Below, in pieces: positions 1 through 64,000 of a DNA stretch of 64,000 nucleotides. Where the stretch lies: assembly GCF_019721995.1 (NCBI RefSeq), contig NZ_BLYC01000002.1:1-64000 (forward strand), read 5' to 3'. How positions within the stretch are numbered: position 1 is the stretch's first letter; each line of letters opens with the position of its first letter. The notes beneath the pieces were generated by a model. The model was given only the letters and a program-made list of their open reading frames with translations. It made no database searches and was not told the origin of the DNA. The stretch is from Bathymodiolus japonicus methanotrophic gill symbiont (GTDB taxonomy: Bacteria; Pseudomonadota; Gammaproteobacteria; Methylococcales; Methylomonadaceae). The position numbers were made by a program, and so were the translations under genes.

Positions 1-690
1 ACTTCTACAAAAAAAATAATTCAAGATAAGTCTGATGATTCAAATTATCATTTATTGATCCTTAGAGTTATATCTTCAAATGGTGAGTTATTTAAAGGGG
101 TTAATAAAGTAAACATAAGGCGGTTTAAAAAAATATTTTTCGAAAGAATTGAAAAAGTGAAAATTTCGGTAAACGAAACTCATCTTGGCCATCCAATATC
201 TGTTTTTGTTTCTTTAAAAAATGATTTAACAGATGATGAACTAGTTGAGATATTCTCTTCAGAATTAAAAAAAACTTTTTGAAGAAAAACCTTATTATAA
301 TTATTTAATTAACTCTATTATTGGCTTACCAAAAGTTGGAAAAATATATATTGAATACTTAAAGTGTAAAGCTGAATCTACGGATTATGATGAAGCAAAT
401 AGCTTTGCGAAAGAGGTTGAAGATATTGAATAATATTTATAAAAACTAACATCAGATGAGAACGCATTTGAAATAATAATTGGTGTTCTAGAAGCCGCAG
501 ATAATAATGCTTTTGATTCCCAAGGATTAAAACGAACAAAATTTGCAACAATACCGCACATTAAATCTAAAGCAGAGCGTTATATTGATTCAAATAAAAT
601 TAAATATGAAGAATACATTTTAAATTCCTCTGGTTTTATAAGGCATCTCTCAAATTTACTGAGTAAATCAAATGCAGTTTTCCATTGTTC
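1..690 (+). pseudogene. Degraded hypothetical gene, 5' end outside the window
   Basis: An AT-rich reading frame runs from before the window edge to about 282 and ends at TGA next to a run of A and T. Shifting frame there continues the protein (FEEKPYYNYLINS... to EVEDIE) to a TAA near 430. After two close stops the same frame reads on to about 690 (KLTSDENAFEIIIGVLEAADNN...). This is one gene broken by a homopolymer frameshift and nonsense codons. I do not recognise the family. It converges on the integrase remnant on the other strand, so both may be cargo of one decayed integrative element (inference). Confidence 0.5.
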
Positions 691-1013
691 TTTGGTGGTA
701 GCCATTATTGATTATCTCCACATTGGAAAGGGCAGTCATCAGGAAAAGAGCCCTCTTCAAGAAATGGTAAGAATTCGTTCTGATTATTGGTAAATGTGGT
801 GCCTAATAGCTTTTCAGCTTTTTCTATTGTTGTGCTAGCATTTTTTACGATTCCAAGGTGATGCTTTATGTGCATTTTAGCAGCTAAAACTCCACGATCA
901 TAAACATCGAGTAATCGTGTCAGCTCTGCTTCAGATTTATCTTTTTCCGCAATTAACCGAGTACGCTGAGATTCATCTTTAAGGTCGAAAACAAAGTGTT
1001 TACATCCATTTCC

Positions 1014-1867
1014 GGTAGTGGGTTAAACCTGTGTTTAGCATGAGAGCAATAGAATAAGAAAGTGATTTATTGCATAATTCCCTCATGAAATATTATCAAG
1101 AAATCACCTGCCCTAACTGTACTAATTCCAACCTGATGAAATCAGGTAGTAGCGATCGTGGTGTGCAGCGATATCGTTGCCAGACCACAGCTTGCTCAAC
1201 CAACACCTTCATGTTGGAATATTGTTATAAAGCATGTGAATTTGGAACCAAAGAACACGTTGTCGAAATGGCTATCAATAGTAGTGGCACTCGAGACACG
1301 GCTAGGGTTCTTAAAATCAATAAAAATACGGTGACTCGTACTTTAAAAAACAAAGAAAACAGTCTTGTTCAAGTGAACCCTCTTTTTCAGACCTTTGATC
1401 AAGGGAAACCATTGGAAGTCAGACTAGAACAGGTCTGCTGTGATGAAGCCGAAATGGATGAACAGTGGTCTTTTGTAGGAAATAAAAGCAATCAACGCTG
1501 GCTATGGCATGCTGTTGATCATAAAACCAACACGGTACTCGCTTATGTTTTTGGCAAGCGTAAGGACATTGTTTTCAAAGAATTAAAAGCGTTACTTTTG
1601 CCTTTAAATATCAGTCGTTATTACACCGATGACTGGGGCGCTTATGAATGTCATCTCGATGCTGAGAAACATGAAATAGGTAAGAAAAACACCCAAAAAA
1701 TTGAACGTAAAAACTTGAATTTTAGAGCATGGATAAAACGATTAACTCGTCGAACAATCTGCTTCTCTAAGTTAGAGAAAATGCATGATATTGTGATTGG
1801 TCTGTTAATAAATAAGGTGGAATTTGGCAGGGATATTCATGCAAAAACACAGATTTAACCCACTACC
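1014..1867 (+). mobile_element. IS1-family element with no target duplication
   Basis: The 854-bp element is bounded by 14-bp perfect inverted repeats, GGTAGTGGGTTAAA and TTTAACCCACTACC. It encodes one continuous IS1 transposase. Flanks show no 8-9 bp duplication (left ccatttcc, right ctcatcag), which is unusual for IS1. Removing the element exactly restores the integrase frame. Confidence 0.85.
1070..1858 (+). CDS. IS1-family transposase (single-frame type)
   Basis: The protein starts with a zinc-ribbon-like module: CPNCTN near residue 14 and later Cys pairs. A helix-turn-helix stretch follows (SGTRDTARVLKINKNTVTR). The catalytic half is typical of InsB: DEQWSFVGNKSNQRWLWHAVD, then YTDDWGAYE and KKNTQKIERKNLNFRAWIKRL. 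Classical IS1 needs a programmed frameshift between insA and insB; here both parts lie in one 262-aa frame, as in known single-ORF IS1 relatives. The start may be the internal Met at residue 6 (MKYYQEITCPNC), where homology begins. It looks intact and could be active. Confidence 0.88.
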   Translation: MHNSLMKYYQEITCPNCTNSNLMKSGSSDRGVQRYRCQTTACSTNTFMLEYCYKACEFGTKEHVVEMAINSSGTRDTARVLKINKNTVTRTLKNKENSLVQVNPLFQTFDQGKPLEVRLEQVCCDEAEMDEQWSFVGNKSNQRWLWHAVDHKTNTVLAYVFGKRKDIVFKELKALLLPLNISRYYTDDWGAYECHLDAEKHEIGKKNTQKIERKNLNFRAWIKRLTRRTICFSKLEKMHDIVIGLLINKVEFGRDIHAKTQI

Positions 1868-2978
1868 CTCATCAGCTACCCATTGACGAACTTTTTGAGG
1901 TATCTCACCTACAAATCGGTTTTGATCTTCAAGCATTGCGGCACCGACTAATTTAGCTCTTTCGGTTCCTGTATTATGATCGTAATGAGCGCCTTGTAGG
2001 TCAGTACCTCCCATCCATTTGTTTACGATAGCAGGTTGTACACCAGCACGAAATAGAGAGGTTGTCTGCCAATGACGACCCTTATGAGATTGCCATGAAT
2101 CAGCGATATGGTCAGCTATGTCTAATCCATATTTTTTAAATGCATTTGGATAACGGTCATTACCCATAAAAAAATACATAACTGCTTTGTAGCCTAACAT
2201 TTCAGGAGATAAAGGGTTTGCGCTCCCTGATCCTATGTCGGCTCGTAAAAAAAGGAATTCAGAGATTTTTTGCTCACGAGAGAATGATTTAGATGCTATT
2301 GTGATAGCTTTAGCGTCAAAGTCAGCTTTCACATCTTCAGTATCAAATTCATGGGGCTCTTTTTCCAGTGCGAAATTATTATCAATGAATTTGTTGTATA
2401 TGTAATTTTCGATTGATTGCTGAGAAATGGTAAACCCTTCGTTTACCGAGTAGCGAATGTGTGAATTAGCAGTTTTAACTCTGACTGTTATTTTTTGTTT
2501 ATTTGATATTTCAAAATCTGGGTTCAATTTCTTGAAATCGTTATTTTTTGAGTTGGTTGTTAATAATACAAGTTCGGGGAGAATCTCACGAAAGGTAATG
2601 ACATCGATATTTTCTTCAATATCAAAGCCGCCATGAGCATATTCAGTAAGCTTTTTAGCAGCATCAGATCGAGTAATTAAAGCGGGAGCCCGACCTTTGC
2701 CTTCAAAGGTACTAGGAGAAAATGTATAGCAAGCAGCTGTGCCTCCTTCTCCTCTTTTACTGAGTTTAGAGATTGTTTTATCACCTGAATTTGTTCGATG
2801 AATGTGTTTTCCATGAATGACAGATAATAATTCTTGCTCTGTTAAATTATTGCCCCGTTGGTCTATATGGAAATTGATGAAATCCAAAATAGCTTGGCCA
2901 CGAACAGAGTATTTATTCCGTTTTGCATCAAGTGGACGTATTGTTAAGTCCAATCCCCATGATGAATAGCCTTTTACC

Positions 2979-4399
2979 CATCTCCTTACACACAAGTCTG
3001 ATATAAGAGTGTAAAATCTCATTATTTTAGTAACGATGACTGAGACTTGGGCAGAAATGGAATTTTGTAATTTAGATTTAGGTGATTCACGGCTTAATAA
3101 AAGAGCAGTTAAATTGATAGAAACTTTTGTAAAAGCGCCTAAACTAAGCATTCCTCAGGCTTGCCAAGGCTGGGCTGAAACACAAGCGACTTATCGATTT
3201 TATGCAAATGAAAATGTGACATGGGAAAAGTTGTTAGTCGCCCATACAGATCAAGTTGAACAGCGCATTATAGTCAGTGAAGAGCCCGTTATTTTATGCT
3301 TACAAGATACGACAGAATTAGATTTTAATGGACAAGAAACTGAGGATTTAGGTCGCTTATCTTACGATGCCCAAAGAGGCATGTACTTGCATCCGACACT
3401 CTGCATTACACCAGACCGGCTCCCTTTAGGGGTTAGTGATGCGTGGATGTGGGCAAGAGGAAAAAGCAAAGCAGAAGATCAAAATAATCCCACGATAAAA
3501 GAAAGTGATCGCTGGATAGAAGGTTATGAACGTGTCGCTGAAATGGCCGAACGTTGCCCTAAAAGTCGGCTCGTTTATGTGGCCGATAGAGAAGGTGATA
3601 TTTTAAGTCTTATGCAGAGAAGTAAGGCGTTAAATACGCCTGCTGACTGGCTAGTAAGAGCCAGGCATAACCGTAAATTATCAGCGGATGAAACACTGTG
3701 GGATAGCGTCGATAAGCAAGAGGTTATGAGTCGCGTTAGTTTTATTAAGCCACGAAAAAAAGGCGAAAAATCGCGACAAGTTCAGCAAGAAATTAAAGTG
3801 TTACGCTGCACTTTCCCCGTAAAAGGGAAAGAAGGTATTGAAGTAACTTTGGTTCAGGCAAAAGAAATCAACCCGCCTAAAGGGAAGTCACCGCTCATAT
3901 GGCGCTTATTAAGCAATCGAAGGGTAGAAAGTGAAGATCAAGCCTGTGAGTTGATTGACTGGTATCGCTGTCGCTGGGAAATAGAAATGTTTTTTGATAT
4001 TTTGAAAGTGGGCTGCAAGGTTGAAAAGCTTCAATTATCCAGTAAAGAGCGCATTGAAAAAGCCTTAGTCATGGCCATGGTTATTGCTTGGCGGGTGATG
4101 TATCTTATGCGCTTAGGTCGCATCTGTCCTGACTTGCCTGCTGAATTAATCTTTGATCCTTTAGAATGGAAATCATCTTATGGTTTATTGGACAAAAAGA
4201 TACCCAAAAAAGTGCCTACACTGAATGCCGTGTTAAGAAATTTAGCGACATTGGGTGGTTTTTTAGGGCGTAAATCAGATGGTGACCCTGGTGCGAAAAG
4301 TATTTGGATCGGTTTTCAGAGGATTCAGGACTGAGTATATGGTATTCAAATGGCCAGAAAGCTAAAAGGCGTATTTTAGGACTTGTGTGTAAGGAGGTG
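2979..4399 (+). mobile_element. IS4-family (Tn5/IS50-like) element, tandem copy 1
   Basis: The 1421-bp element has ends CATCTCCTTACACACAAGTC and, as reverse complement, CACCTCCTTACACACAAGTC. The 9-bp target CCTTTTACC stands at 2970-2978, 4400-4408 and 5830-5838, so two copies form a tandem array TSD-IS-TSD-IS-TSD inside the integrase gene. A 9-bp duplication fits IS4/Tn5. Confidence 0.92.
3036..4334 (+). CDS. IS4-family Tn5-like transposase, C-terminally shortened copy
   Basis: The N-terminal DNA-binding region WAEMEFCNLDLGDSRLNKR and the IPQACQGWAETQATYRFYAN segment are typical of Tn5-like transposases. DDE-type blocks follow (LCLQDTTELDF; LVYVADREGDI). The YREK signature is in WYRCRWEIEMFFDILK. 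It differs from the second copy by one base seen near the end: TGA at 4332-4334 instead of TGC, which removes the last 15 residues. Whether the shorter protein is active is unknown. Confidence 0.88.
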   Translation: MTETWAEMEFCNLDLGDSRLNKRAVKLIETFVKAPKLSIPQACQGWAETQATYRFYANENVTWEKLLVAHTDQVEQRIIVSEEPVILCLQDTTELDFNGQETEDLGRLSYDAQRGMYLHPTLCITPDRLPLGVSDAWMWARGKSKAEDQNNPTIKESDRWIEGYERVAEMAERCPKSRLVYVADREGDILSLMQRSKALNTPADWLVRARHNRKLSADETLWDSVDKQEVMSRVSFIKPRKKGEKSRQVQQEIKVLRCTFPVKGKEGIEVTLVQAKEINPPKGKSPLIWRLLSNRRVESEDQACELIDWYRCRWEIEMFFDILKVGCKVEKLQLSSKERIEKALVMAMVIAWRVMYLMRLGRICPDLPAELIFDPLEWKSSYGLLDKKIPKKVPTLNAVLRNLATLGGFLGRKSDGDPGAKSIWIGFQRIQD

Positions 4400-4408
4400 C
4401 CTTTTACC

Positions 4409-5829
4409 CATCTCCTTACACACAAGTCTGATATAAGAGTGTAAAATCTCATTATTTTAGTAACGATGACTGAGACTTGGGCAGAAATGGAATTTTGTAA
4501 TTTAGATTTAGGTGATTCACGGCTTAATAAAAGAGCAGTTAAATTGATAGAAACTTTTGTAAAAGCGCCTAAACTAAGCATTCCTCAGGCTTGCCAAGGC
4601 TGGGCTGAAACACAAGCGACTTATCGATTTTATGCAAATGAAAATGTGACATGGGAAAAGTTGTTAGTCGCCCATACAGATCAAGTTGAACAGCGCATTA
4701 TAGTCAGTGAAGAGCCCGTTATTTTATGCTTACAAGATACGACAGAATTAGATTTTAATGGACAAGAAACTGAGGATTTAGGTCGCTTATCTTACGATGC
4801 CCAAAGAGGCATGTACTTGCATCCGACACTCTGCATTACACCAGACCGGCTCCCTTTAGGGGTTAGTGATGCGTGGATGTGGGCAAGAGGAAAAAGCAAA
4901 GCAGAAGATCAAAATAATCCCACGATAAAAGAAAGTGATCGCTGGATAGAAGGTTATGAACGTGTCGCTGAAATGGCCGAACGTTGCCCTAAAAGTCGGC
5001 TCGTTTATGTGGCCGATAGAGAAGGTGATATTTTAAGTCTTATGCAGAGAAGTAAGGCGTTAAATACGCCTGCTGACTGGCTAGTAAGAGCCAGGCATAA
5101 CCGTAAATTATCAGCGGATGAAACACTGTGGGATAGCGTCGATAAGCAAGAGGTTATGAGTCGCGTTAGTTTTATTAAGCCACGAAAAAAAGGCGAAAAA
5201 TCGCGACAAGTTCAGCAAGAAATTAAAGTGTTACGCTGCACTTTCCCCGTAAAAGGGAAAGAAGGTATTGAAGTAACTTTGGTTCAGGCAAAAGAAATCA
5301 ACCCGCCTAAAGGGAAGTCACCGCTCATATGGCGCTTATTAAGCAATCGAAGGGTAGAAAGTGAAGATCAAGCCTGTGAGTTGATTGACTGGTATCGCTG
5401 TCGCTGGGAAATAGAAATGTTTTTTGATATTTTGAAAGTGGGCTGCAAGGTTGAAAAGCTTCAATTATCCAGTAAAGAGCGCATTGAAAAAGCCTTAGTC
5501 ATGGCCATGGTTATTGCTTGGCGGGTGATGTATCTTATGCGCTTAGGTCGCATCTGTCCTGACTTGCCTGCTGAATTAATCTTTGATCCTTTAGAATGGA
5601 AATCATCTTATGGTTTATTGGACAAAAAGATACCCAAAAAAGTGCCTACACTGAATGCCGTGTTAAGAAATTTAGCGACATTGGGTGGTTTTTTAGGGCG
5701 TAAATCAGATGGTGACCCTGGTGCGAAAAGTATTTGGATCGGTTTTCAGAGGATTCAGGACTGCGTATATGGTATTCAAATGGCCAGAAAGCTAAAAGGC
5801 GTATTTTAGGACTTGTGTGTAAGGAGGTG
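4409..5829 (+). mobile_element. IS4-family (Tn5/IS50-like) element, tandem copy 2
   Basis: It has the same length (1421 bp) and ends as the upstream copy and abuts the shared 9-bp CCTTTTACC spacer. Only one base difference was noticed (4334 versus 5764). The third target copy at 5830-5838 joins it to the integrase remnant. Confidence 0.92.
4466..5809 (+). CDS. IS4-family Tn5-like transposase, full length
   Basis: This 447-aa protein has the complete C-terminus (QDCVYGIQMARKLKGVF) missing from the first copy. Catalytic blocks are as in copy 1: the first Asp in LQDTTELDF, the second in VYVADREGD, and the Glu in the YREK block WYRCRWEIEMFFDILK. With intact ends on both sides it is a good candidate for an active transposase able to mobilise both copies. 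Confidence 0.9.
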   Translation: MTETWAEMEFCNLDLGDSRLNKRAVKLIETFVKAPKLSIPQACQGWAETQATYRFYANENVTWEKLLVAHTDQVEQRIIVSEEPVILCLQDTTELDFNGQETEDLGRLSYDAQRGMYLHPTLCITPDRLPLGVSDAWMWARGKSKAEDQNNPTIKESDRWIEGYERVAEMAERCPKSRLVYVADREGDILSLMQRSKALNTPADWLVRARHNRKLSADETLWDSVDKQEVMSRVSFIKPRKKGEKSRQVQQEIKVLRCTFPVKGKEGIEVTLVQAKEINPPKGKSPLIWRLLSNRRVESEDQACELIDWYRCRWEIEMFFDILKVGCKVEKLQLSSKERIEKALVMAMVIAWRVMYLMRLGRICPDLPAELIFDPLEWKSSYGLLDKKIPKKVPTLNAVLRNLATLGGFLGRKSDGDPGAKSIWIGFQRIQDCVYGIQMARKLKGVF

Positions 5830-6452
5830 CCTTTTACCATCGATGCAGTTGTTTTTGATGCACTGCTAATAGGAAGTATGTCAGCAAGCTCTAAAAGTGT
5901 GTATTCACTCGCAGGGTTAATTTCTTTTTTTAATGTCCAAGCATTTTTAGTTTCTAATTTTTTTTCAACTAAAAAGGCATCAAGTTCAGTAAGTAATTCA
6001 TTCGCACTTGAGCGACGGCCTTCTATAAATTTATCGAGGCGGTCACGAACAGTAGTAAGGGACTTAGTTTCCTCAAGCTCTTTCGCATTATCACGATAAG
6101 GACGAGTGAGGTCTTGTATTTTTTGAACCACCTCTAACAGTAGCGGCCTCCATGCAGCGGGAACATACCGTCTGTGTGGAGCCATTCCTTTTTCAGCCCA
6201 TACTTTACACATAAGTTCACCGTTTACTTCCTGTAGGCAGTCCATAGGGAGCCGAAGAACCTCTCCTATTCGCAGTCCCATACTGTATTGGAAAGCTTGT
6301 GTGTAAGCACTCAGTAAATCCGATGTAGCTCTATCACTTTCATCGAATTGATCCTCGACGGCCCATTTTAGTTGCACTATTGCGCGAACCAACTCGGGAA
6401 TAGGCATTTTCTCTTTCAGAGCTGGTGATCCTTGCTTTTTTTGGGTGGCCTT

Positions 6453-6746
6453 CGCTGAAAATCAGGGAAACGGAGCCTAAGCGAAGTGATGATTTTTAGT
6501 CCGCGATAGCCGTAGGGCCGTTGTTTTGTCGGAGTCTGAGCGTTAGCGAAGGTGGAGACAAAATAAAAGGCCATCCGACACGGCGTCAAGTCATTTGGAG
6601 CCTATGTTCCGACCCCTTGTTGGGTCGGGACGAGGTGACGAGGACGAATCGGGGCCGCCGGAGGCATAAGTGGTCGCGTTAAGTTTTTGCTGCTTGCTTG
6701 GGCTGGGATGCCCAAAACAAGCTTTCGCAAAAATAGCGACTCCCCG
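6453..6746 (+). repeat. Structured element SE-A, copy 1 (294 bp)
   Basis: It begins CGCTGAAAATCAGGG and ends GCGACTCCCCG, nearly identical to the copies at 16162, 33562 and 58945. It interrupts the integrase remnant. The helices are described in the findings. No coding potential is supported. Confidence 0.85.
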
Positions 6747-7148
6747 AATGTTTTGCTGGACTACTTATATCAATTTGAGTTGTTAATAAGTTTTCCTGCT
6801 GAAGGTAACGTAGATAGAGGTTTAAATCCTGAAGAGGCACTTGAGGGCGGTCGTAGTTTTCGAGAATTATATTGTAGATTGAAATGTATAAGTCATGCGT
6901 GAAGTCTTCAATTTTCATCGCTTTGGCTTCTATTATGTAGGGACCAATGTGACGTAATGATATGACCCGAGAGGCTGATAGTGGTGTCTTGCGAGTGCGT
7001 GCCCCCCAAAGTTGATTAACTGAAGTTTCCCAATAATTATTTATGGTAAAATTGAAACTATGCTACAACTATATGAAAAAAACAGTCTTTTCATTCGTTT
7101 CAAATGCTATTGCCTAAGGGGAATTAAGTAGGGGTTTGCTATAAACAT

Positions 7149-8682
7149 CATCAGTGTTCCCATTGAAAGAAGAAGTACCTAAACAAAGCAGCCTATAACC
7201 TACCTGAAGGTAGCACCACTCGAATATTTCCATATTTTTGATTTTAATCACTTATAACAGCAAATAAACACTCTGTAGGCACCGTAAAAAAACAACAAAT
7301 AATTTCAAATAAAGCTTGCATTTGCCGAAAAAAATTTTCTAAAAATTTCCGTTTTAATCACCTCATAAACGGATATCACCCATGCTTAAAGACCTACCAC
7401 TCTCTGAACATATTCACCAACACTGCAATGAAAGTATGGAACGTGCCCTGTTAGCAGAGCGTCATCCTTTGTGGGCTCGTTCATGCCCAGAGTTGAAGGA
7501 TATCGACTTTATTCGCCTTGGGTTATTACGCTGTATCAGTGTAGTCGATAGTGGTCGCCATTTCCTCCAAACCAATGAACAGATTTATGGCCAGCTGCTT
7601 CCCCACTCAACGTATTTTAAATCACTGAAGTCGCATAGACGAACAAGTATGCTTGAGGCATTTGAACAGCAGAGCTATCATCTTCACGCTGAAACACTGC
7701 TATCGCAAGGCATTGATTATCTTAAAGCATTCCCGGAACTTGACGAATACACCATAGAAGCAGCGGATGGACATTTTATTGATCATGCCTGCCATACTGA
7801 AAAAAACAGCAAGGGGAAAGTTTATGCGGCCGGGGGGATTTACGCGTTGAATCTCAGAAGTGGGTTGCTCAGATTTCTTTGTCTGGTGACAAACGGAACT
7901 CAGAGACATCAAGAAATACCTGTGTTACGAGATCATATTGAAAAGCAAAACAAGTGAAATAACAGCTCTCAGAAACATCTCTATGTCTACGATAAAGCCG
8001 TCACCGACTTTGTCTGGTGGGATCGGCAGAAACGACATGCTAATTACATGATTTCAATGCTAAAAGAAAATTCAATTGCGACTCTGGTTGAGTCTATCCC
8101 TTTTGACTCCCGCCATGAGATCAATACAGGGGTTGAAGCATACAGTGTGTACGAAAACAAGGGCATCAAATTTAACGTGGTGGATTACCGTGATCCAGAA
8201 ACCGGAAAACTTCACCGGTTTGTGACAACCTTGCCAATGACTATTAACCCTGGAACCATTGCCATGCTGTATTTCAAGCGATGGACGATTGAAAAGACAT
8301 TCAATAACACTAAAAGTAATTTCAAGGAAACTAAAGCTTGGTCTTCCAATACCCGCTCACTTGAAAATCAAATGCGCCTGACTGCAATGAGCTATAATTT
8401 AATGCGCGTGTTTGAAGAGATTTCAAAAACACAACAGCCAGAATTGATTCATCCATCGGATAAAAAATATAGCGAGGCTCTGGAGATAAGGCAGCAACAG
8501 GCTCAAAAACGAGATCGTTTTGTGAATCCATTATTTTTCCAGGCAAGAATATCTCGTATCAGCTCGTATACCATTCGGGCAGTTCAAAACGCAATAATAA
8601 CAGGAATGTCTTTACAGTGCTTTATGAGCTCTCTTGTGGCGAGGTTAGTTTCACGGCCTCAATTGATAGGGGAACACTGATG
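7149..8682 (+). mobile_element. IS-alpha copy a (1534 bp) in MITE-1
   Basis: Terminal repeats are CATCAGTGTTCCC and GGGAACACTGATG. An 8-bp duplication ATAAACAT (7141-7148 and 8683-8690) proves transposition into MITE-1. Confidence 0.92.
7382..8680 (+). pseudogene. IS-alpha transposase with an in-frame nonsense codon
   Basis: The sequence matches the intact 432-aa transposase at 27506-28804 except for TGA in place of GGA at 7955-7957, after residue 191. The remaining part restarts at a Met at 8048. The IS4-type YREK signature lies in the downstream part (YFKRWTIEKTFNNTK). Without suppression no full protein is made, so this copy would need transposase from another copy. Confidence 0.88.
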
Positions 8683-8773
8683 ATAAACATGGCAAAACCA
8701 CCTAAAATAAACCTCGATACACCAGCATTGTGCATTTCAGCTACTCAATAATTGGGAAACTTCAGCTAAAATA

Positions 8774-11584
8774 TTAAAGCGCCTGAATTTTAAGTAATTG
8801 CTCATTAAAATTAGCTAACGAGCTATGCGCTTTTGCCAGTTTATCTTTTTCTTTTTCAATTACGGCGACAGGCGCTTTATCGACAAATTTAGGGTTATTC
8901 AATTTACCCTCGATACGCGGTAAATCCTTTTCCAGCTTAGCGATTTCTTTTTCCAGGCGCGCAATTTCTGCCTCTTTATCAATTAAGCCTGCCATGGGAA
9001 TCAAAATACGTAATTCATTCACTAAGGCGATGGCTGATTCTGGTGCTGTATCGCCTTTTGCCAGGCAGGTAATAGATTCAATGCGGCCTAATTTTTGTAA
9101 ATAAACTTGTGCTTGAAGTAAGTATTGTTGATCAGTTGCGGATACATTCTCCAGTAACACAGGTAAAGGCTTACCCGGGGTAATGTTCATTTCCCCTCTG
9201 ATGCGCCGAACACCAAGGATAAATTGCTGGGTCCATTCAATAGCCGCGACTGCTTCAGCATCAATCTGGTTTGTATCAGGCTCAGGGTAGGGCTGTAGCA
9301 TAATGGTGTCAGCCTGCACGCCTGCCAGCGGTGCAACCCGTTGCCATATTTCTTCGGTGATAAATGGCATAATCGGGTGTGCAAGACGTAATACAGTTTC
9401 TAAAACCGTTAACAGTGTTTTACGTGTACCACGCTGTAGCGCAACATTATCGGATTGCAGGGAAATTTTAGAGAGCTCTAAATACCAGTCACAGTACTCA
9501 TTCCAGATAAATTCATAGATTTCCTGTGCGGCATGGTCAAGTCGATAGCCTTCAATTGCATCGCTGGTTGTGGCAACCACCTGATTCAAGCGTGATACGA
9601 TCCATTTATCCGCCTGGCTGTACTCTAAGTCTCCTCCATTTACCCCGCAATCCTGATCTTCGGTATTCATCAATACAAAGCGGGCAGCATTCCATAATTT
9701 ATTACAGAAATTACGATAGCCATCGATACGCCCACCATCCAGGCGGATATCTCGACCAGTTGATGCCAGTGAGGCAAAGGTAAAGCGCAGTGCATCGGTT
9801 CCATAAGCAGGAATACCATCCGGGTAGGCTTTGCGTGTAGCTTTTTCAATTTTCTCAGCCAGATGTGGTTGCATCATTCCTGAGATACGTTTATCGACTA
9901 AGGCCTCTAAGCTAATGCCATCAATTAAATCAATTGGATCCAGCACATTACCTTTGGACTTAGACATCTTCTGGCCTTCGGCATCACGCACCAGGCCATG
10001 AATATAGACCTTCTTAAACGGTACATCGCCGATGAATTTCTTGCCCATCATAATCATGCGGGCAACCCAGAAGAAGATAATATCAAAGCCGGTGACCAAC
10101 ACACTGCCCGGATAAAATTGTTCTAGTTCAGGCGTTTTTTCCGGCCAGCCCAGAGTGGAAAATGGCCATAGTGCAGAGGAGAACCAGGTATCTAATACAT
10201 CTTCATCCTGAGTAAGCGGGTAGTCATCGGCAAGCTTATGCTGCTCGCGCACCTCCTGTTCGTTACGTCCCACATAAATATTACCCAGCTCATCATACCA
10301 GGCAGGAATACGATGTCCCCACCAGATTTGCCTGGAAATGCACCAGTCCTGAATATTATTCATCCAGTCATAATAAGTATTTTTCCAGTTATCAGGTACA
10401 AACTGAATCTCACCAGATTTGACCGCTTCTAAAGCGGGTTCTGCAAGCGGCGCAACCTTAACATACCATTGATCAGTTAATAAGGGCTCAATAATACTGC
10501 CAGAGCGATCGCCACGAGGAACCATTAATTTATGGTCTTCAATCTTTTCTAATAAACCCAGTGTATCCAGGTCGGCAACGATCTGCTTGCGTGCGGCAAT
10601 ACGGCCTAAGCCGATATAAGCAGCAGGTATTAAATCCTGTTCATCTTGTTCATTTTCGCGTATAGCCGCATCAGGGGTGAAAATATTAATCAGGCCGCCA
10701 TGCACCTGATCCTGGATTGACGGAACTTCTTTATGCCGTGTCCAGACTTCGTAATCATTAAAATCATGTGCTGGTGTGATCTTAACGCAGCCGGTCCCAA
10801 ACTCAGGGTCGACATATTCATCGGCAATAATAGGGATTAACCTGCCTGATAAGGGTAATTTAACAAACTCGCCAAGCAAGTGCTTATAGCGCTCATCACT
10901 CGGATGAATAGCGACTGCAGCATCGCCAAGCATGGTTTCCGGGCGTGTTGTGGCCACAATTAAATCTCCCGGGCCATTAGACAGTGGGTAGCGCATGTGC
11001 CACATAGAGCCATTTTCTTCTTCGGATAACACTTCTAAATCCGATACCGCAGTATGCAACACGGGATCCCAGTTAACCAGGCGTTTACCGCGATAAATCA
11101 GGCCTTCTTCATAGAGACTGACAAAGACTTCTTTAACCGCTTCAGACAGGCCATCATCCATTGTAAAACGCTCGCGCGACCAGTCTAAGGATGCCCCCAT
11201 GCGGCGTAATTGCTGGGTAATTGTGCCACCGGATTCTTCTTTCCAGTCCCAGATGCGCTCAATAAATTTCTCCCGCCCGTAATCATGGCGGGTTTTGCCT
11301 TCCTGATTGATTAAGCGCTCAACCACCATTTGTGTGGCTATTCCCGCATGGTCAGTGCCAGGCTGCCATAAAGTGTTATAGCCTTTCATGCGATGATAAC
11401 GCGTCAGCGCATCCATGATAGTGTCCTGGAAAGCATGGCCCATATGCAGGCTGCCGGTAACATTCGGTGGTGGAATCATAATACAGAATGACTCACCTTC
11501 CTGGCTGGGAGCAAAGTAGTCTTTTTCTTCCCAGGTGGAGTACCAATGTTGTTCGATAGCAGCGGGGTTGTATGTTTTTTCCAT
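8774..11584 (-). CDS. valS: Valyl-tRNA synthetase
   Basis: This enzyme charges tRNA-Val with valine in the cytosol. The class I signature appears as [14 protein letters not shown] (HIGH-like) near residue 40 and KMSKSKGN (KMSKS) in the middle. An editing domain lies between ([10 protein letters not shown]) and the anticodon-binding domain follows. The C-terminus is a charged coiled coil ([22 protein letters not shown]), as usual for ValRS. I chose Met at 11584 ([14 protein letters not shown]) because homology starts there; an upstream in-frame Met adds 22 unlikely residues. Length is 936 aa, normal for the family. It is the last gene of pepA-holC-valS. The stop lies just beyond the MITE-1 end. 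Confidence 0.97.
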
Positions 11585-11618
11585 GTTATGGTTTGTTAAA
11601 TTAAGTTGAAGTATTACT

Positions 11619-11738
11619 GTAGGCTGGGTTGGATTTTTATTGCGGAGCAAGAAAAACGTAACCCGGAAAAAGCTTATCTGATAGATATTGCCGGGTTACG
11701 TTATCTGCGCTACGCTTAGATAATCTAACCCAGCCTAC
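11619..11738. repeat. Palindromic intergenic repeat between holC and valS
   Basis: Outer arms GTAGGCTGGGTT and AACCCAGCCTAC enclose a second pair, CGTAACCCGG and CCGGGTTACG, giving a long cruciform-forming repeat of the REP/MITE type. It fills the spacer upstream of valS. A function in transcription or mRNA processing is possible but not shown. Confidence 0.75.
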
Positions 11739-11740
11739 TG

Positions 11741-12175
11741 TTACATTTTATGTGTATTGGGGGTTATACCTAATGTCTGATAATGCCTATAGCGTAACCG
11801 ACCTGCCTGTTTTTGTGTCTCGTCATTATCTAATAACTCAAAAATCTGCTCTGCCTGATCTAACTGTTCAGGGCAGACAGTGGATAAGTTTATCAGCGTA
11901 TGCTGCCAAGGAGCAGGTGCTTGCTGTGTGCCAATTATAACGGCATTAGCAATACTCGGTAAGCCATCCTGAAATATTTCATGCGGTACAAAGCTACTGG
12001 CACGAAACGTCCAGAGAATGTTATCCATCTGCTGCGCCTGTTGCATAGAGTTAGTTAATATATAGCTTTTAAATCCCAGACGAAAAGCTTTTTCTGCTAA
12101 CTTACAGGCAAATAACTGCCGTCCTTGTTCAGATTGAGTCGGTAAGATATAAAAATTAACTTTTGGCAGTTGCAT
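11741..12175 (-). CDS. holC: DNA polymerase III chi subunit
   Basis: Chi links the clamp loader to single-strand-binding protein at the replication fork. The protein has the family pattern: VNFYILP at the start, CKLAEKAFRLGFKSYILT, the LWTFRASSFVPHE block and a C-terminal helix (LDQAEQIFELLDN). Met 12175 (MQLPKVNFY) is preferred; the longer frame to 12223 would translate a REP palindrome. The 144-aa length matches the family. Its position between pepA and valS supports the call. Confidence 0.9.
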   Translation of the reverse strand: MQLPKVNFYILPTQSEQGRQLFACKLAEKAFRLGFKSYILTNSMQQAQQMDNILWTFRASSFVPHEIFQDGLPSIANAVIIGTQQAPAPWQHTLINLSTVCPEQLDQAEQIFELLDNDETQKQAGRLRYRHYQTLGITPNTHKM

Positions 12176-12189
12176 ACAGGTATTGTATT

Positions 12190-12245
12190 TCGTGACGTAA
12201 AGCGTCTGGCCATGCATTCCCACGCTGAGCGCGGGAGTAAGTCAC
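12190..12245 (-). repeat. REP-like palindrome between pepA and holC
   Basis: On the minus strand this reads as a diverged copy of the palindromic block at 55140-55235, with the shared TGGGAATGCATGG core and flanking GACGC/GCGTC-type arms. Such REP units are common in intergenic regions. Confidence 0.65.
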
Positions 12246-12246
12246 T

Positions 12247-13734
12247 TTACGCGGTCGCAGCGCGGTTTAATAAATATTGTACTAATAAAGGGACAGGCCG
12301 GCCTGTTGCTCCTTTTGCATCACCACTCTTCCACGCGGTACCGGCAATATCCAGATGTGCCCACTGGTAGTCTTTGGTAAAACGCGACAGAAAACAGGCG
12401 GCTGTAATAGTCCCTGCATCACGACCACCAATATTTGCAATATCGGCAAAATTAGATTTTAGCTGATCCTGGTATTCATCCCATAAAGGCAAGCGCCAAA
12501 TGCTATCTAGTGCTGTTTCACTGGCGTTAAACAAGTCATTGCATAAGGTTTCGTCATTGCCTAACAAGCCACTTGGTACACGGCCTAACGCAACCAGGCA
12601 GGCACCTGTCAAAGTGGCCATATCAATTACCACGTCAGGGTTGAATTTCTTCGCATAGGTGAGTGCATCACACAGAATTAAGCGACCTTCTGCATCGGTA
12701 TTTAAAATTTCGATCGTTAAGCCAGCCATGCTGGTGACGATATCGCCTGGTTTGTTGGCATCGCCATCCGGCATATTTTCAGAGGACGGAATAATGCCGA
12801 CTATATTTAATGGCAATTGTAATTGCGCCGCTGCTTGTAATGCGCCTAGCACAGCCGCACTACCGCACATATCGTATTTCATTTCATCCATACCCGCGCT
12901 GGGCTTTAAGGAAATCCCCCCCGCATCAAAGGTCAGGCCTTTGCCGACAAATACGATCGGTTGGATATCCGCATCTGCGCCTTTGTATTCCAGGGTAATT
13001 AACTTGGCGGGCTGGCGGCTACCACGGCTTACCGATAGAAAAGAGCCCATGCCGAGTTTTTGCATCTCCGCTTCTTCCAGAATTTCAGCAGATAGATTTG
13101 CATGTTGTGCCGCAATCTCTAACGCTTGATCCGCTAGATAGGTCGGCGTACAGATATTGCCAGGTAAATCCGACACACGCTTTGCCAGCGCAACCCCTTG
13201 TGCGATTGCGATACCTTGGTTAATGCCTGTTTGAATGGCATCGCTATCTGACTGGTCGTGCAGGCTTAATGACGTTAAGCTGAATTTATCAGCAGGTTTA
13301 CTTTTACAGTGATTAAACTGATACAAAGCGGCATCGAAGGATTCAACAATTTGGCGCGCATTCCAGGTAGCGTTTAGGCCTGCTAGGTTAATTTCTGCCA
13401 AACAACACACGGCTTCGCTAATATGGCTAGACTTTAGCGCTTTTGCAGCAGCATTGAGTGCTTCGCGGTAGGTTTTTGCGCTTAATTTATCTGCATCACC
13501 AAAACCTACCAACAGGGCGCGCTTAAAAGCTGCATGGGGAAGATAGTTGATTAATAGAGTATCGGCTACCTTGCCCTTAATATCACCCCGTTGCAGAATG
13601 TCAGTAATAACACCGTTGCTTAATGAGTCCAGATTCTGGGCGGCGGGGCTTAACTTTATATCGTTAAAAACGGCTACAATAAGGCATTCAGTTGATAATG
13701 ATTCTAAAGGGGTATTTGCTAATAAATAATCCAT
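12247..13734 (-). CDS. pepA: Leucyl aminopeptidase (M17, PepA)
   Basis: This cytosolic metallo-exopeptidase removes N-terminal residues from peptides; in E. coli PepA also binds DNA at Xer sites and carAB. The metal-binding and catalytic blocks are clear: VGKGLTFDAGGISLKPS (Lys and Asp ligands), MKYDMCGSAAVLG, and the M17 signature NTDAEGRLILCDALTYA. The N-terminal macro-like domain is present. At 495 aa it is full length. It reads into holC and valS in the same direction. Confidence 0.96.
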   Translation of the reverse strand: MDYLLANTPLESLSTECLIVAVFNDIKLSPAAQNLDSLSNGVITDILQRGDIKGKVADTLLINYLPHAAFKRALLVGFGDADKLSAKTYREALNAAAKALKSSHISEAVCCLAEINLAGLNATWNARQIVESFDAALYQFNHCKSKPADKFSLTSLSLHDQSDSDAIQTGINQGIAIAQGVALAKRVSDLPGNICTPTYLADQALEIAAQHANLSAEILEEAEMQKLGMGSFLSVSRGSRQPAKLITLEYKGADADIQPIVFVGKGLTFDAGGISLKPSAGMDEMKYDMCGSAAVLGALQAAAQLQLPLNIVGIIPSSENMPDGDANKPGDIVTSMAGLTIEILNTDAEGRLILCDALTYAKKFNPDVVIDMATLTGACLVALGRVPSGLLGNDETLCNDLFNASETALDSIWRLPLWDEYQDQLKSNFADIANIGGRDAGTITAACFLSRFTKDYQWAHLDIAGTAWKSGDAKGATGRPVPLLVQYLLNRAATA

Positions 13735-14486
13735 AAAAGCGTATCTAGGGTGACAAGTTAAAAATGCTGTTGATTATACAGTAGAATGAGCCGGGTGGTT
13801 TTCGTAAAATGCAGCTGATTTAAGTGCAAACAGAAAATAGCGTTGTTTAATAATTTAGCTAGTGCTGCATAGCAGCAGGAGAGTTTTATATGGCGATACA
13901 TGCAGATCTACTGGCAACCCAGTCTTACGTTAATGGACAATGGCAGGACAGCGCAGATACCTTTGCTGTAACTAACCCCTGCAATGGTGAAGGCATTGCA
14001 CAAATAGCAAATGGCACGGCTGTAAACCGCCGAGCTAGCGGTTGCAGCCGCAAAGGCAGCTTTGCCAGCCTGGCAGGCAAAGCCCGCTGCTGAGCGTGCT
14101 AGCTTATTACGCCGCTGGTTTGAACTTATGCTGGAATATCAGCATGAGCTTGGCATTATCATGACTCTGGAGCAGGGTAAGCCGCTGGCTGAAGCTAAAG
14201 GTGGAATCGCCTATGGCGCATCTTTTGTTGAATGGTTCGCCGAGGAAGCAAAACGTATTTATGGTGATACCATTCCTGCGCCATCAACTGATAAGCGCAT
14301 CATTGTTATTAAACAGCCGGTTGGTGTGGTCGCCGCGATTACGCCGTGGAACTTTCCTAATTCTATGATTACGCGCAAGGCAGCACCTGCATTGTTTATA
14401 GAAAAATTCAAAGTTGCGGTGAATAAATTACAAGTGGGCGATGGCATGGTCGAAGGGACTGATATTGGTCCATTAATCCATGTTAA

Positions 14487-15085
14487 CCCATCTTCGTCAC
14501 TATTGATGATGTAGTTGTTATAAATCAACTGGTTGAAATTTTAAAAAGTAGCCAGTTGGCACTACCGCTGAAAATCATGGAAACGGAGCTTAGCGAAGTG
14601 GTGATTTTTAGTCCCTGATAGGCGACAGGGCAATTCGCTGATTCGACGTGTGCTAGCAGCACGCGAGAGGAGCAAGAATTGCATTCCGAATAGCCGTCCA
14701 GCCAGTGAGGTAGTAATGACGAAGCGGCTTTTGTGCGTAGTCGTTGCGGACGCAGGGCGTTCAGGGCATCTCCCATCCGCTGCGTAGGTGAGCGAATTAT
14801 GGCGACAGGAGTCCCGGAATTTCGTGAGGTAGCATGGCGCGCCTGAGATTTTGTGTTTTTGTATAAAACGTTGGATTTTTTAGAGTATTTTTGTCGCATG
14901 TAAATTACACTCAAATAATGATGATTTTTTTGACAAAAGTCAATGAATTTATCGACAAAAATAATATAAATGGCACTACAAAACTTTCAAAAAAAACACC
15001 ATTGATTTTAAAGAGAATTTTTCGACAAAAAATCGCTTAAACCGATGAATCAATGGCTTAGAAAGATGAAAGTGACGAAGATGGG
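14487..15085. repeat. MITE-2 copy 1 (319 bp net), carrying SE-B copy 1
   Basis: The ends CCCATCTTCGTCACT and AGTGACGAAGATGGG are inverted repeats. TTAA occurs on both sides (14483-14486 and 15086-15089), and one copy restores the gabD reading H-V-K-A-M. The interior is AT-rich with no supported gene. A second full copy is at 33302. Confidence 0.88.
14566..14845 (+). repeat. Structured element SE-B, copy 1 (280 bp)
   Basis: It lies in MITE-2 between ggcactac and agattttg. The other MITE-2 copy shows these flanks joined exactly, so insertion produced neither duplication nor loss. Confidence 0.92.
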
Positions 15086-15577
15086 TTAAGGCGATGCAGG
15101 ATATAGACCAGCTAGTGCAAGATTCTATCGCCCAGGGTGCTAATATTATTACCGGTGGTGCGGCACATGCATTAGGCGGGTCTTTTTATCAGCCAACTAT
15201 TCTGGCTAATGTGAGCAATGATATGCCTATTGCCAGCAATGAAATTTTTGGCCCGGTTGCACCAGTGATTAAATTTCACAGTGAAAGTGAATTAATCACG
15301 ATGGCGAACGATACTGAATTCGGCCTGGCCGCCTATTTTTACTCACGAGATATAGGCCGGATCTGGCGGGTTGCAGAGGCGCTGGAATACGGCATGATTG
15401 GTATTAACGAGGGAATGATCTCCAATGCAGCCGCTCCTTTTGGAGGAATTAAGTCGTCTGGCATAGGTCGCGAAGGATCTAAATATGGCATGGACGAATA
15501 TCTGGAAATCAAATATTTATGTATGGGCGGATTAAGCCGTTAGATCGCAATTAACAGCAATTCAAAGGAACTCCATT

Positions 15578-16044
15578 ATGACCGGCAATGCGCAATTGCA
15601 AACACGGAAACAAGCCGCTATCGCACGCGGTATGGGGAATATGTATCAGGCGTATGTCGCCAAAGCTAAAAATGCAGAAGTATGGGATGTTGAAGGCAAT
15701 CGCTATATCGACTTCGGTGCGGGTATTGCGGTTTGTAATACTGGGCATAGCCACCCCAAAGTTGTGGCTGCAGTGCAACAACAAGTGGCCAGTTTTTCGC
15801 ATACCTGCGTGATGATTAATCCTTATGAACAAGCGGTTGAGCTGGCAGAAAAGTTAAATCAACTGGTGCCGGGAGAGTCACCTAAAAAAACCATTTTTGT
15901 GAGTACCGGCGCTGAAGCGGTAGAGAATGCGATAAAAATCGCTCGCGCCCATATTGGCCGTCGTGGCACCATTGCATTTACCGGTGGGTTTCATGGGCGC
16001 ACTAATATGTGTATGGCACTAACCGGGAAAACACTACCCTATAA
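15578..16044 (+). pseudogene. gabT: 4-aminobutyrate aminotransferase, truncated
   Basis: The N-terminal third of a class III PLP aminotransferase is intact: WDVEGNRYIDFGAGIAVCNTGHSHP, then FVSTGAEAVENAIKIARAHIGR and FTGGFHGRT. The gene ends at LTGKTLPYN where an IS-beta copy begins. The PLP-binding Lys domain is absent from the window. It follows gabD by 34 bp, so the two formed a GABA-to-succinate pathway. A ribosome site (aaggaac) precedes the ATG. Both genes being broken means the pathway is lost here. Confidence 0.88.
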
Positions 16045-16161
16045 CTCGATGTTCAAGTTTTTGATATTGAGAAGGTAAAATCAGGTATTCTGAGGTTGTT
16101 GTAATTTTATCGGTGTAAGCCCATGTTAATGAATGCCCCAGCCACCTTTATCCAAAGCTAT

Positions 16162-16455
16162 CGCTGAAAATCAGGGAAACGGAGCCTAAGCGAAGTGATG
16201 ATTTTTAGTCCGCGATAGCCGTAGGGCCGTTATTTTGTCGGAGTCTGAGCGTTAGCGAAGGTGGAGACAAAATAAAAGGCCATCCGACACGGCGTCAAGT
16301 CATTTGGAGCCTATGTTCCGACCCCTTGTTGGGTCGGGACGAGGTGACGAGGACGAATCGGGGCCGCCGGAGGCATAAGTGGTCGCGTTAAGTTTTTGCT
16401 GCTTGCTTGGGCTGGGATGCCCAAAACAAGCTTTCGCAAAAATAGCGACTCCCCG
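16162..16455 (+). repeat. Structured element SE-A, copy 2
   Basis: It lies between aaagctat and tattgacg; other IS-beta copies read aaagctatattgacg. The insertion therefore carries one extra base, as in the other testable SE-A copies. Confidence 0.88.
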
Positions 16456-17214
16456 TATTGACGATTTAAATGATGCGCTCAATCAGCTAAAACCCGGAGC
16501 CGCTTTGACACGGATTCAAGCCGCTTGGTTGGGCGCTTGTTTAACGTGCATACTGCTAATGAACTCTGTTTGCTGGGCTAAGTTTGAGCGAGCAAGCCTT
16601 GGAGATTGCAAAGTAGCCGCATTATCCTGGGTGTTTCGTAAAGCAAGTATACCCTGGGACTGGTTGCTACGGGTGAGTGTGGTCTTAATTTTAAAACGTT
16701 ATGGCATTACTGAAGGTGTGTTGGCCTTTGATGAATCAGACCGAGCACGATCTAAGTCTACAAAACGTATTTATAAGGTTTACAAGCAGAAACACAAAGG
16801 CTCCGGCGGGTATGTTAATGGACAAACGATAGTATTATTGCTGCTAGTTACCTCATCCATTACAGTGCCTGTCGGTTTTTTCTTTTATATGCCGGATCCA
16901 GCCTTAAAGCAGTGGGATAAAGAAGATAAACGGTTGAAAAAGAGCGGTATAGCAAAAAAAGATCGGCCTATTAAGCCTGAACGTGACAGTGCCTACCCGA
17001 CCAAAACAGAGATTGCATTAGGCTTATTAAAAGAGTTTAAAGTTGCGCATAGCCTGATTAAAATTAAAGGCGTACTGGCTGATGCGCTTTATGGTGAAAA
17101 AGCCTTTATGGACGAAGCCGCTAAAGAATCTGGAGGCTCGCAGGTGATTAGCCAATTACGTAAAAACCAAAAAATTGAATATAGAGGTAGAATAAGGTCA
17201 GTCGAGAGCTACTT

Positions 17215-17474
17215 CGCTGTCAGCCCCGGACGGGCTGATAGTCTCCAGAAGGCGCAGGGAAATTTGCCAATCCGAAGTGCGCGATAGCGCGCGAGGGAGG
17301 CTAAAATTTTATCCCGAATAGCCGTAGAGCCATTTGTGGTAGCCATGACTGAGCTGCTTTGTGCTCAGTCTGTGGCGGACGCAGGGCGGCTGGAGCATCT
17401 CCTATTCGCTGCGTAGGTGAACGAATTACGGCGACAGGAGTCCCGGAATTTCGTGAGGTAGCATGGCGCGCCTG
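17215..17474 (+). repeat. Structured element SE-C, copy 1 (260 bp)
   Basis: It begins CGCTGTCAGCCCCGG and ends GGCGCGCCTG. It interrupts the IS-beta transposase at gctactt/taattcg; uninterrupted copies read gctactttaattcg, so the junction is exact. Its 3' third closely matches SE-B, while its 5' two thirds differ but fold the same way. Confidence 0.9.
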
Positions 17475-18198
17475 TAATTCGATTAACAAAGGCATTGATC
17501 AGATAATACGTGTACGTGGCGGCAAAGAGATTAAAGTGACTGTCAGCAGTGCACGATTAAAGGTGAGTTCTCACAGTAAAAAGCGCTTTGTCATTGCCTT
17601 AAAATATGACGGTGAAAACGACTATCGCTATTTAGTGCGACAGACCTGACTTGGCGCACACAAGATATTATTCAAGCCTATACGTTGAGATGGCTGATTG
17701 AGGTTTTCTTTGAGGACTGGAAGCTTTATGAAGGATGGGGGCGTGAGGCCAAACAATTAGATGAAGAGGGATCAAGCCGTGGCCTGGTTCTGAGTCTTTT
17801 GTTTGACCATTGCCTTCTCCTTCACCCAGAGCAAATAGCCCGCATTGAAAGCAAACTACCTGCGTATACCGTAGGAAGCTTACAGCGCAAGTCTCAAATG
17901 GATGTACTGCTTGAGTTCATCATGTCATTGCTAGAGTTTCCAGATCCTGGTGATAAGCTGAAAGAGTTAGGTGAATTAATAAAGGATGTGTTTCAACTGA
18001 TGCCATCAGGAAAACATATGATTGGCAGAGATTTAGGGCGCTTAGCCTATCTTCGTGACATATACAGTCAATTTCCCATTATTTCAATGAGTTAAATTTT
18101 TCAATCGGCCCCAGTTGGCACTACAGGTTTCATATCAACGATCGTTTTAACTTTTCCAATCGGGTCGGGGTTAATATTCAACGCAGTGTATATTTGTT

Positions 18199-19904
18199 GT
18201 AACTACTCAGCGTAAATAATTAAAAAAGTTCTTGACAGGGTTTTAGTCTGGTTTTTGTGATTTTTAGTAAACTGCCCAACAGTCGATTAATCCACGCTTT
18301 ATTGCTTCTATCGCTATAGTCATCACAAAATGTCCCCTTAAACATCTACGACCTCGAAGAACTTTTTTATTCGCCTTACAATCGCTTAAAACAAGGAAAA
18401 TTCGGGATTTAAAACCCATGAGATAATAAGCCTGTCCTTAAAGCAATACAGGTTACCCTTTGAAAATAGACTTCATCGATGTTGATTCCGCAATCAGTCA
18501 TGCCAAACAGTTACTTGAAACTGAGCGTGATATATCGCCTGCGCTAAAATCAGCACTGGAAGTGATTCTATTATTAGTCACGGTATTACTCAATCGAGTG
18601 ACACTGAACAGCAAAAATAGCAGTAAACCACCTGCAAGTGATCCCAACCGTAAAAAAGGGAATCGAAAAAAATCAGATAAGCCTTCTGGCGGACAAAAAT
18701 CGCATGTCGGCACGACACTTCAAAAAATAGATGACCCGGATGAAATCGAGATCATTACCATTGATCGCCGTACCTTGCCAAAAGGGCGATACACGGCAGA
18801 TGGCTTTGAAACACGCCAGGTATTCGATATTGATATCTCAAGGGTAGTGACAGAATACCAGGCGCAACGGTTGATAAATGGAAAAGGTCAGTGTTTTATC
18901 GCTCCTTTTCCAGATGAGGTTACTAAGGCTGCGCAATATGGTAATGGGATAAAAGCCCATGTGGTTTATCTTTCGCAATATCAGTTATTGCCCTACAACC
19001 GAATACAGGAGTATTTCGCTGATCAATTAGGTATGCCGATTAGTGAAGGCTCTATCTATAATTTCAATGAACTGGCCTATGAGAAGTTGGCTGGGTTTGA
19101 AACTATCAGTAAAGAACACTTAGTCGAATCAGCGTGCATTCATGCGGATGAAACAGGCATTAATATTAATGGTAAGCGCCATTGGCTACATGGGGCCTCC
19201 AATGTTCAGTGGACACACTTCTTTCCCCATGCCAAACGTGGCACAGAGGCAATGAATGACATTGGTATTTTACCCCATTTTCATGGGATTTTATGTCATG
19301 ATCATTGGAAGCCCTACTATAAATATGATTGTACTCATTCGCTTTGTAATGCACATCATTTGAGGGAATTAACGCGCGCCTGGGAGCAGGATAAACAGGA
19401 GTGGGCGCTTGAAATGAAACGACTACTTGAAAAAATGAATGATGCCGTCAATGAAGCAGGTGGCATGCTACTACATAAAGAAGCAGAAAAATGGAAGGTA
19501 CAATACAGAGAATTACTTGGCAAAGCGGAGATCGAATGCCCACCACCCGATAAGCCTAAAGAAGTAAAACGGGAGCGAATAAAACGCAGTAAAGCTAGAA
19601 ACTTACTGGAAAGGCTGATTAATTATGAAGAGGATGTCTTGCGCTTCATGACAAATACCTGGGTGCCATTTACCAATAATGCCGCAGAAAATTCGATTCG
19701 GATGACCAAGGTTCAACAGAAAATATCCGGCTGCTTTCGTAGTACCAAGGGTGCAGAGATATTTTGTCGTGTCAGAGGGTATTTATCAACGTGCCGTAAA
19801 CAAGGTCTAAGTGCAACTCAGGCAATGACCTTGGTCTTTGAGGGAAAGTTACCTGAATTTGCTTTATAATTTCATTGAACTACTCAGCTTCGCTGAGTAG
19901 TTAC
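18199..19904 (+). mobile_element. Solitary IS66-type element (ISBst12-like), apparently intact
   Basis: The ends share GTAACTACTCAGCG as inverted repeats. An 8-bp duplication TATTTGTT (18191-18198 and 19905-19912) matches the IS66 target length. About 260 bp of noncoding DNA lies between the left end and the gene. The 154 bp before the element (18045-18198) hold no gene I can support. Confidence 0.88.
18460..19869 (+). CDS. IS66-family transposase, TnpC-like, stand-alone type
   Basis: The N-terminal coiled region is followed by NSSKPPASDPNRKKGNRKK, a motif typical of IS66 transposases. Core blocks are EYFADQLGMPISEGSIYNF, HADETGININGKRHWLH (catalytic Asp), GILCHDHWKPYYKY (second Asp), CNAHHLREL, and NNAAENSIRMTKVQQKISGCFRS with the Glu. 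No tnpA or tnpB accompanies it, as in ISBst12-type members. I use the TTG at 18460; the next Met is far inside. The 469-aa gene has no stop and sits in an element with a clean duplication, so it may be active. Confidence 0.9.
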   Translation: MKIDFIDVDSAISHAKQLLETERDISPALKSALEVILLLVTVLLNRVTLNSKNSSKPPASDPNRKKGNRKKSDKPSGGQKSHVGTTLQKIDDPDEIEIITIDRRTLPKGRYTADGFETRQVFDIDISRVVTEYQAQRLINGKGQCFIAPFPDEVTKAAQYGNGIKAHVVYLSQYQLLPYNRIQEYFADQLGMPISEGSIYNFNELAYEKLAGFETISKEHLVESACIHADETGININGKRHWLHGASNVQWTHFFPHAKRGTEAMNDIGILPHFHGILCHDHWKPYYKYDCTHSLCNAHHLRELTRAWEQDKQEWALEMKRLLEKMNDAVNEAGGMLLHKEAEKWKVQYRELLGKAEIECPPPDKPKEVKRERIKRSKARNLLERLINYEEDVLRFMTNTWVPFTNNAAENSIRMTKVQQKISGCFRSTKGAEIFCRVRGYLSTCRKQGLSATQAMTLVFEGKLPEFAL

Positions 19905-19931
19905 TATTTGTTTTTGTCTGGTTTCTGCTTT

Positions 19932-20395
19932 CGCTGAAAATCATGGAAACGTAGCTTAGCGAAGTGGTGATTTTTAGTCCCTGATAGGCGACAGGGCAAT
20001 TTGCCGATTCGACGTGTGCTAGCAGCACGCGAGAGGAGCAAGAATTGCATTCCGAATAGCCGTCCAGCCAGTGAGGTAGTAATGACGAAGCGGCTTTTGT
20101 GCGTAGTCGTTGCGGACGCAGGGCGTTCAGGGCATCTCCCATCCGCTGCGTAGGTGAACGAATTATGGCGACAGGAGTCCCGGAATTTCGTGAGGTAGCA
20201 TGGCGCGCCTGATAAAAGGCCATCCGACACGGCGTCAAGTCATTTGGAGCCTATGTTCCGACCCCTTGTTGGGTCGGGACGAGGTGACGAGGACGAATCG
20301 GGGCCGCCGGAGGCATAAGTGGTCGCGTTAAGTTTTTGCTGCTTGCTTGGGCTGGGATGCCCAAAACAAGCTTTCGCAAAAATAGCGACTCCCCG
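19932..20395 (+). repeat. Composite of SE-B (19932-20211) fused to the 3' part of SE-A (20212-20395)
   Basis: A complete 280-bp SE-B ends GGCGCGCCTG at 20211 and is followed at once by SE-A sequence from ATAAAAGGCC to CCCCG. The SE-A 5' half is missing. SE-B either landed in an SE-A that later lost its left half, or the two were joined by recombination. This SE-B has GAAACGTAGC instead of GAAACGGAGC, a variant shared with the copies at 61725 and 62194. Confidence 0.88.
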
Positions 20396-20774
20396 TACTA
20401 CGGGCATTAATGGCTTCGACATGATTAATATCGACATGATGAAAATCTCGCGTTGTTGTTTTTGAATCTAGCGGTTGTGACAGTTTTGCAGTCATCAGTG
20501 AGCTATAGCGCTGGGCTGTTGCTTCCAGAAGTTGATTTAAATCATCGGCTAAATTGAATAGCTCTTCCTGATGTGGTTCCAAACCTTGCTGTAATTGTTC
20601 GATTCTGGCCGTCAGCAAGGGCCAGTACTTTTTATCAATCGTAAAGTCCGCACCTATATTGAGCAATGTACGTTGCTTGACTTGTTTTCCTATACGCACA
20701 GATTCTACAATGCGGTAAGTGAAATAAGCTGAGCCGTCTTCAAGGCTTTTTGTTTTGGTTCTTCGAATATACAT
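20396..20774 (-). pseudogene. IS1634-family transposase, N-terminal fragment
   Basis: Starting at the ATG at 20772-20774, the fragment reads MYIRRTKTKSLEDGSAYFTYR, then VESVRIGKQVKQRTLLNIG and KKYWPLLTARIEQLQQG, the standard start of IS1634 transposases. It stops after HVDINHVEAINAR, where the composite SE begins. The catalytic domain is absent. It is walled in by SE elements on both sides, so it was trapped during rearrangement between them (inference). Confidence 0.8.
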
Positions 20775-20775
20775 A

Positions 20776-21055
20776 CGCTGAAAATCATGGAAACGGAGCT
20801 TAGCGAAGTGGTGATTTTTAGTCCCTGATAGGCGACAGGGCAATTCGCTGATTCGACGTGTGCTAGCAGCACGCGAGAGGAGCAAGAATTGCATTCCGAA
20901 TAGCCGTCCAGCCAGTGAGGTAGTAATGACGAAGCGGCTTTTGTGCGTAGTCGTTGCGGACGCAGGGCGTTCAGGGCATCTCCCATCCGCTGCGTAGGTG
21001 AACGAATTATGGCGACAGGAGTCCCGGAATTTCGTGAGGTAGCATGGCGCGCCTG
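20776..21055 (+). repeat. Structured element SE-B, copy 3
   Basis: A complete 280-bp copy, immediately 5' to the start codon of the IS1634 fragment on the opposite strand. The right flank (ccactagcatcgg) is unidentified, so the empty site cannot be tested. Confidence 0.88.
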
Positions 21056-21099
21056 CCACTAGCATCGGTGAAAAACCAGGGAAAATCAAGGGGCAGAGC

Positions 21100-21226
21100 A
21101 AGTTAAGATGGCACTACAGAGACCCTCAAAAAAAACACCATTGATTCTAAAGGGATTTTTACGATGAATTTTTAATGCGAATTATAAATCAATGACTTGA
21201 AGAGATAAAAGTGACGAAGATAGGTT
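21100..21226. repeat. Diverged right half of MITE-2
   Basis: Resembles the MITE-2 right half: a ggcactaca block, CTCAAAAAAAACACCATTGAT, and a terminal GTGACGAAGATAGG followed by TTAA. Several substitutions and indels mark it as older than the other two copies. It ends beside the stop of the TPR gene. Confidence 0.6.
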
Positions 21227-21232
21227 AAGAAA

Positions 21233-21760
21233 CTATTGATACAGTAGGGTCTGTAATTGTTTTTCTGCGCTGACTCGTTCAGGAAAATTTTGACCAGTAC
21301 TTAGTGCTTTTTCAAAGTAGATGGCTGCTCTGTCGTTGTTTCCTATTTTTAGAGCGGCTTCGGCCACTTTATTATAAAAACTGGAATTCCCGGCAACTTT
21401 TTTGGCTACTTCCTGATACAGAGAGTTAGATTTTCTGTAGTCCCCCAGTTGATAGTAGGTATCAGCTAAAGTGAATTGTACATTTTCATTATTAGCATTT
21501 ATTTTGCTGGCCTGTAAAGCAAATTTAAGCGCTTCTTTAGGAGAATTAAGCTTTTCCAGGTAGGTGGATGCGAGTTCATTCAGTACATAATCAGATCTTT
21601 GTAGAGCCAGGATGGCTTGTAATTCCTGAATGGCTTTTTCAGGTTGGTTTAATTCATTGTACAATGTTGCCAATTTGAAGCGTAGGCTAAGGATTCCCGG
21701 GGGTTTTTTAGTAAGCTGAAGGTAGCTTGCCAGTGTTTTTTCTTTATTACCCTGTGCGTA
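21233..21760 (-). pseudogene. TPR-repeat protein, C-terminal part
   Basis: The frame is open from the SE-D boundary at 21760 to TAG at 21233. It contains tandem 34-residue TPR units: FKLATLYNELNQPEKAIQEL, then NELASTYLEKLNSPKEALKFA, FTLADTYYQLGDYRKSNSLY and NKVAEAALKIGNNDRAAIYF. The style resembles the long TPR proteins of exosortase (PEP-CTERM/EPS) loci, but no neighbouring gene confirms this. The N-terminal part is missing beyond SE-D, where an unrelated transposase fragment begins. Confidence 0.7.
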
Positions 21761-22060
21761 CGCTGCCAGCCATGGAGAGCGAAAGCGAGGGCTGGTAGTC
21801 CCCAGAAGGCGTAGGGCCGTTGTTTTGTCGGAATCGTAGCGCTAGCGTAGGTGTAGACAAAATAAAAGGCATTCCGAAACGCCGTCCAGTCATTTGAGGG
21901 AGTGTTACGAAGCCAGCACCGAGTTTACGATGGTAATGGCGAAGTGGCACGTACGCAGGACGTCTGGGGCGCCGAAGGCATTAGTGGTCGCGTTAAGTTT
22001 TTGCCGCTTGCTTGGGCTGGGATGCCCAAAACAAGCTTTCGCAAAAATAGCGACTCCCCG
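21761..22060 (+). repeat. Structured element SE-D (300 bp)
   Basis: It begins CGCTGCCAGCC and ends GCGACTCCCCG. The 3' 70 bp are almost identical to SE-A, but the 5' hairpin and the middle differ. The left flank is a TPR gene and the right flank is IS-gamma, so this copy marks a rearrangement junction. Confidence 0.85.
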
Positions 22061-22461
22061 ATGTCTTGCTTGAGTTCTTTGAACTCGGATTCGATTTTCC
22101 ATCGCGCACCATAATACTCAATAATCTGTGTGACGGATAAATTTAGATCGGTCGTAAACAAAGCAATCCACTGTGTGCGACGAAACACCCAGACAACCTG
22201 AACGGGTCGTTTCAATGTTTTCAGCATGACAACGCGACTATAAGCCCTGACTTCACGCTGTTTTCCATAGAGATTCACGGTATACGATCGGGCCTTTTGT
22301 TGTACTGTTTTTGCCATGTCTGTGGCTGCCCCCAGACGCTGCCCGTACTTTTTATTCCGCCCCCTCTGCTTGGGTTTTATTTTTTCTGGACGATCGTACA
22401 GTACATTATTGCACCTTAACCTAGAGAGAATATTAAACCGGCTTCCGATAGCTTTGTAAAC
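22061..22461 (-). pseudogene. IS-gamma transposase, C-terminal fragment
   Basis: The minus strand reads VYKAIGSRFNILSRLRCNN, then RPVQVVWVFRRTQWIALFTTD and the YREK-type block YYGARWKIESEFKELKQDIG, where SE-D begins. The N-terminal end is cut by the IS-alpha insertion at 22462. The N-terminal part of the same kind of transposase is at 62474-62809. Overlapping residues are nearly identical to the copy at 61481-63018. Confidence 0.82.
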
Positions 22462-22879
22462 CATCAGTGTTCCCCTATCAATTGAGGCGGTAAAACTAAC
22501 CTCGCCACAAGAGAGCTCATAAAGCACTGTAAAGACATTCCTGTTATTATTGCGTTTTGAACTGCCCGAATGGTATACGAGCTGATACGAGATATTCTTG
22601 CCTGGAAAAATAATGGATTCACAAAACGATCTCGTTTTTGAGCCTGTTGCTGCCTAATCTCCAGAGCCTCGCTATATTTTTTATCCGATGGATGAATCAA
22701 TTCTGGCTGTTGTGTTTTTGAAATCTCTTCAAACACGCGCATTAAATTATAGCTCATTGCAGTCAGGCGCATTTGATTTTCAAGTGAGCGGGTATTGGAA
22801 GACCAAGCTTTAGTTTCCTTGAAATTACTTTTACTCGATGTTCAAGTTTTTCCATCCCATTGCCATCAAACTCTTACCT

Positions 22880-24286
22880 TCACCCAGTAGAACAATACTT
22901 TAATGATGCTGTTGGCCCTAAGCGCCCTAAATCTCTGCCAATCATATGTTTTCCTGATGGCAGCAGTTGAAACACATCCTTTATTAATTCACCTAACTCT
23001 TTCAGCTTATCACCAGGATCTGGAAACTCTAGCAATGACGTGATGAACTCAAGCAGTACATCCATTTGAGACTTGCGCTGTAAGCTTCCTACGGTATACG
23101 CAGGTAGTTTGCTTTCAATGCGGGCTATTTGCTCTGGGTGAAGGAGGAGGCAATGGTCAAACAAAAGACTCAGAATCAGGCCACGGCTTGATCCCTCTTC
23201 ATCTAATTGTTTGGCCTCACGCCCCCATCCTTCATAAAGCTTCCAGTCCTCAAAGAAAACCTCAATCAGCCATCTCAACGTATAGGCTTGAATAATATCT
23301 TGTGTGCGCCAAGTCAGGTCTGTCGCCACTAAATAGCGATAGTCGTTTTCACCGTCATATTTTAAGGCAATGACAAAGCGCTTTTTACTGTGAGAACTCA
23401 CCTTTAATCGTGCACTGCTGGCAGTCACTTTAATCTCTTTGCCGCCACGTACACGTATTATCTGATCAATGCCTTTGTTAATCGAATTAAAGTAGCTCTC
23501 GACTGACCTTATTCTACCTCTATATTCAATTTTTTGGTTTTTACGTAATTGGCTAATCACCTGCGAGCCTCCAGATTCTTTAGCGGCTTCGTCCATAAAG
23601 GCTTTTTCACCATACAGCGCATCAGCCAGTACGCCTTTAATTTTAATCAGGCTATGCGCAACTTTAAACTCTTTTAATAAGCCTAATGCAATCTCTGTTT
23701 TGGTCGGGTAGGCACTGTCACGTTCAGGCTTAATAGGCCGATCTTTTTTTGCTATACCGCTCTTTTTCAACCGTTTATCTTCTTTATCCCGCTGCTTTAA
23801 GGCTGGATCCGGCATATAAAAGAAAAAACCGACAGGCACTGTAATGGATGAGGTAACTAGCAGCAATCATACTATCGTTTGTCCATTAACATACCCGCCG
23901 GAGCCTTTGTGTTTCTGCTTGTAAACCTTATAAATACGTTTTGTAGACTTAGATCGTGCTCGGTCTGATTCATCAAAGGCCAACACACCTTCAGTAATGC
24001 CATAACGTTTTAAAATTAAGACCACACTCACCCGTAGCAACCAGTCCCAGGGTATACTTGCTTTACGAAACACCCAGGATAATGCGGCTACCTTGCAATC
24101 TCCAAGGCTTGCTCGCTCAAACTTAGCCCAGCAAACAGAGTTCATTAGCAGTATGCACGTTAAACAAGTGCCCAACCAAGCGGCTTGAATCCGTGTCAAA
24201 GCGGCTCCGGGTTTTAGCTGATTGAGCTCATCATTTAAATCGTCAATATAGCTTTGGATAAAGGTGGCTGGGGCATTCATTAACAT
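22880..24286 (-). pseudogene. IS-beta transposase copy b with a nonsense codon
   Basis: It reads MLMNAPATFIQSYIDDLND to GGYVNGQTIV, then TGA replaces the TTA Leu codon near 23867, and continues MLLVTSSITVPVGFFFY to the end. Residues such as AFDESDRARSKSTKR (acidic) and YTLRWLIEVFFEDWK (YREK-like) support a DDE transposase. I cannot place it in a named IS family with certainty; IS4-superfamily is likely. Confidence 0.82.
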
Positions 24287-24343
24287 GGGCTTACACCGAT
24301 AAAATTACAACAACCTCAGAATACCTGATTTTACCTTCTCAAT

Positions 24344-24623
24344 CGCTGAAAATCATGGAAACGGAGCTTAGCGAAGTGGTGATTTTTAGTCCCTGATAGG
24401 CGACAGGGCAATTCGCTGATTCGACGTGTGCTAGCAGCACGCGAGAGGAGCAAGAATTGTATTCCGAATAGCCGTCCAGCCAGTGAGGTAGTAATGACGA
24501 AGCGGCTTTTGTGCGTAGTCGTTGCGGACGCAGGGCGTTCAGGGCATCTCCCATCCGCTGCGTAGGTGAACGAATTATGGCGACAGGAGTCCCGGAATTT
24601 CGTGAGGTAGCATGGCGCGCCTG
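24344..24623 (+). repeat. Structured element SE-B, copy 4
   Basis: It sits near the IS-beta left end, followed by an extra ctcaat before atcaaaaac. It carries GAATTGTATTCC, a variant shared only with the copy at 36058, which occupies the identical IS-beta position without the extra six bases. Confidence 0.88.
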
Positions 24624-25819
24624 CTCAATATCAAAAACTTGAACATCGAGTTTTAGTGTTATTGAATGTCTTTTCAATCGTCCATCGCTTGAAATACAGC
24701 ATGGCAATGGTTCCAGGGTTAATAGTCATTGGCAAGGTTGTCACAAACCGGTGAAGTTTTCCGGTTTCTGGATCACGGTAATCCACCACGTTAAATTTGA
24801 TGCCCTTGTTTTCGTACACACTGTATGCTTCAACCCCTGTATTGATCTCATGGCGGGAGTCAAAAGGGATAGACTCAACCAGAGTCGCAATTGAATTTTC
24901 TTTTAGCATTGAAATCATGTAATTAGCATGTCGTTTCTGCCGATCCCACCAGACAAAGTCGGTGACGGCTTTATCGTAGACATAGAGATGTTTCTGAGAG
25001 CTGTTATTTCCCTTGTTTTGCTTTTCAATATGATCTCGTAACACAGGTATTTCTTGATGTCTCTGAGTTCCGTTTGTCACCAGACAAAGAAATCTGAGCA
25101 ACCCACTTCTGAGATTCAACGCGTAAATCCCCCCCCCGGCCGCATAAACTTTCCCCTTGCTGTTTTTTTCAGTATGGCAGGCATGATCAATAAAATGTCC
25201 ATCCGCTGCTTCTATGGTGTATTCGTCAAGTTCTGGGAATGCTTTAAGATAATCAATGCCTTGCGATAGCAGTGTTTCAGCGTGAAGATGATAGCTCTGC
25301 TGTTCAAATGCCTCAAGCATACTTGTTCGTCTATGCGACTTCAGTGATTTAAAATACGTTGAATGGGGAAGCAGCTGGCCATAAATCTGTTCATTGGTTT
25401 GGAGGAAATGGCGACCACTATCGACTACACTGATACAGCGTAATAACCCAAGGCGAATAAAGTCGATATCCTTCAACTCTGGGCATGAACGAGCCCACAA
25501 AGGATGACGCTCTGCTAACAGGGCACGTTCCATACTTTCATTGCAGTGTTGGTGAATATGTTCAGAGAGTGGTAGGTCTTTAAGCATGGGTGATATCCGT
25601 TTATGAGGTGATTAAAACGGAAATTTTTAGAAAATTTTTTTCGGCAAATGCAAGCTTTATTTGAAATTATTTGTTGTTTTTTACGGTGCCTACAGAGTGT
25701 CTATTTGCTGTTATAAGTGATTAAAATCAAAAAGATGGAAATATTCGAGTGGTGCTACCTTCAGGTAGGTTATAGGCTGCTTTGTTTAGGTACTTCTTCT
25801 TTCAATGGGAACACTGATG

Positions 25820-26398
25820 CCTTCATCAGCAGTTAAGTTAACCGGTATGAATAAAGAATTTGCCGAATTGCCGACGATTACGTCTAGTGCGCAGGAAGTG
25901 CAACAAAATATTACCGATGCGCTTCGAGAGTTTCAAAGTATTGACTTTCAGGAGATATTTTCAGAATTATTAATCACCATTAAAAATATTAAGCAACTGA
26001 CAGGCTCTGATGAAACCAGGCAATCTATGCATGCTTTATCCGTTTCATTAACAGAATTACAAGGTATTCTTACTGCGTTTAATAAGCACTCAGTGGCGAT
26101 TGCGGTGAATGCGGAAAAAACCTTGCAGCATAGCAGCAGCGCCATGCAAAAATTGGATAATGCAACTGATCCGTTATTAGATGATATTCAGCAAACTATA
26201 GCAAACACCAATCTGACGTTGCTACAGTTTCAAGTGAGTGCCAAAGATGTCGGTGATGTATTCAATAAAGATGCGCAATTACAGAGAAACTTAAATAGTA
26301 CCTTGATAGAGTTAAGGCGCTCCGCTAAATCGTTGCGCTCACTAGCGGACTATTTAGAAATGCACCCAGAGGCCATTCTGCAGGGGAAAAAACGCTAA
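25820..26398 (+). pseudogene. MCE-domain (PqiB/MlaD-type) protein, C-terminal remnant
   Basis: The open frame enters from the IS-alpha end. It carries a long helical region (TSSAQEVQQNITDALREFQSI to STLIELRRSAKSLRSLADYL) ending EMHPEAILQGKKR. That end is typical of the C-termini of PqiB-like MCE proteins, which bridge inner and outer membranes in lipid transport. The N-terminal transmembrane helix and the MCE domains are missing. The first Met of the open frame is encoded partly by IS DNA. It is probably non-functional. Confidence 0.72.
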
Positions 26399-26420
26399 AA
26401 ATTATCTAGATATTTGGATA

Positions 26421-27185
26421 TCAGAAGCGGTTCTTTCTTTCTCGGATTTCGGTAAAAACGGCGAGATCGGTAGCTCCCTGCATTGCCAGAGTTTGTCGAA
26501 TTTCCAGGCTATCCGCGCGTAAAAACGGGTTCGTCGCAATTTCCTGTTTCAGGGTGGTTGGCACGGTCGGGAGGTTTTTTGCTCTTAGTTGCTTAACATC
26601 TACAATCGCTTGCTGCAAAGCTGTGTTGTTCGGTTCGACTGATAGAGCAAATTGGGCATTAGCTGCCGTGTACTCATGAGTGCAGTAGATCTTGGTCTCT
26701 GCGGGCAGGGCAGTGAATTTCTTGAGCGATTGCAGCATCTGAGCGGCACTTCCCTCAAACAAACGGCCACAGCCAATTGCAAATAGGGTATCGCCACAGA
26801 AAAGGGCATGCGCATCAGGGATGTAAAAAGCAATATGCCCCTGAGTATGCCCAGAACACTCAATCACGTGAATCGAGTGCTTACCAAGTTGCAGCTGTTC
26901 GCCTTCAATCACTCCTTGATCAATTCCAGGAATGCGCTGCCGGTCAGTTTCCGAGCCAATGATATGACAGCCAGTCTGCTGTTTTAATACCAGGTTGCCA
27001 CCGATATGATCTGCATGATGATGGGTATTAAAGATATACTTAAGCGGCCAGTTCTTTTGGTGCAAATAATCCAGTACAGGTTCTGCAACAGCTGGGTCTA
27101 CCACCGCAGTTTCCCTGGAATACGGGGCATGTATAAGATAAATATAATTATCGTTAAGAACAGGGAGTTGTTGTATTTCTAACAT
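26421..27185 (-). CDS. gloB: Hydroxyacylglutathione hydrolase (glyoxalase II)
   Basis: The enzyme hydrolyses S-lactoylglutathione to lactate and glutathione in methylglyoxal detoxification. The metallo-beta-lactamase motif THHHADHIGG (near residue 54) supplies the binuclear metal ligands. Further ligands are in ECSGHTQGHIAFY (His) and LFCGDTLFAIGCGRLFEG (Asp), and THEYTAANAQFA. The C-terminal glutathione-binding helices (TTLKQEIATNPFLRA) are present. The 254-aa length is standard. It starts LEIQQLPVLNDNYIY with a good upstream AAGGAG (gttactccttaa on the plus strand). It is intact between two IS-alpha copies. Confidence 0.95.
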   Translation of the reverse strand: MLEIQQLPVLNDNYIYLIHAPYSRETAVVDPAVAEPVLDYLHQKNWPLKYIFNTHHHADHIGGNLVLKQQTGCHIIGSETDRQRIPGIDQGVIEGEQLQLGKHSIHVIECSGHTQGHIAFYIPDAHALFCGDTLFAIGCGRLFEGSAAQMLQSLKKFTALPAETKIYCTHEYTAANAQFALSVEPNNTALQQAIVDVKQLRAKNLPTVPTTLKQEIATNPFLRADSLEIRQTLAMQGATDLAVFTEIRERKNRF

Positions 27186-27272
27186 AATAGTTACTCCTTA
27201 AATGCTGTGCCAAGATAATAAGGCGTAACTATTATGTCTTGGCGTGATGGAGATATTTACCTCTACTTAATT

Positions 27273-28806
27273 CATCAGTGTTCCCATTGAAAGAAGAAGT
27301 ACCTAAACAAAGCAGCCTATAACCTACCTGAAGGTAGCACCACTCGAATATTTCCATATTTTTGATTTTAATCACTTATAACAGCAAATAGACACTCTGT
27401 AGGCACCGTAAAAAAACAACAAATAATTTCAAATAAAGCTTGCAATTGCCGAAAAAATTCTTCTAAAAATTTCCGTTTTAATCAGCTCATAAACGGATAT
27501 CACCCATGCTTAAAGACCTACCACTCTCTGAACATATTCACCAACACTGCAATGAAAGTATGGAACGTGCCCTGTTAGCAGAGCGTCATCCTTTGTGGGC
27601 TCGTTCATGCCCAGAGTTGAAGGATATCGACTTTATTCGCCTTGGGTTATTACGCTGTATCAGTGTAGTCGATAGTGGTCGCCATTTCCTCCAAACCAAT
27701 GAACAGATTTATGGCCAGCTGCTTCCCCACTCAACGTATTTTAAATCACTGAAGTCGCATAGACGAACAAGTATGCTTGAGGCATTTGAACAGCAGAGCT
27801 ATCATCTTCACGCTGAAACACTGCTATCGCAAGGCATTGATTATCTTAAAGCATTCCCGGAACTTGACGAATACACCATAGAAGCAGCGGATGGACATTT
27901 TATTGATCATGCCTGCCATACTGAAAAAAACAGCAAGGGGAAAGTTTATGCGGCCGAGGGGATTTACGCGTTGAATCTCAGAAGTGGGTTGCTCAGATTT
28001 CTTTGTCTGGTGACAAACGGAACTCAGAGACATCAAGAAATACCTGTGTTACGAGATCATATTGAAAAGCAAAACAAGGGAAATAACAGCTCTCAGAAAC
28101 ATCTCTATGTCTACGATAAAGCCGTCACCGACTTTGTCTGGTGGGATCGGCAGAAACGACATGCTAATTACATGATTTCAATGCTAAAAGAAAATTCAAT
28201 TGCGACTCTGGTTGAGTCTATCCCTTTTGACTCCCGCCATGAGATCAATACAGGGGTTGAAGCATACAGTGTGTACGAAAACAAGGGCATCAAATTTAAC
28301 GTGGTGGATTACCGTGATCCAGAAACCGGAAAACTTCACCGGTTTGTGACAACCTTGCCAATGACTATTAACCCTGGAACCATTGCCATGCTGTATTTCA
28401 AGCGATGGACGATTGAAAAGACATTCAATAACACTAAAAGTAATTTCAAGGAAACTAAAGCTTGGTCTTCCAATACCCGCTCACTTGAAAATCAAATGCG
28501 CCTGACTGCAATGAGCTATAATTTAATGCGCGTGTTTGAAGAGATTTCAAAAACACAACAGCCAGAATTGATTCATCCATCGGATAAAAAATATAGCGAG
28601 GCTCTGGAGATAAGGCAACAACAGGCTCAAAAACGAGATCGTTTTGTGAATCCATCATTTTTCCAGGCAAGAATATCTCGTATCAGCTCGTATACCATTC
28701 GGGCAGTTCAAAACGCAATAATAACAGGAATGTCTTTACAGTGCTTTATGAGCTCTCTTGTGGCGAGGTTAGTTTCACGGCCTCAATTGATAGGGGAACA
28801 CTGATG
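27273..28806 (+). mobile_element. IS-alpha copy c, intact
   Basis: A 1534-bp copy with both ends (CATCAGTGTTCCC, GGGAACACTGATG) and an uninterrupted transposase. The flanks (acttaatt, actttttg order differs) do not show the 8-bp duplication seen for copy a. It cuts the C-terminus of the membrane glycosyltransferase. Confidence 0.92.
27506..28804 (+). CDS. IS-alpha transposase, intact (IS4-superfamily, YREK)
   Basis: This 432-aa protein is the reference for the damaged copies. It shows an N-terminal helical DNA-binding region, the acidic block EYTIEAADGHFIDHACH (likely first Asp), KHLYVYDKAVTDFVWW (likely second Asp) and the YREK signature YFKRWTIEKTFNNTK. The stop codon lies within the right inverted repeat, which is economical and typical of IS4-like elements. 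It is the only full-length IS-alpha transposase here and could mobilise the others. Confidence 0.88.
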   Translation: MLKDLPLSEHIHQHCNESMERALLAERHPLWARSCPELKDIDFIRLGLLRCISVVDSGRHFLQTNEQIYGQLLPHSTYFKSLKSHRRTSMLEAFEQQSYHLHAETLLSQGIDYLKAFPELDEYTIEAADGHFIDHACHTEKNSKGKVYAAEGIYALNLRSGLLRFLCLVTNGTQRHQEIPVLRDHIEKQNKGNNSSQKHLYVYDKAVTDFVWWDRQKRHANYMISMLKENSIATLVESIPFDSRHEINTGVEAYSVYENKGIKFNVVDYRDPETGKLHRFVTTLPMTINPGTIAMLYFKRWTIEKTFNNTKSNFKETKAWSSNTRSLENQMRLTAMSYNLMRVFEEISKTQQPELIHPSDKKYSEALEIRQQQAQKRDRFVNPSFFQARISRISSYTIRAVQNAIITGMSLQCFMSSLVARLVSRPQLIGEH

Positions 28807-29967
28807 ACTTTTGAACTGTTTTTTAAACAGGACTAACAAGCGGTTCTGGTTTTCTTTGCTTATTAATTGTACAAGCATCCCGAGAAATAACAGGAAAATA
28901 AGCTCTTGATAGCCTATGACACTGGTATTGCCATTACTGCCTAGGTAGTCCTGAAAGAATTTAATGTGTAAGCCGTCACCTGACGCTAAAAGATAAAGCG
29001 TTCCGGCGATACTATACAGTGCATACATTAAATTCCAGTGCATGGATATTGCGACGATACAGATTGCCAGGTATTGGTTGGCTACAGCCGATGAGAAAAT
29101 GACTAATACAATGGTATATAAATATAAACTCTCCAGCGGTTTTTTGCTGCGAAAAAATAAGCCTAGCAATAATAAAGTGCTTATAAATAATATAAATATG
29201 GGTATTTTGTCGATAATGACTTCTGGGGCGATACCATGCCAGAAAGGCGCATTGGCAAAGCCGCGATAAAGAAAAACATGGTTGATGATGCCAGCTGTTC
29301 CTTTCGGTATAAAAGCTAAAAAACTGGCTAAAAATACTGTGTAAGGAATGCTTATGGTTAATAATTTATCCCGCCAGCGGGTGTTTTTAATTGCTAACCA
29401 GAAGGGAAATAGAAACAGTAGATGTTTTATCGTCAGGCATACCCCAAGCAAGATTAACCCGAACAGTGATCTATAGGAAATAGCGTTACTTTCATTATCC
29501 AGAGTCTTAATGCTAATTAAAGCCATCAGTATAGCCAGGTTATCAAACTGGCTGTGATAGCCGGTGATCATTATTGAAATCGGGTTTAAGAAAAACAGCG
29601 TGGCTACTTTTAGCCCATACCAGCGATAGAGACAGACGGCAATGGCTATGTCGGTTAGACTTAAAAATGAGCTGACTTTCCAGCGCAGGCTCAGCAATGG
29701 GTCGCTTATCGGAAAGGGCAATGTGTCCAGGAATGACAAGATATAAAACCAGATTGGCCCATAATTATAACGCTGGGTTTCTGCATAGACATTACCTCCA
29801 TCAGCCATGATATCAGCAACAATTCTGTAGGACACGATATCGAAGTTATAGCCTCTTTGTGCAATGGCCAGGCGGATAAGGGTGCCAGCAATAATAACTA
29901 ATATAAACCACCCAAAGGGGGTGGATTTATTGTTCAGTAAAGAGTCTTTAGTTAGTGTGTTGCTCAT
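28807..29967 (-). pseudogene. Polytopic membrane glycosyltransferase (GT87/PMT-like), 3' truncated
   Basis: About 385 residues with ten or so hydrophobic segments (FGWFILVIIAGTLIRLAIA; FLLFPFWLAI; IFILFISTLLLLGLFF). Between the first helices is a periplasmic loop with a repeated Tyr pattern (YAETQRYNYGPIWFY), as in lipid-linked-sugar mannosyl- and arabinosyltransferases. ITGYHSQFDNLAILM also fits that fold. The last residues come from IS-alpha DNA, so the true C-terminus is lost. Substrate unknown. It may retain its membrane part but probably not activity. Confidence 0.62.
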
Positions 29968-30180
29968 GTTTTGAGTGAGTTAACTGGGAGTTGGTTAAAG
30001 CCGCTATAGGGATGCTTATAAAGGGTAGTATACCAGTGTAAAATAATAATCTTACTGGGTTTGAAGTGACTTTTTTTGTTGTCAATGCGGTATAGATGAA
30101 ATCAAATGAGCAAAAATAGGGCAACTCAGCTATGATGAATGTAAGCATAAGCATAAGCAGATATATAACGAGAATCAATT

Positions 30181-30279
30181 ATGAAGCCCAAAAAAATCAG
30201 TTATTTAGATGGCATAATTACAATAGATACTGATCTCTGTAATGGCAAACCAACAATTCGAGGAAAAAGAATAATATAA
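30181..30279 (+). pseudogene. DUF433-family (antitoxin-like) gene, truncated
   Basis: A 32-codon frame, too short for the usual thresholds, reads MKPKKISYLDGIITIDTDLC then NGKPTIRGKRII and stops. The pattern I-x-I-D..LC.GKP.IRG.RI is the start of DUF433 proteins, often antitoxins of VapC-like partners. Normally about 40 more residues follow. No toxin gene is adjacent. IS3-type sequence probably begins right after it. Confidence 0.68.
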
Positions 30280-30424
30280 TACTCCCCCATTGTCCAGACC
30301 AATTTATTAAATAGTTAAGATAGCTCTTCCCTTTTTATATTAATAATTTGTTATTATTGCGCCGCAGGCGTTTTGATACTACTCTTTGCCGACTGCGGTG
30401 AAATGTGGTCAAAGGGTGAATTAG

Positions 30425-30478
30425 TGTGGGTAAGTTCGTGGGAAACGGCTTTATCGTTTTCCATCAGCTTATCCACAC
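30425..30478. other. Strong two-helix stem-loop beside the IS3 orfB end
   Basis: GTGTGGGTAAG pairs with CTTATCCACAC, and inside it GGGAAACG pairs with CGTTTTCC, giving a long hairpin just outside the orfB stop. It may be an IS3 subterminal structure or a terminator; there is no clear T-tract. The stretch 30280-30424 shows no gene. Confidence 0.5.
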
Positions 30479-30690
30479 GTTCCGTAGGAAGTTCACGCTT
30501 TGTCCACATGGAGTCCGCCTGCAGGGACTCTCACGTATAGACCGTTTTTTTTATAATAAACCTCCGCTGGCGTTCGATAGTCCAAGGACTGATGAATTCG
30601 CCTGTGATTGTAAAATTCAAAATAGTCTTTCAGCCCTAAATATGCTTCATTCACTGTCTGAAAGTCATTCAGATAGACCTTTTCATATTT

Positions 30691-31776
30691 CCTGAATTCG
30701 TATAATAAGTGCATAACCCTCTGCAAGTATTGGCTAGACTAACACCTGTTGAATTAAGACAAGACATAGGTGTAAAGTAAACAGCTACCAAACAATTTAC
30801 AGAGGCTACAAATGAGCTATACACACCTATGTCCTGAAGAAAGATATTATATAGAAATTGAATTAAAAAAGGGAACTTCACAGAATAAAATAGCAGAAGC
30901 CTTAGAACGAAGCCAAAGCAATATTTCACGCGAGATTAAACGCAATACAGGTCAAAGAGGCTACAGGCATAAACAAGCCTAAAGAGGTTAAATTAACGGA
31001 TGAAATAAAAGGCATTGTTAATGTTCGCATTGAGGATGACTGGAGTCCTGAGCAGATTGCAGGGCGGTTAAAACAAGAGGGTATAATTAGTCTTCATCAT
31101 GAAACAATCTACCAGCATATTCTGGCGGACAAAAAGGCAGGGGGTGAACTATACAAGCATCTTCGGCATCAGAACAAAACCTATCGCAAGCGGTATGGGT
31201 CAGCCCATAATAGGACAGGAATCCCTAATAGAGTCGATATAGATGAGCGTCCTGAAGAGGTCAACAACCGTGAGCGTATAGGTGATTGGGAGGCAGATAC
31301 AATCATTGGGAAAAATCACAAAGGGGCGATTGTAACGTTGGATGAGCGAGTCTCTAAATTACGGTTGGCCTTCCCTTTAGCGGGGAAAAAGGCTCAATAT
31401 GTATTAGACGCAACTATTTTAATGCTTGATCCTATAAAAAGCTTTGTTAAAACAATTACTTTTTATAACGGGAAAGAGTTTACCCTGCATGAAAAAATAG
31501 CAGAAGCACTAGGTTGTGATACGTATTTTTCGACTCCCTACAGCTCTTGGGAAAGAGGGCAAAATGAGAATGCTAATGGCTTATTAAGACAGTATTTCCC
31601 TAAAGTAATGGAGTTGATTGATGTTACGATAAAAGAGGTTTTTATAGCCGTTGATAAGCTAAATAGTCGCCCTAAAAAGTGTCTCAATTACAAAACACCT
31701 TATGAGGTATTTGAAGAGCTGACTGGGATAGATATGAAGAATTTATTGGGTTATGTACTTATGACTTGAATTCAGG
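30691..31776 (+). mobile_element. IS30-family element
   Basis: 28-bp imperfect inverted repeats begin CCTGAATTC and end with CATAACC on the inner side. A 3-bp TTT is duplicated (30688-30690, 31777-31779), as expected for IS30. It is inserted in the IS3 orfB between SVK and YEKVY. Confidence 0.9.
30811..31769 (+). pseudogene. IS30-family transposase with a frameshift
   Basis: It starts MSYTHLCPEERYYIEIELKK, with the helix-turn-helix NKIAEALERSQSNISREIKRN. The frame stops after YRHKQA near 30980, and the rest is read in another frame: WSPEQIAGRLKQEGIISLHH, GDWEADTIIGKNHKGAIVTL (Asp), FYNGKEFTLHEKIAEALGCD, YSSWERGQNENANGLLRQYFPK (Glu). The core catalytic residues survive, but the frameshift separates them from the DNA-binding domain. 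Note FYNGKEF in place of the more common second-Asp context D-N-G; the second Asp may have been lost. Confidence 0.85.
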
Positions 31777-32188
31777 TTTGACTGATCGCCACAATCGTTC
31801 AACAAAAATATTATCCAATGCGCGGCCTCTGCCATCCATGCTAACACGGATTCCTTTCTCCAATAAGGGCCCTGTAAATCGATTCGTTGTGAATTGACTT
31901 CCCTGGTCCGTATTAAAGATTTCACACTGTGATGAACTTAGTGTTTCATTAAGGGCTGCTATGCAAAAGTCTGCGTCCATTGTCGTACTTAACGCCCAAT
32001 TAAGTACATATCGGCTATGCCAGTCAATAATGGCCATCAGATAGACAAAACCATGCTTCATGCGGATGTAGGTAATATCCGTACTCCAGGCCTGATTGCA
32101 TCGCTCGATCTGCAGGTTTCTCAGTAAATAAGGATAGATCTTATGCTCTGAGTTGCCCTGACTTAGTCTTGGCTTTGGATATACCGCT

Positions 32189-32337
32189 TCCAGCCAGTGA
32201 GGTAGTAATGACGAAGCGGCTTTTGTGCGTAGTCGTTGCGGACGCAGGGCGTTCAGGGCATCTCCCATACGCTGCGTAGGTGAACGAATTATGGCGACAG
32301 GAGTCCCGGAATTTCGTGAGGTAGCATGGCGCGCCTG
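32189..32337 (+). repeat. Partial SE-B, copy 5 (3' 149 bp)
   Basis: Only the 3' half, from TCCAGCCAGTGAGG to GGCGCGCCTG, is present in the IS3 remnant. The 5' half and neighbouring IS3 sequence are deleted. It has CCCATACGCTG where other copies have CCCATCCGCTG. Confidence 0.88.
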
Positions 32338-33301
32338 TTTCAGTTGCCCTATCTGCTTGTACAGATCGTCAACTAAAGCCTGCTGGTCATTATCCTGTTG
32401 TTTCCTTTTAGTCGAGAATGCTTCAGGAATAACCTCTAATACGTAAGCGTCAATTCTCTCCACCTAGACAAGCTACCCCAATTACTTTAGAGGCTTAATT
32501 TTTTCAATCAAGTTCCAGGGCAAAAACTGATCCAGTGCTTCTGGTTCATAATGCCTACCCAGCTTGGGTAGTTCAGTTAATAGGTATTTCAGGTAATCAA
32601 AAGGTTGCAGGTTATTAGCAATGGCTGTTTGCACAAGACTACTAAAGTAGTGCGCTGGCATTTGCACCGCGTGGTGTCTGGTTAAACAGCCAGTTTTTAC
32701 GTCCAATCACAAACGGTTTGATATGCCGTTCAGCTGCATTATTATCAATTTGTATATTACCGTCATCAATATAGCGGATCAAGCTACCCCACTGGTTAAT
32801 AGTGTAACGAATGGCTTTACCTATTGCGCTGTCCTTTGCTGTCTTGGTAAGGTTGTTATCGCACCACTGCTTTAACTCTTCCAGTAAAGGTTTGCTTTTT
32901 TCCTGGCGCTGTAAATAACGTTGCTCTATCGTCAGGTCTTTGCTCTGTTTTTCAAGTGCATACAGTCGGGCAAACTTACGTAATGCGGTTTGAGCCAGCC
33001 CCATTTTATTCTTGCGACTCTCTTTAGGGAGGGCTTTTAGCGCTTCATCGAATTTACGCCGCGCATGTGCCATACACCCCGCGAGGATACAATCATCTGA
33101 TGCCAGTGCATGATAGCCTGCATAGCCATCTACTTGCAAGTGACCTGAAAAGGCCCGCAAGAAGCTTTCAGCATGCGCTCCTGCCCGCGTTGACTGATAA
33201 TCATGCAAAACGATCGGGTGCTCGGATTCATGCCCACCACTCTGATAGAGCCACATATAGGATTTCGATTTCGTCTCTCGACCATCCCGAATCACATTTA
33301 A

Positions 33302-33915
33302 CCCATCTTCGTCACTATTGATGATGTAGTTGTTATAAATCAATTGGTTGAAATTTTAAAAAGTAGCCAGTTGGCACTACAGATTTTGTGTTTTTGTATA
33401 AAACGTTGGATTTTTTAGAGTATTTTTGTCGCATGTAAATTACACTCAAATAATGATGATTTTTTTGACAAAAGTCAATGAATTTATCGACAAAAATAAT
33501 ATAAATGGCACTACAAAACTTTCAAAAAAAACACCATTGATTTTAAAGAGAATTTTTCGACCGCTGAAAATCAGGGAAACGGAGCCTAAGCGAAGTGATG
33601 ATTTTTAGTCCGCGATAGCCGTAGGGCCGTTGTTTTGTCGGAGTCTGAGCGTTAGCGAAGGTGGAGACAAAATAAAAGGCCATCCGACACGGCGTCAAGT
33701 CATTTGGAGCCTATGTTCCGACCCCTTGTTGGGTCGGGACGAGGTGACGAGGACGAATCGGGGCCGCCGGAGGCATAAGTGGTCGCGTTAAGTTTTTGCT
33801 GCTTGCTTGGGCTGGGATGCCCAAAACAAGCTTTCGCAAAAATAGCGACTCCCCGAAAAAAATCGCTTAAACCGATGAATCAATGGCTTAGAAAGATGAA
33901 AGTGACGAAGATGGG
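33302..33915. repeat. MITE-2 copy 2, carrying SE-A copy 4
   Basis: Same ends as copy 1, flanked by TTAA (33298-33301, 33916-33919). The second IS66 copy has the empty site cacatttaaggttg near 60040, which proves TTAA duplication on insertion. Confidence 0.92.
33562..33855 (+). repeat. Structured element SE-A, copy 4
   Basis: Located in MITE-2 between ttcgac and aaaaaaatcgc; the other MITE-2 has ttcgacaaaaaatcgc. One additional A at the right end is the only change. Confidence 0.9.
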
Positions 33916-34742
33916 TTAAGGTTGTTTCATCGGCCTGGAGGATCTTCTGTAGAATCAGCAGAGCATGCAGTCGATCATAAAAGGGCTGGAGCAATTCAGC
34001 GGACTTTAATACCCAGTTAGATAGCGTGGCACGAGAAAGGTCAACACTTAAGCGCTTGAAAATGGTTTCCTGCCGGTAAAGTGGCAGGCTATCCATGAAC
34101 TTGGCGACAATAATGTAAGCTAATAAACTTGCCGAGGCAAAACTACGAGGAATGGGCTGTGCGGGTTTTGGTGCACTGATAATGCCATTTTCACAGGCGC
34201 GGGAGCCATACTTGATCTGTATATGTTCAATGACTTTGATCTGGTCAGGAATGATTTCTAACTGCTCTGACTTGTCTTCGCCAGCCTCATGCAATGCATG
34301 ACCGCAGGCACAAGCACGCTCTGCTTCGGGTAATTCATAACGGATAACTTCGCGCGGGATATCTCTGGATAATGGCTTGAGGCCTGGCTTTTTACGCTGA
34401 TAGCTTAGGGTTTCTTCAGGGTCGGAATCATCCTGCTTTAAGCTATCAAGAATGGACTCCGCTTCATTAACCAACTCCATTTGACCCGGACATTTCTCAC
34501 TGGAGGCGCCAAAACGCTTATGTTGCAACAGACGAGACTGCTCCTCATGCCATGTCAGTTTTTCCTGTAATTGATCCACTGTCGACTGATAGTCCAGCAC
34601 CATTTTGTGCAGTACATTCGTCTCGTCTGGCAGTGTTTCAGGAAGTGATTTCATGGTGTTTATTATACCGCAAAACAGGGTTAAATAATCATTTAACTGG
34701 CTCTTTTATTAGATATTTTCCACGTAAAATAACGGCAACAAA

Positions 34743-35087
34743 TCAATTATTTATTAAGCCAGAAATAGCGGTATGAGCTTGCGCTTGCCGATAGGATAAC
34801 CAGTGTAATTCACGTAAGGTTAATGATAACGGATGTTCGTTTAACTCGGTTGGCCACTGAAACTTCCCCTTATCCAGGCGCCGATAATAAAGCCAGAACC
34901 CATTACACTCCCAATAGAGTATTTTCAGTTTATCGCGAGAGCGGTTACAAAAGACAAAAATACTTCCGGCAAAGGGATCATGGCCAAACTGTTCCGAAAC
35001 AATCAGTGACAGACCATTGATAGATTTACGCATATCAGTAACGCCGGTCGCCAAAAACACTTGATTAACAACAAGTCCGTTTATCAT
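34743..35087 (-). CDS. tnpB: IS66 accessory protein TnpB
   Basis: The 114-aa IS66 Orf2 protein shows its hallmarks: VFLATGVTDMRKSINGLSLI, DPFAGSIFVFCNRSRDKLKI, LYWECNGFWLYYRRLDKGKF. The start codon overlaps the tnpA stop (ATGA type) and 88 bp separate it from tnpC. It is required for IS66 transposition. The gene is intact, identical as far as I compared to that at 60717, but its partners here are broken. Confidence 0.9.
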   Translation of the reverse strand: MINGLVVNQVFLATGVTDMRKSINGLSLIVSEQFGHDPFAGSIFVFCNRSRDKLKILYWECNGFWLYYRRLDKGKFQWPTELNEHPLSLTLRELHWLSYRQAQAHTAISGLINN

Positions 35088-35299
35088 GAGATAGACCTAA
35101 CCAGTTTCAGAAGCGGCTTTAATGATGCAAGTTCTGTACTGGCACAAATTTCCAGACTGAAGCCATTAGAATGAGTCACTTTGATAACTGATGAATCAGC
35201 AGGTACGCCTGATCCGTTCAACATGTCCTCTGCAACCAGTGTTACCGGAACCAATTGCTTGGCTTGTAACACTGGTGGAGCGAGCGAACTGAATTGCTT
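35084..35299 (-). pseudogene. tnpA: IS66 tnpA, N-terminally truncated
   Basis: Only the C-terminal part (VLQAKQLVPVTLVAEDMLNG to LLKLVRSIS) remains. The helix-turn-helix region seen in the second copy (61399) is deleted at 35299. Confidence 0.85.
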
Positions 35300-35398
35300 C
35301 TTAACCTAGCTGTTATTAAAGCGTCAGGTTATTTTACATATTATTATTTACTAATGTTCTGTGCGAGTAAAAATGAGAACCCAGCTAAGTTTATGCTG

Positions 35399-35422
35399 AA
35401 AATGTGAAGCGCATCACATTTT
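35399..35422. promoter_or_regulatory. Orphan CRP/Vfr-type operator
   Basis: AATGTGAAGCGCATCACATT matches the CRP consensus TGTGA-N6-TCACA perfectly in both half-sites and is flanked by further A/T symmetry. It lies in a 200-bp gene-free remnant between IS66 and MITE-1, so the gene it served has probably been removed. Confidence 0.6.
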
Positions 35423-35498
35423 TTCAAGGTGCGTGTTTTTTATCTTTTTACTGCCTCCAACAAGGCTGGAACTGTAGCGCTAAGTCTATTAATACAAA

Positions 35499-35702
35499 CT
35501 GAAGTTTCCCAATAATTATTTATGGTAAAATTGAAACTATGCTACAACTATATGAAAAAAACAGTCTTTTCATTCGTTTCAAATGCTATTGTCTAAGGGG
35601 AATTAAGTAGGGGTTTGCTATAAACATGGCAAAACCACCTAAAATAAACCTCGATACACCAGCATTGTGTATTTCAGCTACTCAATAATTGGGAAACTTC
35701 AG
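35499..35702. repeat. MITE-1 copy 2, uninterrupted (204 bp)
   Basis: Complete with both CTGAAGTTTCCC ends. Its right neighbour is IS-beta, starting cttcagtaa; its left flank (aatacaaa) does not match, so no target duplication survives here. Confidence 0.9.
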
Positions 35703-36358
35703 CTTCAGTAATGCCATAACGTTTTAAAATTAAGACCACACTCACCCGTAGCAACCAGTCCCAGGGTATACTTGCTTTACGAAACACCCAGGATAATGCG
35801 GCTACTTTGAAATCTCCAAGGCTTGCTCGCTCAAACTTAGCCCAGCAAACAGAGTTCATTAGCAGTATGCACGTTAAACAAGCGCCCAACCAAGCGGCTT
35901 GAATCCGTGTCAAAGCCGCTCCGGGTTTTAGCTGATTGAGCGCATCATTTAAATCGTCAATATAGCTTTGGATAAAGGTGGCTGGGGCATTCATTAACAT
36001 GGGCTTACACCGATAAAATTACAACAACCTCAGAATACCTGATTTTACCTTCTCAATCGCTGAAAATCATGGAAACGGAGCTTAGCGAAGTGGTGATTTT
36101 TAGTCCCTGATAGGCGACAGGGCAATTCGCTGATTCGACGTGTGCTAGCAGCACGCGAGAGGAGCAAGAATTGTATTCCGAATAGCCGTCCAGCCAGTGA
36201 GGTAGTAATGACGAAGCGGCTTTTGTGCGTAGTCGTTGCGGACGCAGGGCGTTCAGGGCATCTCCCATCCGCTGCGTAGGTGAACGAATTATGGCGACAG
36301 GAGTCCCGGAATTTCGTGAGGTAGCATGGCGCGCCTGATCAAAAACTTGAACATCGAG
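35703..36358 (-). pseudogene. IS-beta copy c, 5' third only, carrying SE-B
   Basis: The minus strand reads MLMNAPATFIQSYIDDLNDA to VLILKRYGITE, then MITE-1. The left end CTCGATGTTCAAG (36358) abuts an IS-alpha 3' fragment. The missing remainder, starting at the same codons (TEGVLAFDESD), occurs at 63019. Confidence 0.85.
36058..36337 (+). repeat. Structured element SE-B, copy 6
   Basis: At the IS-beta site ctcaat/atcaaaaac with an exact junction. It shares the GAATTGTATTCC variant with the copy at 24344, showing that the pair spread with IS-beta. Confidence 0.9.
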
Positions 36359-36429
36359 TTACAGTGCTTTATGAGCTCTCTTGTGGCGAGGTTAGTTTCA
36401 CGGCCTCAATTGATAGGGGAACACTGATG
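36359..36429 (+). repeat. IS-alpha right-end fragment
   Basis: The last about 70 bp of IS-alpha (ttacagtgctttatgagc to gggaacactgatg), left beside IS-beta copy c. Confidence 0.85.
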
Positions 36430-36529
36430 TATATTTATGCAAGAGTAGTATCCACTATAAATTATAGGGGGTTCTTTTTTTATTTTCTCGGCAAGTTGTG
36501 GGATGGGCAGTTGATGATTATATGCGAAC

Positions 36530-36835
36530 ATCATTATGTATCAGATGTTGTATTGCGTCACTCAGATAAAGGGGGCCAATATGCAAGCTATGAGTATCGT
36601 CAATACTTGGATATCATGCAGATGCAGCAGAGAATGAGTCGAAAAGGCAACTGTAGGGACAATGGGCGCTAACAGAGCGCTTTTTCCGCAGTCTTGAGGA
36701 TGAGGATAGATTACAACTACTTTAGAACCAAAGAAGTAGCAACCAATGGCATTATTGACGTGTGGCTTTTTATAACGGCAAACGTACGCACTCAAAACTA
36801 GCTTATCAATCAACATTACAATTTGAGCGAGTAGT
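36530..36835 (+). pseudogene. Second IS3-family orfB fragment, degenerate
   Basis: Translation across frames gives LRHSDKGGQYASYEYRQYL, MSRKGNCRDNG, ERFFRSLEDE, and FYNGKRTHSKLAYQSTLQFE. This is the C-terminal half of an IS3-type integrase (HSD.G.QYAS, SRKGNCWDN, E). Several frameshifts and stops are present, and the Trp before Asp in the GNCWDN motif is Arg. It is unrelated to the IS3 copy at 30493. Confidence 0.75.
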
Positions 36836-36920
36836 TATAGGGAAGCGTCTTAAAAAAGTGTCCGGTTTTGTTGACCATTACAAGTATGACCGGGCCTGAA
36901 CTTGCACATATGACTACTTT

Positions 36921-37109
36921 CTATTTGTCTAATAATTCCTGTATTAAGATATCACAGGAGCCGCAGCCAGTATTTGCTCCGGTGGCGGATTCGATTTTAT
37001 CTAATGTATCTACGCCTTTGGCAATCAATTGCTCAATTTTTTCCTTGCTGGTTCCAGTGCAGGTGCAAATAACGGTTTCTTTTGGCCTGGAACTGTTATC
37101 TGTATTCAT
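36921..37109 (-). CDS. BFD-like [2Fe-2S]-binding protein
   Basis: A 62-aa protein with four Cys in the bacterioferritin-associated-ferredoxin arrangement: CTCTGTSKEKIEQLI near the start and TGANTGCGSC near residue 50. BFD domains bind a 2Fe-2S cluster and serve in iron release from bacterioferritin or as modules in nitrite and nitrate reductases. No bacterioferritin is nearby, so its partner is unknown. It reads toward IS3 debris and is the next gene after a small interrupted gene. The size is normal and it appears intact. Confidence 0.78.
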   Translation of the reverse strand: MNTDNSSRPKETVICTCTGTSKEKIEQLIAKGVDTLDKIESATGANTGCGSCDILIQELLDK

Positions 37110-37144
37110 TAGAAAGTCTCATTGCTGTTTTCACGTAGTGGGTA

Positions 37145-37664
37145 TTAATCTTTCTGAAGCAGGGTATATAGACGCCGCCATCGCTGAAAATCATGGAAAC
37201 GGAGCTTAGCGAAGTGGTGATTTTTAGTCCCTGATAGGCGACAGGGCAATTCGCTGATTCGACGTGTGCTAGCAGCACGCGAGAGGAGCAAGAATTGCAT
37301 TCCGAATAGCCGTCCAGCCAGTGAGGTAGTAATGACGAAGCGGCTTTTGTGCGTAGTCGTTGCGGACGCAGGGCGTTCAGGGCATCTCCCATCCGCTGCG
37401 TAGATGAACGAATTATGGCGACAGGAGTCCCGGAATTTCGTGAGGTAGCATGGCGCGCCTGTCTTGCTCCAGGCTATTATTAGGAGTACTGGTATCAGCT
37501 CGTTTATACCAATACTCGGCATTATCCAGGTCGCCCTCTACCCGGTGTAAATAGCCATGAATCAAACAAGCCATCGTATCTGAATAAGGCTGGATTTTCC
37601 GGTGTGCGGCATCCCAGTTCCCCTGCTTTGCCGTGTCTAATACTGCCAGGTAATCTAAGTTCAT
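37145..37664 (-). pseudogene. Small TPR-like hypothetical gene interrupted by SE-B
   Basis: Starting MNLDYLAVLDTAKQGNWDAA, it contains YLHRVEGDLDNAEYWYKRAD, a TPR-like helix pair, and reaches SLEQ at 37462. Removing the 280-bp SE-B exactly restores the frame as SLEQEWRRLYTLLQKD followed by TAA at 37145. The original protein would be about 79 aa. It is a conserved-looking small gene of unknown function, broken solely by the SE insertion. The element lies antisense to the gene, which excludes removal by splicing. Confidence 0.75.
37182..37461 (+). repeat. Structured element SE-B, copy 7, in a chromosomal gene
   Basis: The junctions gccgccat/tcttgctcc rejoin to a continuous coding sequence. This shows that SE-B does not only hit IS DNA. 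It has one variant base (GCGTAGATGAACG). Confidence 0.92.
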
Positions 37665-37704
37665 CTTTAGCTTTATTTGTAAGTTATAGTTACCGAATAT
37701 ACTA

Positions 37705-38877
37705 TCAGCTACTGATAGACTGAGCTAGTCCCTGGTGATAGAGGGCGGCGACCAGATTTGCCTGATAAACCATGCCGACCAGCCGGTGCTGATCATTAAT
37801 AATAGGAATTTGGCGGTGTCCCTGTAAGGTCATTAATGGAATCAGTTCTACGATATGAGCTGTTTCAGCCAAGGTAACCACCGTCCGGCTCATGATATGT
37901 CCTACAGCCTCAGGTTTACTGGTTTTAATATGGGCGGTGCGACGAATAAAACTGCGTAATTGTTCTTGCAGGTTATCATATGCGTTTAAATTGATATATT
38001 TAAAAAAATCATGTTGGGTAATAATACCTATAACACGGTTCACGCTATCCACAACCGGGATGACTTTGGTTTTTTCTGTTTGCATTATTTGCCAGGCATC
38101 TTCTACTTCTGTGCCATATTCAACTGTACAGATATCACGCTCCATGATATCAGCACAGATTATATTCCCTCGCACACGTTTAAAGGTATTCATTTCAGTA
38201 TTGCTCAGTAGATGGCTTAGTTTGGTAGCAGTGATATCGACAAAACTGTCAGAATTCTGTAATGCCTGTTCAATATCCTTAGTAGAAATACCTATTTTAT
38301 GGCGCGCGGTTTGTGCAGTGTGGTTCTGCTTTGTTGTGTTTGCCTCTGTTGCAAATGCGCTGGGGTAGTCTCGATTTAATACCCAGCGATTGATAATAAT
38401 CGCGAGCAGTACCATCAATCCAACATTAATACCTACCGGTATTAGTAGAAACGAATAGCCCAGTTCGCTAATGTTCTCACTCATAACAGGAGCCAGCGCT
38501 GTTGCTGTAGCAGGGGGATGCAAGCAGCGTAATAACAACATAAGCAGAACTGAACCACCCACAGCTGCAGCAGCAGATGAAGCTGTTTCGCTTATATAAA
38601 GAGCAATGCTCATACCAACAAATGCTGAACATACTTGCCCGCTGAAAACAGGCCAGGGTTGCGCCAGGGGGCTGTCAGGAATGAAAAATAAAATGACGGC
38701 GGTTGCCCCCATTGAAGCAACAAGTATTGGTGAGTTAGGCAGGGCAGCGAGAGATTGGGTAGTGAGGGCAACAAAAAAAATAGCACAGAAACAGGCAAGC
38801 ATAGAGAGAATTTTTGCTTTCAGGTTAAGCTGTACTGGGTCAACAGTAAGTGCCTGGATTAAAAGTATTAATTTCAT
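37705..38877 (-). CDS. HPP-family membrane protein with CBS-domain pair
   Basis: The N-terminal half has four to five transmembrane helices with the HPP motif in LLLRCLHPPATATALAP and the conserved PNSPILVASMGATAVILF. A linker leads to two CBS domains (IMERDICTVEYGTEVEDAWQ to GIITQHDF; HIMSRTVVTLAETAHIVELI to PIINDQHRLVGMVYQ). HPP proteins include plant plastid nitrite transporters, and bacterial ones often lie near nitrogen-oxide genes. A role in nitrite transport is plausible here but is inference. The CBS pair suggests control by adenine nucleotides. Length 390 aa, intact; start MKLILLIQALTVDPVQ. Confidence 0.88.
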   Translation of the reverse strand: MKLILLIQALTVDPVQLNLKAKILSMLACFCAIFFVALTTQSLAALPNSPILVASMGATAVILFFIPDSPLAQPWPVFSGQVCSAFVGMSIALYISETASSAAAAVGGSVLLMLLLRCLHPPATATALAPVMSENISELGYSFLLIPVGINVGLMVLLAIIINRWVLNRDYPSAFATEANTTKQNHTAQTARHKIGISTKDIEQALQNSDSFVDITATKLSHLLSNTEMNTFKRVRGNIICADIMERDICTVEYGTEVEDAWQIMQTEKTKVIPVVDSVNRVIGIITQHDFFKYINLNAYDNLQEQLRSFIRRTAHIKTSKPEAVGHIMSRTVVTLAETAHIVELIPLMTLQGHRQIPIINDQHRLVGMVYQANLVAALYHQGLAQSISS

Positions 38878-39039
38878 TATTAGCTTACTTAAATTAGGGT
38901 GATGCTATAAATAAAGCTAGTTTTGCGCGATAAAGCAAGTGTTGTCAATAAAATTATTTACGGGATTTAATTAATTCAGGGAACGCCTGGAATTAATTTC
39001 TGAGCATATTCTTAAATAGTTCAAGAATAGATGCAGTAT

Positions 39040-39074
39040 AAAAGCCCGGTAACAACCATGTTACCGGGCTTTGG
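39040..39074 (-). terminator. Rho-independent terminator after the peroxidase gene
   Basis: AAAGCCCGGTAACA and TGTTACCGGGCTTT form a 14-bp stem with a short loop. On the minus strand it is followed by TTTTAT, directly downstream of the peroxidase stop at 39085. Confidence 0.85.
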
Positions 39075-39084
39075 GTGAGGAGGA

Positions 39085-39580
39085 CTAGTCGGCTATGGGT
39101 AAGCCGCTAGGAACTTTATTAGGTGCTCTAGAGCGCATATCTACACTGGATGGGTCAGTTAAGGCATTCAGAAAATCAAGTAAATAACTGATTTTTTTGG
39201 GGCTTAAGTTGACAGGAGTAATATCTATGGCAGCTTCGAGTTCAGCACGGCTACCATTATCATTATGAACATTAAAGTCTAAGGGACTTAGGCTTTCACT
39301 ATAGGGTAGGCGAGCCTGAGTAGTGTCATAATTATTAAGGTTGGTTGCTGGATTCAGGTGATGTTGTACCATTGCCTCCAAAGTGTCATAAGCTCCATCA
39401 TGCCCCCATGGTCCTGTTAGCGCAACATTTCTCTAAGTAGGTGTACGGAATCTGTAACGATATGCACTATCACCTGTTACTTGTTCTCGTCCAAAGTCAT
39501 CACGATTCTCAAACCCATCTCCTTTTCCCGGGCCGATTTGTGGAATACCCAAAGCATGAAAATCATGGTTTGTTTATAAG
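39085..39580 (-). pseudogene. Di-heme cytochrome c peroxidase/MauG family, C-terminal remnant
   Basis: The minus-strand frame reads NHDFHALGIPQIGPGKGDGF, then YRYRFRTPT, a TAG at 39433-39435, RNVALTGPWGHDGAYDTLEA and LSPKKISYLLDFLNALTD. FHALGIPQ, RTPTLRNVALTGPW-HDG and the final LT-P are family signatures; the TAG replaces the Leu of TPTLRN. These periplasmic enzymes reduce peroxide. MITE-1 copy 3 cuts the N-terminal heme domain, so the CXXCH motifs are absent. Confidence 0.82.
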
Positions 39581-39782
39581 CTGAAGTTTCCCAATAATTA
39601 TTTATGGTAAAATTGAAACTATGCTACAACTATATGAAAAAAACAGTCTTTTCATTCGTTTCAAATGCTATTGCCTAAGGGGAATTAAGTAGGGGTTTGC
39701 TATAAACATGGCAAAACCACCTAAAATAAACCTCGATACACCAGCATTGTGTATTTCAGCTACTCAATAATTGGGAAACTTC
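39581..39782. repeat. MITE-1 copy 3, last 2 bp missing
   Basis: Same 204-bp sequence, but the right end stops at GGGAAACTTC and lacks AG. It truncates the peroxidase gene. Confidence 0.88.
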
Positions 39783-39794
39783 TCGTTTTTTGAG

Positions 39795-39844
39795 CATCAG
39801 TGTTCCCATTGAAAGAAGAAGTACCTAAACAAAGCAGCCTATAA
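39795..39844 (+). repeat. IS-alpha left-end fragment
   Basis: The first 50 bp of IS-alpha, from CATCAGTGTTCCC to GCAGCCTATAA, cut by IS-beta. Confidence 0.85.
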
Positions 39845-41374
39845 CTCGATGTTCAAGTTTTTGATATTGAGAAGGTAAAATCAGGTATTCTGAGGTTGTT
39901 GTAATTTTATCGGTGTAAGCCCATGTTAATGAATGCCCCAGCCACCTTTATCCAAAGCTATATTGACGATTTAAATGATGAGCTCAATCAGCTAAAACCC
40001 GGAGCCGCTTTGACACGGATTCAAGCCGCTTGGTTGGGCACTTGTTTAACGTGCATACTGCTAATGAACTCTGTTTGCTGGGCTAAGTTTGAGCGAGCAA
40101 GCCTTGGAGATTGCAAGGTAGCCGCATTATCCTGGGTGTTTCGTAAAGCAAGTATACCCTGGGACTGGTTGCTACGGGTGAGTGTGGTCTTAATTTTAAA
40201 ACGTTATGGCATTACTGAAGGTGTGTTGGCCTTTGATGAATCAGACCGAGCACGATCTAAGTCTACAAAACGTATTTATAAGGTTTACAAGCAGAAACAC
40301 AAAGGCTCCGGCGGGTATGTTAATGGACAAACGATATATTATTGCTGCTAGTTACCTCATCCATTACAGTGCCTGTCGGTTTTTTCTTTTATATGCCGGA
40401 TCCAGCCTTAAAGCAGTGGGATAAAGAAGATAAACGGTTGAAAAAGAGCGGTATAGCAAAAAAAGATCGGCCTATTAAGCCTGAACGTGACAGTGCCTAC
40501 CCGACCAAAACAGAGATTGCATTAGGCTTATTAAAAGAGTTTAAAGTTGCGCATAGCCTGATTAAAATTAAAGGCGTACTGGCTGATGCGCTTTATGGTG
40601 AAAAAGCCTTTATGGACGAAGCCGCTAAAGAATCTGGAGGCTCGCAGGTGATTAGCCAATTACGTAAAAACCAAAATATTGAATATAGAGGTAGAATAAG
40701 GTCAGTCGAGAGCTACTTTAATTCGATTAACAAAGGCATTGATCAGATAATACGTGTACGTGGCGGCAAAGAGATTAAAGTGACTGTCAGCAGTGCACGA
40801 TTAAAGGTGAGTTCACACAGTAAAAAACGCTTTGTCATTGCCTTAAAATATGACGGTGAAAACGACTATCGCTATTTAGTGGCGACAGACCTGACTTGGC
40901 GCACACAAGATATTATTCAAGCCTATACGTTGAGATGGCTGATTGAGGTTTTCTTTGAGGACTGGAAGCTTTATGAAGGATGGGGGCGTGAGGCCAAACA
41001 ATTAGATGAAGAGGGATCAAGCCGTGGCCTGATTCTGAGTCTTTTGTTTGACCATTGCCTTCTCCTTCACCCAGAGCAAATAGCCCGCATTGAAAGCAAA
41101 CTACCTGCGTATACCGTAGGAAGCTTACAGCGCAAGTCTCAAATGGATGTACTGCTTGAGTTCATCACGTCATTGCTAGAGTTTCCAGATCCTGGTGATA
41201 AGCTGAAAGAGTTAGGTGAATTAATAAAGGATGTGTTTCAACTGATGCCATCAGGAAAACATATGATTGGCAGAGATTTAGGGCGCTTAGAGCCAACACC
41301 ATCATTAAAGTATTGTTCTGCTGGGTGAAGGTAAGAGTTTGATGGCAATGGGATGGAAAAACTTGAACATCGAG
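39845..41374 (+). pseudogene. IS-beta copy d, both ends present, transposase frameshifted
   Basis: Ends CTCGATGTTCAAG and CTTGAACATCGAG. The transposase starts at 39923. A single base is missing at GGACAAACGATATATT (intact: GATAGTATT) near 40336, so it reads as two overlapping frames (39923-40351 and 40342-41328). The C-terminus is complete (PTPSLKYCSAG). The left flank is an IS-alpha left end and the right flank is IS-alpha interior in the opposite orientation, so the surroundings are rearranged. Confidence 0.87.
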
Positions 41375-41708
41375 TTTTAGTGTTATTGAATGTCTTTTCA
41401 ATCGTCCATCGTTTGAAATATAGCATGGCAATGGCTCCAGGGTTAATAGTCATTGGCAAGGTTGTCACAAACCGGTGAAGTTTTCCGGTTTCTGGATCAC
41501 GGTAATCCACCACGTTAAATTTGATGCCCTTGTTTTCGTACACACTGTATGCTTCAACTCCTGTATTGATCTCATGCTGGGAGTCAAAAGGGATAGACTC
41601 AACCAGAGTCGCAATTGAATTTTCTTTTAGCATTGAAATCATGTAATTAGCATGTCGTTTCTGCCGATCCCACCAGACAAAGTCGGTGACGGCTTTATCG
41701 TAGACATA

Positions 41709-43150
41709 TAGACTTTCAGAAAATTAATTTCCGAACAAACAAAAACGACAGAGGGGAAACTGGCTTATAATTTTCGTCCCAACACTAACGGAAACAGTCA
41801 AAAATGGTATCCCTCACTTTTTCAAAGTCAATTGTAGACCGACTAAGAAAAATATGGCGACAGCTCTCAAGCTAAGTAATATTTGTTTATATCGATTAAC
41901 TCAAGCTCTACTCTGGTTCAGTGAATGCATGGGAATCAAAGAAACAGCACGCCTAATGGGAGTCTGTGAAAAAACCATTATAAATTGGCTGAAAACATTC
42001 ATGGATAAAGGTGTCGGTTGGTTAATAGGGCAACACTATCAAGGACGTGGTCGGAAGTCAAAGTTAACTAAAGACCAGAAAAATAAATTGGTTGAGTTGA
42101 TAAAGAAAGGCCCAGAAGACAATGGATTTCATTGTGGAATATGGAATACTGCGATGATTGCCGAGCTTATTTGGTTAAAACTTGAAGTTCGTTAAAACTT
42201 GAAGTTCGTTATAACTTGAACTATTTATCAAGCCTAATGAAAAAACTGGGCTTCAGTTATCAAAAAGCTCGTTGTGTGACTGATCGCCAAGAAGAAGAAA
42301 AGTACGAGCTTGAAAGAAAAACGTGGCTGGAAGAAACATTGCCTGCCATTATGGAAAAGGCGGTAGAAGAAAAGAGTGTCGTTTTATTCGGTGATGAGGT
42401 GTCATTTGCTATGTGGGGTTCATTGGCACGAACCTGGGCTCCAATAGGAGAGCAACCCACAGTGAAAACATCAGGGATTCGAAAAGGGTTGAAAATGTTT
42501 GGTACGATCGAACTCGAAGGAGGGAGTTTTCAATACCGAGAATCATTGGCTTATGAGATAAAACCAAAGTCACTTAGACTTTTAAAAGAAGCTGGGCTGC
42601 CTCAAGAATTTTTAGCTATTCTTAAAAGCTTAAAAAATGAGAAATATCCAACACAGAAGCTTTTTATGGAAGCGATATATTCTATTGCCGACAACGTCTT
42701 AATCGAGAGTTATAAGCCAATGATATTACAACACGCTGAAACATCTGGGCGTTTTAATGGTGAAAGCTATGTTGAGTTTTTAACACAATTGCTGGCTTAT
42801 TATAAAGGCAAGATTATTCTAATTGAAGATGGTGCCCCGTATCATGGAAGCGGTGTTATTAAGGAATTTAAGTTAGCTAATGTAGATCGTTTGACAGTAG
42901 AATGTCTCCCTGCGTTCTCGCCGGATTTTAATCCGATTGAGAAATTATGGAAAAATACGAAACGCGATTCGACTCATATGAAGTATTTTAAAACTTTTGA
43001 AGATCTTCATGATTCAGTTGTGCAAACTTTTAACACTTATATGCATGATGCCAGTAAAGTGATTTGTGTTATGCAAAAATTGCGGGAAGATTTCGTTGTT
43101 ACCGCCTAAGTTTAAGCGCTCCAAATTTGGAAATTATTTATCTGAGAAAC
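41709..43150 (+). mobile_element. IS630-family element (TA target)
   Basis: Imperfect ends TAGACTTTCAGAAAATTA and TAGTTTCTCAGATAAATAA, flanked by TA on both sides. Intact IS-alpha reads gtagacatagagatg across the site, confirming the TA duplication. Confidence 0.9.
41854..43109 (+). pseudogene. IS630-family transposase broken by a short tandem duplication
   Basis: The N-terminal part has the paired helix-turn-helix (IKETARLMGVCEKTIINWLK; LTKDQKNKLVELIKKG). At 42177-42207 the segment AAAACTTGAAGTTCGTT is tandemly repeated, which ends the first frame. The second frame carries the DDE core: VVLFGDEVSFAMWGSLARTW (Asp), KIILIEDGAPYHGSG (Asp), LPAFSPDFNPIEKLWKNTKR (Glu). Deletion of one repeat unit would change the length by 17 bp. 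Confidence 0.86.
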
Positions 43151-43798
43151 TATAGAGATGTTTCTGAGAGCTGTTATTTCCCTTGTTTTGCTTCTCAATA
43201 TGATCTCGTAACACAGGTATTTCTTGATGCCTCTGAGTTCCGTTTGTCACCAGACAAAGAAATCTGAGCAACCCACTCCTGAGATTCAACGCGTAAATCC
43301 CCCCGGCCGCATAAACTTTCCCCTTGCTGTTTTTTTCAGTATGGCAGTCATGATCAATAAAATGTCCATCCGCTGCTTCTATGGTGTATTCGTCAAGTTC
43401 CGGGAATGCTTTAAGATAATCAATGCCTTGCGATAGCAGTGTTTCAGAGTGAAGATGATAGCTCTGCTGTTCAAATGCCTCAAGCATACTTGTTCGTCTA
43501 TGCGACTTCAGTGATTTAAAATACGTTGAGTGGGGAAGCAGCTGGCCATAAATCTGTTCATTGGTTTGGAGGAAATGGCTACCACTATCGACTACACTGA
43601 TACAGCGTAATAACCCAAGGCGAATAAAGTCGATATCCTTCAACTCTGGGCATGAACGAGCCCACAAAGGATGACGCTCTGCTAACAGGGCACGTTCCAT
43701 ACTTTCATTGCAGTGTTGGTGAATACCCCCCCGTGTCAGGATAGTTTTCGCCTTATTTGAAAAATAATAACTCAAACAAGGGGCGGAAAAATAAAACC

Positions 43799-44302
43799 AT
43801 GACAACTCAATACCCAAAAGAAAGAAAAGATGCCATCATTAACAAAATGCTTCCCCCCTTAAATATGAGCGTACCTGAATTAGCTAAGGCCGAAAATATT
43901 CCTTACGGAACGCTGTATACGTGGAAGCAAACTTATGTTGATAAGAAGTGCAAAAACACTAAAAACACAAGCCATTCTCCTATGCAGTGGACAGCCGAGA
44001 GAAAATTATCAGCCATTATAGAAACAAGTACCCTGAGCGAGCAAGAGTGTAATGAATATTGTCGTACACATGGGCTTTATAAAGCTGAACTTGAGTCCTG
44101 GAAGACCCATTTTATTAAAGGATCAGAGCAAAACGTGACGCAAGAAAAAACAGATAAAAACGTATTAAAACAATTACGTAGTGAAAACAAAAAATTAAAG
44201 AAAGAGCTTAATCGCAAAGAGAAAGCACTTGCAGAAACAGCGGCCTTATTGGTGCTTAGAAAAAAGCTGGATGCGCTCTGGGAGGAAAACGAGGACGCTT
44301 AA
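43799..44302 (+). CDS. IS3-family OrfA (second IS3 type)
   Basis: The protein starts MTTQYPKERKDAIINKMLPP and has a helix-turn-helix in VPELAKAENIPYGTLYTWKQ. A second DNA-binding-like region follows, with a coiled coil (LKQLRSENKKLKKELNRKEK) ending LVLRKKLDALWEENEDA, as in IS3 OrfA proteins of this subgroup. A ribosome site GGGGCGGA precedes the ATG. The element's OrfB follows but is truncated, so OrfA alone is not functional for transposition. Confidence 0.82.
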   Translation: MTTQYPKERKDAIINKMLPPLNMSVPELAKAENIPYGTLYTWKQTYVDKKCKNTKNTSHSPMQWTAERKLSAIIETSTLSEQECNEYCRTHGLYKAELESWKTHFIKGSEQNVTQEKTDKNVLKQLRSENKKLKKELNRKEKALAETAALLVLRKKLDALWEENEDA

Positions 44303-44482
44303 TTCCTCACTCAGAGCGCGTAAATTATGTCACATGGATCAATGAAGCCATTGGACAAGGTGCCAGAAAGGGCAAAGCCTGTGATATTGTTGGTATCAGC
44401 ATTCGTACCTTACAAAACTGGCAAGTTAACGGAGGAGTAGAGGCCGATAGAAGGTCGGATGCCATACGCCCATCTCCTAATA
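44303..44482 (+). pseudogene. IS3 orfB, N-terminal fragment
   Basis: It reads PHSERVNYVTWINEAIGQGA, then KACDIVGISIRTLQNWQVNG and ADRRSDAIRPSPN, typical of OrfB starts of this subgroup, and is cut by IS-beta at 44483. Confidence 0.75.
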
Positions 44483-46014
44483 CTCGATGTTCAAGTTTTT
44501 GATATTGAGAAGGTAAAATCAGGTATTCTGAGGTTGTTGTAATTTTATCGGTGTAAGCCCATGTTAATGAATGCCCCAGCCACCTTTATCCAAAGCTATA
44601 TTGACGATTTAAATGATGCGCTCAATCAGCTAAAACCCGGAGCCGCTTTGACACGGATTCAAGCGGCTTGGTTGGGCACTTGTTTAACGGGCATACTGCT
44701 AATGAACTCTGTTTGCTGGGCTAAGTTTGAGCGAGCAAGCCTTGGAGATTGCAAAGTAGCCGCATTATCCTGGGTGTTTCGTAAAGCAAGTATACCCTGG
44801 GGCTGGTTGCTACGGGTGAGTGTGGTCTTAATTTTAAAACGTTATGGCATTACTGAAGGTGTGTTGGCCTTTGATGAATCAGACCGAGCACGATCTAAGT
44901 CTACAAAACGTATTTATAAGGTTTACAAGCAGAAACACAAAGGCTCCGGCGGGTATGTTAATGGACAAACGATAGTATTATTGCTGCTAGTTACCTCATC
45001 CATTACAGTGCCTGTCGGTTTTTTCTTTTATATGCCGGATCCAGCCTTAAAGCAGTGGGATAAAGAAGATAAACGGTTGAAAAAGAGCGGTATAGCAAAA
45101 AAAGATCGGCCTATTAAGCCTGAACGTGACAGTGCCTACCCGACCAAAACAGAGATTGCATTAGGCTTATTAAAAGAGTTTAAAGTTGCGCATAGCCTGA
45201 TTAAAATTAAAGGCGTACTGGCTTGATGCGCTGTATGGTGAAAAAGCCTTTATGGACGAAGCCGCTAAAGAATCTGGAGGCTCGCAGGTGATTAGCCAAT
45301 TACGTAAAAACCAAAATATTGAATATAGAGGTAGAATAAGGTCAGTCGAGAGCTACTTTAATTCGATTAACAAAGGCATTGATCAGATAATACGCGTACG
45401 TGGCGGCAAAGAGATTAAAGTGACTGTCAGCAGTGCACGATTAAAGGTGAGTTCTCACAGTAAAAAACGCTTTGTCATTGCCTTAAAATATGACGGTGAA
45501 AACGACTATCGCTATTTAGTGGCGACAGACCTGACTTGGCGCACACAAGATATTATTCAAGCCTATACGTTGAGATGGCTGATTGATGTTTTCTTTGAGG
45601 ACTGGAAGCTTTATGAAGGATGGGGGCGTGAGGCCAAACAATTAGATGAAGAGGGATCAAGCCGTGGCCTGATTCTGAGTCTTTTGTTTGACCATTGCCT
45701 TCTCCTTCACCCAGAGCAAATAGCCCGCATTGAAAGCAAACTACCTGCGTATACCGTAGGAAGCTTACAGCGCAAGTCTCAAATGGATGTACTGCTTGAG
45801 TTCATCACGTCATTGCTAGAGTTTCCAGATCCTGGTGATAAGCTGAAAGAGTTAGGTGAATTAATAAAGGATGTGTTTCAACTGATGCCATCAGGAAAAC
45901 ATATGATTGGCAGAGATTTAGGGCGCTTAGAGCCAACACCATCATTAAAGTATTGTTCTGCTGGGTGAAGGTAAGAGTTTGATGGCAATGGGCTGGAAAA
46001 ACTTGAACATCGAG
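44483..46014 (+). pseudogene. IS-beta copy e, complete ends, one-base insertion in the transposase
   Basis: Transposase 44561 to 45968. An extra T in GGCTTGATGCGC near 45222 (other copies GGCTGATGCGC) stops the frame. SIPWGWLLR replaces SIPWDWLLR. Both ends are intact, so it could still be moved in trans. Confidence 0.87.
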
Positions 46015-46130
46015 TGATAGAAGTCTTTTTTAGAAAGAGCTTCAGGGCTTTCTGCATGAATGGCTGGGCTGATCAATGTGATCAGGAATAATACTGAATA
46101 CAGCAAGCATATAACAGGTTAACTGGGGTG
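46015..46130 (-). pseudogene. N-terminal fragment of an exported protein
   Basis: The minus strand encodes LLYSVLFLITLISPAIHAES with a clear signal-peptide core and Ala-x-Ala-like cleavage site, followed by PEALSKKDFY, and is then cut by IS-beta. No ATG is seen; TTG is a possible start. The product cannot be identified. Confidence 0.45.
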
Positions 46131-46314
46131 ATCTTGTGCGTTACGATTTGTTATGTAGAGTAAAAGCTTTATGAAGATGTTCGAGAGTGGCAATGTGAAA
46201 TGATAAAGATAAGGTAAAAATAGTTGGAAAATACCTCAAAACTGACATCTAAGAGCAAGCAGTGGTCCGGCAATTGTTTACTATTATGAAATAATGACAA
46301 TAGAATAATTCTAT

Positions 46315-46574
46315 CGCTGTCAGCCCCGGACGGGCTGATAGTCTCCAGAAGGCGCAGGGAAATTTGCCAATCCGAAGTGCGCGATAGCGCGCGAGGGAGG
46401 CTAAAATTTTATCCCGAATAGCCGTAGAGCCATTTGTGGTAGCCATGACTGAGCTGCTTTGTGCTCAGTCTGTGGCGGACGCAGGGCGGCTGGAGCATCT
46501 CCTATTCGCTGCGTAGGTGAACGAATTACGGCGACAGGAGTCCCGGAATTTCGTGAGGTAGCATGGCGCGCCTG
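46315..46574 (+). repeat. Structured element SE-C, copy 2
   Basis: Identical in all positions I compared to the copy at 17215. It stands 218 bp upstream of narK. The DNA between it and narK (46575-46792) contains no gene and should hold the narK promoter; I see no convincing FNR or NarL site. Confidence 0.9.
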
Positions 46575-46792
46575 ATTAAAAGTAATGCTTTATTAGTCAG
46601 AGAAAAAACCTTACAAATTATGCTGATGCAAAAGTATCGTGTCAATACGACCTTAAAAACCTAGTAGTTCACTAGGTTATGATTATATTTATCAGTATGT
46701 TATGTTATCTTAATTACTAATAAATAGGGGTTTTAATTTTGAAAAGGAGTAGAATTAGAAAACTATTATTTAACCCTTGTTGTGGAGTCTAT

Positions 46793-48406
46793 ATGGCGGA
46801 TTTAAAAAAATGGGATGTAGAAGACCCTGAGTTTTGGGAGGCTGAAGGCAGGTATATTGCTAACCGAAATTTATGGATTTCGATCCCTAGTTTATTGTGT
46901 GGTTTTGCTATCTGGTTGTACTGGGGCATCATCACAGTACAGATGCTTAATCTCGGTTTTCCTTTTGAAAAGTCTGAGCTATTTACGCTAATGGCGATTG
47001 CGGGTTTAACAGGGGCAACGCTAAGAATTCCGAGTAGTTTTTTTATTCGTTTATGTGGTGGGCGAAATACCATCTTTTTTACTACCGCGCTATTAATGAT
47101 TCCGGCACTAGGTACAGGGCTTGCTTTACGCGATCAAAGTACACCGTTCTGGGTATTTCAGGTGCTGGCTTTATTATCAGGCTTTGGTGGTGGGAATTTT
47201 GCCTCTTCCATGTCTAACATCAGCTTTTTCTTTCCCAAGAAAGTGCAGGGACTGGCATTAGGGTTAAATGCAGGGCTGGGTAATTTTGGTGTGACCAGCA
47301 TGCAAATCTTGATCCCACTGTCTATGACTTTTGGAATATTTGGTTCATGGGGTGGGGATCCCATGATTCTCCAAACTGCCTCGGGTACACTGATAGGTAA
47401 GATTCCTGCAGGAACTGAAACCTATATACAAAATGCGGGTTTTATCTGGTTGCTATTTTTGATCCCGCTCGCTTTTCTAGGCTGGTTTGGTATGAATAAT
47501 ATCCGTACAGAAGAAGTTTCGCCTATAGAAAGAGGGCCGTTTCTTAGCTTTAGTATCATCACTGGTATGCTGGGCATCAGTTTTATCAGTGCCGTGTTTG
47601 GTTTATGGCTAATCTTGCCTGAATCTGTGCATGGCTCTGGTTTTCACGTGCCTAAAGAAATTGCGTTATTTATTGTTATTGCTTTAACCGTTTCTTTATT
47701 AAAAATCATTCCCGGACAAATAGGCGAGAGCCTTGGTAGACAATATCAGATTTTTGATAATAAACACACCTGGGTGATGAGTATTATCTATACCATGACT
47801 TTTGGCTCTTTTATTGGTTTTGCAGCCTGTTTTCCACTAGCCATTAAAGTTATTTTTGGCTATCAGCATGTGATGGTGGATGGTGTAATGACGCATGACC
47901 TGGCTAACCCCAATGGACCGAGCGCATTAATGTATGCCTGGACAGGTGCTTTTATTGGTGCATTAATTCGACCAGTAGGTGGAATGATTGCCGACAAGTT
48001 TGGCGGTGCCTGGGTGACGCATATTTGTTCGTTTGTGATGGTGATTAGTGCGGGTGGGGTGGCTTATTATATGAAAGCTGCATACAACTCTGCGACACCA
48101 GAAGAATATTTTGTGCCTTTCTTGCTTATCTTCCTGGTTCTATTCGCCGCGACTGGCATCGGCAATGGCTCAACGTTTAGAACGATTGCCATGGTTTTTC
48201 CAAAAGAACAGGTCGGTCCTGTTTTAGGCTGGACTTCTGCAGTGGCGGCGTATGGCGCTTTTTATATCCCCAAGGTGTTCGGTGAGCAGATAAAAGCGAC
48301 TACGCCAGAAGTCGCGCTAATGGGATTTGCAGCATTTTATGTAGTCTGCATTATGATCAATTGGTGGTTTTATTTGCGCAAGGATGGTGAGTTCTACAAC
48401 CCCTAA
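46793..48406 (+). CDS. narK: NarK-type nitrate/nitrite transporter (MFS)
   Basis: An inner-membrane protein of the major facilitator superfamily that imports nitrate and/or exports nitrite for respiration. About 12 hydrophobic segments are visible. Family motifs are the glycine-rich stretches GFGGGNFASSMSNISFFFP and GTGIGNGSTFRTIAMVFP (nitrate signatures), with RPVGGMIADKFGGAWVTH. I take the ATG at 46793 (MADLKKWDVEDPEFW), preceded by GTGGAG; a 54-bp longer frame has no homology. The 537 aa fit NarK2-like forms. It is followed after 151 bp by narG, the usual order. Confidence 0.92.
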   Translation: MADLKKWDVEDPEFWEAEGRYIANRNLWISIPSLLCGFAIWLYWGIITVQMLNLGFPFEKSELFTLMAIAGLTGATLRIPSSFFIRLCGGRNTIFFTTALLMIPALGTGLALRDQSTPFWVFQVLALLSGFGGGNFASSMSNISFFFPKKVQGLALGLNAGLGNFGVTSMQILIPLSMTFGIFGSWGGDPMILQTASGTLIGKIPAGTETYIQNAGFIWLLFLIPLAFLGWFGMNNIRTEEVSPIERGPFLSFSIITGMLGISFISAVFGLWLILPESVHGSGFHVPKEIALFIVIALTVSLLKIIPGQIGESLGRQYQIFDNKHTWVMSIIYTMTFGSFIGFAACFPLAIKVIFGYQHVMVDGVMTHDLANPNGPSALMYAWTGAFIGALIRPVGGMIADKFGGAWVTHICSFVMVISAGGVAYYMKAAYNSATPEEYFVPFLLIFLVLFAATGIGNGSTFRTIAMVFPKEQVGPVLGWTSAVAAYGAFYIPKVFGEQIKATTPEVALMGFAAFYVVCIMINWWFYLRKDGEFYNP

Positions 48407-48557
48407 CGGTTTATTGGCACATAAGATGCTTGTTTATTGCAATGCTCAAGAGTGCCGTATTTATTACTAAATATTGTCCAAGTTGGTGCTTTTAAGCTTT
48501 TGTTGCACTAAACTATAGCAGTCATTATTGCTGTTTTAAACACTAGGAGAAATATCG

Positions 48558-51500
48558 ATGAGTCATTTTTTAGACCGTCTCAACTTTTTCAAGAAAGTAC
48601 AAAGTAAGTTTTCCGGGGGTCATGGCATTGTGACCAACGAAGATCGCCAATGGGAAGATGGTTATCGCAACCGCTGGCGCTATGATAAAGTCGTACGCTC
48701 CACGCATGGGGTTAACTGTACCGGTAGCTGCTCATGGAATATTCATGTTAAAAATGGTCTGGTTGCATTTGAAATGCAGGCAACGGATTATCCACGCACG
48801 CGCCCGGATATGCCAAACCACGAACCACGTGGTTGTCCACGTGGAGCAAGTTTTTCCTGGTATTTATACAGCCCTTTACGGGTGAAGCATCCGTTAATTC
48901 GTGAGCGTTTAGTCTCTTTATATAGAGAAGAGCGTGTGTCAGGTAAAGATCCTGTAGAGGCTTGGGGTGCGATTCAAGAGGGTTCTGAAAAACGTAAAAA
49001 GTATACTGCAGTCCGTGGCTTAGGTGGCTTTGTCCGTGTTGACTGGGAAGAAGTAGCAGAAATTATTGCAGCCTCAAATGTCTATACGGCTAAAACCCAT
49101 GGTCCTGACAGAATAGCGGGGTTCTCACCGATTCCTGCCATGTCGATGATTAGTTATGCTGCAGGGAGTCGCTATTTATCATTAATTGGTGGCGCTTGTT
49201 TATCTTTCTATGACTGGTACTGCGATTTACCGCCTGCATCCCCACAAACCTGGGGTGAACAAACGGATGTACCTGAATCAGCTGACTGGTATAACTCAAC
49301 CTATATAGTTGTTGCAGGCTCTAACTTGCCGATGACACGAACACCTGATGCGCATTTTTACTCAGAAGTACGCTATAAAGGTGCAAAGGTTGTTGCTATT
49401 TCACCTGATTATGCAGAATACGTTAAATTTGCTGATTTATGGATGCCGGCTAAACAAGGCACTGATGCAGCTGTATTCCTGGCAATGGGGCATGTAGCTT
49501 TAAAAGAATTCTTCATTGATAATCAAGACGCTTATTTTGAGGAGTATGCTCGTACCTATACTGATATGCCTATGCTGGTTATATTGGATGAATATCAAGG
49601 CTCTTATGTTAATGGTCGTTTTTTGCGTGCGGCTGACTTTGATGATTCGCTAGGCGAGAAAAATAACCCGGACTGGAAAACCGTAGTTATTGATGAAAAA
49701 ACGGGCGATATTATCGCACCTAATGGATCTATTGGTTTCCGCTGGGGTGAAGAAGGAAAATGGAATTTAGTGCCTAAAAAAGGCCGCAGAAATACTAAAG
49801 CACGCCTGAGTCTGATTTTTGATAAAGACGATGTAGTGGAAGTGTTAATGCCTGATTTTCAAACAGGTGTTGATGTGCCTATGCGTCGCAATGTTCCAGT
49901 TAGAAAGGTCACGCTAGAAGGTAAAGAGGTTCTGGTGACTACTGTATTTGACCTGCAATTGGCGCAATATGGCCTGGATCGAGGTTTAGGCGGTGATATA
50001 GCTTCGGGCTATGATGATGCCAGTATTCCAAATACGCCTGCCTGGGCAGAAAAAATCACCGGTGTAAAGCAAGCCGATATTATTCGCAGTGGTCGTGAGT
50101 TTGCTGATAATGCGTCTAAGACCATGGGTAAATCCATGGTTATTCTGGGCGCTGGGCTTAACCATTGGTATCACAACGATATGCATTATCGTGCGATTAT
50201 GAATTTATTGCATATATGTGGTTGTATCGGTCAAAGTGGTGGTGGCTGGTGTCATTATGTGGGGCAGGAAAAACTCCGTCCACAAGCAGGTTGGGCACCA
50301 GTTGCTTTTGCACTGGACTGGCAAAAACCACCGCGCCACATGAACGGTACAACATATTTCTATTTCCATACCGATCAGTGGCGTTATGAAAAAATTGAAG
50401 CAGATTCCTTGTTGGCATCCACTGCACAGGCTAATTACAAAGGTCATAACCTGGCGGATTACAATGTTGTTTCACAGCGCTTAGGCTGGTTGCCATCTGC
50501 ACCTCACTTTAACAAAAATCCGATGGAGATTGTTAAAGATGCGGAAGCATCCGGTGCGACAGATGAAAAGGATGTTGCTGACTATATAGTTAAGCAGCTT
50601 AAATCAGGCGATCTCAAGTTTGCGGCAGAAGATATAGATGCACCTGAAAATCATCCACGTAATTTATTTGTCTGGCGTGCGAATTTGATAGGTTGTAGTG
50701 CTAAAGGGCATGAATATTTTCTTAAGCATTTGCTAGGCGCCCAAAATGGTGTGATGCAGGATGTGCTTCCAGAAGCGAAGGGTGCGGAAATAAAGTGGCA
50801 TAAAGATGCGCCAATTGCCAAGCTGGATTTAATGGTGGATATTAACTTCCGCTTGAATTCAACCGGCGCGTATTCGGATATTGTTTTACCGACAGCAACC
50901 TGGTACGAGAAAAATGATCTGAATACCACCGATATGCACCCTTTTATCCACCCGTTAACACAGGCTGTTGACCCAGGTTGGGAGTCACGTTCGGATTGGC
51001 AGATCTTTAAAACGATTGCAAAGTCATTTTCAGTACTTGCTGAGAAGCATTTAGGCGTGCAGAAAGATGTGGTAGCTTTACCTCTTCTACACGACACGTC
51101 AGCTGAGCTTGCTCAGGCTATGGATGTTAAAGACTGGAAACGAGGTGAGTGTGAGCCTATTCCGGGTAAGACAATGCCAGTGTTAAAAGTGGTTGAACGT
51201 GATTTTGCCAATACCTATAAAAAGTACACTGCATTAGGACCTTTATTGCCTAAGCAAGGTAACAATATTAAAGGGATCGATTGGGATACTGAAAAAGAAT
51301 ATGAGCATCTAAAAGAAATTAATTACACCATTAAAGAGGAAGGAATTTCTAAAGGCATGCCTTCTTTAGAAGATGATATTAGTGTGTGTGAGACGATACT
51401 ATCTCTGGCACCAGAAACCAATGGTGAAGTGGCAGTTAGATCCTGGAAAGCACTCAGTACTAAAACCGGTGTTGACCATACTCATCTGGCATTGCCGCGT

Positions 51501-52328
51501 GAAGATGACAAAATCACTTTCCGTGATATTAAAGCACAGCCACGCAAGATTATTACTGCGCCAACCTGGAGTGGTATTGAATCGGAAAAAGTCAGCTATA
51601 ACGCTTGCTACACGAATATCCATGAGCATATCCCATTCCGTACCTTAACGGGGCGTGCACAGTTTTATCAGGATCATCAGTGGATGCGTGATTTTGGTGA
51701 GGCATTTTGCACCTACAAACCTGCAGTGGACATGCTAACGCTGAAAGAAATGCTGGAAAAAGTAGGTGATAAACCACATTTAAAGCTGAACTGGATTACG
51801 CCGCATGGTAAATGGGGGATTCATAGTACCTATCATGATAACCATCGTATGTTAACGCTGTCGCGTGGTGGGCCGCACCTGTGGATTTCTGAAACCGATG
51901 CTGAAAAAGCAGGGATAGATGATAATGACTGGGTAGAAGCGCTGAATATCAATGGTGCAACCATTGCCAGAGCGGTCGTTAGTCAACGTATTCCTGATGG
52001 TATGGCGATGATGTATCATGCTCAGGAAAAGAATGTTAATGTGCCTGGTTCGAATACTACAGGTAAACGCGGTGGTATTTTAAACAGTGTGACGCGTGTC
52101 ACCGTAAAACCAACGCATATGATTGGTGGCTATGCCCAGCTTAGCTATGGCTTTAACTATTACGGAACTGTCGGTTCGCAGCGTGATGAATATGTTATCT
52201 TGCATAAAATTGAAAACCAGGATATTCAGTGGCTGGAAGAGCCACTAACAGCAGCTAAAGAAAAACAGCTGAATCCTGAAGGCGTACATCAAGCAGAATA
52301 TGCTTGCACAGACGAGTCGGAGAAATAA
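48558..52328 (+). CDS. narG: Respiratory nitrate reductase, alpha subunit
   Basis: The molybdenum (bis-MGD) catalytic subunit that reduces nitrate to nitrite on the cytoplasmic face. The FS0 4Fe-4S site HGVNCTGSCSW supplies His and Cys ligands near residue 50, with CPRGASFSW later. The Mo-site region YNSTYIVVAGSNLPMTRTPD and the substrate-channel segments are present. The C-terminal MGD-binding domain includes GKRGGILNSVTRVTVKPTHM. At 1256 aa it is full length. AGGAGA lies before the ATG. It heads narGHJI, with two bases between its stop and narH. Confidence 0.97.
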   Translation: MSHFLDRLNFFKKVQSKFSGGHGIVTNEDRQWEDGYRNRWRYDKVVRSTHGVNCTGSCSWNIHVKNGLVAFEMQATDYPRTRPDMPNHEPRGCPRGASFSWYLYSPLRVKHPLIRERLVSLYREERVSGKDPVEAWGAIQEGSEKRKKYTAVRGLGGFVRVDWEEVAEIIAASNVYTAKTHGPDRIAGFSPIPAMSMISYAAGSRYLSLIGGACLSFYDWYCDLPPASPQTWGEQTDVPESADWYNSTYIVVAGSNLPMTRTPDAHFYSEVRYKGAKVVAISPDYAEYVKFADLWMPAKQGTDAAVFLAMGHVALKEFFIDNQDAYFEEYARTYTDMPMLVILDEYQGSYVNGRFLRAADFDDSLGEKNNPDWKTVVIDEKTGDIIAPNGSIGFRWGEEGKWNLVPKKGRRNTKARLSLIFDKDDVVEVLMPDFQTGVDVPMRRNVPVRKVTLEGKEVLVTTVFDLQLAQYGLDRGLGGDIASGYDDASIPNTPAWAEKITGVKQADIIRSGREFADNASKTMGKSMVILGAGLNHWYHNDMHYRAIMNLLHICGCIGQSGGGWCHYVGQEKLRPQAGWAPVAFALDWQKPPRHMNGTTYFYFHTDQWRYEKIEADSLLASTAQANYKGHNLADYNVVSQRLGWLPSAPHFNKNPMEIVKDAEASGATDEKDVADYIVKQLKSGDLKFAAEDIDAPENHPRNLFVWRANLIGCSAKGHEYFLKHLLGAQNGVMQDVLPEAKGAEIKWHKDAPIAKLDLMVDINFRLNSTGAYSDIVLPTATWYEKNDLNTTDMHPFIHPLTQAVDPGWESRSDWQIFKTIAKSFSVLAEKHLGVQKDVVALPLLHDTSAELAQAMDVKDWKRGECEPIPGKTMPVLKVVERDFANTYKKYTALGPLLPKQGNNIKGIDWDTEKEYEHLKEINYTIKEEGISKGMPSLEDDISVCETILSLAPETNGEVAVRSWKALSTKTGVDHTHLALPREDDKITFRDIKAQPRKIITAPTWSGIESEKVSYNACYTNIHEHIPFRTLTGRAQFYQDHQWMRDFGEAFCTYKPAVDMLTLKEMLEKVGDKPHLKLNWITPHGKWGIHSTYHDNHRMLTLSRGGPHLWISETDAEKAGIDDNDWVEALNINGATIARAVVSQRIPDGMAMMYHAQEKNVNVPGSNTTGKRGGILNSVTRVTVKPTHMIGGYAQLSYGFNYYGTVGSQRDEYVILHKIENQDIQWLEEPLTAAKEKQLNPEGVHQAEYACTDESEK

Positions 52329-52330
52329 AA

Positions 52331-53902
52331 ATGAAAGTAAGAGCAAATTTTTCACTGGTGATGAATCTCGATAAATGTATTGGGTGTCATACCTGTTCTG
52401 TGACTTGTAAAAATGTCTGGACAAACCGTAAAGGGGTTGAATACGCCTGGTTTAATAATGTTGAAACCAAACCGGGTATTGGTTATCCAAAAAACTGGGA
52501 AGACCAGGAGAAGTGGAACGGTGGTTGGGAATTACATGGTGGTAAACTGCAATTAAAATCAGGTAATCGACTCAATATTCTAAAGAATATCTTTATGAAT
52601 CCGAATATGCCGACCATTGATGATTATTATGAGCCGTTTACTTATGACTATGCCACGTTACAAAATAGTGAGTTAGTCGAAGCAATACCTACTGCTAGAC
52701 CACGATCTTTGATTGATGGTCAGCGTATGGAAAAGATTGAATGGGGGCCAAACTGGGAAGATGATTTAGGAGGTAAATTCAAACATCGTGGTGCTGACGT
52801 TAACTTTAGCGACATGGAAAAGCAGGTTTATGGGGAGTTTGAGCAGACCTTCCTGATGTACCTACCGCGCATGTGTAATCACTGTATTAACCCTTCCTGT
52901 GTTGCATCGTGTCCGTCGGGTTCATTATATAAGCGCGAAGAAGACGGTATTGTTTTGGTAGACCAGGATAAATGTCGTAGCTGGCGTATGTGTATCAGTG
53001 CTTGTCCGTACAAGAAAATGTTTTATAACTGGGAGTCCGGTAAAGCTGAAAAATGTACTGGTTGTTATCCTCGCGTTGAATCGGGTTTGCCAACAGTATG
53101 TTCTGAGTCCTGTGTAGGACGTATTCGCTATAACGGAGTCATGCTTTATGATGCAGATCGAATCTCAGAGCTTGCGGCAGTAGAAAATGACCAGGATTTA
53201 TATCAGGCACAACTGGATATATTCCTTGACCCCAATGACCCTGAAGTGATTAAACAGGCGAAAGAAGATGGAATTCCTGAATCTTGGATGGAAGCGGCAC
53301 GGCTATCACCGATTCGTAAATTAATCGTAGACTGGAAAGTGGCTTTTCCATTGCACCCAGAGTTCCGTACCATGCCGATGGTCTGGTATGTGCCTCCTCT
53401 ATCGCCAGTGCAATCGCAAATTGACCAGGGTAATCTATCAACCATGGCTGATGGTGCGACTCCTAGTATAGAAACCTTGCGTTTGCCAATGAAATATCTG
53501 GCGAATATGTTTACTGCAGGTGATGAAAAGCCTATCGTTGCCGCCTTAAAACGCATGATTGCTATGCGTAGCTTTTATCGCTCTAAGCTTGTCGAAGGCA
53601 AGATAGATTTAGCAGTACTGGAAGAGGTAGGGCTAAGCGAAGATCAGGTTAATGAAATGTATCGCTATATGGCGATTGCCAATTATGAAGATCGTTTTGT
53701 TATTCCTACAAGCCATGAAGAGTTGCGTCAGGAAGATTTTCACAGTTTTCAGGGGCAGAATGGCTTCAGTTTTGGTAATGACGGTTGTAGCATTAGTGAT
53801 AATGCTTCGCTATTTCCTGATAAGCGTAAAAAGACCGCGGATAATCTTGAGTTTGTACGTTATCACCCTGCAGCAAAGCGCTCTGATGGGGAGGTTGCAT
53901 GA
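52331..53902 (+). CDS. narH: Respiratory nitrate reductase, beta subunit
   Basis: Electron-transfer subunit with one 3Fe-4S and three 4Fe-4S clusters. Cys groups: CIGCHTCSVTCKNVW near residue 16, CNHCINPSCVASCPSG near 185, and CRSWRMCISACPYKK near 217, where Trp replaces a Cys to give the 3Fe-4S centre. CTGCYPRVESGLPTVCSESC lies near 244. I use ATG 52331 (MKVRANFSLVMNLDKC) after GGAG; the longer frame overlaps narG. 523 aa, normal. Its stop overlaps the narJ start (ATGA). Confidence 0.97.
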   Translation: MKVRANFSLVMNLDKCIGCHTCSVTCKNVWTNRKGVEYAWFNNVETKPGIGYPKNWEDQEKWNGGWELHGGKLQLKSGNRLNILKNIFMNPNMPTIDDYYEPFTYDYATLQNSELVEAIPTARPRSLIDGQRMEKIEWGPNWEDDLGGKFKHRGADVNFSDMEKQVYGEFEQTFLMYLPRMCNHCINPSCVASCPSGSLYKREEDGIVLVDQDKCRSWRMCISACPYKKMFYNWESGKAEKCTGCYPRVESGLPTVCSESCVGRIRYNGVMLYDADRISELAAVENDQDLYQAQLDIFLDPNDPEVIKQAKEDGIPESWMEAARLSPIRKLIVDWKVAFPLHPEFRTMPMVWYVPPLSPVQSQIDQGNLSTMADGATPSIETLRLPMKYLANMFTAGDEKPIVAALKRMIAMRSFYRSKLVEGKIDLAVLEEVGLSEDQVNEMYRYMAIANYEDRFVIPTSHEELRQEDFHSFQGQNGFSFGNDGCSISDNASLFPDKRKKTADNLEFVRYHPAAKRSDGEVA

Positions 53903-54426
53903 CCCAGATCTATAAAGTTTTGTCTGTCTTATTGGAATACCCTGGTAAGGAGCTGGTAGAAAACTGGGACGAAATGCGAAAACTCATCTCAGAACTGCCC
54001 GACCTGAACGAAGAAGATAAAAGCAGACTGAATGGCTTTATTGAATGGGCATCCGCTTTATCATTAACGCAGTTTCAGGCGAAATATGTAGATAGCTTTG
54101 ATATGACGGCAGAAAACTCACTATATCTGACTTATCATTTATTTGATGAGCAAGATAGAGAAAGAGGGCCGGCACTGATTCAATTATCCGAGTTGTATAA
54201 ATCAACAGGCTTTGAAATTGGTGATGGCGAACTGCCCGATTATTTACCGTTGATTCTGGAGTATGTGTTCACGATGGATGATGCAAGCAGTGCCCGTGAG
54301 TTTTTACAGCAAACGGCACAAGCCGCTGACATTATTGCCAGTAACCTTGAAAAGAATGCAAGCCCGTATGCGCCACTGGTTAGAATTGTGGAGCATCATG
54401 GCCTTTTAGCAGATATTGCAGCATAG
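53899..54426 (+). CDS. narJ: Nitrate reductase assembly chaperone NarJ
   Basis: A cytoplasmic TorD/DmsD-like chaperone that helps insert the Mo cofactor and keeps NarGH soluble until it meets NarI. It begins MTQIYKVLSVLLEYPGKELV and contains the characteristic YVDSFDMTAENSLYLTYHLF, with ERGPALIQL and ELPDYLPLILEYV. At 175 aa it is slightly short but complete. It overlaps narH by four bases and precedes narI by eight, so translation is probably coupled. Confidence 0.94.
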   Translation: MTQIYKVLSVLLEYPGKELVENWDEMRKLISELPDLNEEDKSRLNGFIEWASALSLTQFQAKYVDSFDMTAENSLYLTYHLFDEQDRERGPALIQLSELYKSTGFEIGDGELPDYLPLILEYVFTMDDASSAREFLQQTAQAADIIASNLEKNASPYAPLVRIVEHHGLLADIAA

Positions 54427-54434
54427 GTATTGAT

Positions 54435-55130
54435 ATGAATTTAAGTAATTTATTATTTGGGGTTTACCCTTATATCGCACTAACTACCTTTATAGTGGGT
54501 AGTTTAATTCGCTTTGATCGTGAGCAATACACCTGGAAGGCAGATTCCAGTCAGATATTTGAAAAAGAACAGCTGCAAAAAGGCAGCATCCTGTTTCATA
54601 TCGGCGTATTAGCCTTGTTTATGGGACATTTCGCCGGTTTAGTGATACCGCATAACTGGTTTTTAGCCATGGGAGTATCCGATATGATGCACCAGGTGGT
54701 TGCTATTTCAGCGGGAGCCGCTTTTGGTTCGATATGTATGATGGGCGGAGTGATTTTATGGAAGCGCCGCATGTATCATCCACGGGTGCGAGCCAACAGT
54801 CGATTTATGGATATTTTTATTCTGGACTGGATTTTGGTAACTCTAGGGGTAGGGCTATTAACCATTCCTGTGTCTATTTACCATGCTTTTAGTGGTGATG
54901 CATCGGTTATGGTTGCGCTGGCTGAGTGGGTACAAAGTATGCTGGCGTTAAACTCGCAACCTGAATATTTAGCCGGGGTCGGGTTTATTTACAAGTTGCA
55001 CTTATTTCTTGGTATGTCGGTGTTTTTCTTGTTTCCGTTTAGCCGTCTGGTACACGTCTGGAGTATGCCTTTGGGTTATATGTTTAGACCATATCAGATT
55101 GTGAGAACGAAATTTGTTAAGCAACGTTAA
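54435..55130 (+). CDS. narI: Respiratory nitrate reductase, gamma subunit (cytochrome b)
   Basis: Membrane di-heme cytochrome b that takes electrons from quinol and anchors NarGH. Five transmembrane helices are evident. Heme-ligand His candidates are in FHIGVLALFMGHFAGLVIPH near the second helix and in LHLFLGMSVFFLFPFSRLVH near the end. It ends with MPLGYMFRPYQIVRTKF. The 231 aa match the family. It is the last gene of narGHJI. Confidence 0.95.
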   Translation: MNLSNLLFGVYPYIALTTFIVGSLIRFDREQYTWKADSSQIFEKEQLQKGSILFHIGVLALFMGHFAGLVIPHNWFLAMGVSDMMHQVVAISAGAAFGSICMMGGVILWKRRMYHPRVRANSRFMDIFILDWILVTLGVGLLTIPVSIYHAFSGDASVMVALAEWVQSMLALNSQPEYLAGVGFIYKLHLFLGMSVFFLFPFSRLVHVWSMPLGYMFRPYQIVRTKFVKQR

Positions 55131-55135
55131 TTAAG

Positions 55136-55240
55136 TTCTCGTTCCCACGCTCTGCGTGGGAATGCATGGAGCGACGCTCTGCGTCACGGAACGCAGAGCG
55201 TTCCCTTATGAATTCCCACGCAGAGCGTGGGAACTAGTGG
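55136..55240. repeat. REP-type palindromic cluster after narI
   Basis: TTCCCACGCTCTGCGTGGGAA, then GACGCTCTGCGTC, AACGCAGAGCGTT and a final inverted copy TTCCCACGCAGAGCGTGGGAA form several nested hairpins. A diverged copy is at 12190. It may limit narI mRNA decay or end transcription before the hemerythrin gene. Confidence 0.8.
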
Positions 55241-55251
55241 AAGGATTATAA

Positions 55252-55773
55252 GTGGAATTTAAATATAAAGAACCTGTTGCAGGCTTTAGTGATGGCCTGG
55301 CGGTTTTAACAGCATACCATGAGGACTTTCTGCAGCGTGGTCAGCAATTACTGCAATTAGTTGCGAACCTTAAGGAACAGGGTATGAATGAAGAGTATGC
55401 CAACCAGTGCATGGAGGTTTATTGTCATTATCAGCATGCCACGCATTTGCATCATCAGGATGAAGAGCAGAGCCTATTTCCTTTGCTGCTAGGAAATTCT
55501 GCCCTGGTTGACGGTATGATCGAGCGCTTAATGATGGATCATGAAGAGATCGAAGATGCCTGGAATATATTAGCTGAGCAATTCAGGCAGCCGGATAAAA
55601 TTACTAATTTTGATGCATTACAAAACTCCACGCAAGAGTTTGAGAAGTTGTTGCGCGAGCACTTAACGCGTGAAGACGAGGATTTTTCACCTCATGCCCG
55701 GGCCATTTTGAATGATCAGCAAAGAGCTGAATCTGGCGGAAAAATGGCAGATATGCGCCATTTGCGTGTATAG
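55252..55773 (+). CDS. Hemerythrin-like domain protein
   Basis: A 173-aa soluble helical protein. The di-iron ligand pattern can be traced: YHEDFLQRG near residue 23, HATHLHHQDEEQSLFPLLL near 64, MMDHEEIEDAW near 96, and LREHLTREDEDFSPHA near 144. Hemerythrin proteins of this type (YtfE/NorA/DnrN relatives) bind O2 or NO or repair iron centres under nitrosative stress. Its place between the nitrate and nitrite reductase genes supports an NO-related role (inference). The start is GTG after AAGGA. It is co-directional with narGHJI beyond the REP cluster. Confidence 0.88.
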   Translation: MEFKYKEPVAGFSDGLAVLTAYHEDFLQRGQQLLQLVANLKEQGMNEEYANQCMEVYCHYQHATHLHHQDEEQSLFPLLLGNSALVDGMIERLMMDHEEIEDAWNILAEQFRQPDKITNFDALQNSTQEFEKLLREHLTREDEDFSPHARAILNDQQRAESGGKMADMRHLRV

Positions 55774-55782
55774 AATTAATGA

Positions 55783-56008
55783 TGTAGAGCGGACTTTAGT
55801 CCGCTAGTCGTCTACATAATCCTAGAAACCTCAGTCGAACACAGATTTATTCACAAAACTGTGAAGCGGCGGGCACTCACCCAACAGATGACAAGTTTTA
55901 CGATTATTATTTTTAATATCAGCGGTTTACAATGTTATACAGCGGTCAACTGCGGTTTCAAGGATAATGCGGGCTTAAGTCCGCTCTACTACAGAGATGT
56001 AAAAAACA
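55783..56008. repeat. MITE-like element with about 22-bp inverted ends
   Basis: The ends GTAGAGCGGACTTTAGTCCG and, as reverse complement, GTAGAGCGGACTTAAGCCCG enclose about 180 bp without a gene. Each end is itself palindromic (GCGGACT/AGTCCGC). It fills the hemerythrin-nirK interval together with MITE-1. Confidence 0.65.
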
Positions 56009-56050
56009 GACAGGCAGGCAGTTGATGTTTTCCTAGCCCTTATTAGTAGA

Positions 56051-56254
56051 CTGAAGTTTCCCAATAATTATTTATGGTAAAATTGAAACTATGCTACAAC
56101 TATATGAAAAAAATAGTCTTTTCATTCGCTTCAAATGCTATTGCCTAAGGGGAATTAAGTAGGGGTTTGCTATAAACATGGCAAAACCACCTAAAATAAA
56201 CCTCGATACACCAGCATTGTGTATTTCAGCTACTCAATAATGGGGAAACTTCAG
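56051..56254. repeat. MITE-1 copy 4, directly upstream of nirK
   Basis: A complete 204-bp copy flanked by the 8-bp duplication TTAGTAGA (56043-56050, 56255-56262). Its right end is 16 bp before the nirK ATG, so it has displaced the native promoter. Confidence 0.93.
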
Positions 56255-56270
56255 TTAGTAGAGAATCAGA

Positions 56271-57401
56271 ATGAAAAAAAAATCATTGAATAAGAAACAC
56301 ATGTTATCAGCTGTCTTTGCGACACTTTTCTTTGCTTTACCTAGCTATGCAGCTGAGAGTAATAAGCATCACTCATCTAAACATTCGTCAAAGCAAGTCA
56401 ATTTTGGCCCAGGAGACCAGTACCTGCACCGTATGTCTGTTAAGCCGTCTGACTATCAAAAGCTTAAAGAGATAAGTCGCAAAGCATCTGATTTGCCTAA
56501 GCCTTTGCTTAGAAAACGTGTAGAAAAAATTAGCATTGAACTAACGGCATCAGAAGTGATAGCAGAGATAGCGCCAGGTATTTCTTATCATTACTGGACC
56601 TTTAATAACACAGTTCCAGGCCCGTTCCTGAGAGTTCGCGTAGGAGATACGGTTGAACTTAATTTGCATAATGCAGAAAATAGTAGCCATAGTCACGCAA
56701 TAGATTTACATGCAGTTACCGGCCCTGGTGGCGGTATGGCGGTGACTCAGGTTGAGCCAGGAGAAAGCAAAACCCTGGTGTTTAAAGCAACGACCCCTGG
56801 CTTATATACCTACCATTGTGCGAGTGGAAATCCAGCCACGCATATTGCGAATGGTATGTATGGGATGATTTTAGTCGAACCTACTCAGGGTCTGGCGAAA
56901 GTAGATCATGAATTTTATGTGATGCAGGGAGAGCTTTATACGCATGGAAAAATTGGCAAAAAAGGTTTTCAGGCTTTTGATAGCCGAAAAATGATTGATG
57001 AGCGCCCTGAATATATAGTCTTTAATGGCCGCACGGGTGCGTTAGTCGGAGATGGGCAGTTAACAGCAAGAGTTGGCGACAAGATACGGTTATTTGTGGG
57101 TAATTCTGGCGTTGCCAAAATATCATCGTTTCATGTTATTGGCGAGATTTTTGACACGGTCTATCCCGAAGCGTCTTTAAGCAACCCGATACACAATGTG
57201 CAAACCACACTGATACCAGCAGGGGGCGCAACAATGGTTGAATTCCAGGTAGATTATCCGGGTAATTATGTGCTGGTTGATCATGCATTAACACGAATAG
57301 ATAGAGGCGCCTGGGGTGTTTTAAAGGTTACGGGTAAAAAGGATAACACGCTATATTCTGGTGATAGTAGCTCCCATGCAGAGCACAGTGAAGATCATTA
57401 A
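56271..57401 (+). CDS. nirK: Copper nitrite reductase, AniA type
   Basis: A periplasmic multicopper enzyme reducing nitrite to NO. A signal peptide (MKKKSLNKKH... LFFALPSYAA) is followed by a His-rich linker (HHSSKHSSK). Two cupredoxin domains follow. Type 1 Cu ligands: the His preceding AIDLHAV, then YHC, THIANGMYG (His and Met). HAIDLHAVTG provides the catalytic Asp and type 2 Cu His residues, YHC another, and SSFHVIGEIFD the second-domain His. FYVMQGELYTHGKIGKKG and PEYIVFNGRTGALVGD match the Neisseria AniA group. It has a C-terminal His-rich tail. 376 aa, intact. The ribosome site is weak (agaga) because MITE-1 lies close upstream. Confidence 0.94.
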   Translation: MKKKSLNKKHMLSAVFATLFFALPSYAAESNKHHSSKHSSKQVNFGPGDQYLHRMSVKPSDYQKLKEISRKASDLPKPLLRKRVEKISIELTASEVIAEIAPGISYHYWTFNNTVPGPFLRVRVGDTVELNLHNAENSSHSHAIDLHAVTGPGGGMAVTQVEPGESKTLVFKATTPGLYTYHCASGNPATHIANGMYGMILVEPTQGLAKVDHEFYVMQGELYTHGKIGKKGFQAFDSRKMIDERPEYIVFNGRTGALVGDGQLTARVGDKIRLFVGNSGVAKISSFHVIGEIFDTVYPEASLSNPIHNVQTTLIPAGGATMVEFQVDYPGNYVLVDHALTRIDRGAWGVLKVTGKKDNTLYSGDSSSHAEHSEDH

Positions 57402-57496
57402 TGCAAATAGGTGTTTACAGTGTATGAATACTGCCCTAATACCTAAATCAATTTATGGTATATGGGAAAGAATTATTTAAACTTAGGAGGCTTTTT

Positions 57497-58816
57497 ATGC
57501 ATGAACTTGATGGCGTCAGTAGCAACCAGCAAACCAAAAGTCTGGCGATTAGTACTTTGGCTTTTACCATCTGTTTTGCAGTCTGGACTATTTTTTCCAT
57601 TATCGGAATTAAAATCAAACAAAATCTTGGGCTTAACGATACTGAATTTGGCTTATTGGTGGCGACCCCTATTTTAACCGGCTCATTAAGCCGTATCTTT
57701 TTGGGAATCTGGACTGATCAGTTCGGCGGCCGGATCGTCTATTTTGTGTTAATGCTGGCAACCTCGGTATCGGTGTTTTTATTATCCATGGTATCGACTT
57801 ATCCTATGTATCTGTTAGCCGCATTAGGTGTTGGATTGTCAGGGGGATCATTTGCCGTAGGAATCGCCTATGTCTCGCGCTGGTATGATGCTGATCATCA
57901 AGGTACTGCTCTAGGCATCTTTGGGATGGGTAATGTTGGGGCAGCGGTGACAAATTTTGGCGCACCTTTTCTTCTGATTGCTTATGGCTGGGAAAATGTT
58001 GCCAGGATTTATGCTGTTGTGCTGTTTGTGATGGCAATTGTTTTCTGGCTTATGACGCAAGAAGATCCATACACTAAAGCGCGGAAAGAAAGAGGAGAAA
58101 AAGTAAGGCCTGCATTAATGCAACTAGAGCCCTTAAAGCATTTAAGAGTCTGGCGCTTTGCAACGTATTACTTCTTTGTATTTGGTGGTTATGTTGCTTT
58201 AGCGCTGTGGTTGCCACGTTACTATATGGGTGTATATGATTTAGAGATTGCCACTGCTGGTATGCTAGCTGCCTGTTATGCTCTTCCAGGAAGTATATTC
58301 CGGGCCTTGGGTGGCTGGATGTCAGATAAAATCGGTGCGCGTAGAGTGATGTATCTTACTTTTCTGGGCTGCTTGATAATCCTGTTTTTTCTATCCTATC
58401 CTTCTACAGAATACACAGTACATGGCATACAAGGCTCAATTAACTTTAGCCTTGAAATCGGCATAGTGCCCTTTGTTATTTTGACCATTTTTCTGGGTTT
58501 CTTTATGTCTCTGGGTAAAGCGGCTGTCTATAAACATATTCCGGTTTATTACCCTGATCATGTCGGCTCAGTGGGTGGCCTGGTAGGTATGATTGGGGGT
58601 TTAGGTGGTTTTGTTCTACCGGTCTGCTTTGGCTTTATGAATGATGTGATCGGCGTCTGGACAAGCTGTTTTATGCTGCTTTTTGTTATTGTTGGAATTT
58701 CTGTCGTCTGGATGCATGTTTCAATAGTCTTGACAGATAGGCGACTCCATCCTGAGCTGAAAGGTCCGAAGTCTTTGCCTGAAATGATGCGTGGGCTTGA
58801 TGAGAATTATCCTTAG
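57497..58816 (+). CDS. narK: NarK1-type nitrate/nitrite transporter (MFS)
   Basis: A second MFS transporter, 439 aa with about 12 transmembrane segments. Signatures: LGIWTDQFGGRIVYF, GLSGGSFAVGIAYVSRWYD and GTALGIFGMGNVGAAVTNF, then GGWMSDKIGARRVMY and GLVGMIGGLGGFVLPVCFG. It is shorter and of a different subclass from the narK before narG. The two may divide proton-coupled nitrate uptake and nitrate/nitrite exchange, as in denitrifiers with NarK1 and NarK2. Start ATG 57497 (MHELDGVSSNQQTK) follows TTAGGAGG at good spacing; the 14-codon longer frame lacks this. It lies 95 bp after nirK. Confidence 0.92.
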   Translation: MHELDGVSSNQQTKSLAISTLAFTICFAVWTIFSIIGIKIKQNLGLNDTEFGLLVATPILTGSLSRIFLGIWTDQFGGRIVYFVLMLATSVSVFLLSMVSTYPMYLLAALGVGLSGGSFAVGIAYVSRWYDADHQGTALGIFGMGNVGAAVTNFGAPFLLIAYGWENVARIYAVVLFVMAIVFWLMTQEDPYTKARKERGEKVRPALMQLEPLKHLRVWRFATYYFFVFGGYVALALWLPRYYMGVYDLEIATAGMLAACYALPGSIFRALGGWMSDKIGARRVMYLTFLGCLIILFFLSYPSTEYTVHGIQGSINFSLEIGIVPFVILTIFLGFFMSLGKAAVYKHIPVYYPDHVGSVGGLVGMIGGLGGFVLPVCFGFMNDVIGVWTSCFMLLFVIVGISVVWMHVSIVLTDRRLHPELKGPKSLPEMMRGLDENYP

Positions 58817-58944
58817 CAAAAAACTTTGTAATGATATATTTTTTGTCAGGTTTCTGCTTTGCTTGTGGTTCGCAAGTGAATGATTGTATCGTTATTGTCA
58901 ACACCAGACTTTAGGGCTGTCTAACGAAAAAAGTTACCAACCTT

Positions 58945-59237
58945 CGCTGAAAATCCTGGAAACGGAGCTTTAGCGAAGTGAAGATTTTTAGTCCGCGATA
59001 GCCGTAGGGCCGTTGTTTTGTCGGAGTCTGAGCGTTAGCGAAGGTGGAGACAAAATAAAAGGCCATCCGACACGGCGTCAAGTCATTTGGAGCCTATGTT
59101 CCGACCCCTTGTTGGGTCGGGACGAGGTGACGAGGACGAATCGGGGCCGCCGGAGGCATAAGTGGTCGCGTTAAGTTTTTGCTGCTTGCTTGGGCTGGGA
59201 TGCCCAAAACAAGCTTTCGCAAAAATAGCGACTCCCC
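58945..59237 (+). repeat. Structured element SE-A, copy 5
   Basis: As the other SE-A copies, but with CATCCTGG-type differences near the 5' end (AATCCTGGAAACGG), an extra T in GAGCTTTAGCG and no final G (CTCCCC). It marks the right edge of the intact nitrate/nitrite region. The region 58817-59382 otherwise contains no gene I can support. Confidence 0.86.
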
Positions 59238-59382
59238 AAACTTGCCTTTTTGCTCCTGACCAAACGATCTCGATCGTCACGTAGAATGACCATGCTCTTC
59301 TTGAGATAGATTGGCCAGAATCAAAAAATCTTCGCAATCTTGGTAACTTTATTCCGTCAAACTGCCTAGGAATCTAATCCGC

Positions 59383-59796
59383 ATGCTAAAAATTCTTATT
59401 ATTTGCACGGGAAATTCATGCCGTAGTATTATAGGTGAGGCTTTATTTAATCACCTGGGGCAAGGGCAAATCTAGGCATTTTCTGCTGGCAGTAAGGCTA
59501 AAGGAAAAGTAAACAACAAGGCAATCGCCCTGTTAGAAAGACATGGAATAAACACGCAAGGCTTATCCAGCAAATCATGGCATAGCCTCAGTAAACAGCA
59601 GTTCGATATTATTACCGTCTGTGGCAGGGCGGCAGGAGAAACCTGCTCCAGCTATTTGTCCTCTGCTCTGAGAGTACACTGGAACACAATAGAACCCAGT
59701 CATGTTAAAGGTGGACGGGGCGCCGTATTCACAGCTTTTGAAGGTACCTATCAGGCTTTTGAACAACGCATTACTAGAATGCTGGCTTTGAATTTA
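59383..59796 (+). pseudogene. ArsC-type arsenate reductase (low-Mr phosphatase fold), broken
   Basis: The frame starts MLKILIICTGNSCRSIIGEA, with the P-loop C-T-G-N-S-C-R of thioredoxin-coupled ArsC. A TAG follows GQGQ near 59474. The same frame continues AFSAGSKAKGKVNNKAIALL, GINTQGLSSKSWHSLSKQQF, DIIITVCGRAAGETC, RVHWNTIEPSHVKGG and AFEQRITRMLAL. Usual family positions have ITVCD-A and HWD-DP, so several conserved acids are mutated (D to G, D to N). IS66 DNA removes the end. Clearly decayed. Confidence 0.78.
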
Positions 59797-60628
59797 CGCC
59801 GCGCATGTGCCATACACCCCACGAGGATGCAATCATCTGATGGCAGTGCATGATAGCCTGCATAGCCATCTACCTGCAAGTGACCTGAAAAGGCCCGCAA
59901 GAAGCTTTCAGCATGCGCTCCTGCCCGCGTTGACTGATAATCATACAAAACGATCGGGTGCTCGGATTCATGCCCACCACTCTGATGGAGCCACATATAG
60001 GATTTCGATTTCGTCTCTCGACCATCCCGAATCACATTTAAGGTTGTTTCATCGGCCTGGAGGATCTTCTGTAGAATCAGCAGAGCATGCAGTCGATCAT
60101 AAAAGGGCTGGAGCAATTCAGCGGACTTTAATACCCAGTTAGATAGCGTGGCACGAGAAAGGTCAACACTTAAGCGCTTGAAAATGGTTTCCTGCCGGTA
60201 AAAATGACTTTGATCTGGGCAGGAATGATTTCTAACTGCTCTGACTTGTCTTCGCCAGCCTCATGCAATGCATGACCGCATGCACAAACACGCTCTGCTT
60301 CAGGTAATTCATAACGGATAACTTCGCGCGGGATATCTCTGGATAATGGCTTGCGGCCTGGCTTTTTACGCTGATAGCTTAGGGTTTCTTCAGGGTCGGA
60401 ATCATCCTGCTTTAAGCTATCAAGAATGGACTCCGCTTCATTAACCAACTCCATTTGACCCGGACATTTCTCACTGGAGGTGCCAAAACGCTTATGTTGC
60501 AACAGACGAAACTGCTCCTCATACCATGTCAGTTTTTTCTGTAATTGATCCACTGTCGACTGATAGTCCAGCACCATTTTGTGCAGTACATTCGTCTCGT
60601 CTGGCAGTGTTTCAGGAAGTGATTTCAT
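59797..60628 (-). pseudogene. tnpC: IS66 tnpC with internal deletion, 3' truncated
   Basis: It starts MKSLPETLPDETNVLHKMVL and runs to EIIPAQIKVI. It then joins out of frame to TGRKPF..., compared with copy 1, where EHIQIKYGSRACENGII follows. The later part (LQADETTLNVIRDGRETKSK, LQVDGYAGYHAL) is readable to 59797, so the first two Asp blocks survive, but the Glu block is missing. Confidence 0.86.
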
Positions 60629-60716
60629 GGTGTTTATTATACCGCAGAACAGGGTTAAATAATCATTTAACTGGCTGTTTTATTAGATATTTTCCACGTA
60701 AAATAACGGCAACAAA

Positions 60717-61061
60717 TCAATTATTTATTAAGCCAGAAATAGCGGTATGAGCTTGCGCTTGCCGATAGGATAACCAGTGTAATTCACGTAAGGTTAATGA
60801 TAACGGATGTTCGTTTAACTCGGTTGGCCACTGAAACTTCCCCTTATCCAGGCGCCGATAATAAAGCCAGAACCCATTACACTCCCAATAGAGTATTTTC
60901 AGTTTATCGCGAGAGCGGTTACAAAAGACAAAAATACTTCCGGCAAAGGGATCATGGCCAAACTGTTCCGAAACAATCAGTGACAGACCATTGATAGATT
61001 TACGCATATCAGTAACGCCGGTCGCCAAAAACACTTGATTAACAACAAGTCCGTTTATCAT
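60717..61061 (-). CDS. tnpB: IS66 accessory protein TnpB
   Basis: Same 114-aa protein as at 34743: VFLATGVTDMRKSINGLSLI, then FCNRSRDKLKILYWECNGFW. It overlaps the tnpA stop by four bases. It is intact, but tnpC is broken. Confidence 0.9.
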   Translation of the reverse strand: MINGLVVNQVFLATGVTDMRKSINGLSLIVSEQFGHDPFAGSIFVFCNRSRDKLKILYWECNGFWLYYRRLDKGKFQWPTELNEHPLSLTLRELHWLSYRQAQAHTAISGLINN

Positions 61062-61399
61062 GAGATAGACCTAACCAGTTTCAGAAGCGGCTTTAATGAT
61101 GCAAGTTCTGTACTGGCACAAATTTCCAGACTGAAGCCATTAGAATGAGTCACTTTGATAACTGATGAATCAGCAGGTACGCCTGATCCGTTCAACATGT
61201 CCTCTGCAACCAGTGTTACCGGAACCAATTGCTTGGCTTGTAACACTGGTGGAGCGAGCGAACTGAATTGCTTTTTGTAATAACTGAAGATATGCGGCTT
61301 GATATCATGGGCTTTGCAATACCCGACCTGAGTTAAACGACTGGCTTGCCATTGCGGTATATGATTTTGCATAGCCGCTTTATTTTGAGATGGACTCAT
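61058..61399 (-). CDS. tnpA: IS66 TnpA
   Basis: The 113-aa protein shows the MSPSQNKAAMQNHIPQWQAS start and a helix-turn-helix-like SRLTQVGYCKAHDIKPHIFS. The C-terminal VIKVTHSNGFSLEICASTEL follows, typical of IS66 OrfA. AGGAGG precedes the ATG. It is complete, unlike the copy at 35084. Confidence 0.88.
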   Translation of the reverse strand: MSPSQNKAAMQNHIPQWQASRLTQVGYCKAHDIKPHIFSYYKKQFSSLAPPVLQAKQLVPVTLVAEDMLNGSGVPADSSVIKVTHSNGFSLEICASTELASLKPLLKLVRSIS

Positions 61400-61724
61400 A
61401 AATTCCTCCTGAGTTAATTGGAGGTATTAGTCTGCCATTTTTTATATTGGTTTAGAATGTGTACTTTAATTGACGCTTACTTCTATTCCGCCCCCTCTGC
61501 TTGGGTTTTCTTTTTTCTGGACGATCGTACAGTACATTATTGCACCTTAACCTAGAGAGAATATTAAACCGGCTTCCGATAGCTTTGTAAACAGGCTTCC
61601 ATAGGCCATTGTTGCCAAACCAGCTATCAGTGACTGTCAATATCGGAGCGGTGGAAAAATGTTCTGCAATTGCAATCAGCATTTGAGCCGCCTGAGCCAT
61701 CTTGGTCTGGAAAGGAACGACATC

Positions 61725-62004
61725 CGCTGAAAATCATGGAAACGTAGCTTAGCGAAGTGGTGATTTTTAGTCCCTGATAGGCGACAGGGCAATTCGCTGA
61801 TTCGACGTGTGCTAGCAGCACGCGAGAGGAGCAAGAATTGCATTCCGAATAGCCGTCCAGCCAGTGAGGTAGTAATGACGAAGCGGCTTTTGTGCGTAGT
61901 CGTTGCGGACGCAGGGCGTTCAGGGCATCTCCCATCCGCTGCGTAGGTGAACGAATTATGGCGACAGGAGTCCCGGAATTTCGTGAGGTAGCATGGCGCG
62001 CCTG
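61725..62004 (+). repeat. Structured element SE-B, copy 8
   Basis: Junction acgacatc/acctcttatc; exact removal restores TIRG/DVVPF. It has the GAAACGTAGC variant. Confidence 0.92.
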
Positions 62005-62193
62005 ACCTCTTATCGTGGCGGTTTCTTTTTTTGCCTGAATTGTTTTTAAGGGGAGATAAAATCGGAAATCTAAAAATAAGCACGCCCAGCGACCTTTGAC
62101 CTGTTTCAGCAACCCTACCGATACAATATTTTGTGCCCATGGATATTTGCTTTGATCCGATTTGGCAGCGTGGTCAAAAATGGCTTCACAGCC

Positions 62194-62473
62194 CAGGCGC
62201 GCCATGCTACCTCACGAAATTCCGGGACTCCTGTCGCCATAATTCGTTCACCTACGTAGCGGATGGGAGATGCCCTGAACGCGCTGCGTCCGCAACGACT
62301 ACGCACAAAAGCCGCTTCGTCATTACTACCTCACTGGCTGGACGGCTATTCGGAATGCAATTCTTGCTCCTCTCGCGTGCTGCTAGCACACGTCGAATCA
62401 GCGAATTGCCCTGTCGCCTATCAGGGACTAAAAATCACCACTTCGCTAAGCTACGTTTCCATGATTTTCAGCG
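62194..62473 (-). repeat. Structured element SE-B, copy 9, inverted
   Basis: The same 280 bp on the minus strand, 189 bp from copy 8. Exact removal restores KNIF/GCEAIF. It shares GAAACGTAGC with copies 2 and 8. Confidence 0.92.
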
Positions 62474-63018
62474 GAAGATATTTTTGCCTACTTTAGTGAT
62501 AATGGAGTCATCCAGTGCAACCAATATGCGCCCATCTGTTTCAGGAGACGGAATCAGCTCCCAGATAGTTTTCCACAGCCCAGCCCACGGAAAAGTTGAA
62601 GAAGCCATGAAAGTGTAAAAGCGCTTATTCTTGATCTCAAACCCAAACAACGTATCAAGGCAACGCCAAAGATTAGAGGTCATTGATGACGTAAAAGGAA
62701 CGATAATGGACAGGATCGTGTAAACGAACAGAGAGGCTCGTTCGCGGCCTAAAGTGGTTTCGGAAAAATGATCTTGAAGCGGGAGTAAAATATCGCGTAA
62801 AATGAACATGAATGAGGTCGTTTTATTTGTATAATCAATGTGTTATAAACTTTCATTATACAGTAAAACTAGGCCTCATTTACGATTAACCTGTTGTTTT
62901 TAAAAGGAATTCAAGGCTTTTAGTCAACGGAATGCCATTAATATTAGTAATATCTAATATTTCAGAAAAATAAGCATTAGCTGATATTCTTATGCTTTAA
63001 AAACTAGGAAACTTCAGT

Positions 63019-64000
63019 TACTGAAGGTGTGTTGGCCTTTGATGAATCAGACCGAGCACGATCTAAGTCTACAAAACGTATTTATAAGGTTTACAAGCAG
63101 AAACACAAAGGCTCCGGCGGGTATGTTAATGGACAAACGATAGTATTATTGCTGCTAGTTACCTCATCCATTACAGTGCCTGTCGGTTTTTTCTTTTATA
63201 TGCCGGATCCAGCCTTAAAGCAGTGGGATAAAGAAGATAAACGGTTGAAAAAGAGCGGTATAGCAAAAAAAGATCGGCCTATTAAGCCTGAACGTGACAG
63301 TGCCTACCCGACCAAAACAGAGATTGCATTAGGCTTATTAAAAGAGTTTAAAGTTGCGCATAGCCTGATTAAAATTAAAGGCGTACTGGCTGATGCGCTT
63401 TATGGTGAAAAAGCCTTTATGGACGAAGCCGCTAAAGAATCTGGAGGCTCGCAGGTGATTAGCCAATTAAGTAAAAACCAAAATATTGAATATAGAGGTA
63501 GAATAAGGTCAGTCGAGAGCTACTTTAATTCGATTAACAAAGGCATTGATCAGATAATACGTGTACGTGGCGGCAAAGAGATTAAAGTGACTGTCAGCAG
63601 TGCACGATTAAAGGTGAGTTCACACAGTAAAAAACGCTTTGTCATTGCCTTAAAATATGACGGTGAAAACGACTATCGCTATTTAGTGGCGACAGACCTG
63701 ACTTGGCGCACACAAGATATTATTCAAGCCTATACGTTGAGATGGCTGATTGAGGTTTTCTTTGAGGACTGGAAGCTTTATGAAGGATGGGGGCGTGAGG
63801 CCAAACAATTAGATGAAGAGGGATCAAGCCGTGGCCTGATTCTGAGTCTTTTGTTTGACCATTGCCTTCTCCTTCACCCAGAGCAAATAGCCCGCATTGA
63901 AAGCAAACTACCTGCGTATACCGTAGGAAGCTTACAGCGCAAGTCTCAAATGGATGTACTGCTTGAGTTCATCACGTCATTGCTAGAGTTTCCAGATCCT
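63019..64000 (+). pseudogene. IS-beta copy f, 5' part missing, continues past the window
   Basis: It starts abruptly at TTACTGAAGGTG (ITEGVLAFDESDRARSK) next to the IS-gamma end. It continues through VTSSITVPVGFFFYMPD and YTLRWLIEVFFEDWKLYEGW to the window edge. QLSKNQNIEY replaces QLRKNQNIEY. The missing start is exactly the portion found at 35703-36358. Confidence 0.87.

Follow-up and report, generated by a model that had tools for sequence, protein, structure and literature searches.

Seventeen places in the window, by which is meant the whole 64,000-nt stretch of DNA that was analysed, are occupied by short repeated elements (SEs) of four kinds, SE-A, SE-B, SE-C and SE-D. The earlier note had counted 17 copies or parts, and blastn with the four elements as queries finds the same number, 15 of them complete (four of A, eight of B with one of these on the minus strand, two of C and one of D) and two of them parts, as follows.

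6453..6747, plus strand: SE-A, complete, ending CCCCGA; end fixed by empty sites of A
14566..14845, plus strand: SE-B, complete
16162..16456, plus strand: SE-A, complete, ending CCCCGT; empty site
17215..17474, plus strand: SE-C, complete, within a repeated transposase-like sequence; clean empty site
19932..20211, plus strand: SE-B, complete
20212..20396, plus strand: 3′ part of SE-A, starting at A position 111, with no gap between it and the SE-B at 19932-20211
20776..21055, plus strand: SE-B, complete; clean empty site
21761..22061, plus strand: SE-D, complete, ending CCCCGA
24344..24623, plus strand: SE-B, complete, with CTCAAT on each side; the only sampled SE whose empty site is offset by 6 bases
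32189..32337, plus strand: 3′ part of SE-B (from B position 132)
33562..33856, plus strand: SE-A, complete, ending CCCCGA; empty sites
36058..36337, plus strand: SE-B, complete; left flank the same as at 24344, without the second CTCAAT
37182..37461, plus strand: SE-B, complete
46315..46574, plus strand: SE-C, complete
58945..59239, plus strand: SE-A, complete, ending CCCCAA
61725..62004, plus strand: SE-B, complete
62194..62473, minus strand: SE-B, complete

Element lengths are 295 nt for SE-A, 280 for SE-B, 260 for SE-C and 301 for SE-D; the values quoted before for B and C stand, and those for A (294) and D (300) needed correction. The A/D end had been given as GCGACTCCCCG; the empty sites place it one base later, after GCGACTCCCCNN. 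In the window GGCGCGCCTG is present 11 times against an expectation of 0.13, and GCGACTCCCCG five times against 0.02. It is confirmed that the four kinds make up a single family with precise ends and without an ORF of its own. Among 28 diverse elements no 100-codon frame is confined between the ends, and the open frames that overlap any of them extend past an end into the flank; likewise the frame of about 80 codons on the minus strand of SE-B exits via the 5′ end. In one genome (G027) the 5′ hairpin of some copies is interrupted by a group II intron that carries a reverse transcriptase, which is taken as an insertion into the SE.

The genome from which the window comes (G000) has 4,971,076 bases in 109 contigs. 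Its valyl-tRNA synthetase is nearest, among the best 80 loci, to that of a Bathymodiolus platifrons methanotrophic gill symbiont (92%), with a Methyloprofundus next (84%), and on this ground the host is regarded as a Methyloprofundus-like methanotroph. The 22-base 3′ end of B and C has 834 matches genome-wide with at most two mismatches, and the same pattern read backwards has none. A sample of 862,708 bases contains 307 SE places, 244 of them complete (92 B, 86 A, 63 C and three D), SEs that straddle the edges of the 20-kb segments being counted as split, and the median identity of the sampled SEs to the query is 99.6%. Extrapolation by the sample ratio of A/D to B/C (89 to 155) gives about 1,300 SE 3′ ends in the genome, or about 7% of it.

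Many SEs lie inside repeated sequences, and so the same genome offers uninterrupted copies of their targets. Among the 243 complete SEs tested, 136 (54 A, 37 B, 44 C and one D) have a left flank that is also present elsewhere with no SE in it, and in 94 of these the junction is clean, with nothing lost or duplicated (39/54, 23/37, 31/44 and 1/1, respectively); the remaining comparisons are 40 without a 16-base match on the right, the 6-base offset at 24344 and one other offset. Beyond CCCC the A/D junction has two variable bases, the final bases in 89 copies being CCCCGA in 51, CCCCAA in 19 and CCCCGC in 11. The insertion point is 3′ of CNNN. The C, at position −4 of the left flank, is present in 239 of 244 own-genome copies with all subfamilies alike, and in the same copies −5 is seldom C (9) and −1 seldom G (5). 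In other genomes, often with several loci per genome, it is present in 72 of the 74 loci with a start assigned, bearing in mind that 4 of 78 loci have no start and that three of the 74 assignments (L179, L195 and L269) look wrong by eye. It holds despite starts that differ from clade to clade (CGCTG, GAAGGAGCAC, CGACGAG, CGAGGAGCAC and TGACTGAGCCC). Right ends likewise have C at −4: CCTG and CCNN as fixed by empty sites, which serve in the own genome only, and CTTG, CATC and CCAG elsewhere, as judged from the point where several copies stop agreeing, a point that does not fix the end in other families, such as those of G188 and G396. On sequence comparison the two ends of an SE are not inverted repeats of one another, and near-identical copies occupy targets that have one base in common.

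The orientation of SEs follows replication. For 211 of 258 places the SE strand falls on the side of the lagging-strand template, an assignment that depends on the usual rule that the G-rich strand is the leading strand. Where GC skew exceeds 0.02 there are 131 SEs on the plus strand and 30 on the minus, and where it is below −0.02 there are 17 and 80, these sums being over 38 of 44 segments with the six of weaker skew omitted. Over all 44 segments SE strand correlates with GC skew (Spearman 0.64, p 3e-6; part of the segments were chosen with their SE strands already seen and their skew then still unknown), and the corresponding value for ORF strand is 0.17 (p 0.26). SEs avoid intact ORFs: an ORF of at least 250 aa crosses the junction at 35 of 197 SE sites, 47 of the 244 sites having been left out as near segment ends, against 54% of 2000 random positions.

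The 5′ part of the elements follows a shared plan of a 5′ hairpin, TAGTC, the 5′ arm of a helix P0, AG, the 5′ arm of a second helix P1 and a variable arm, after which come the 3′ arm of P1, a conserved single-stranded stretch, a hairpin P3, GACGCAGG, the 3′ arm of P0, a 3′ hairpin and the end, so that one strand has subterminal hairpins at both its ends. P1, which spans roughly 90 columns, is Watson-Crick paired in 187 of 222 cells (37 of 40 rows, three having been dropped for gaps), as against 118.8 ± 6.3 in 2000 shuffles with a maximum of 140. An independent count, on alignment A3 of 38 diverse sequences, has 94.7% of P1 cells paired against 70.5 ± 2.4 when shuffled and 67.1 at best when the arms are slid, and its covariation score is 0.569 against 0.130 shuffled, with none of 500 shuffles as high. 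P0, the long-range closing helix, has 244 of 270 cells paired against 213.9 ± 3.0 in shuffles. For P0 and P1 alike, covariation is far above that of shuffles; the compensatory change that the earlier note had pointed out between GCCGT/ACGGC in A and GGCGT/ACGCC in D is real and extends through 38 diverse sequences, 0 of 500 shuffles reaching the score. P0 pairs sequence that follows the left hairpin with sequence a little ahead of the right one, which brings the two ends near each other, and this joining of the ends may serve transposition.

The folding energy of SE-A is better than that of shuffles (z −2.76 with DNA and −3.84 with RNA parameters) and that of SE-B is no better (−0.26 and −0.36). 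Loop types do not decide between DNA and RNA: tetraloops with a C-G closing pair comprise eight GNRA and eight GNYA, and there are six further GNRA. G.U pairs are scarce, with five in P0 and five in P1, a hint in favour of DNA. Of 43 elements, all fold better as sense than as antisense strand with DNA parameters and 42 do so with RNA parameters, base composition being uncontrolled; this advantage does not tell the two apart, and the conserved fold may be that of DNA, of RNA or of both.

Relatives are found by blastn in 22 of 61 genomes, own included. A covariance model, R1, for which all 12 cores came from the window and the order to which it belongs, has matches at E≤1e-3 in 41 of 369 gammaproteobacterial genomes, own included, belonging to 33 genera and, by row count, 27 families, though the weakest of these matches may be chance. 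In a phylum sample it matches one of 398 genomes, the own genome; both searches used stricter filters. A Methyloprofundus plasmid has a full-length relative, and partial ones (21-30% of the query) are present in plasmids of Methylobacter, Methylomonas, Candidatus Methylocalor and Legionella antarctica. In the plasmid of Methylomonas sp. AM2-LC the SE 5′ end is present at eight places. The L182 and L185 queries yielded no relatives, nor did SE-A in phages, and the titles and abstract openings covered by a literature search contain no description of the SE element.

The preferred reading, to which a probability of roughly 55% is given, is that SEs are non-autonomous and transpose as a single strand of DNA, with the fold joining the ends and a putative enzyme acting in trans. 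The top strand would fold on an exposed lagging-strand template and P0 would then bring the left and right ends together; cuts by the putative enzyme would fall 3′ of CNNN, one at the left flank and one at the right end, and the freed strand would be joined into another exposed CNNN. The proposal of the earlier note, that the element moves as DNA and is under selection in the form of a folded RNA or single strand, sits well with the clean insertions, the replication-side bias and the covarying helices. Speaking against this reading are the repeated flanks at one site (24344), a target with only one fixed base and the failure to tie any transposase to the family. The near-absence of internal deletions also speaks against it: 464 kb have 123 complete SE copies and two with an internal deletion, whereas the interior of IS200/IS605 derivatives is expendable. 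It is possible, and is put forward more tentatively, that the SEs represent a separate class of mobile element, with the fold, in place of an encoded protein, as its conserved core, both ends joined through P0 and P1 of the single strand, movement at replication forks and a mobiliser that would be neither a Y1 enzyme nor a reverse transcriptase, perhaps an enzyme of the host.

A classical non-autonomous derivative of IS200/IS605, or a REP-like one, served by an ordinary Y1 enzyme (IS200 TnpA or RAYT) whose gene would lie elsewhere in the genome, is doubtful, even though the hallmarks of single-strand transposition are present and 15 of the 18 SE genomes tested match Y1_Tnp at E≤1e-3. The three others, G368, G388 and G090, have near-identical SE copies at differing sites (five distinct sites in G368), though as multi-contig assemblies they may be missing the gene. 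At E≤1e-10 Y1_Tnp is present in 26 of 41 SE genomes against 159 of 328 others (p 0.10), and is not clearly linked with SEs. No copy examined carries a transposase. Y1 genes flanked by SE ends, for which the earlier note had suggested a search, do not occur among the Y1 loci examined: no parent with such ends is found among those fetched from the own genome and SE genomes, the flanks of L051, L231, L235, L237, L240, L241, L250, L251, L252, L254 and L255 are without them, and most of the RAYT loci among the flanks examined have other repeats. The own genome has 22 Y1 matches, and among the places inspected (L044, L047, L050, L051 and L060) only the RAYT at L051 looks intact, with repeats of its own. 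G094 and, going by coordinates, G039 each have a Y1 gene with an SE inserted in it. An autonomous Y1 parent was rejected: among the loci scanned SEs lie near or inside Y1 genes, and none of those loci is a parent. Hairpin-only units, sought with one hairpin type, were rejected as mobile REPs; there are two in 862,708 bases, both deletion-like in look.

Less probable again is a mobile ribozyme-like RNA that would reverse-splice into single-stranded DNA at CNNN and depend for its copying on a reverse transcriptase supplied in trans, in the manner of group II introns. The conserved and covarying core and the better folding of the sense strand are what such an RNA would have, and group II introns share with SEs clean, duplication-free insertion and a bias in fork side, as suits intron retrohoming. 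However, 6 of 16 SE genomes tested have no RVT_1 match at E≤1e-3, and reverse transcriptase was rejected as the mobiliser. These absences count for more in the single-contig genomes G185 and G094 than in the rest, as multi-contig assemblies may miss a gene; G185 has identical SE cores at three sites, and G090 and G388 have neither a Y1_Tnp nor an RVT_1 match. The Rfam group II families, domain V included, have no match in SEs, and the avoidance of intact ORFs is unlike what is expected of an intron that is silently spliced.

The HEARO or IscB omega-RNA-like class, one of the two offered by the earlier note, here in the form of an IscB (or IsrB) omega-RNA that has lost its nuclease gene, is very improbable. 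HEARO is a structured RNA-like mobile unit, often without an ORF and of similar size, and to that extent it is like the SEs, but RF02033 has no match at E≤10 in the own genome, nor at E≤1 in any of 20 diverse loci, and the IscB domain PF14239, with matches in 7 of the 61 genomes covered, has no match in the own genome. Rfam as a whole gives no relevant match in the window or in the 20 diverse loci, its weak matches being to unrelated families. An ordinary MITE of a DDE transposase would also be short, repeated and without its own ORF, and can be set aside on account of ends that are not inverted repeats and of the 94 clean sites without target duplication.

The SEs would be a family of structured selfish elements without an Rfam 15 model, spread over 27 families of the Gammaproteobacteria in the class sample and amounting, by extrapolation, to about 7% of one genome. 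They would point to a putative single-strand mobilising enzyme, and they allow a test of whether a transposon can join its ends by a scaffold of its own, a natural fold of about 280 nt.

Among known systems, in IS110 and other bridge-RNA elements the element's RNA specifies a target some ten bases long or longer, a rule that SEs do not follow, near-identical copies being at targets with one common base. REPs and REPINs are like SEs in being without an ORF, of high copy number, hairpin-based and present in gammaproteobacteria; RAYT loci examined bear other repeats, none with SE ends. A REP is described as a 20-40 bp palindrome, mostly tagged GTAG or CGTC (PMC3733652), in contrast to the 260-301 nt of SEs. 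The closest likeness is to IS200/IS605, as exemplified by IS608 and ISDra2, which SEs resemble in inserting 3′ of a short motif without duplicating the target, in having a hairpin at each end and in a transferred strand on the lagging-strand-template side. For IS608 and ISDra2 an equal preference of fork side is reported (PMC5371812). Of the suggestion that SEs are non-autonomous elements of IS200/IS605 type, the behaviour is borne out (no duplication, a fixed base 5′, end hairpins, lagging-strand side) and the transposase is not; it is by the transposase that the family falls outside IS200/IS605. The name PATEs is in use for non-autonomous IS200/IS605 derivatives, and IS200/IS605 targets have 4-5 bases. 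SEs differ in the single fixed base of their target, in the absence of a transposase gene from the copies examined, in the core that lies between their end hairpins, about 95-190 nt long and covarying, and in the long-range helix that links the ends. Their behaviour is IS200/IS605-like, and their conserved fold is unusually large.

Two copies in the window of SE-B, a subfamily of the ORF-less folded mobile elements (SEs), share an identical left flank and are as follows.
24344-24629, plus strand: SE-B copy with CTCAAT on each side and a 6-base offset with respect to the empty site, a copy of the target sequence from which the element is absent.
36058-36343, plus strand: SE-B copy without CTCAAT on both sides and without the 6-base offset.

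Elsewhere in the window, reading of the ORFs points to genes for a nitrate transporter, a narGHJI-like nitrate reductase and a copper nitrite-reductase-like protein (46739-55130 and 56271-57401). The whole of 1-64000 is very densely packed with long, nearly identical repeats, of which many are complete or partial transposase genes.

Among SE-carrying genomes, G335 has nine matches to the Y1 transposase domain (Y1_Tnp), and RAYT genes of about 180 codons adjoin REP-like repeats of their own (loci L255, L240, L252 and L254). In two unrelated genomes a Y1 transposase gene is broken by an SE.
G039, C1:1945258: locus L236, with the interruption placed from coordinates only.
G094, C1:3163757: locus L233.

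Five stretches of IMG/VR contigs (L221-L225) also contain motifs of the SE core or of its 5′ hairpin as exact matches.

In genome G027 some SE copies carry, in the loop of their 5′ hairpin, a group II intron encoding a 416-amino acid reverse transcriptase.
C1, near 722763: intron-bearing SE (L299).
C1, near 2529674: intron-bearing SE (L307).
C1, 2259366: third intron-bearing SE, assigned from equal spacing.
The intron is at the identical position in different SE copies of this genome, and so the SE seems to be its homing site.
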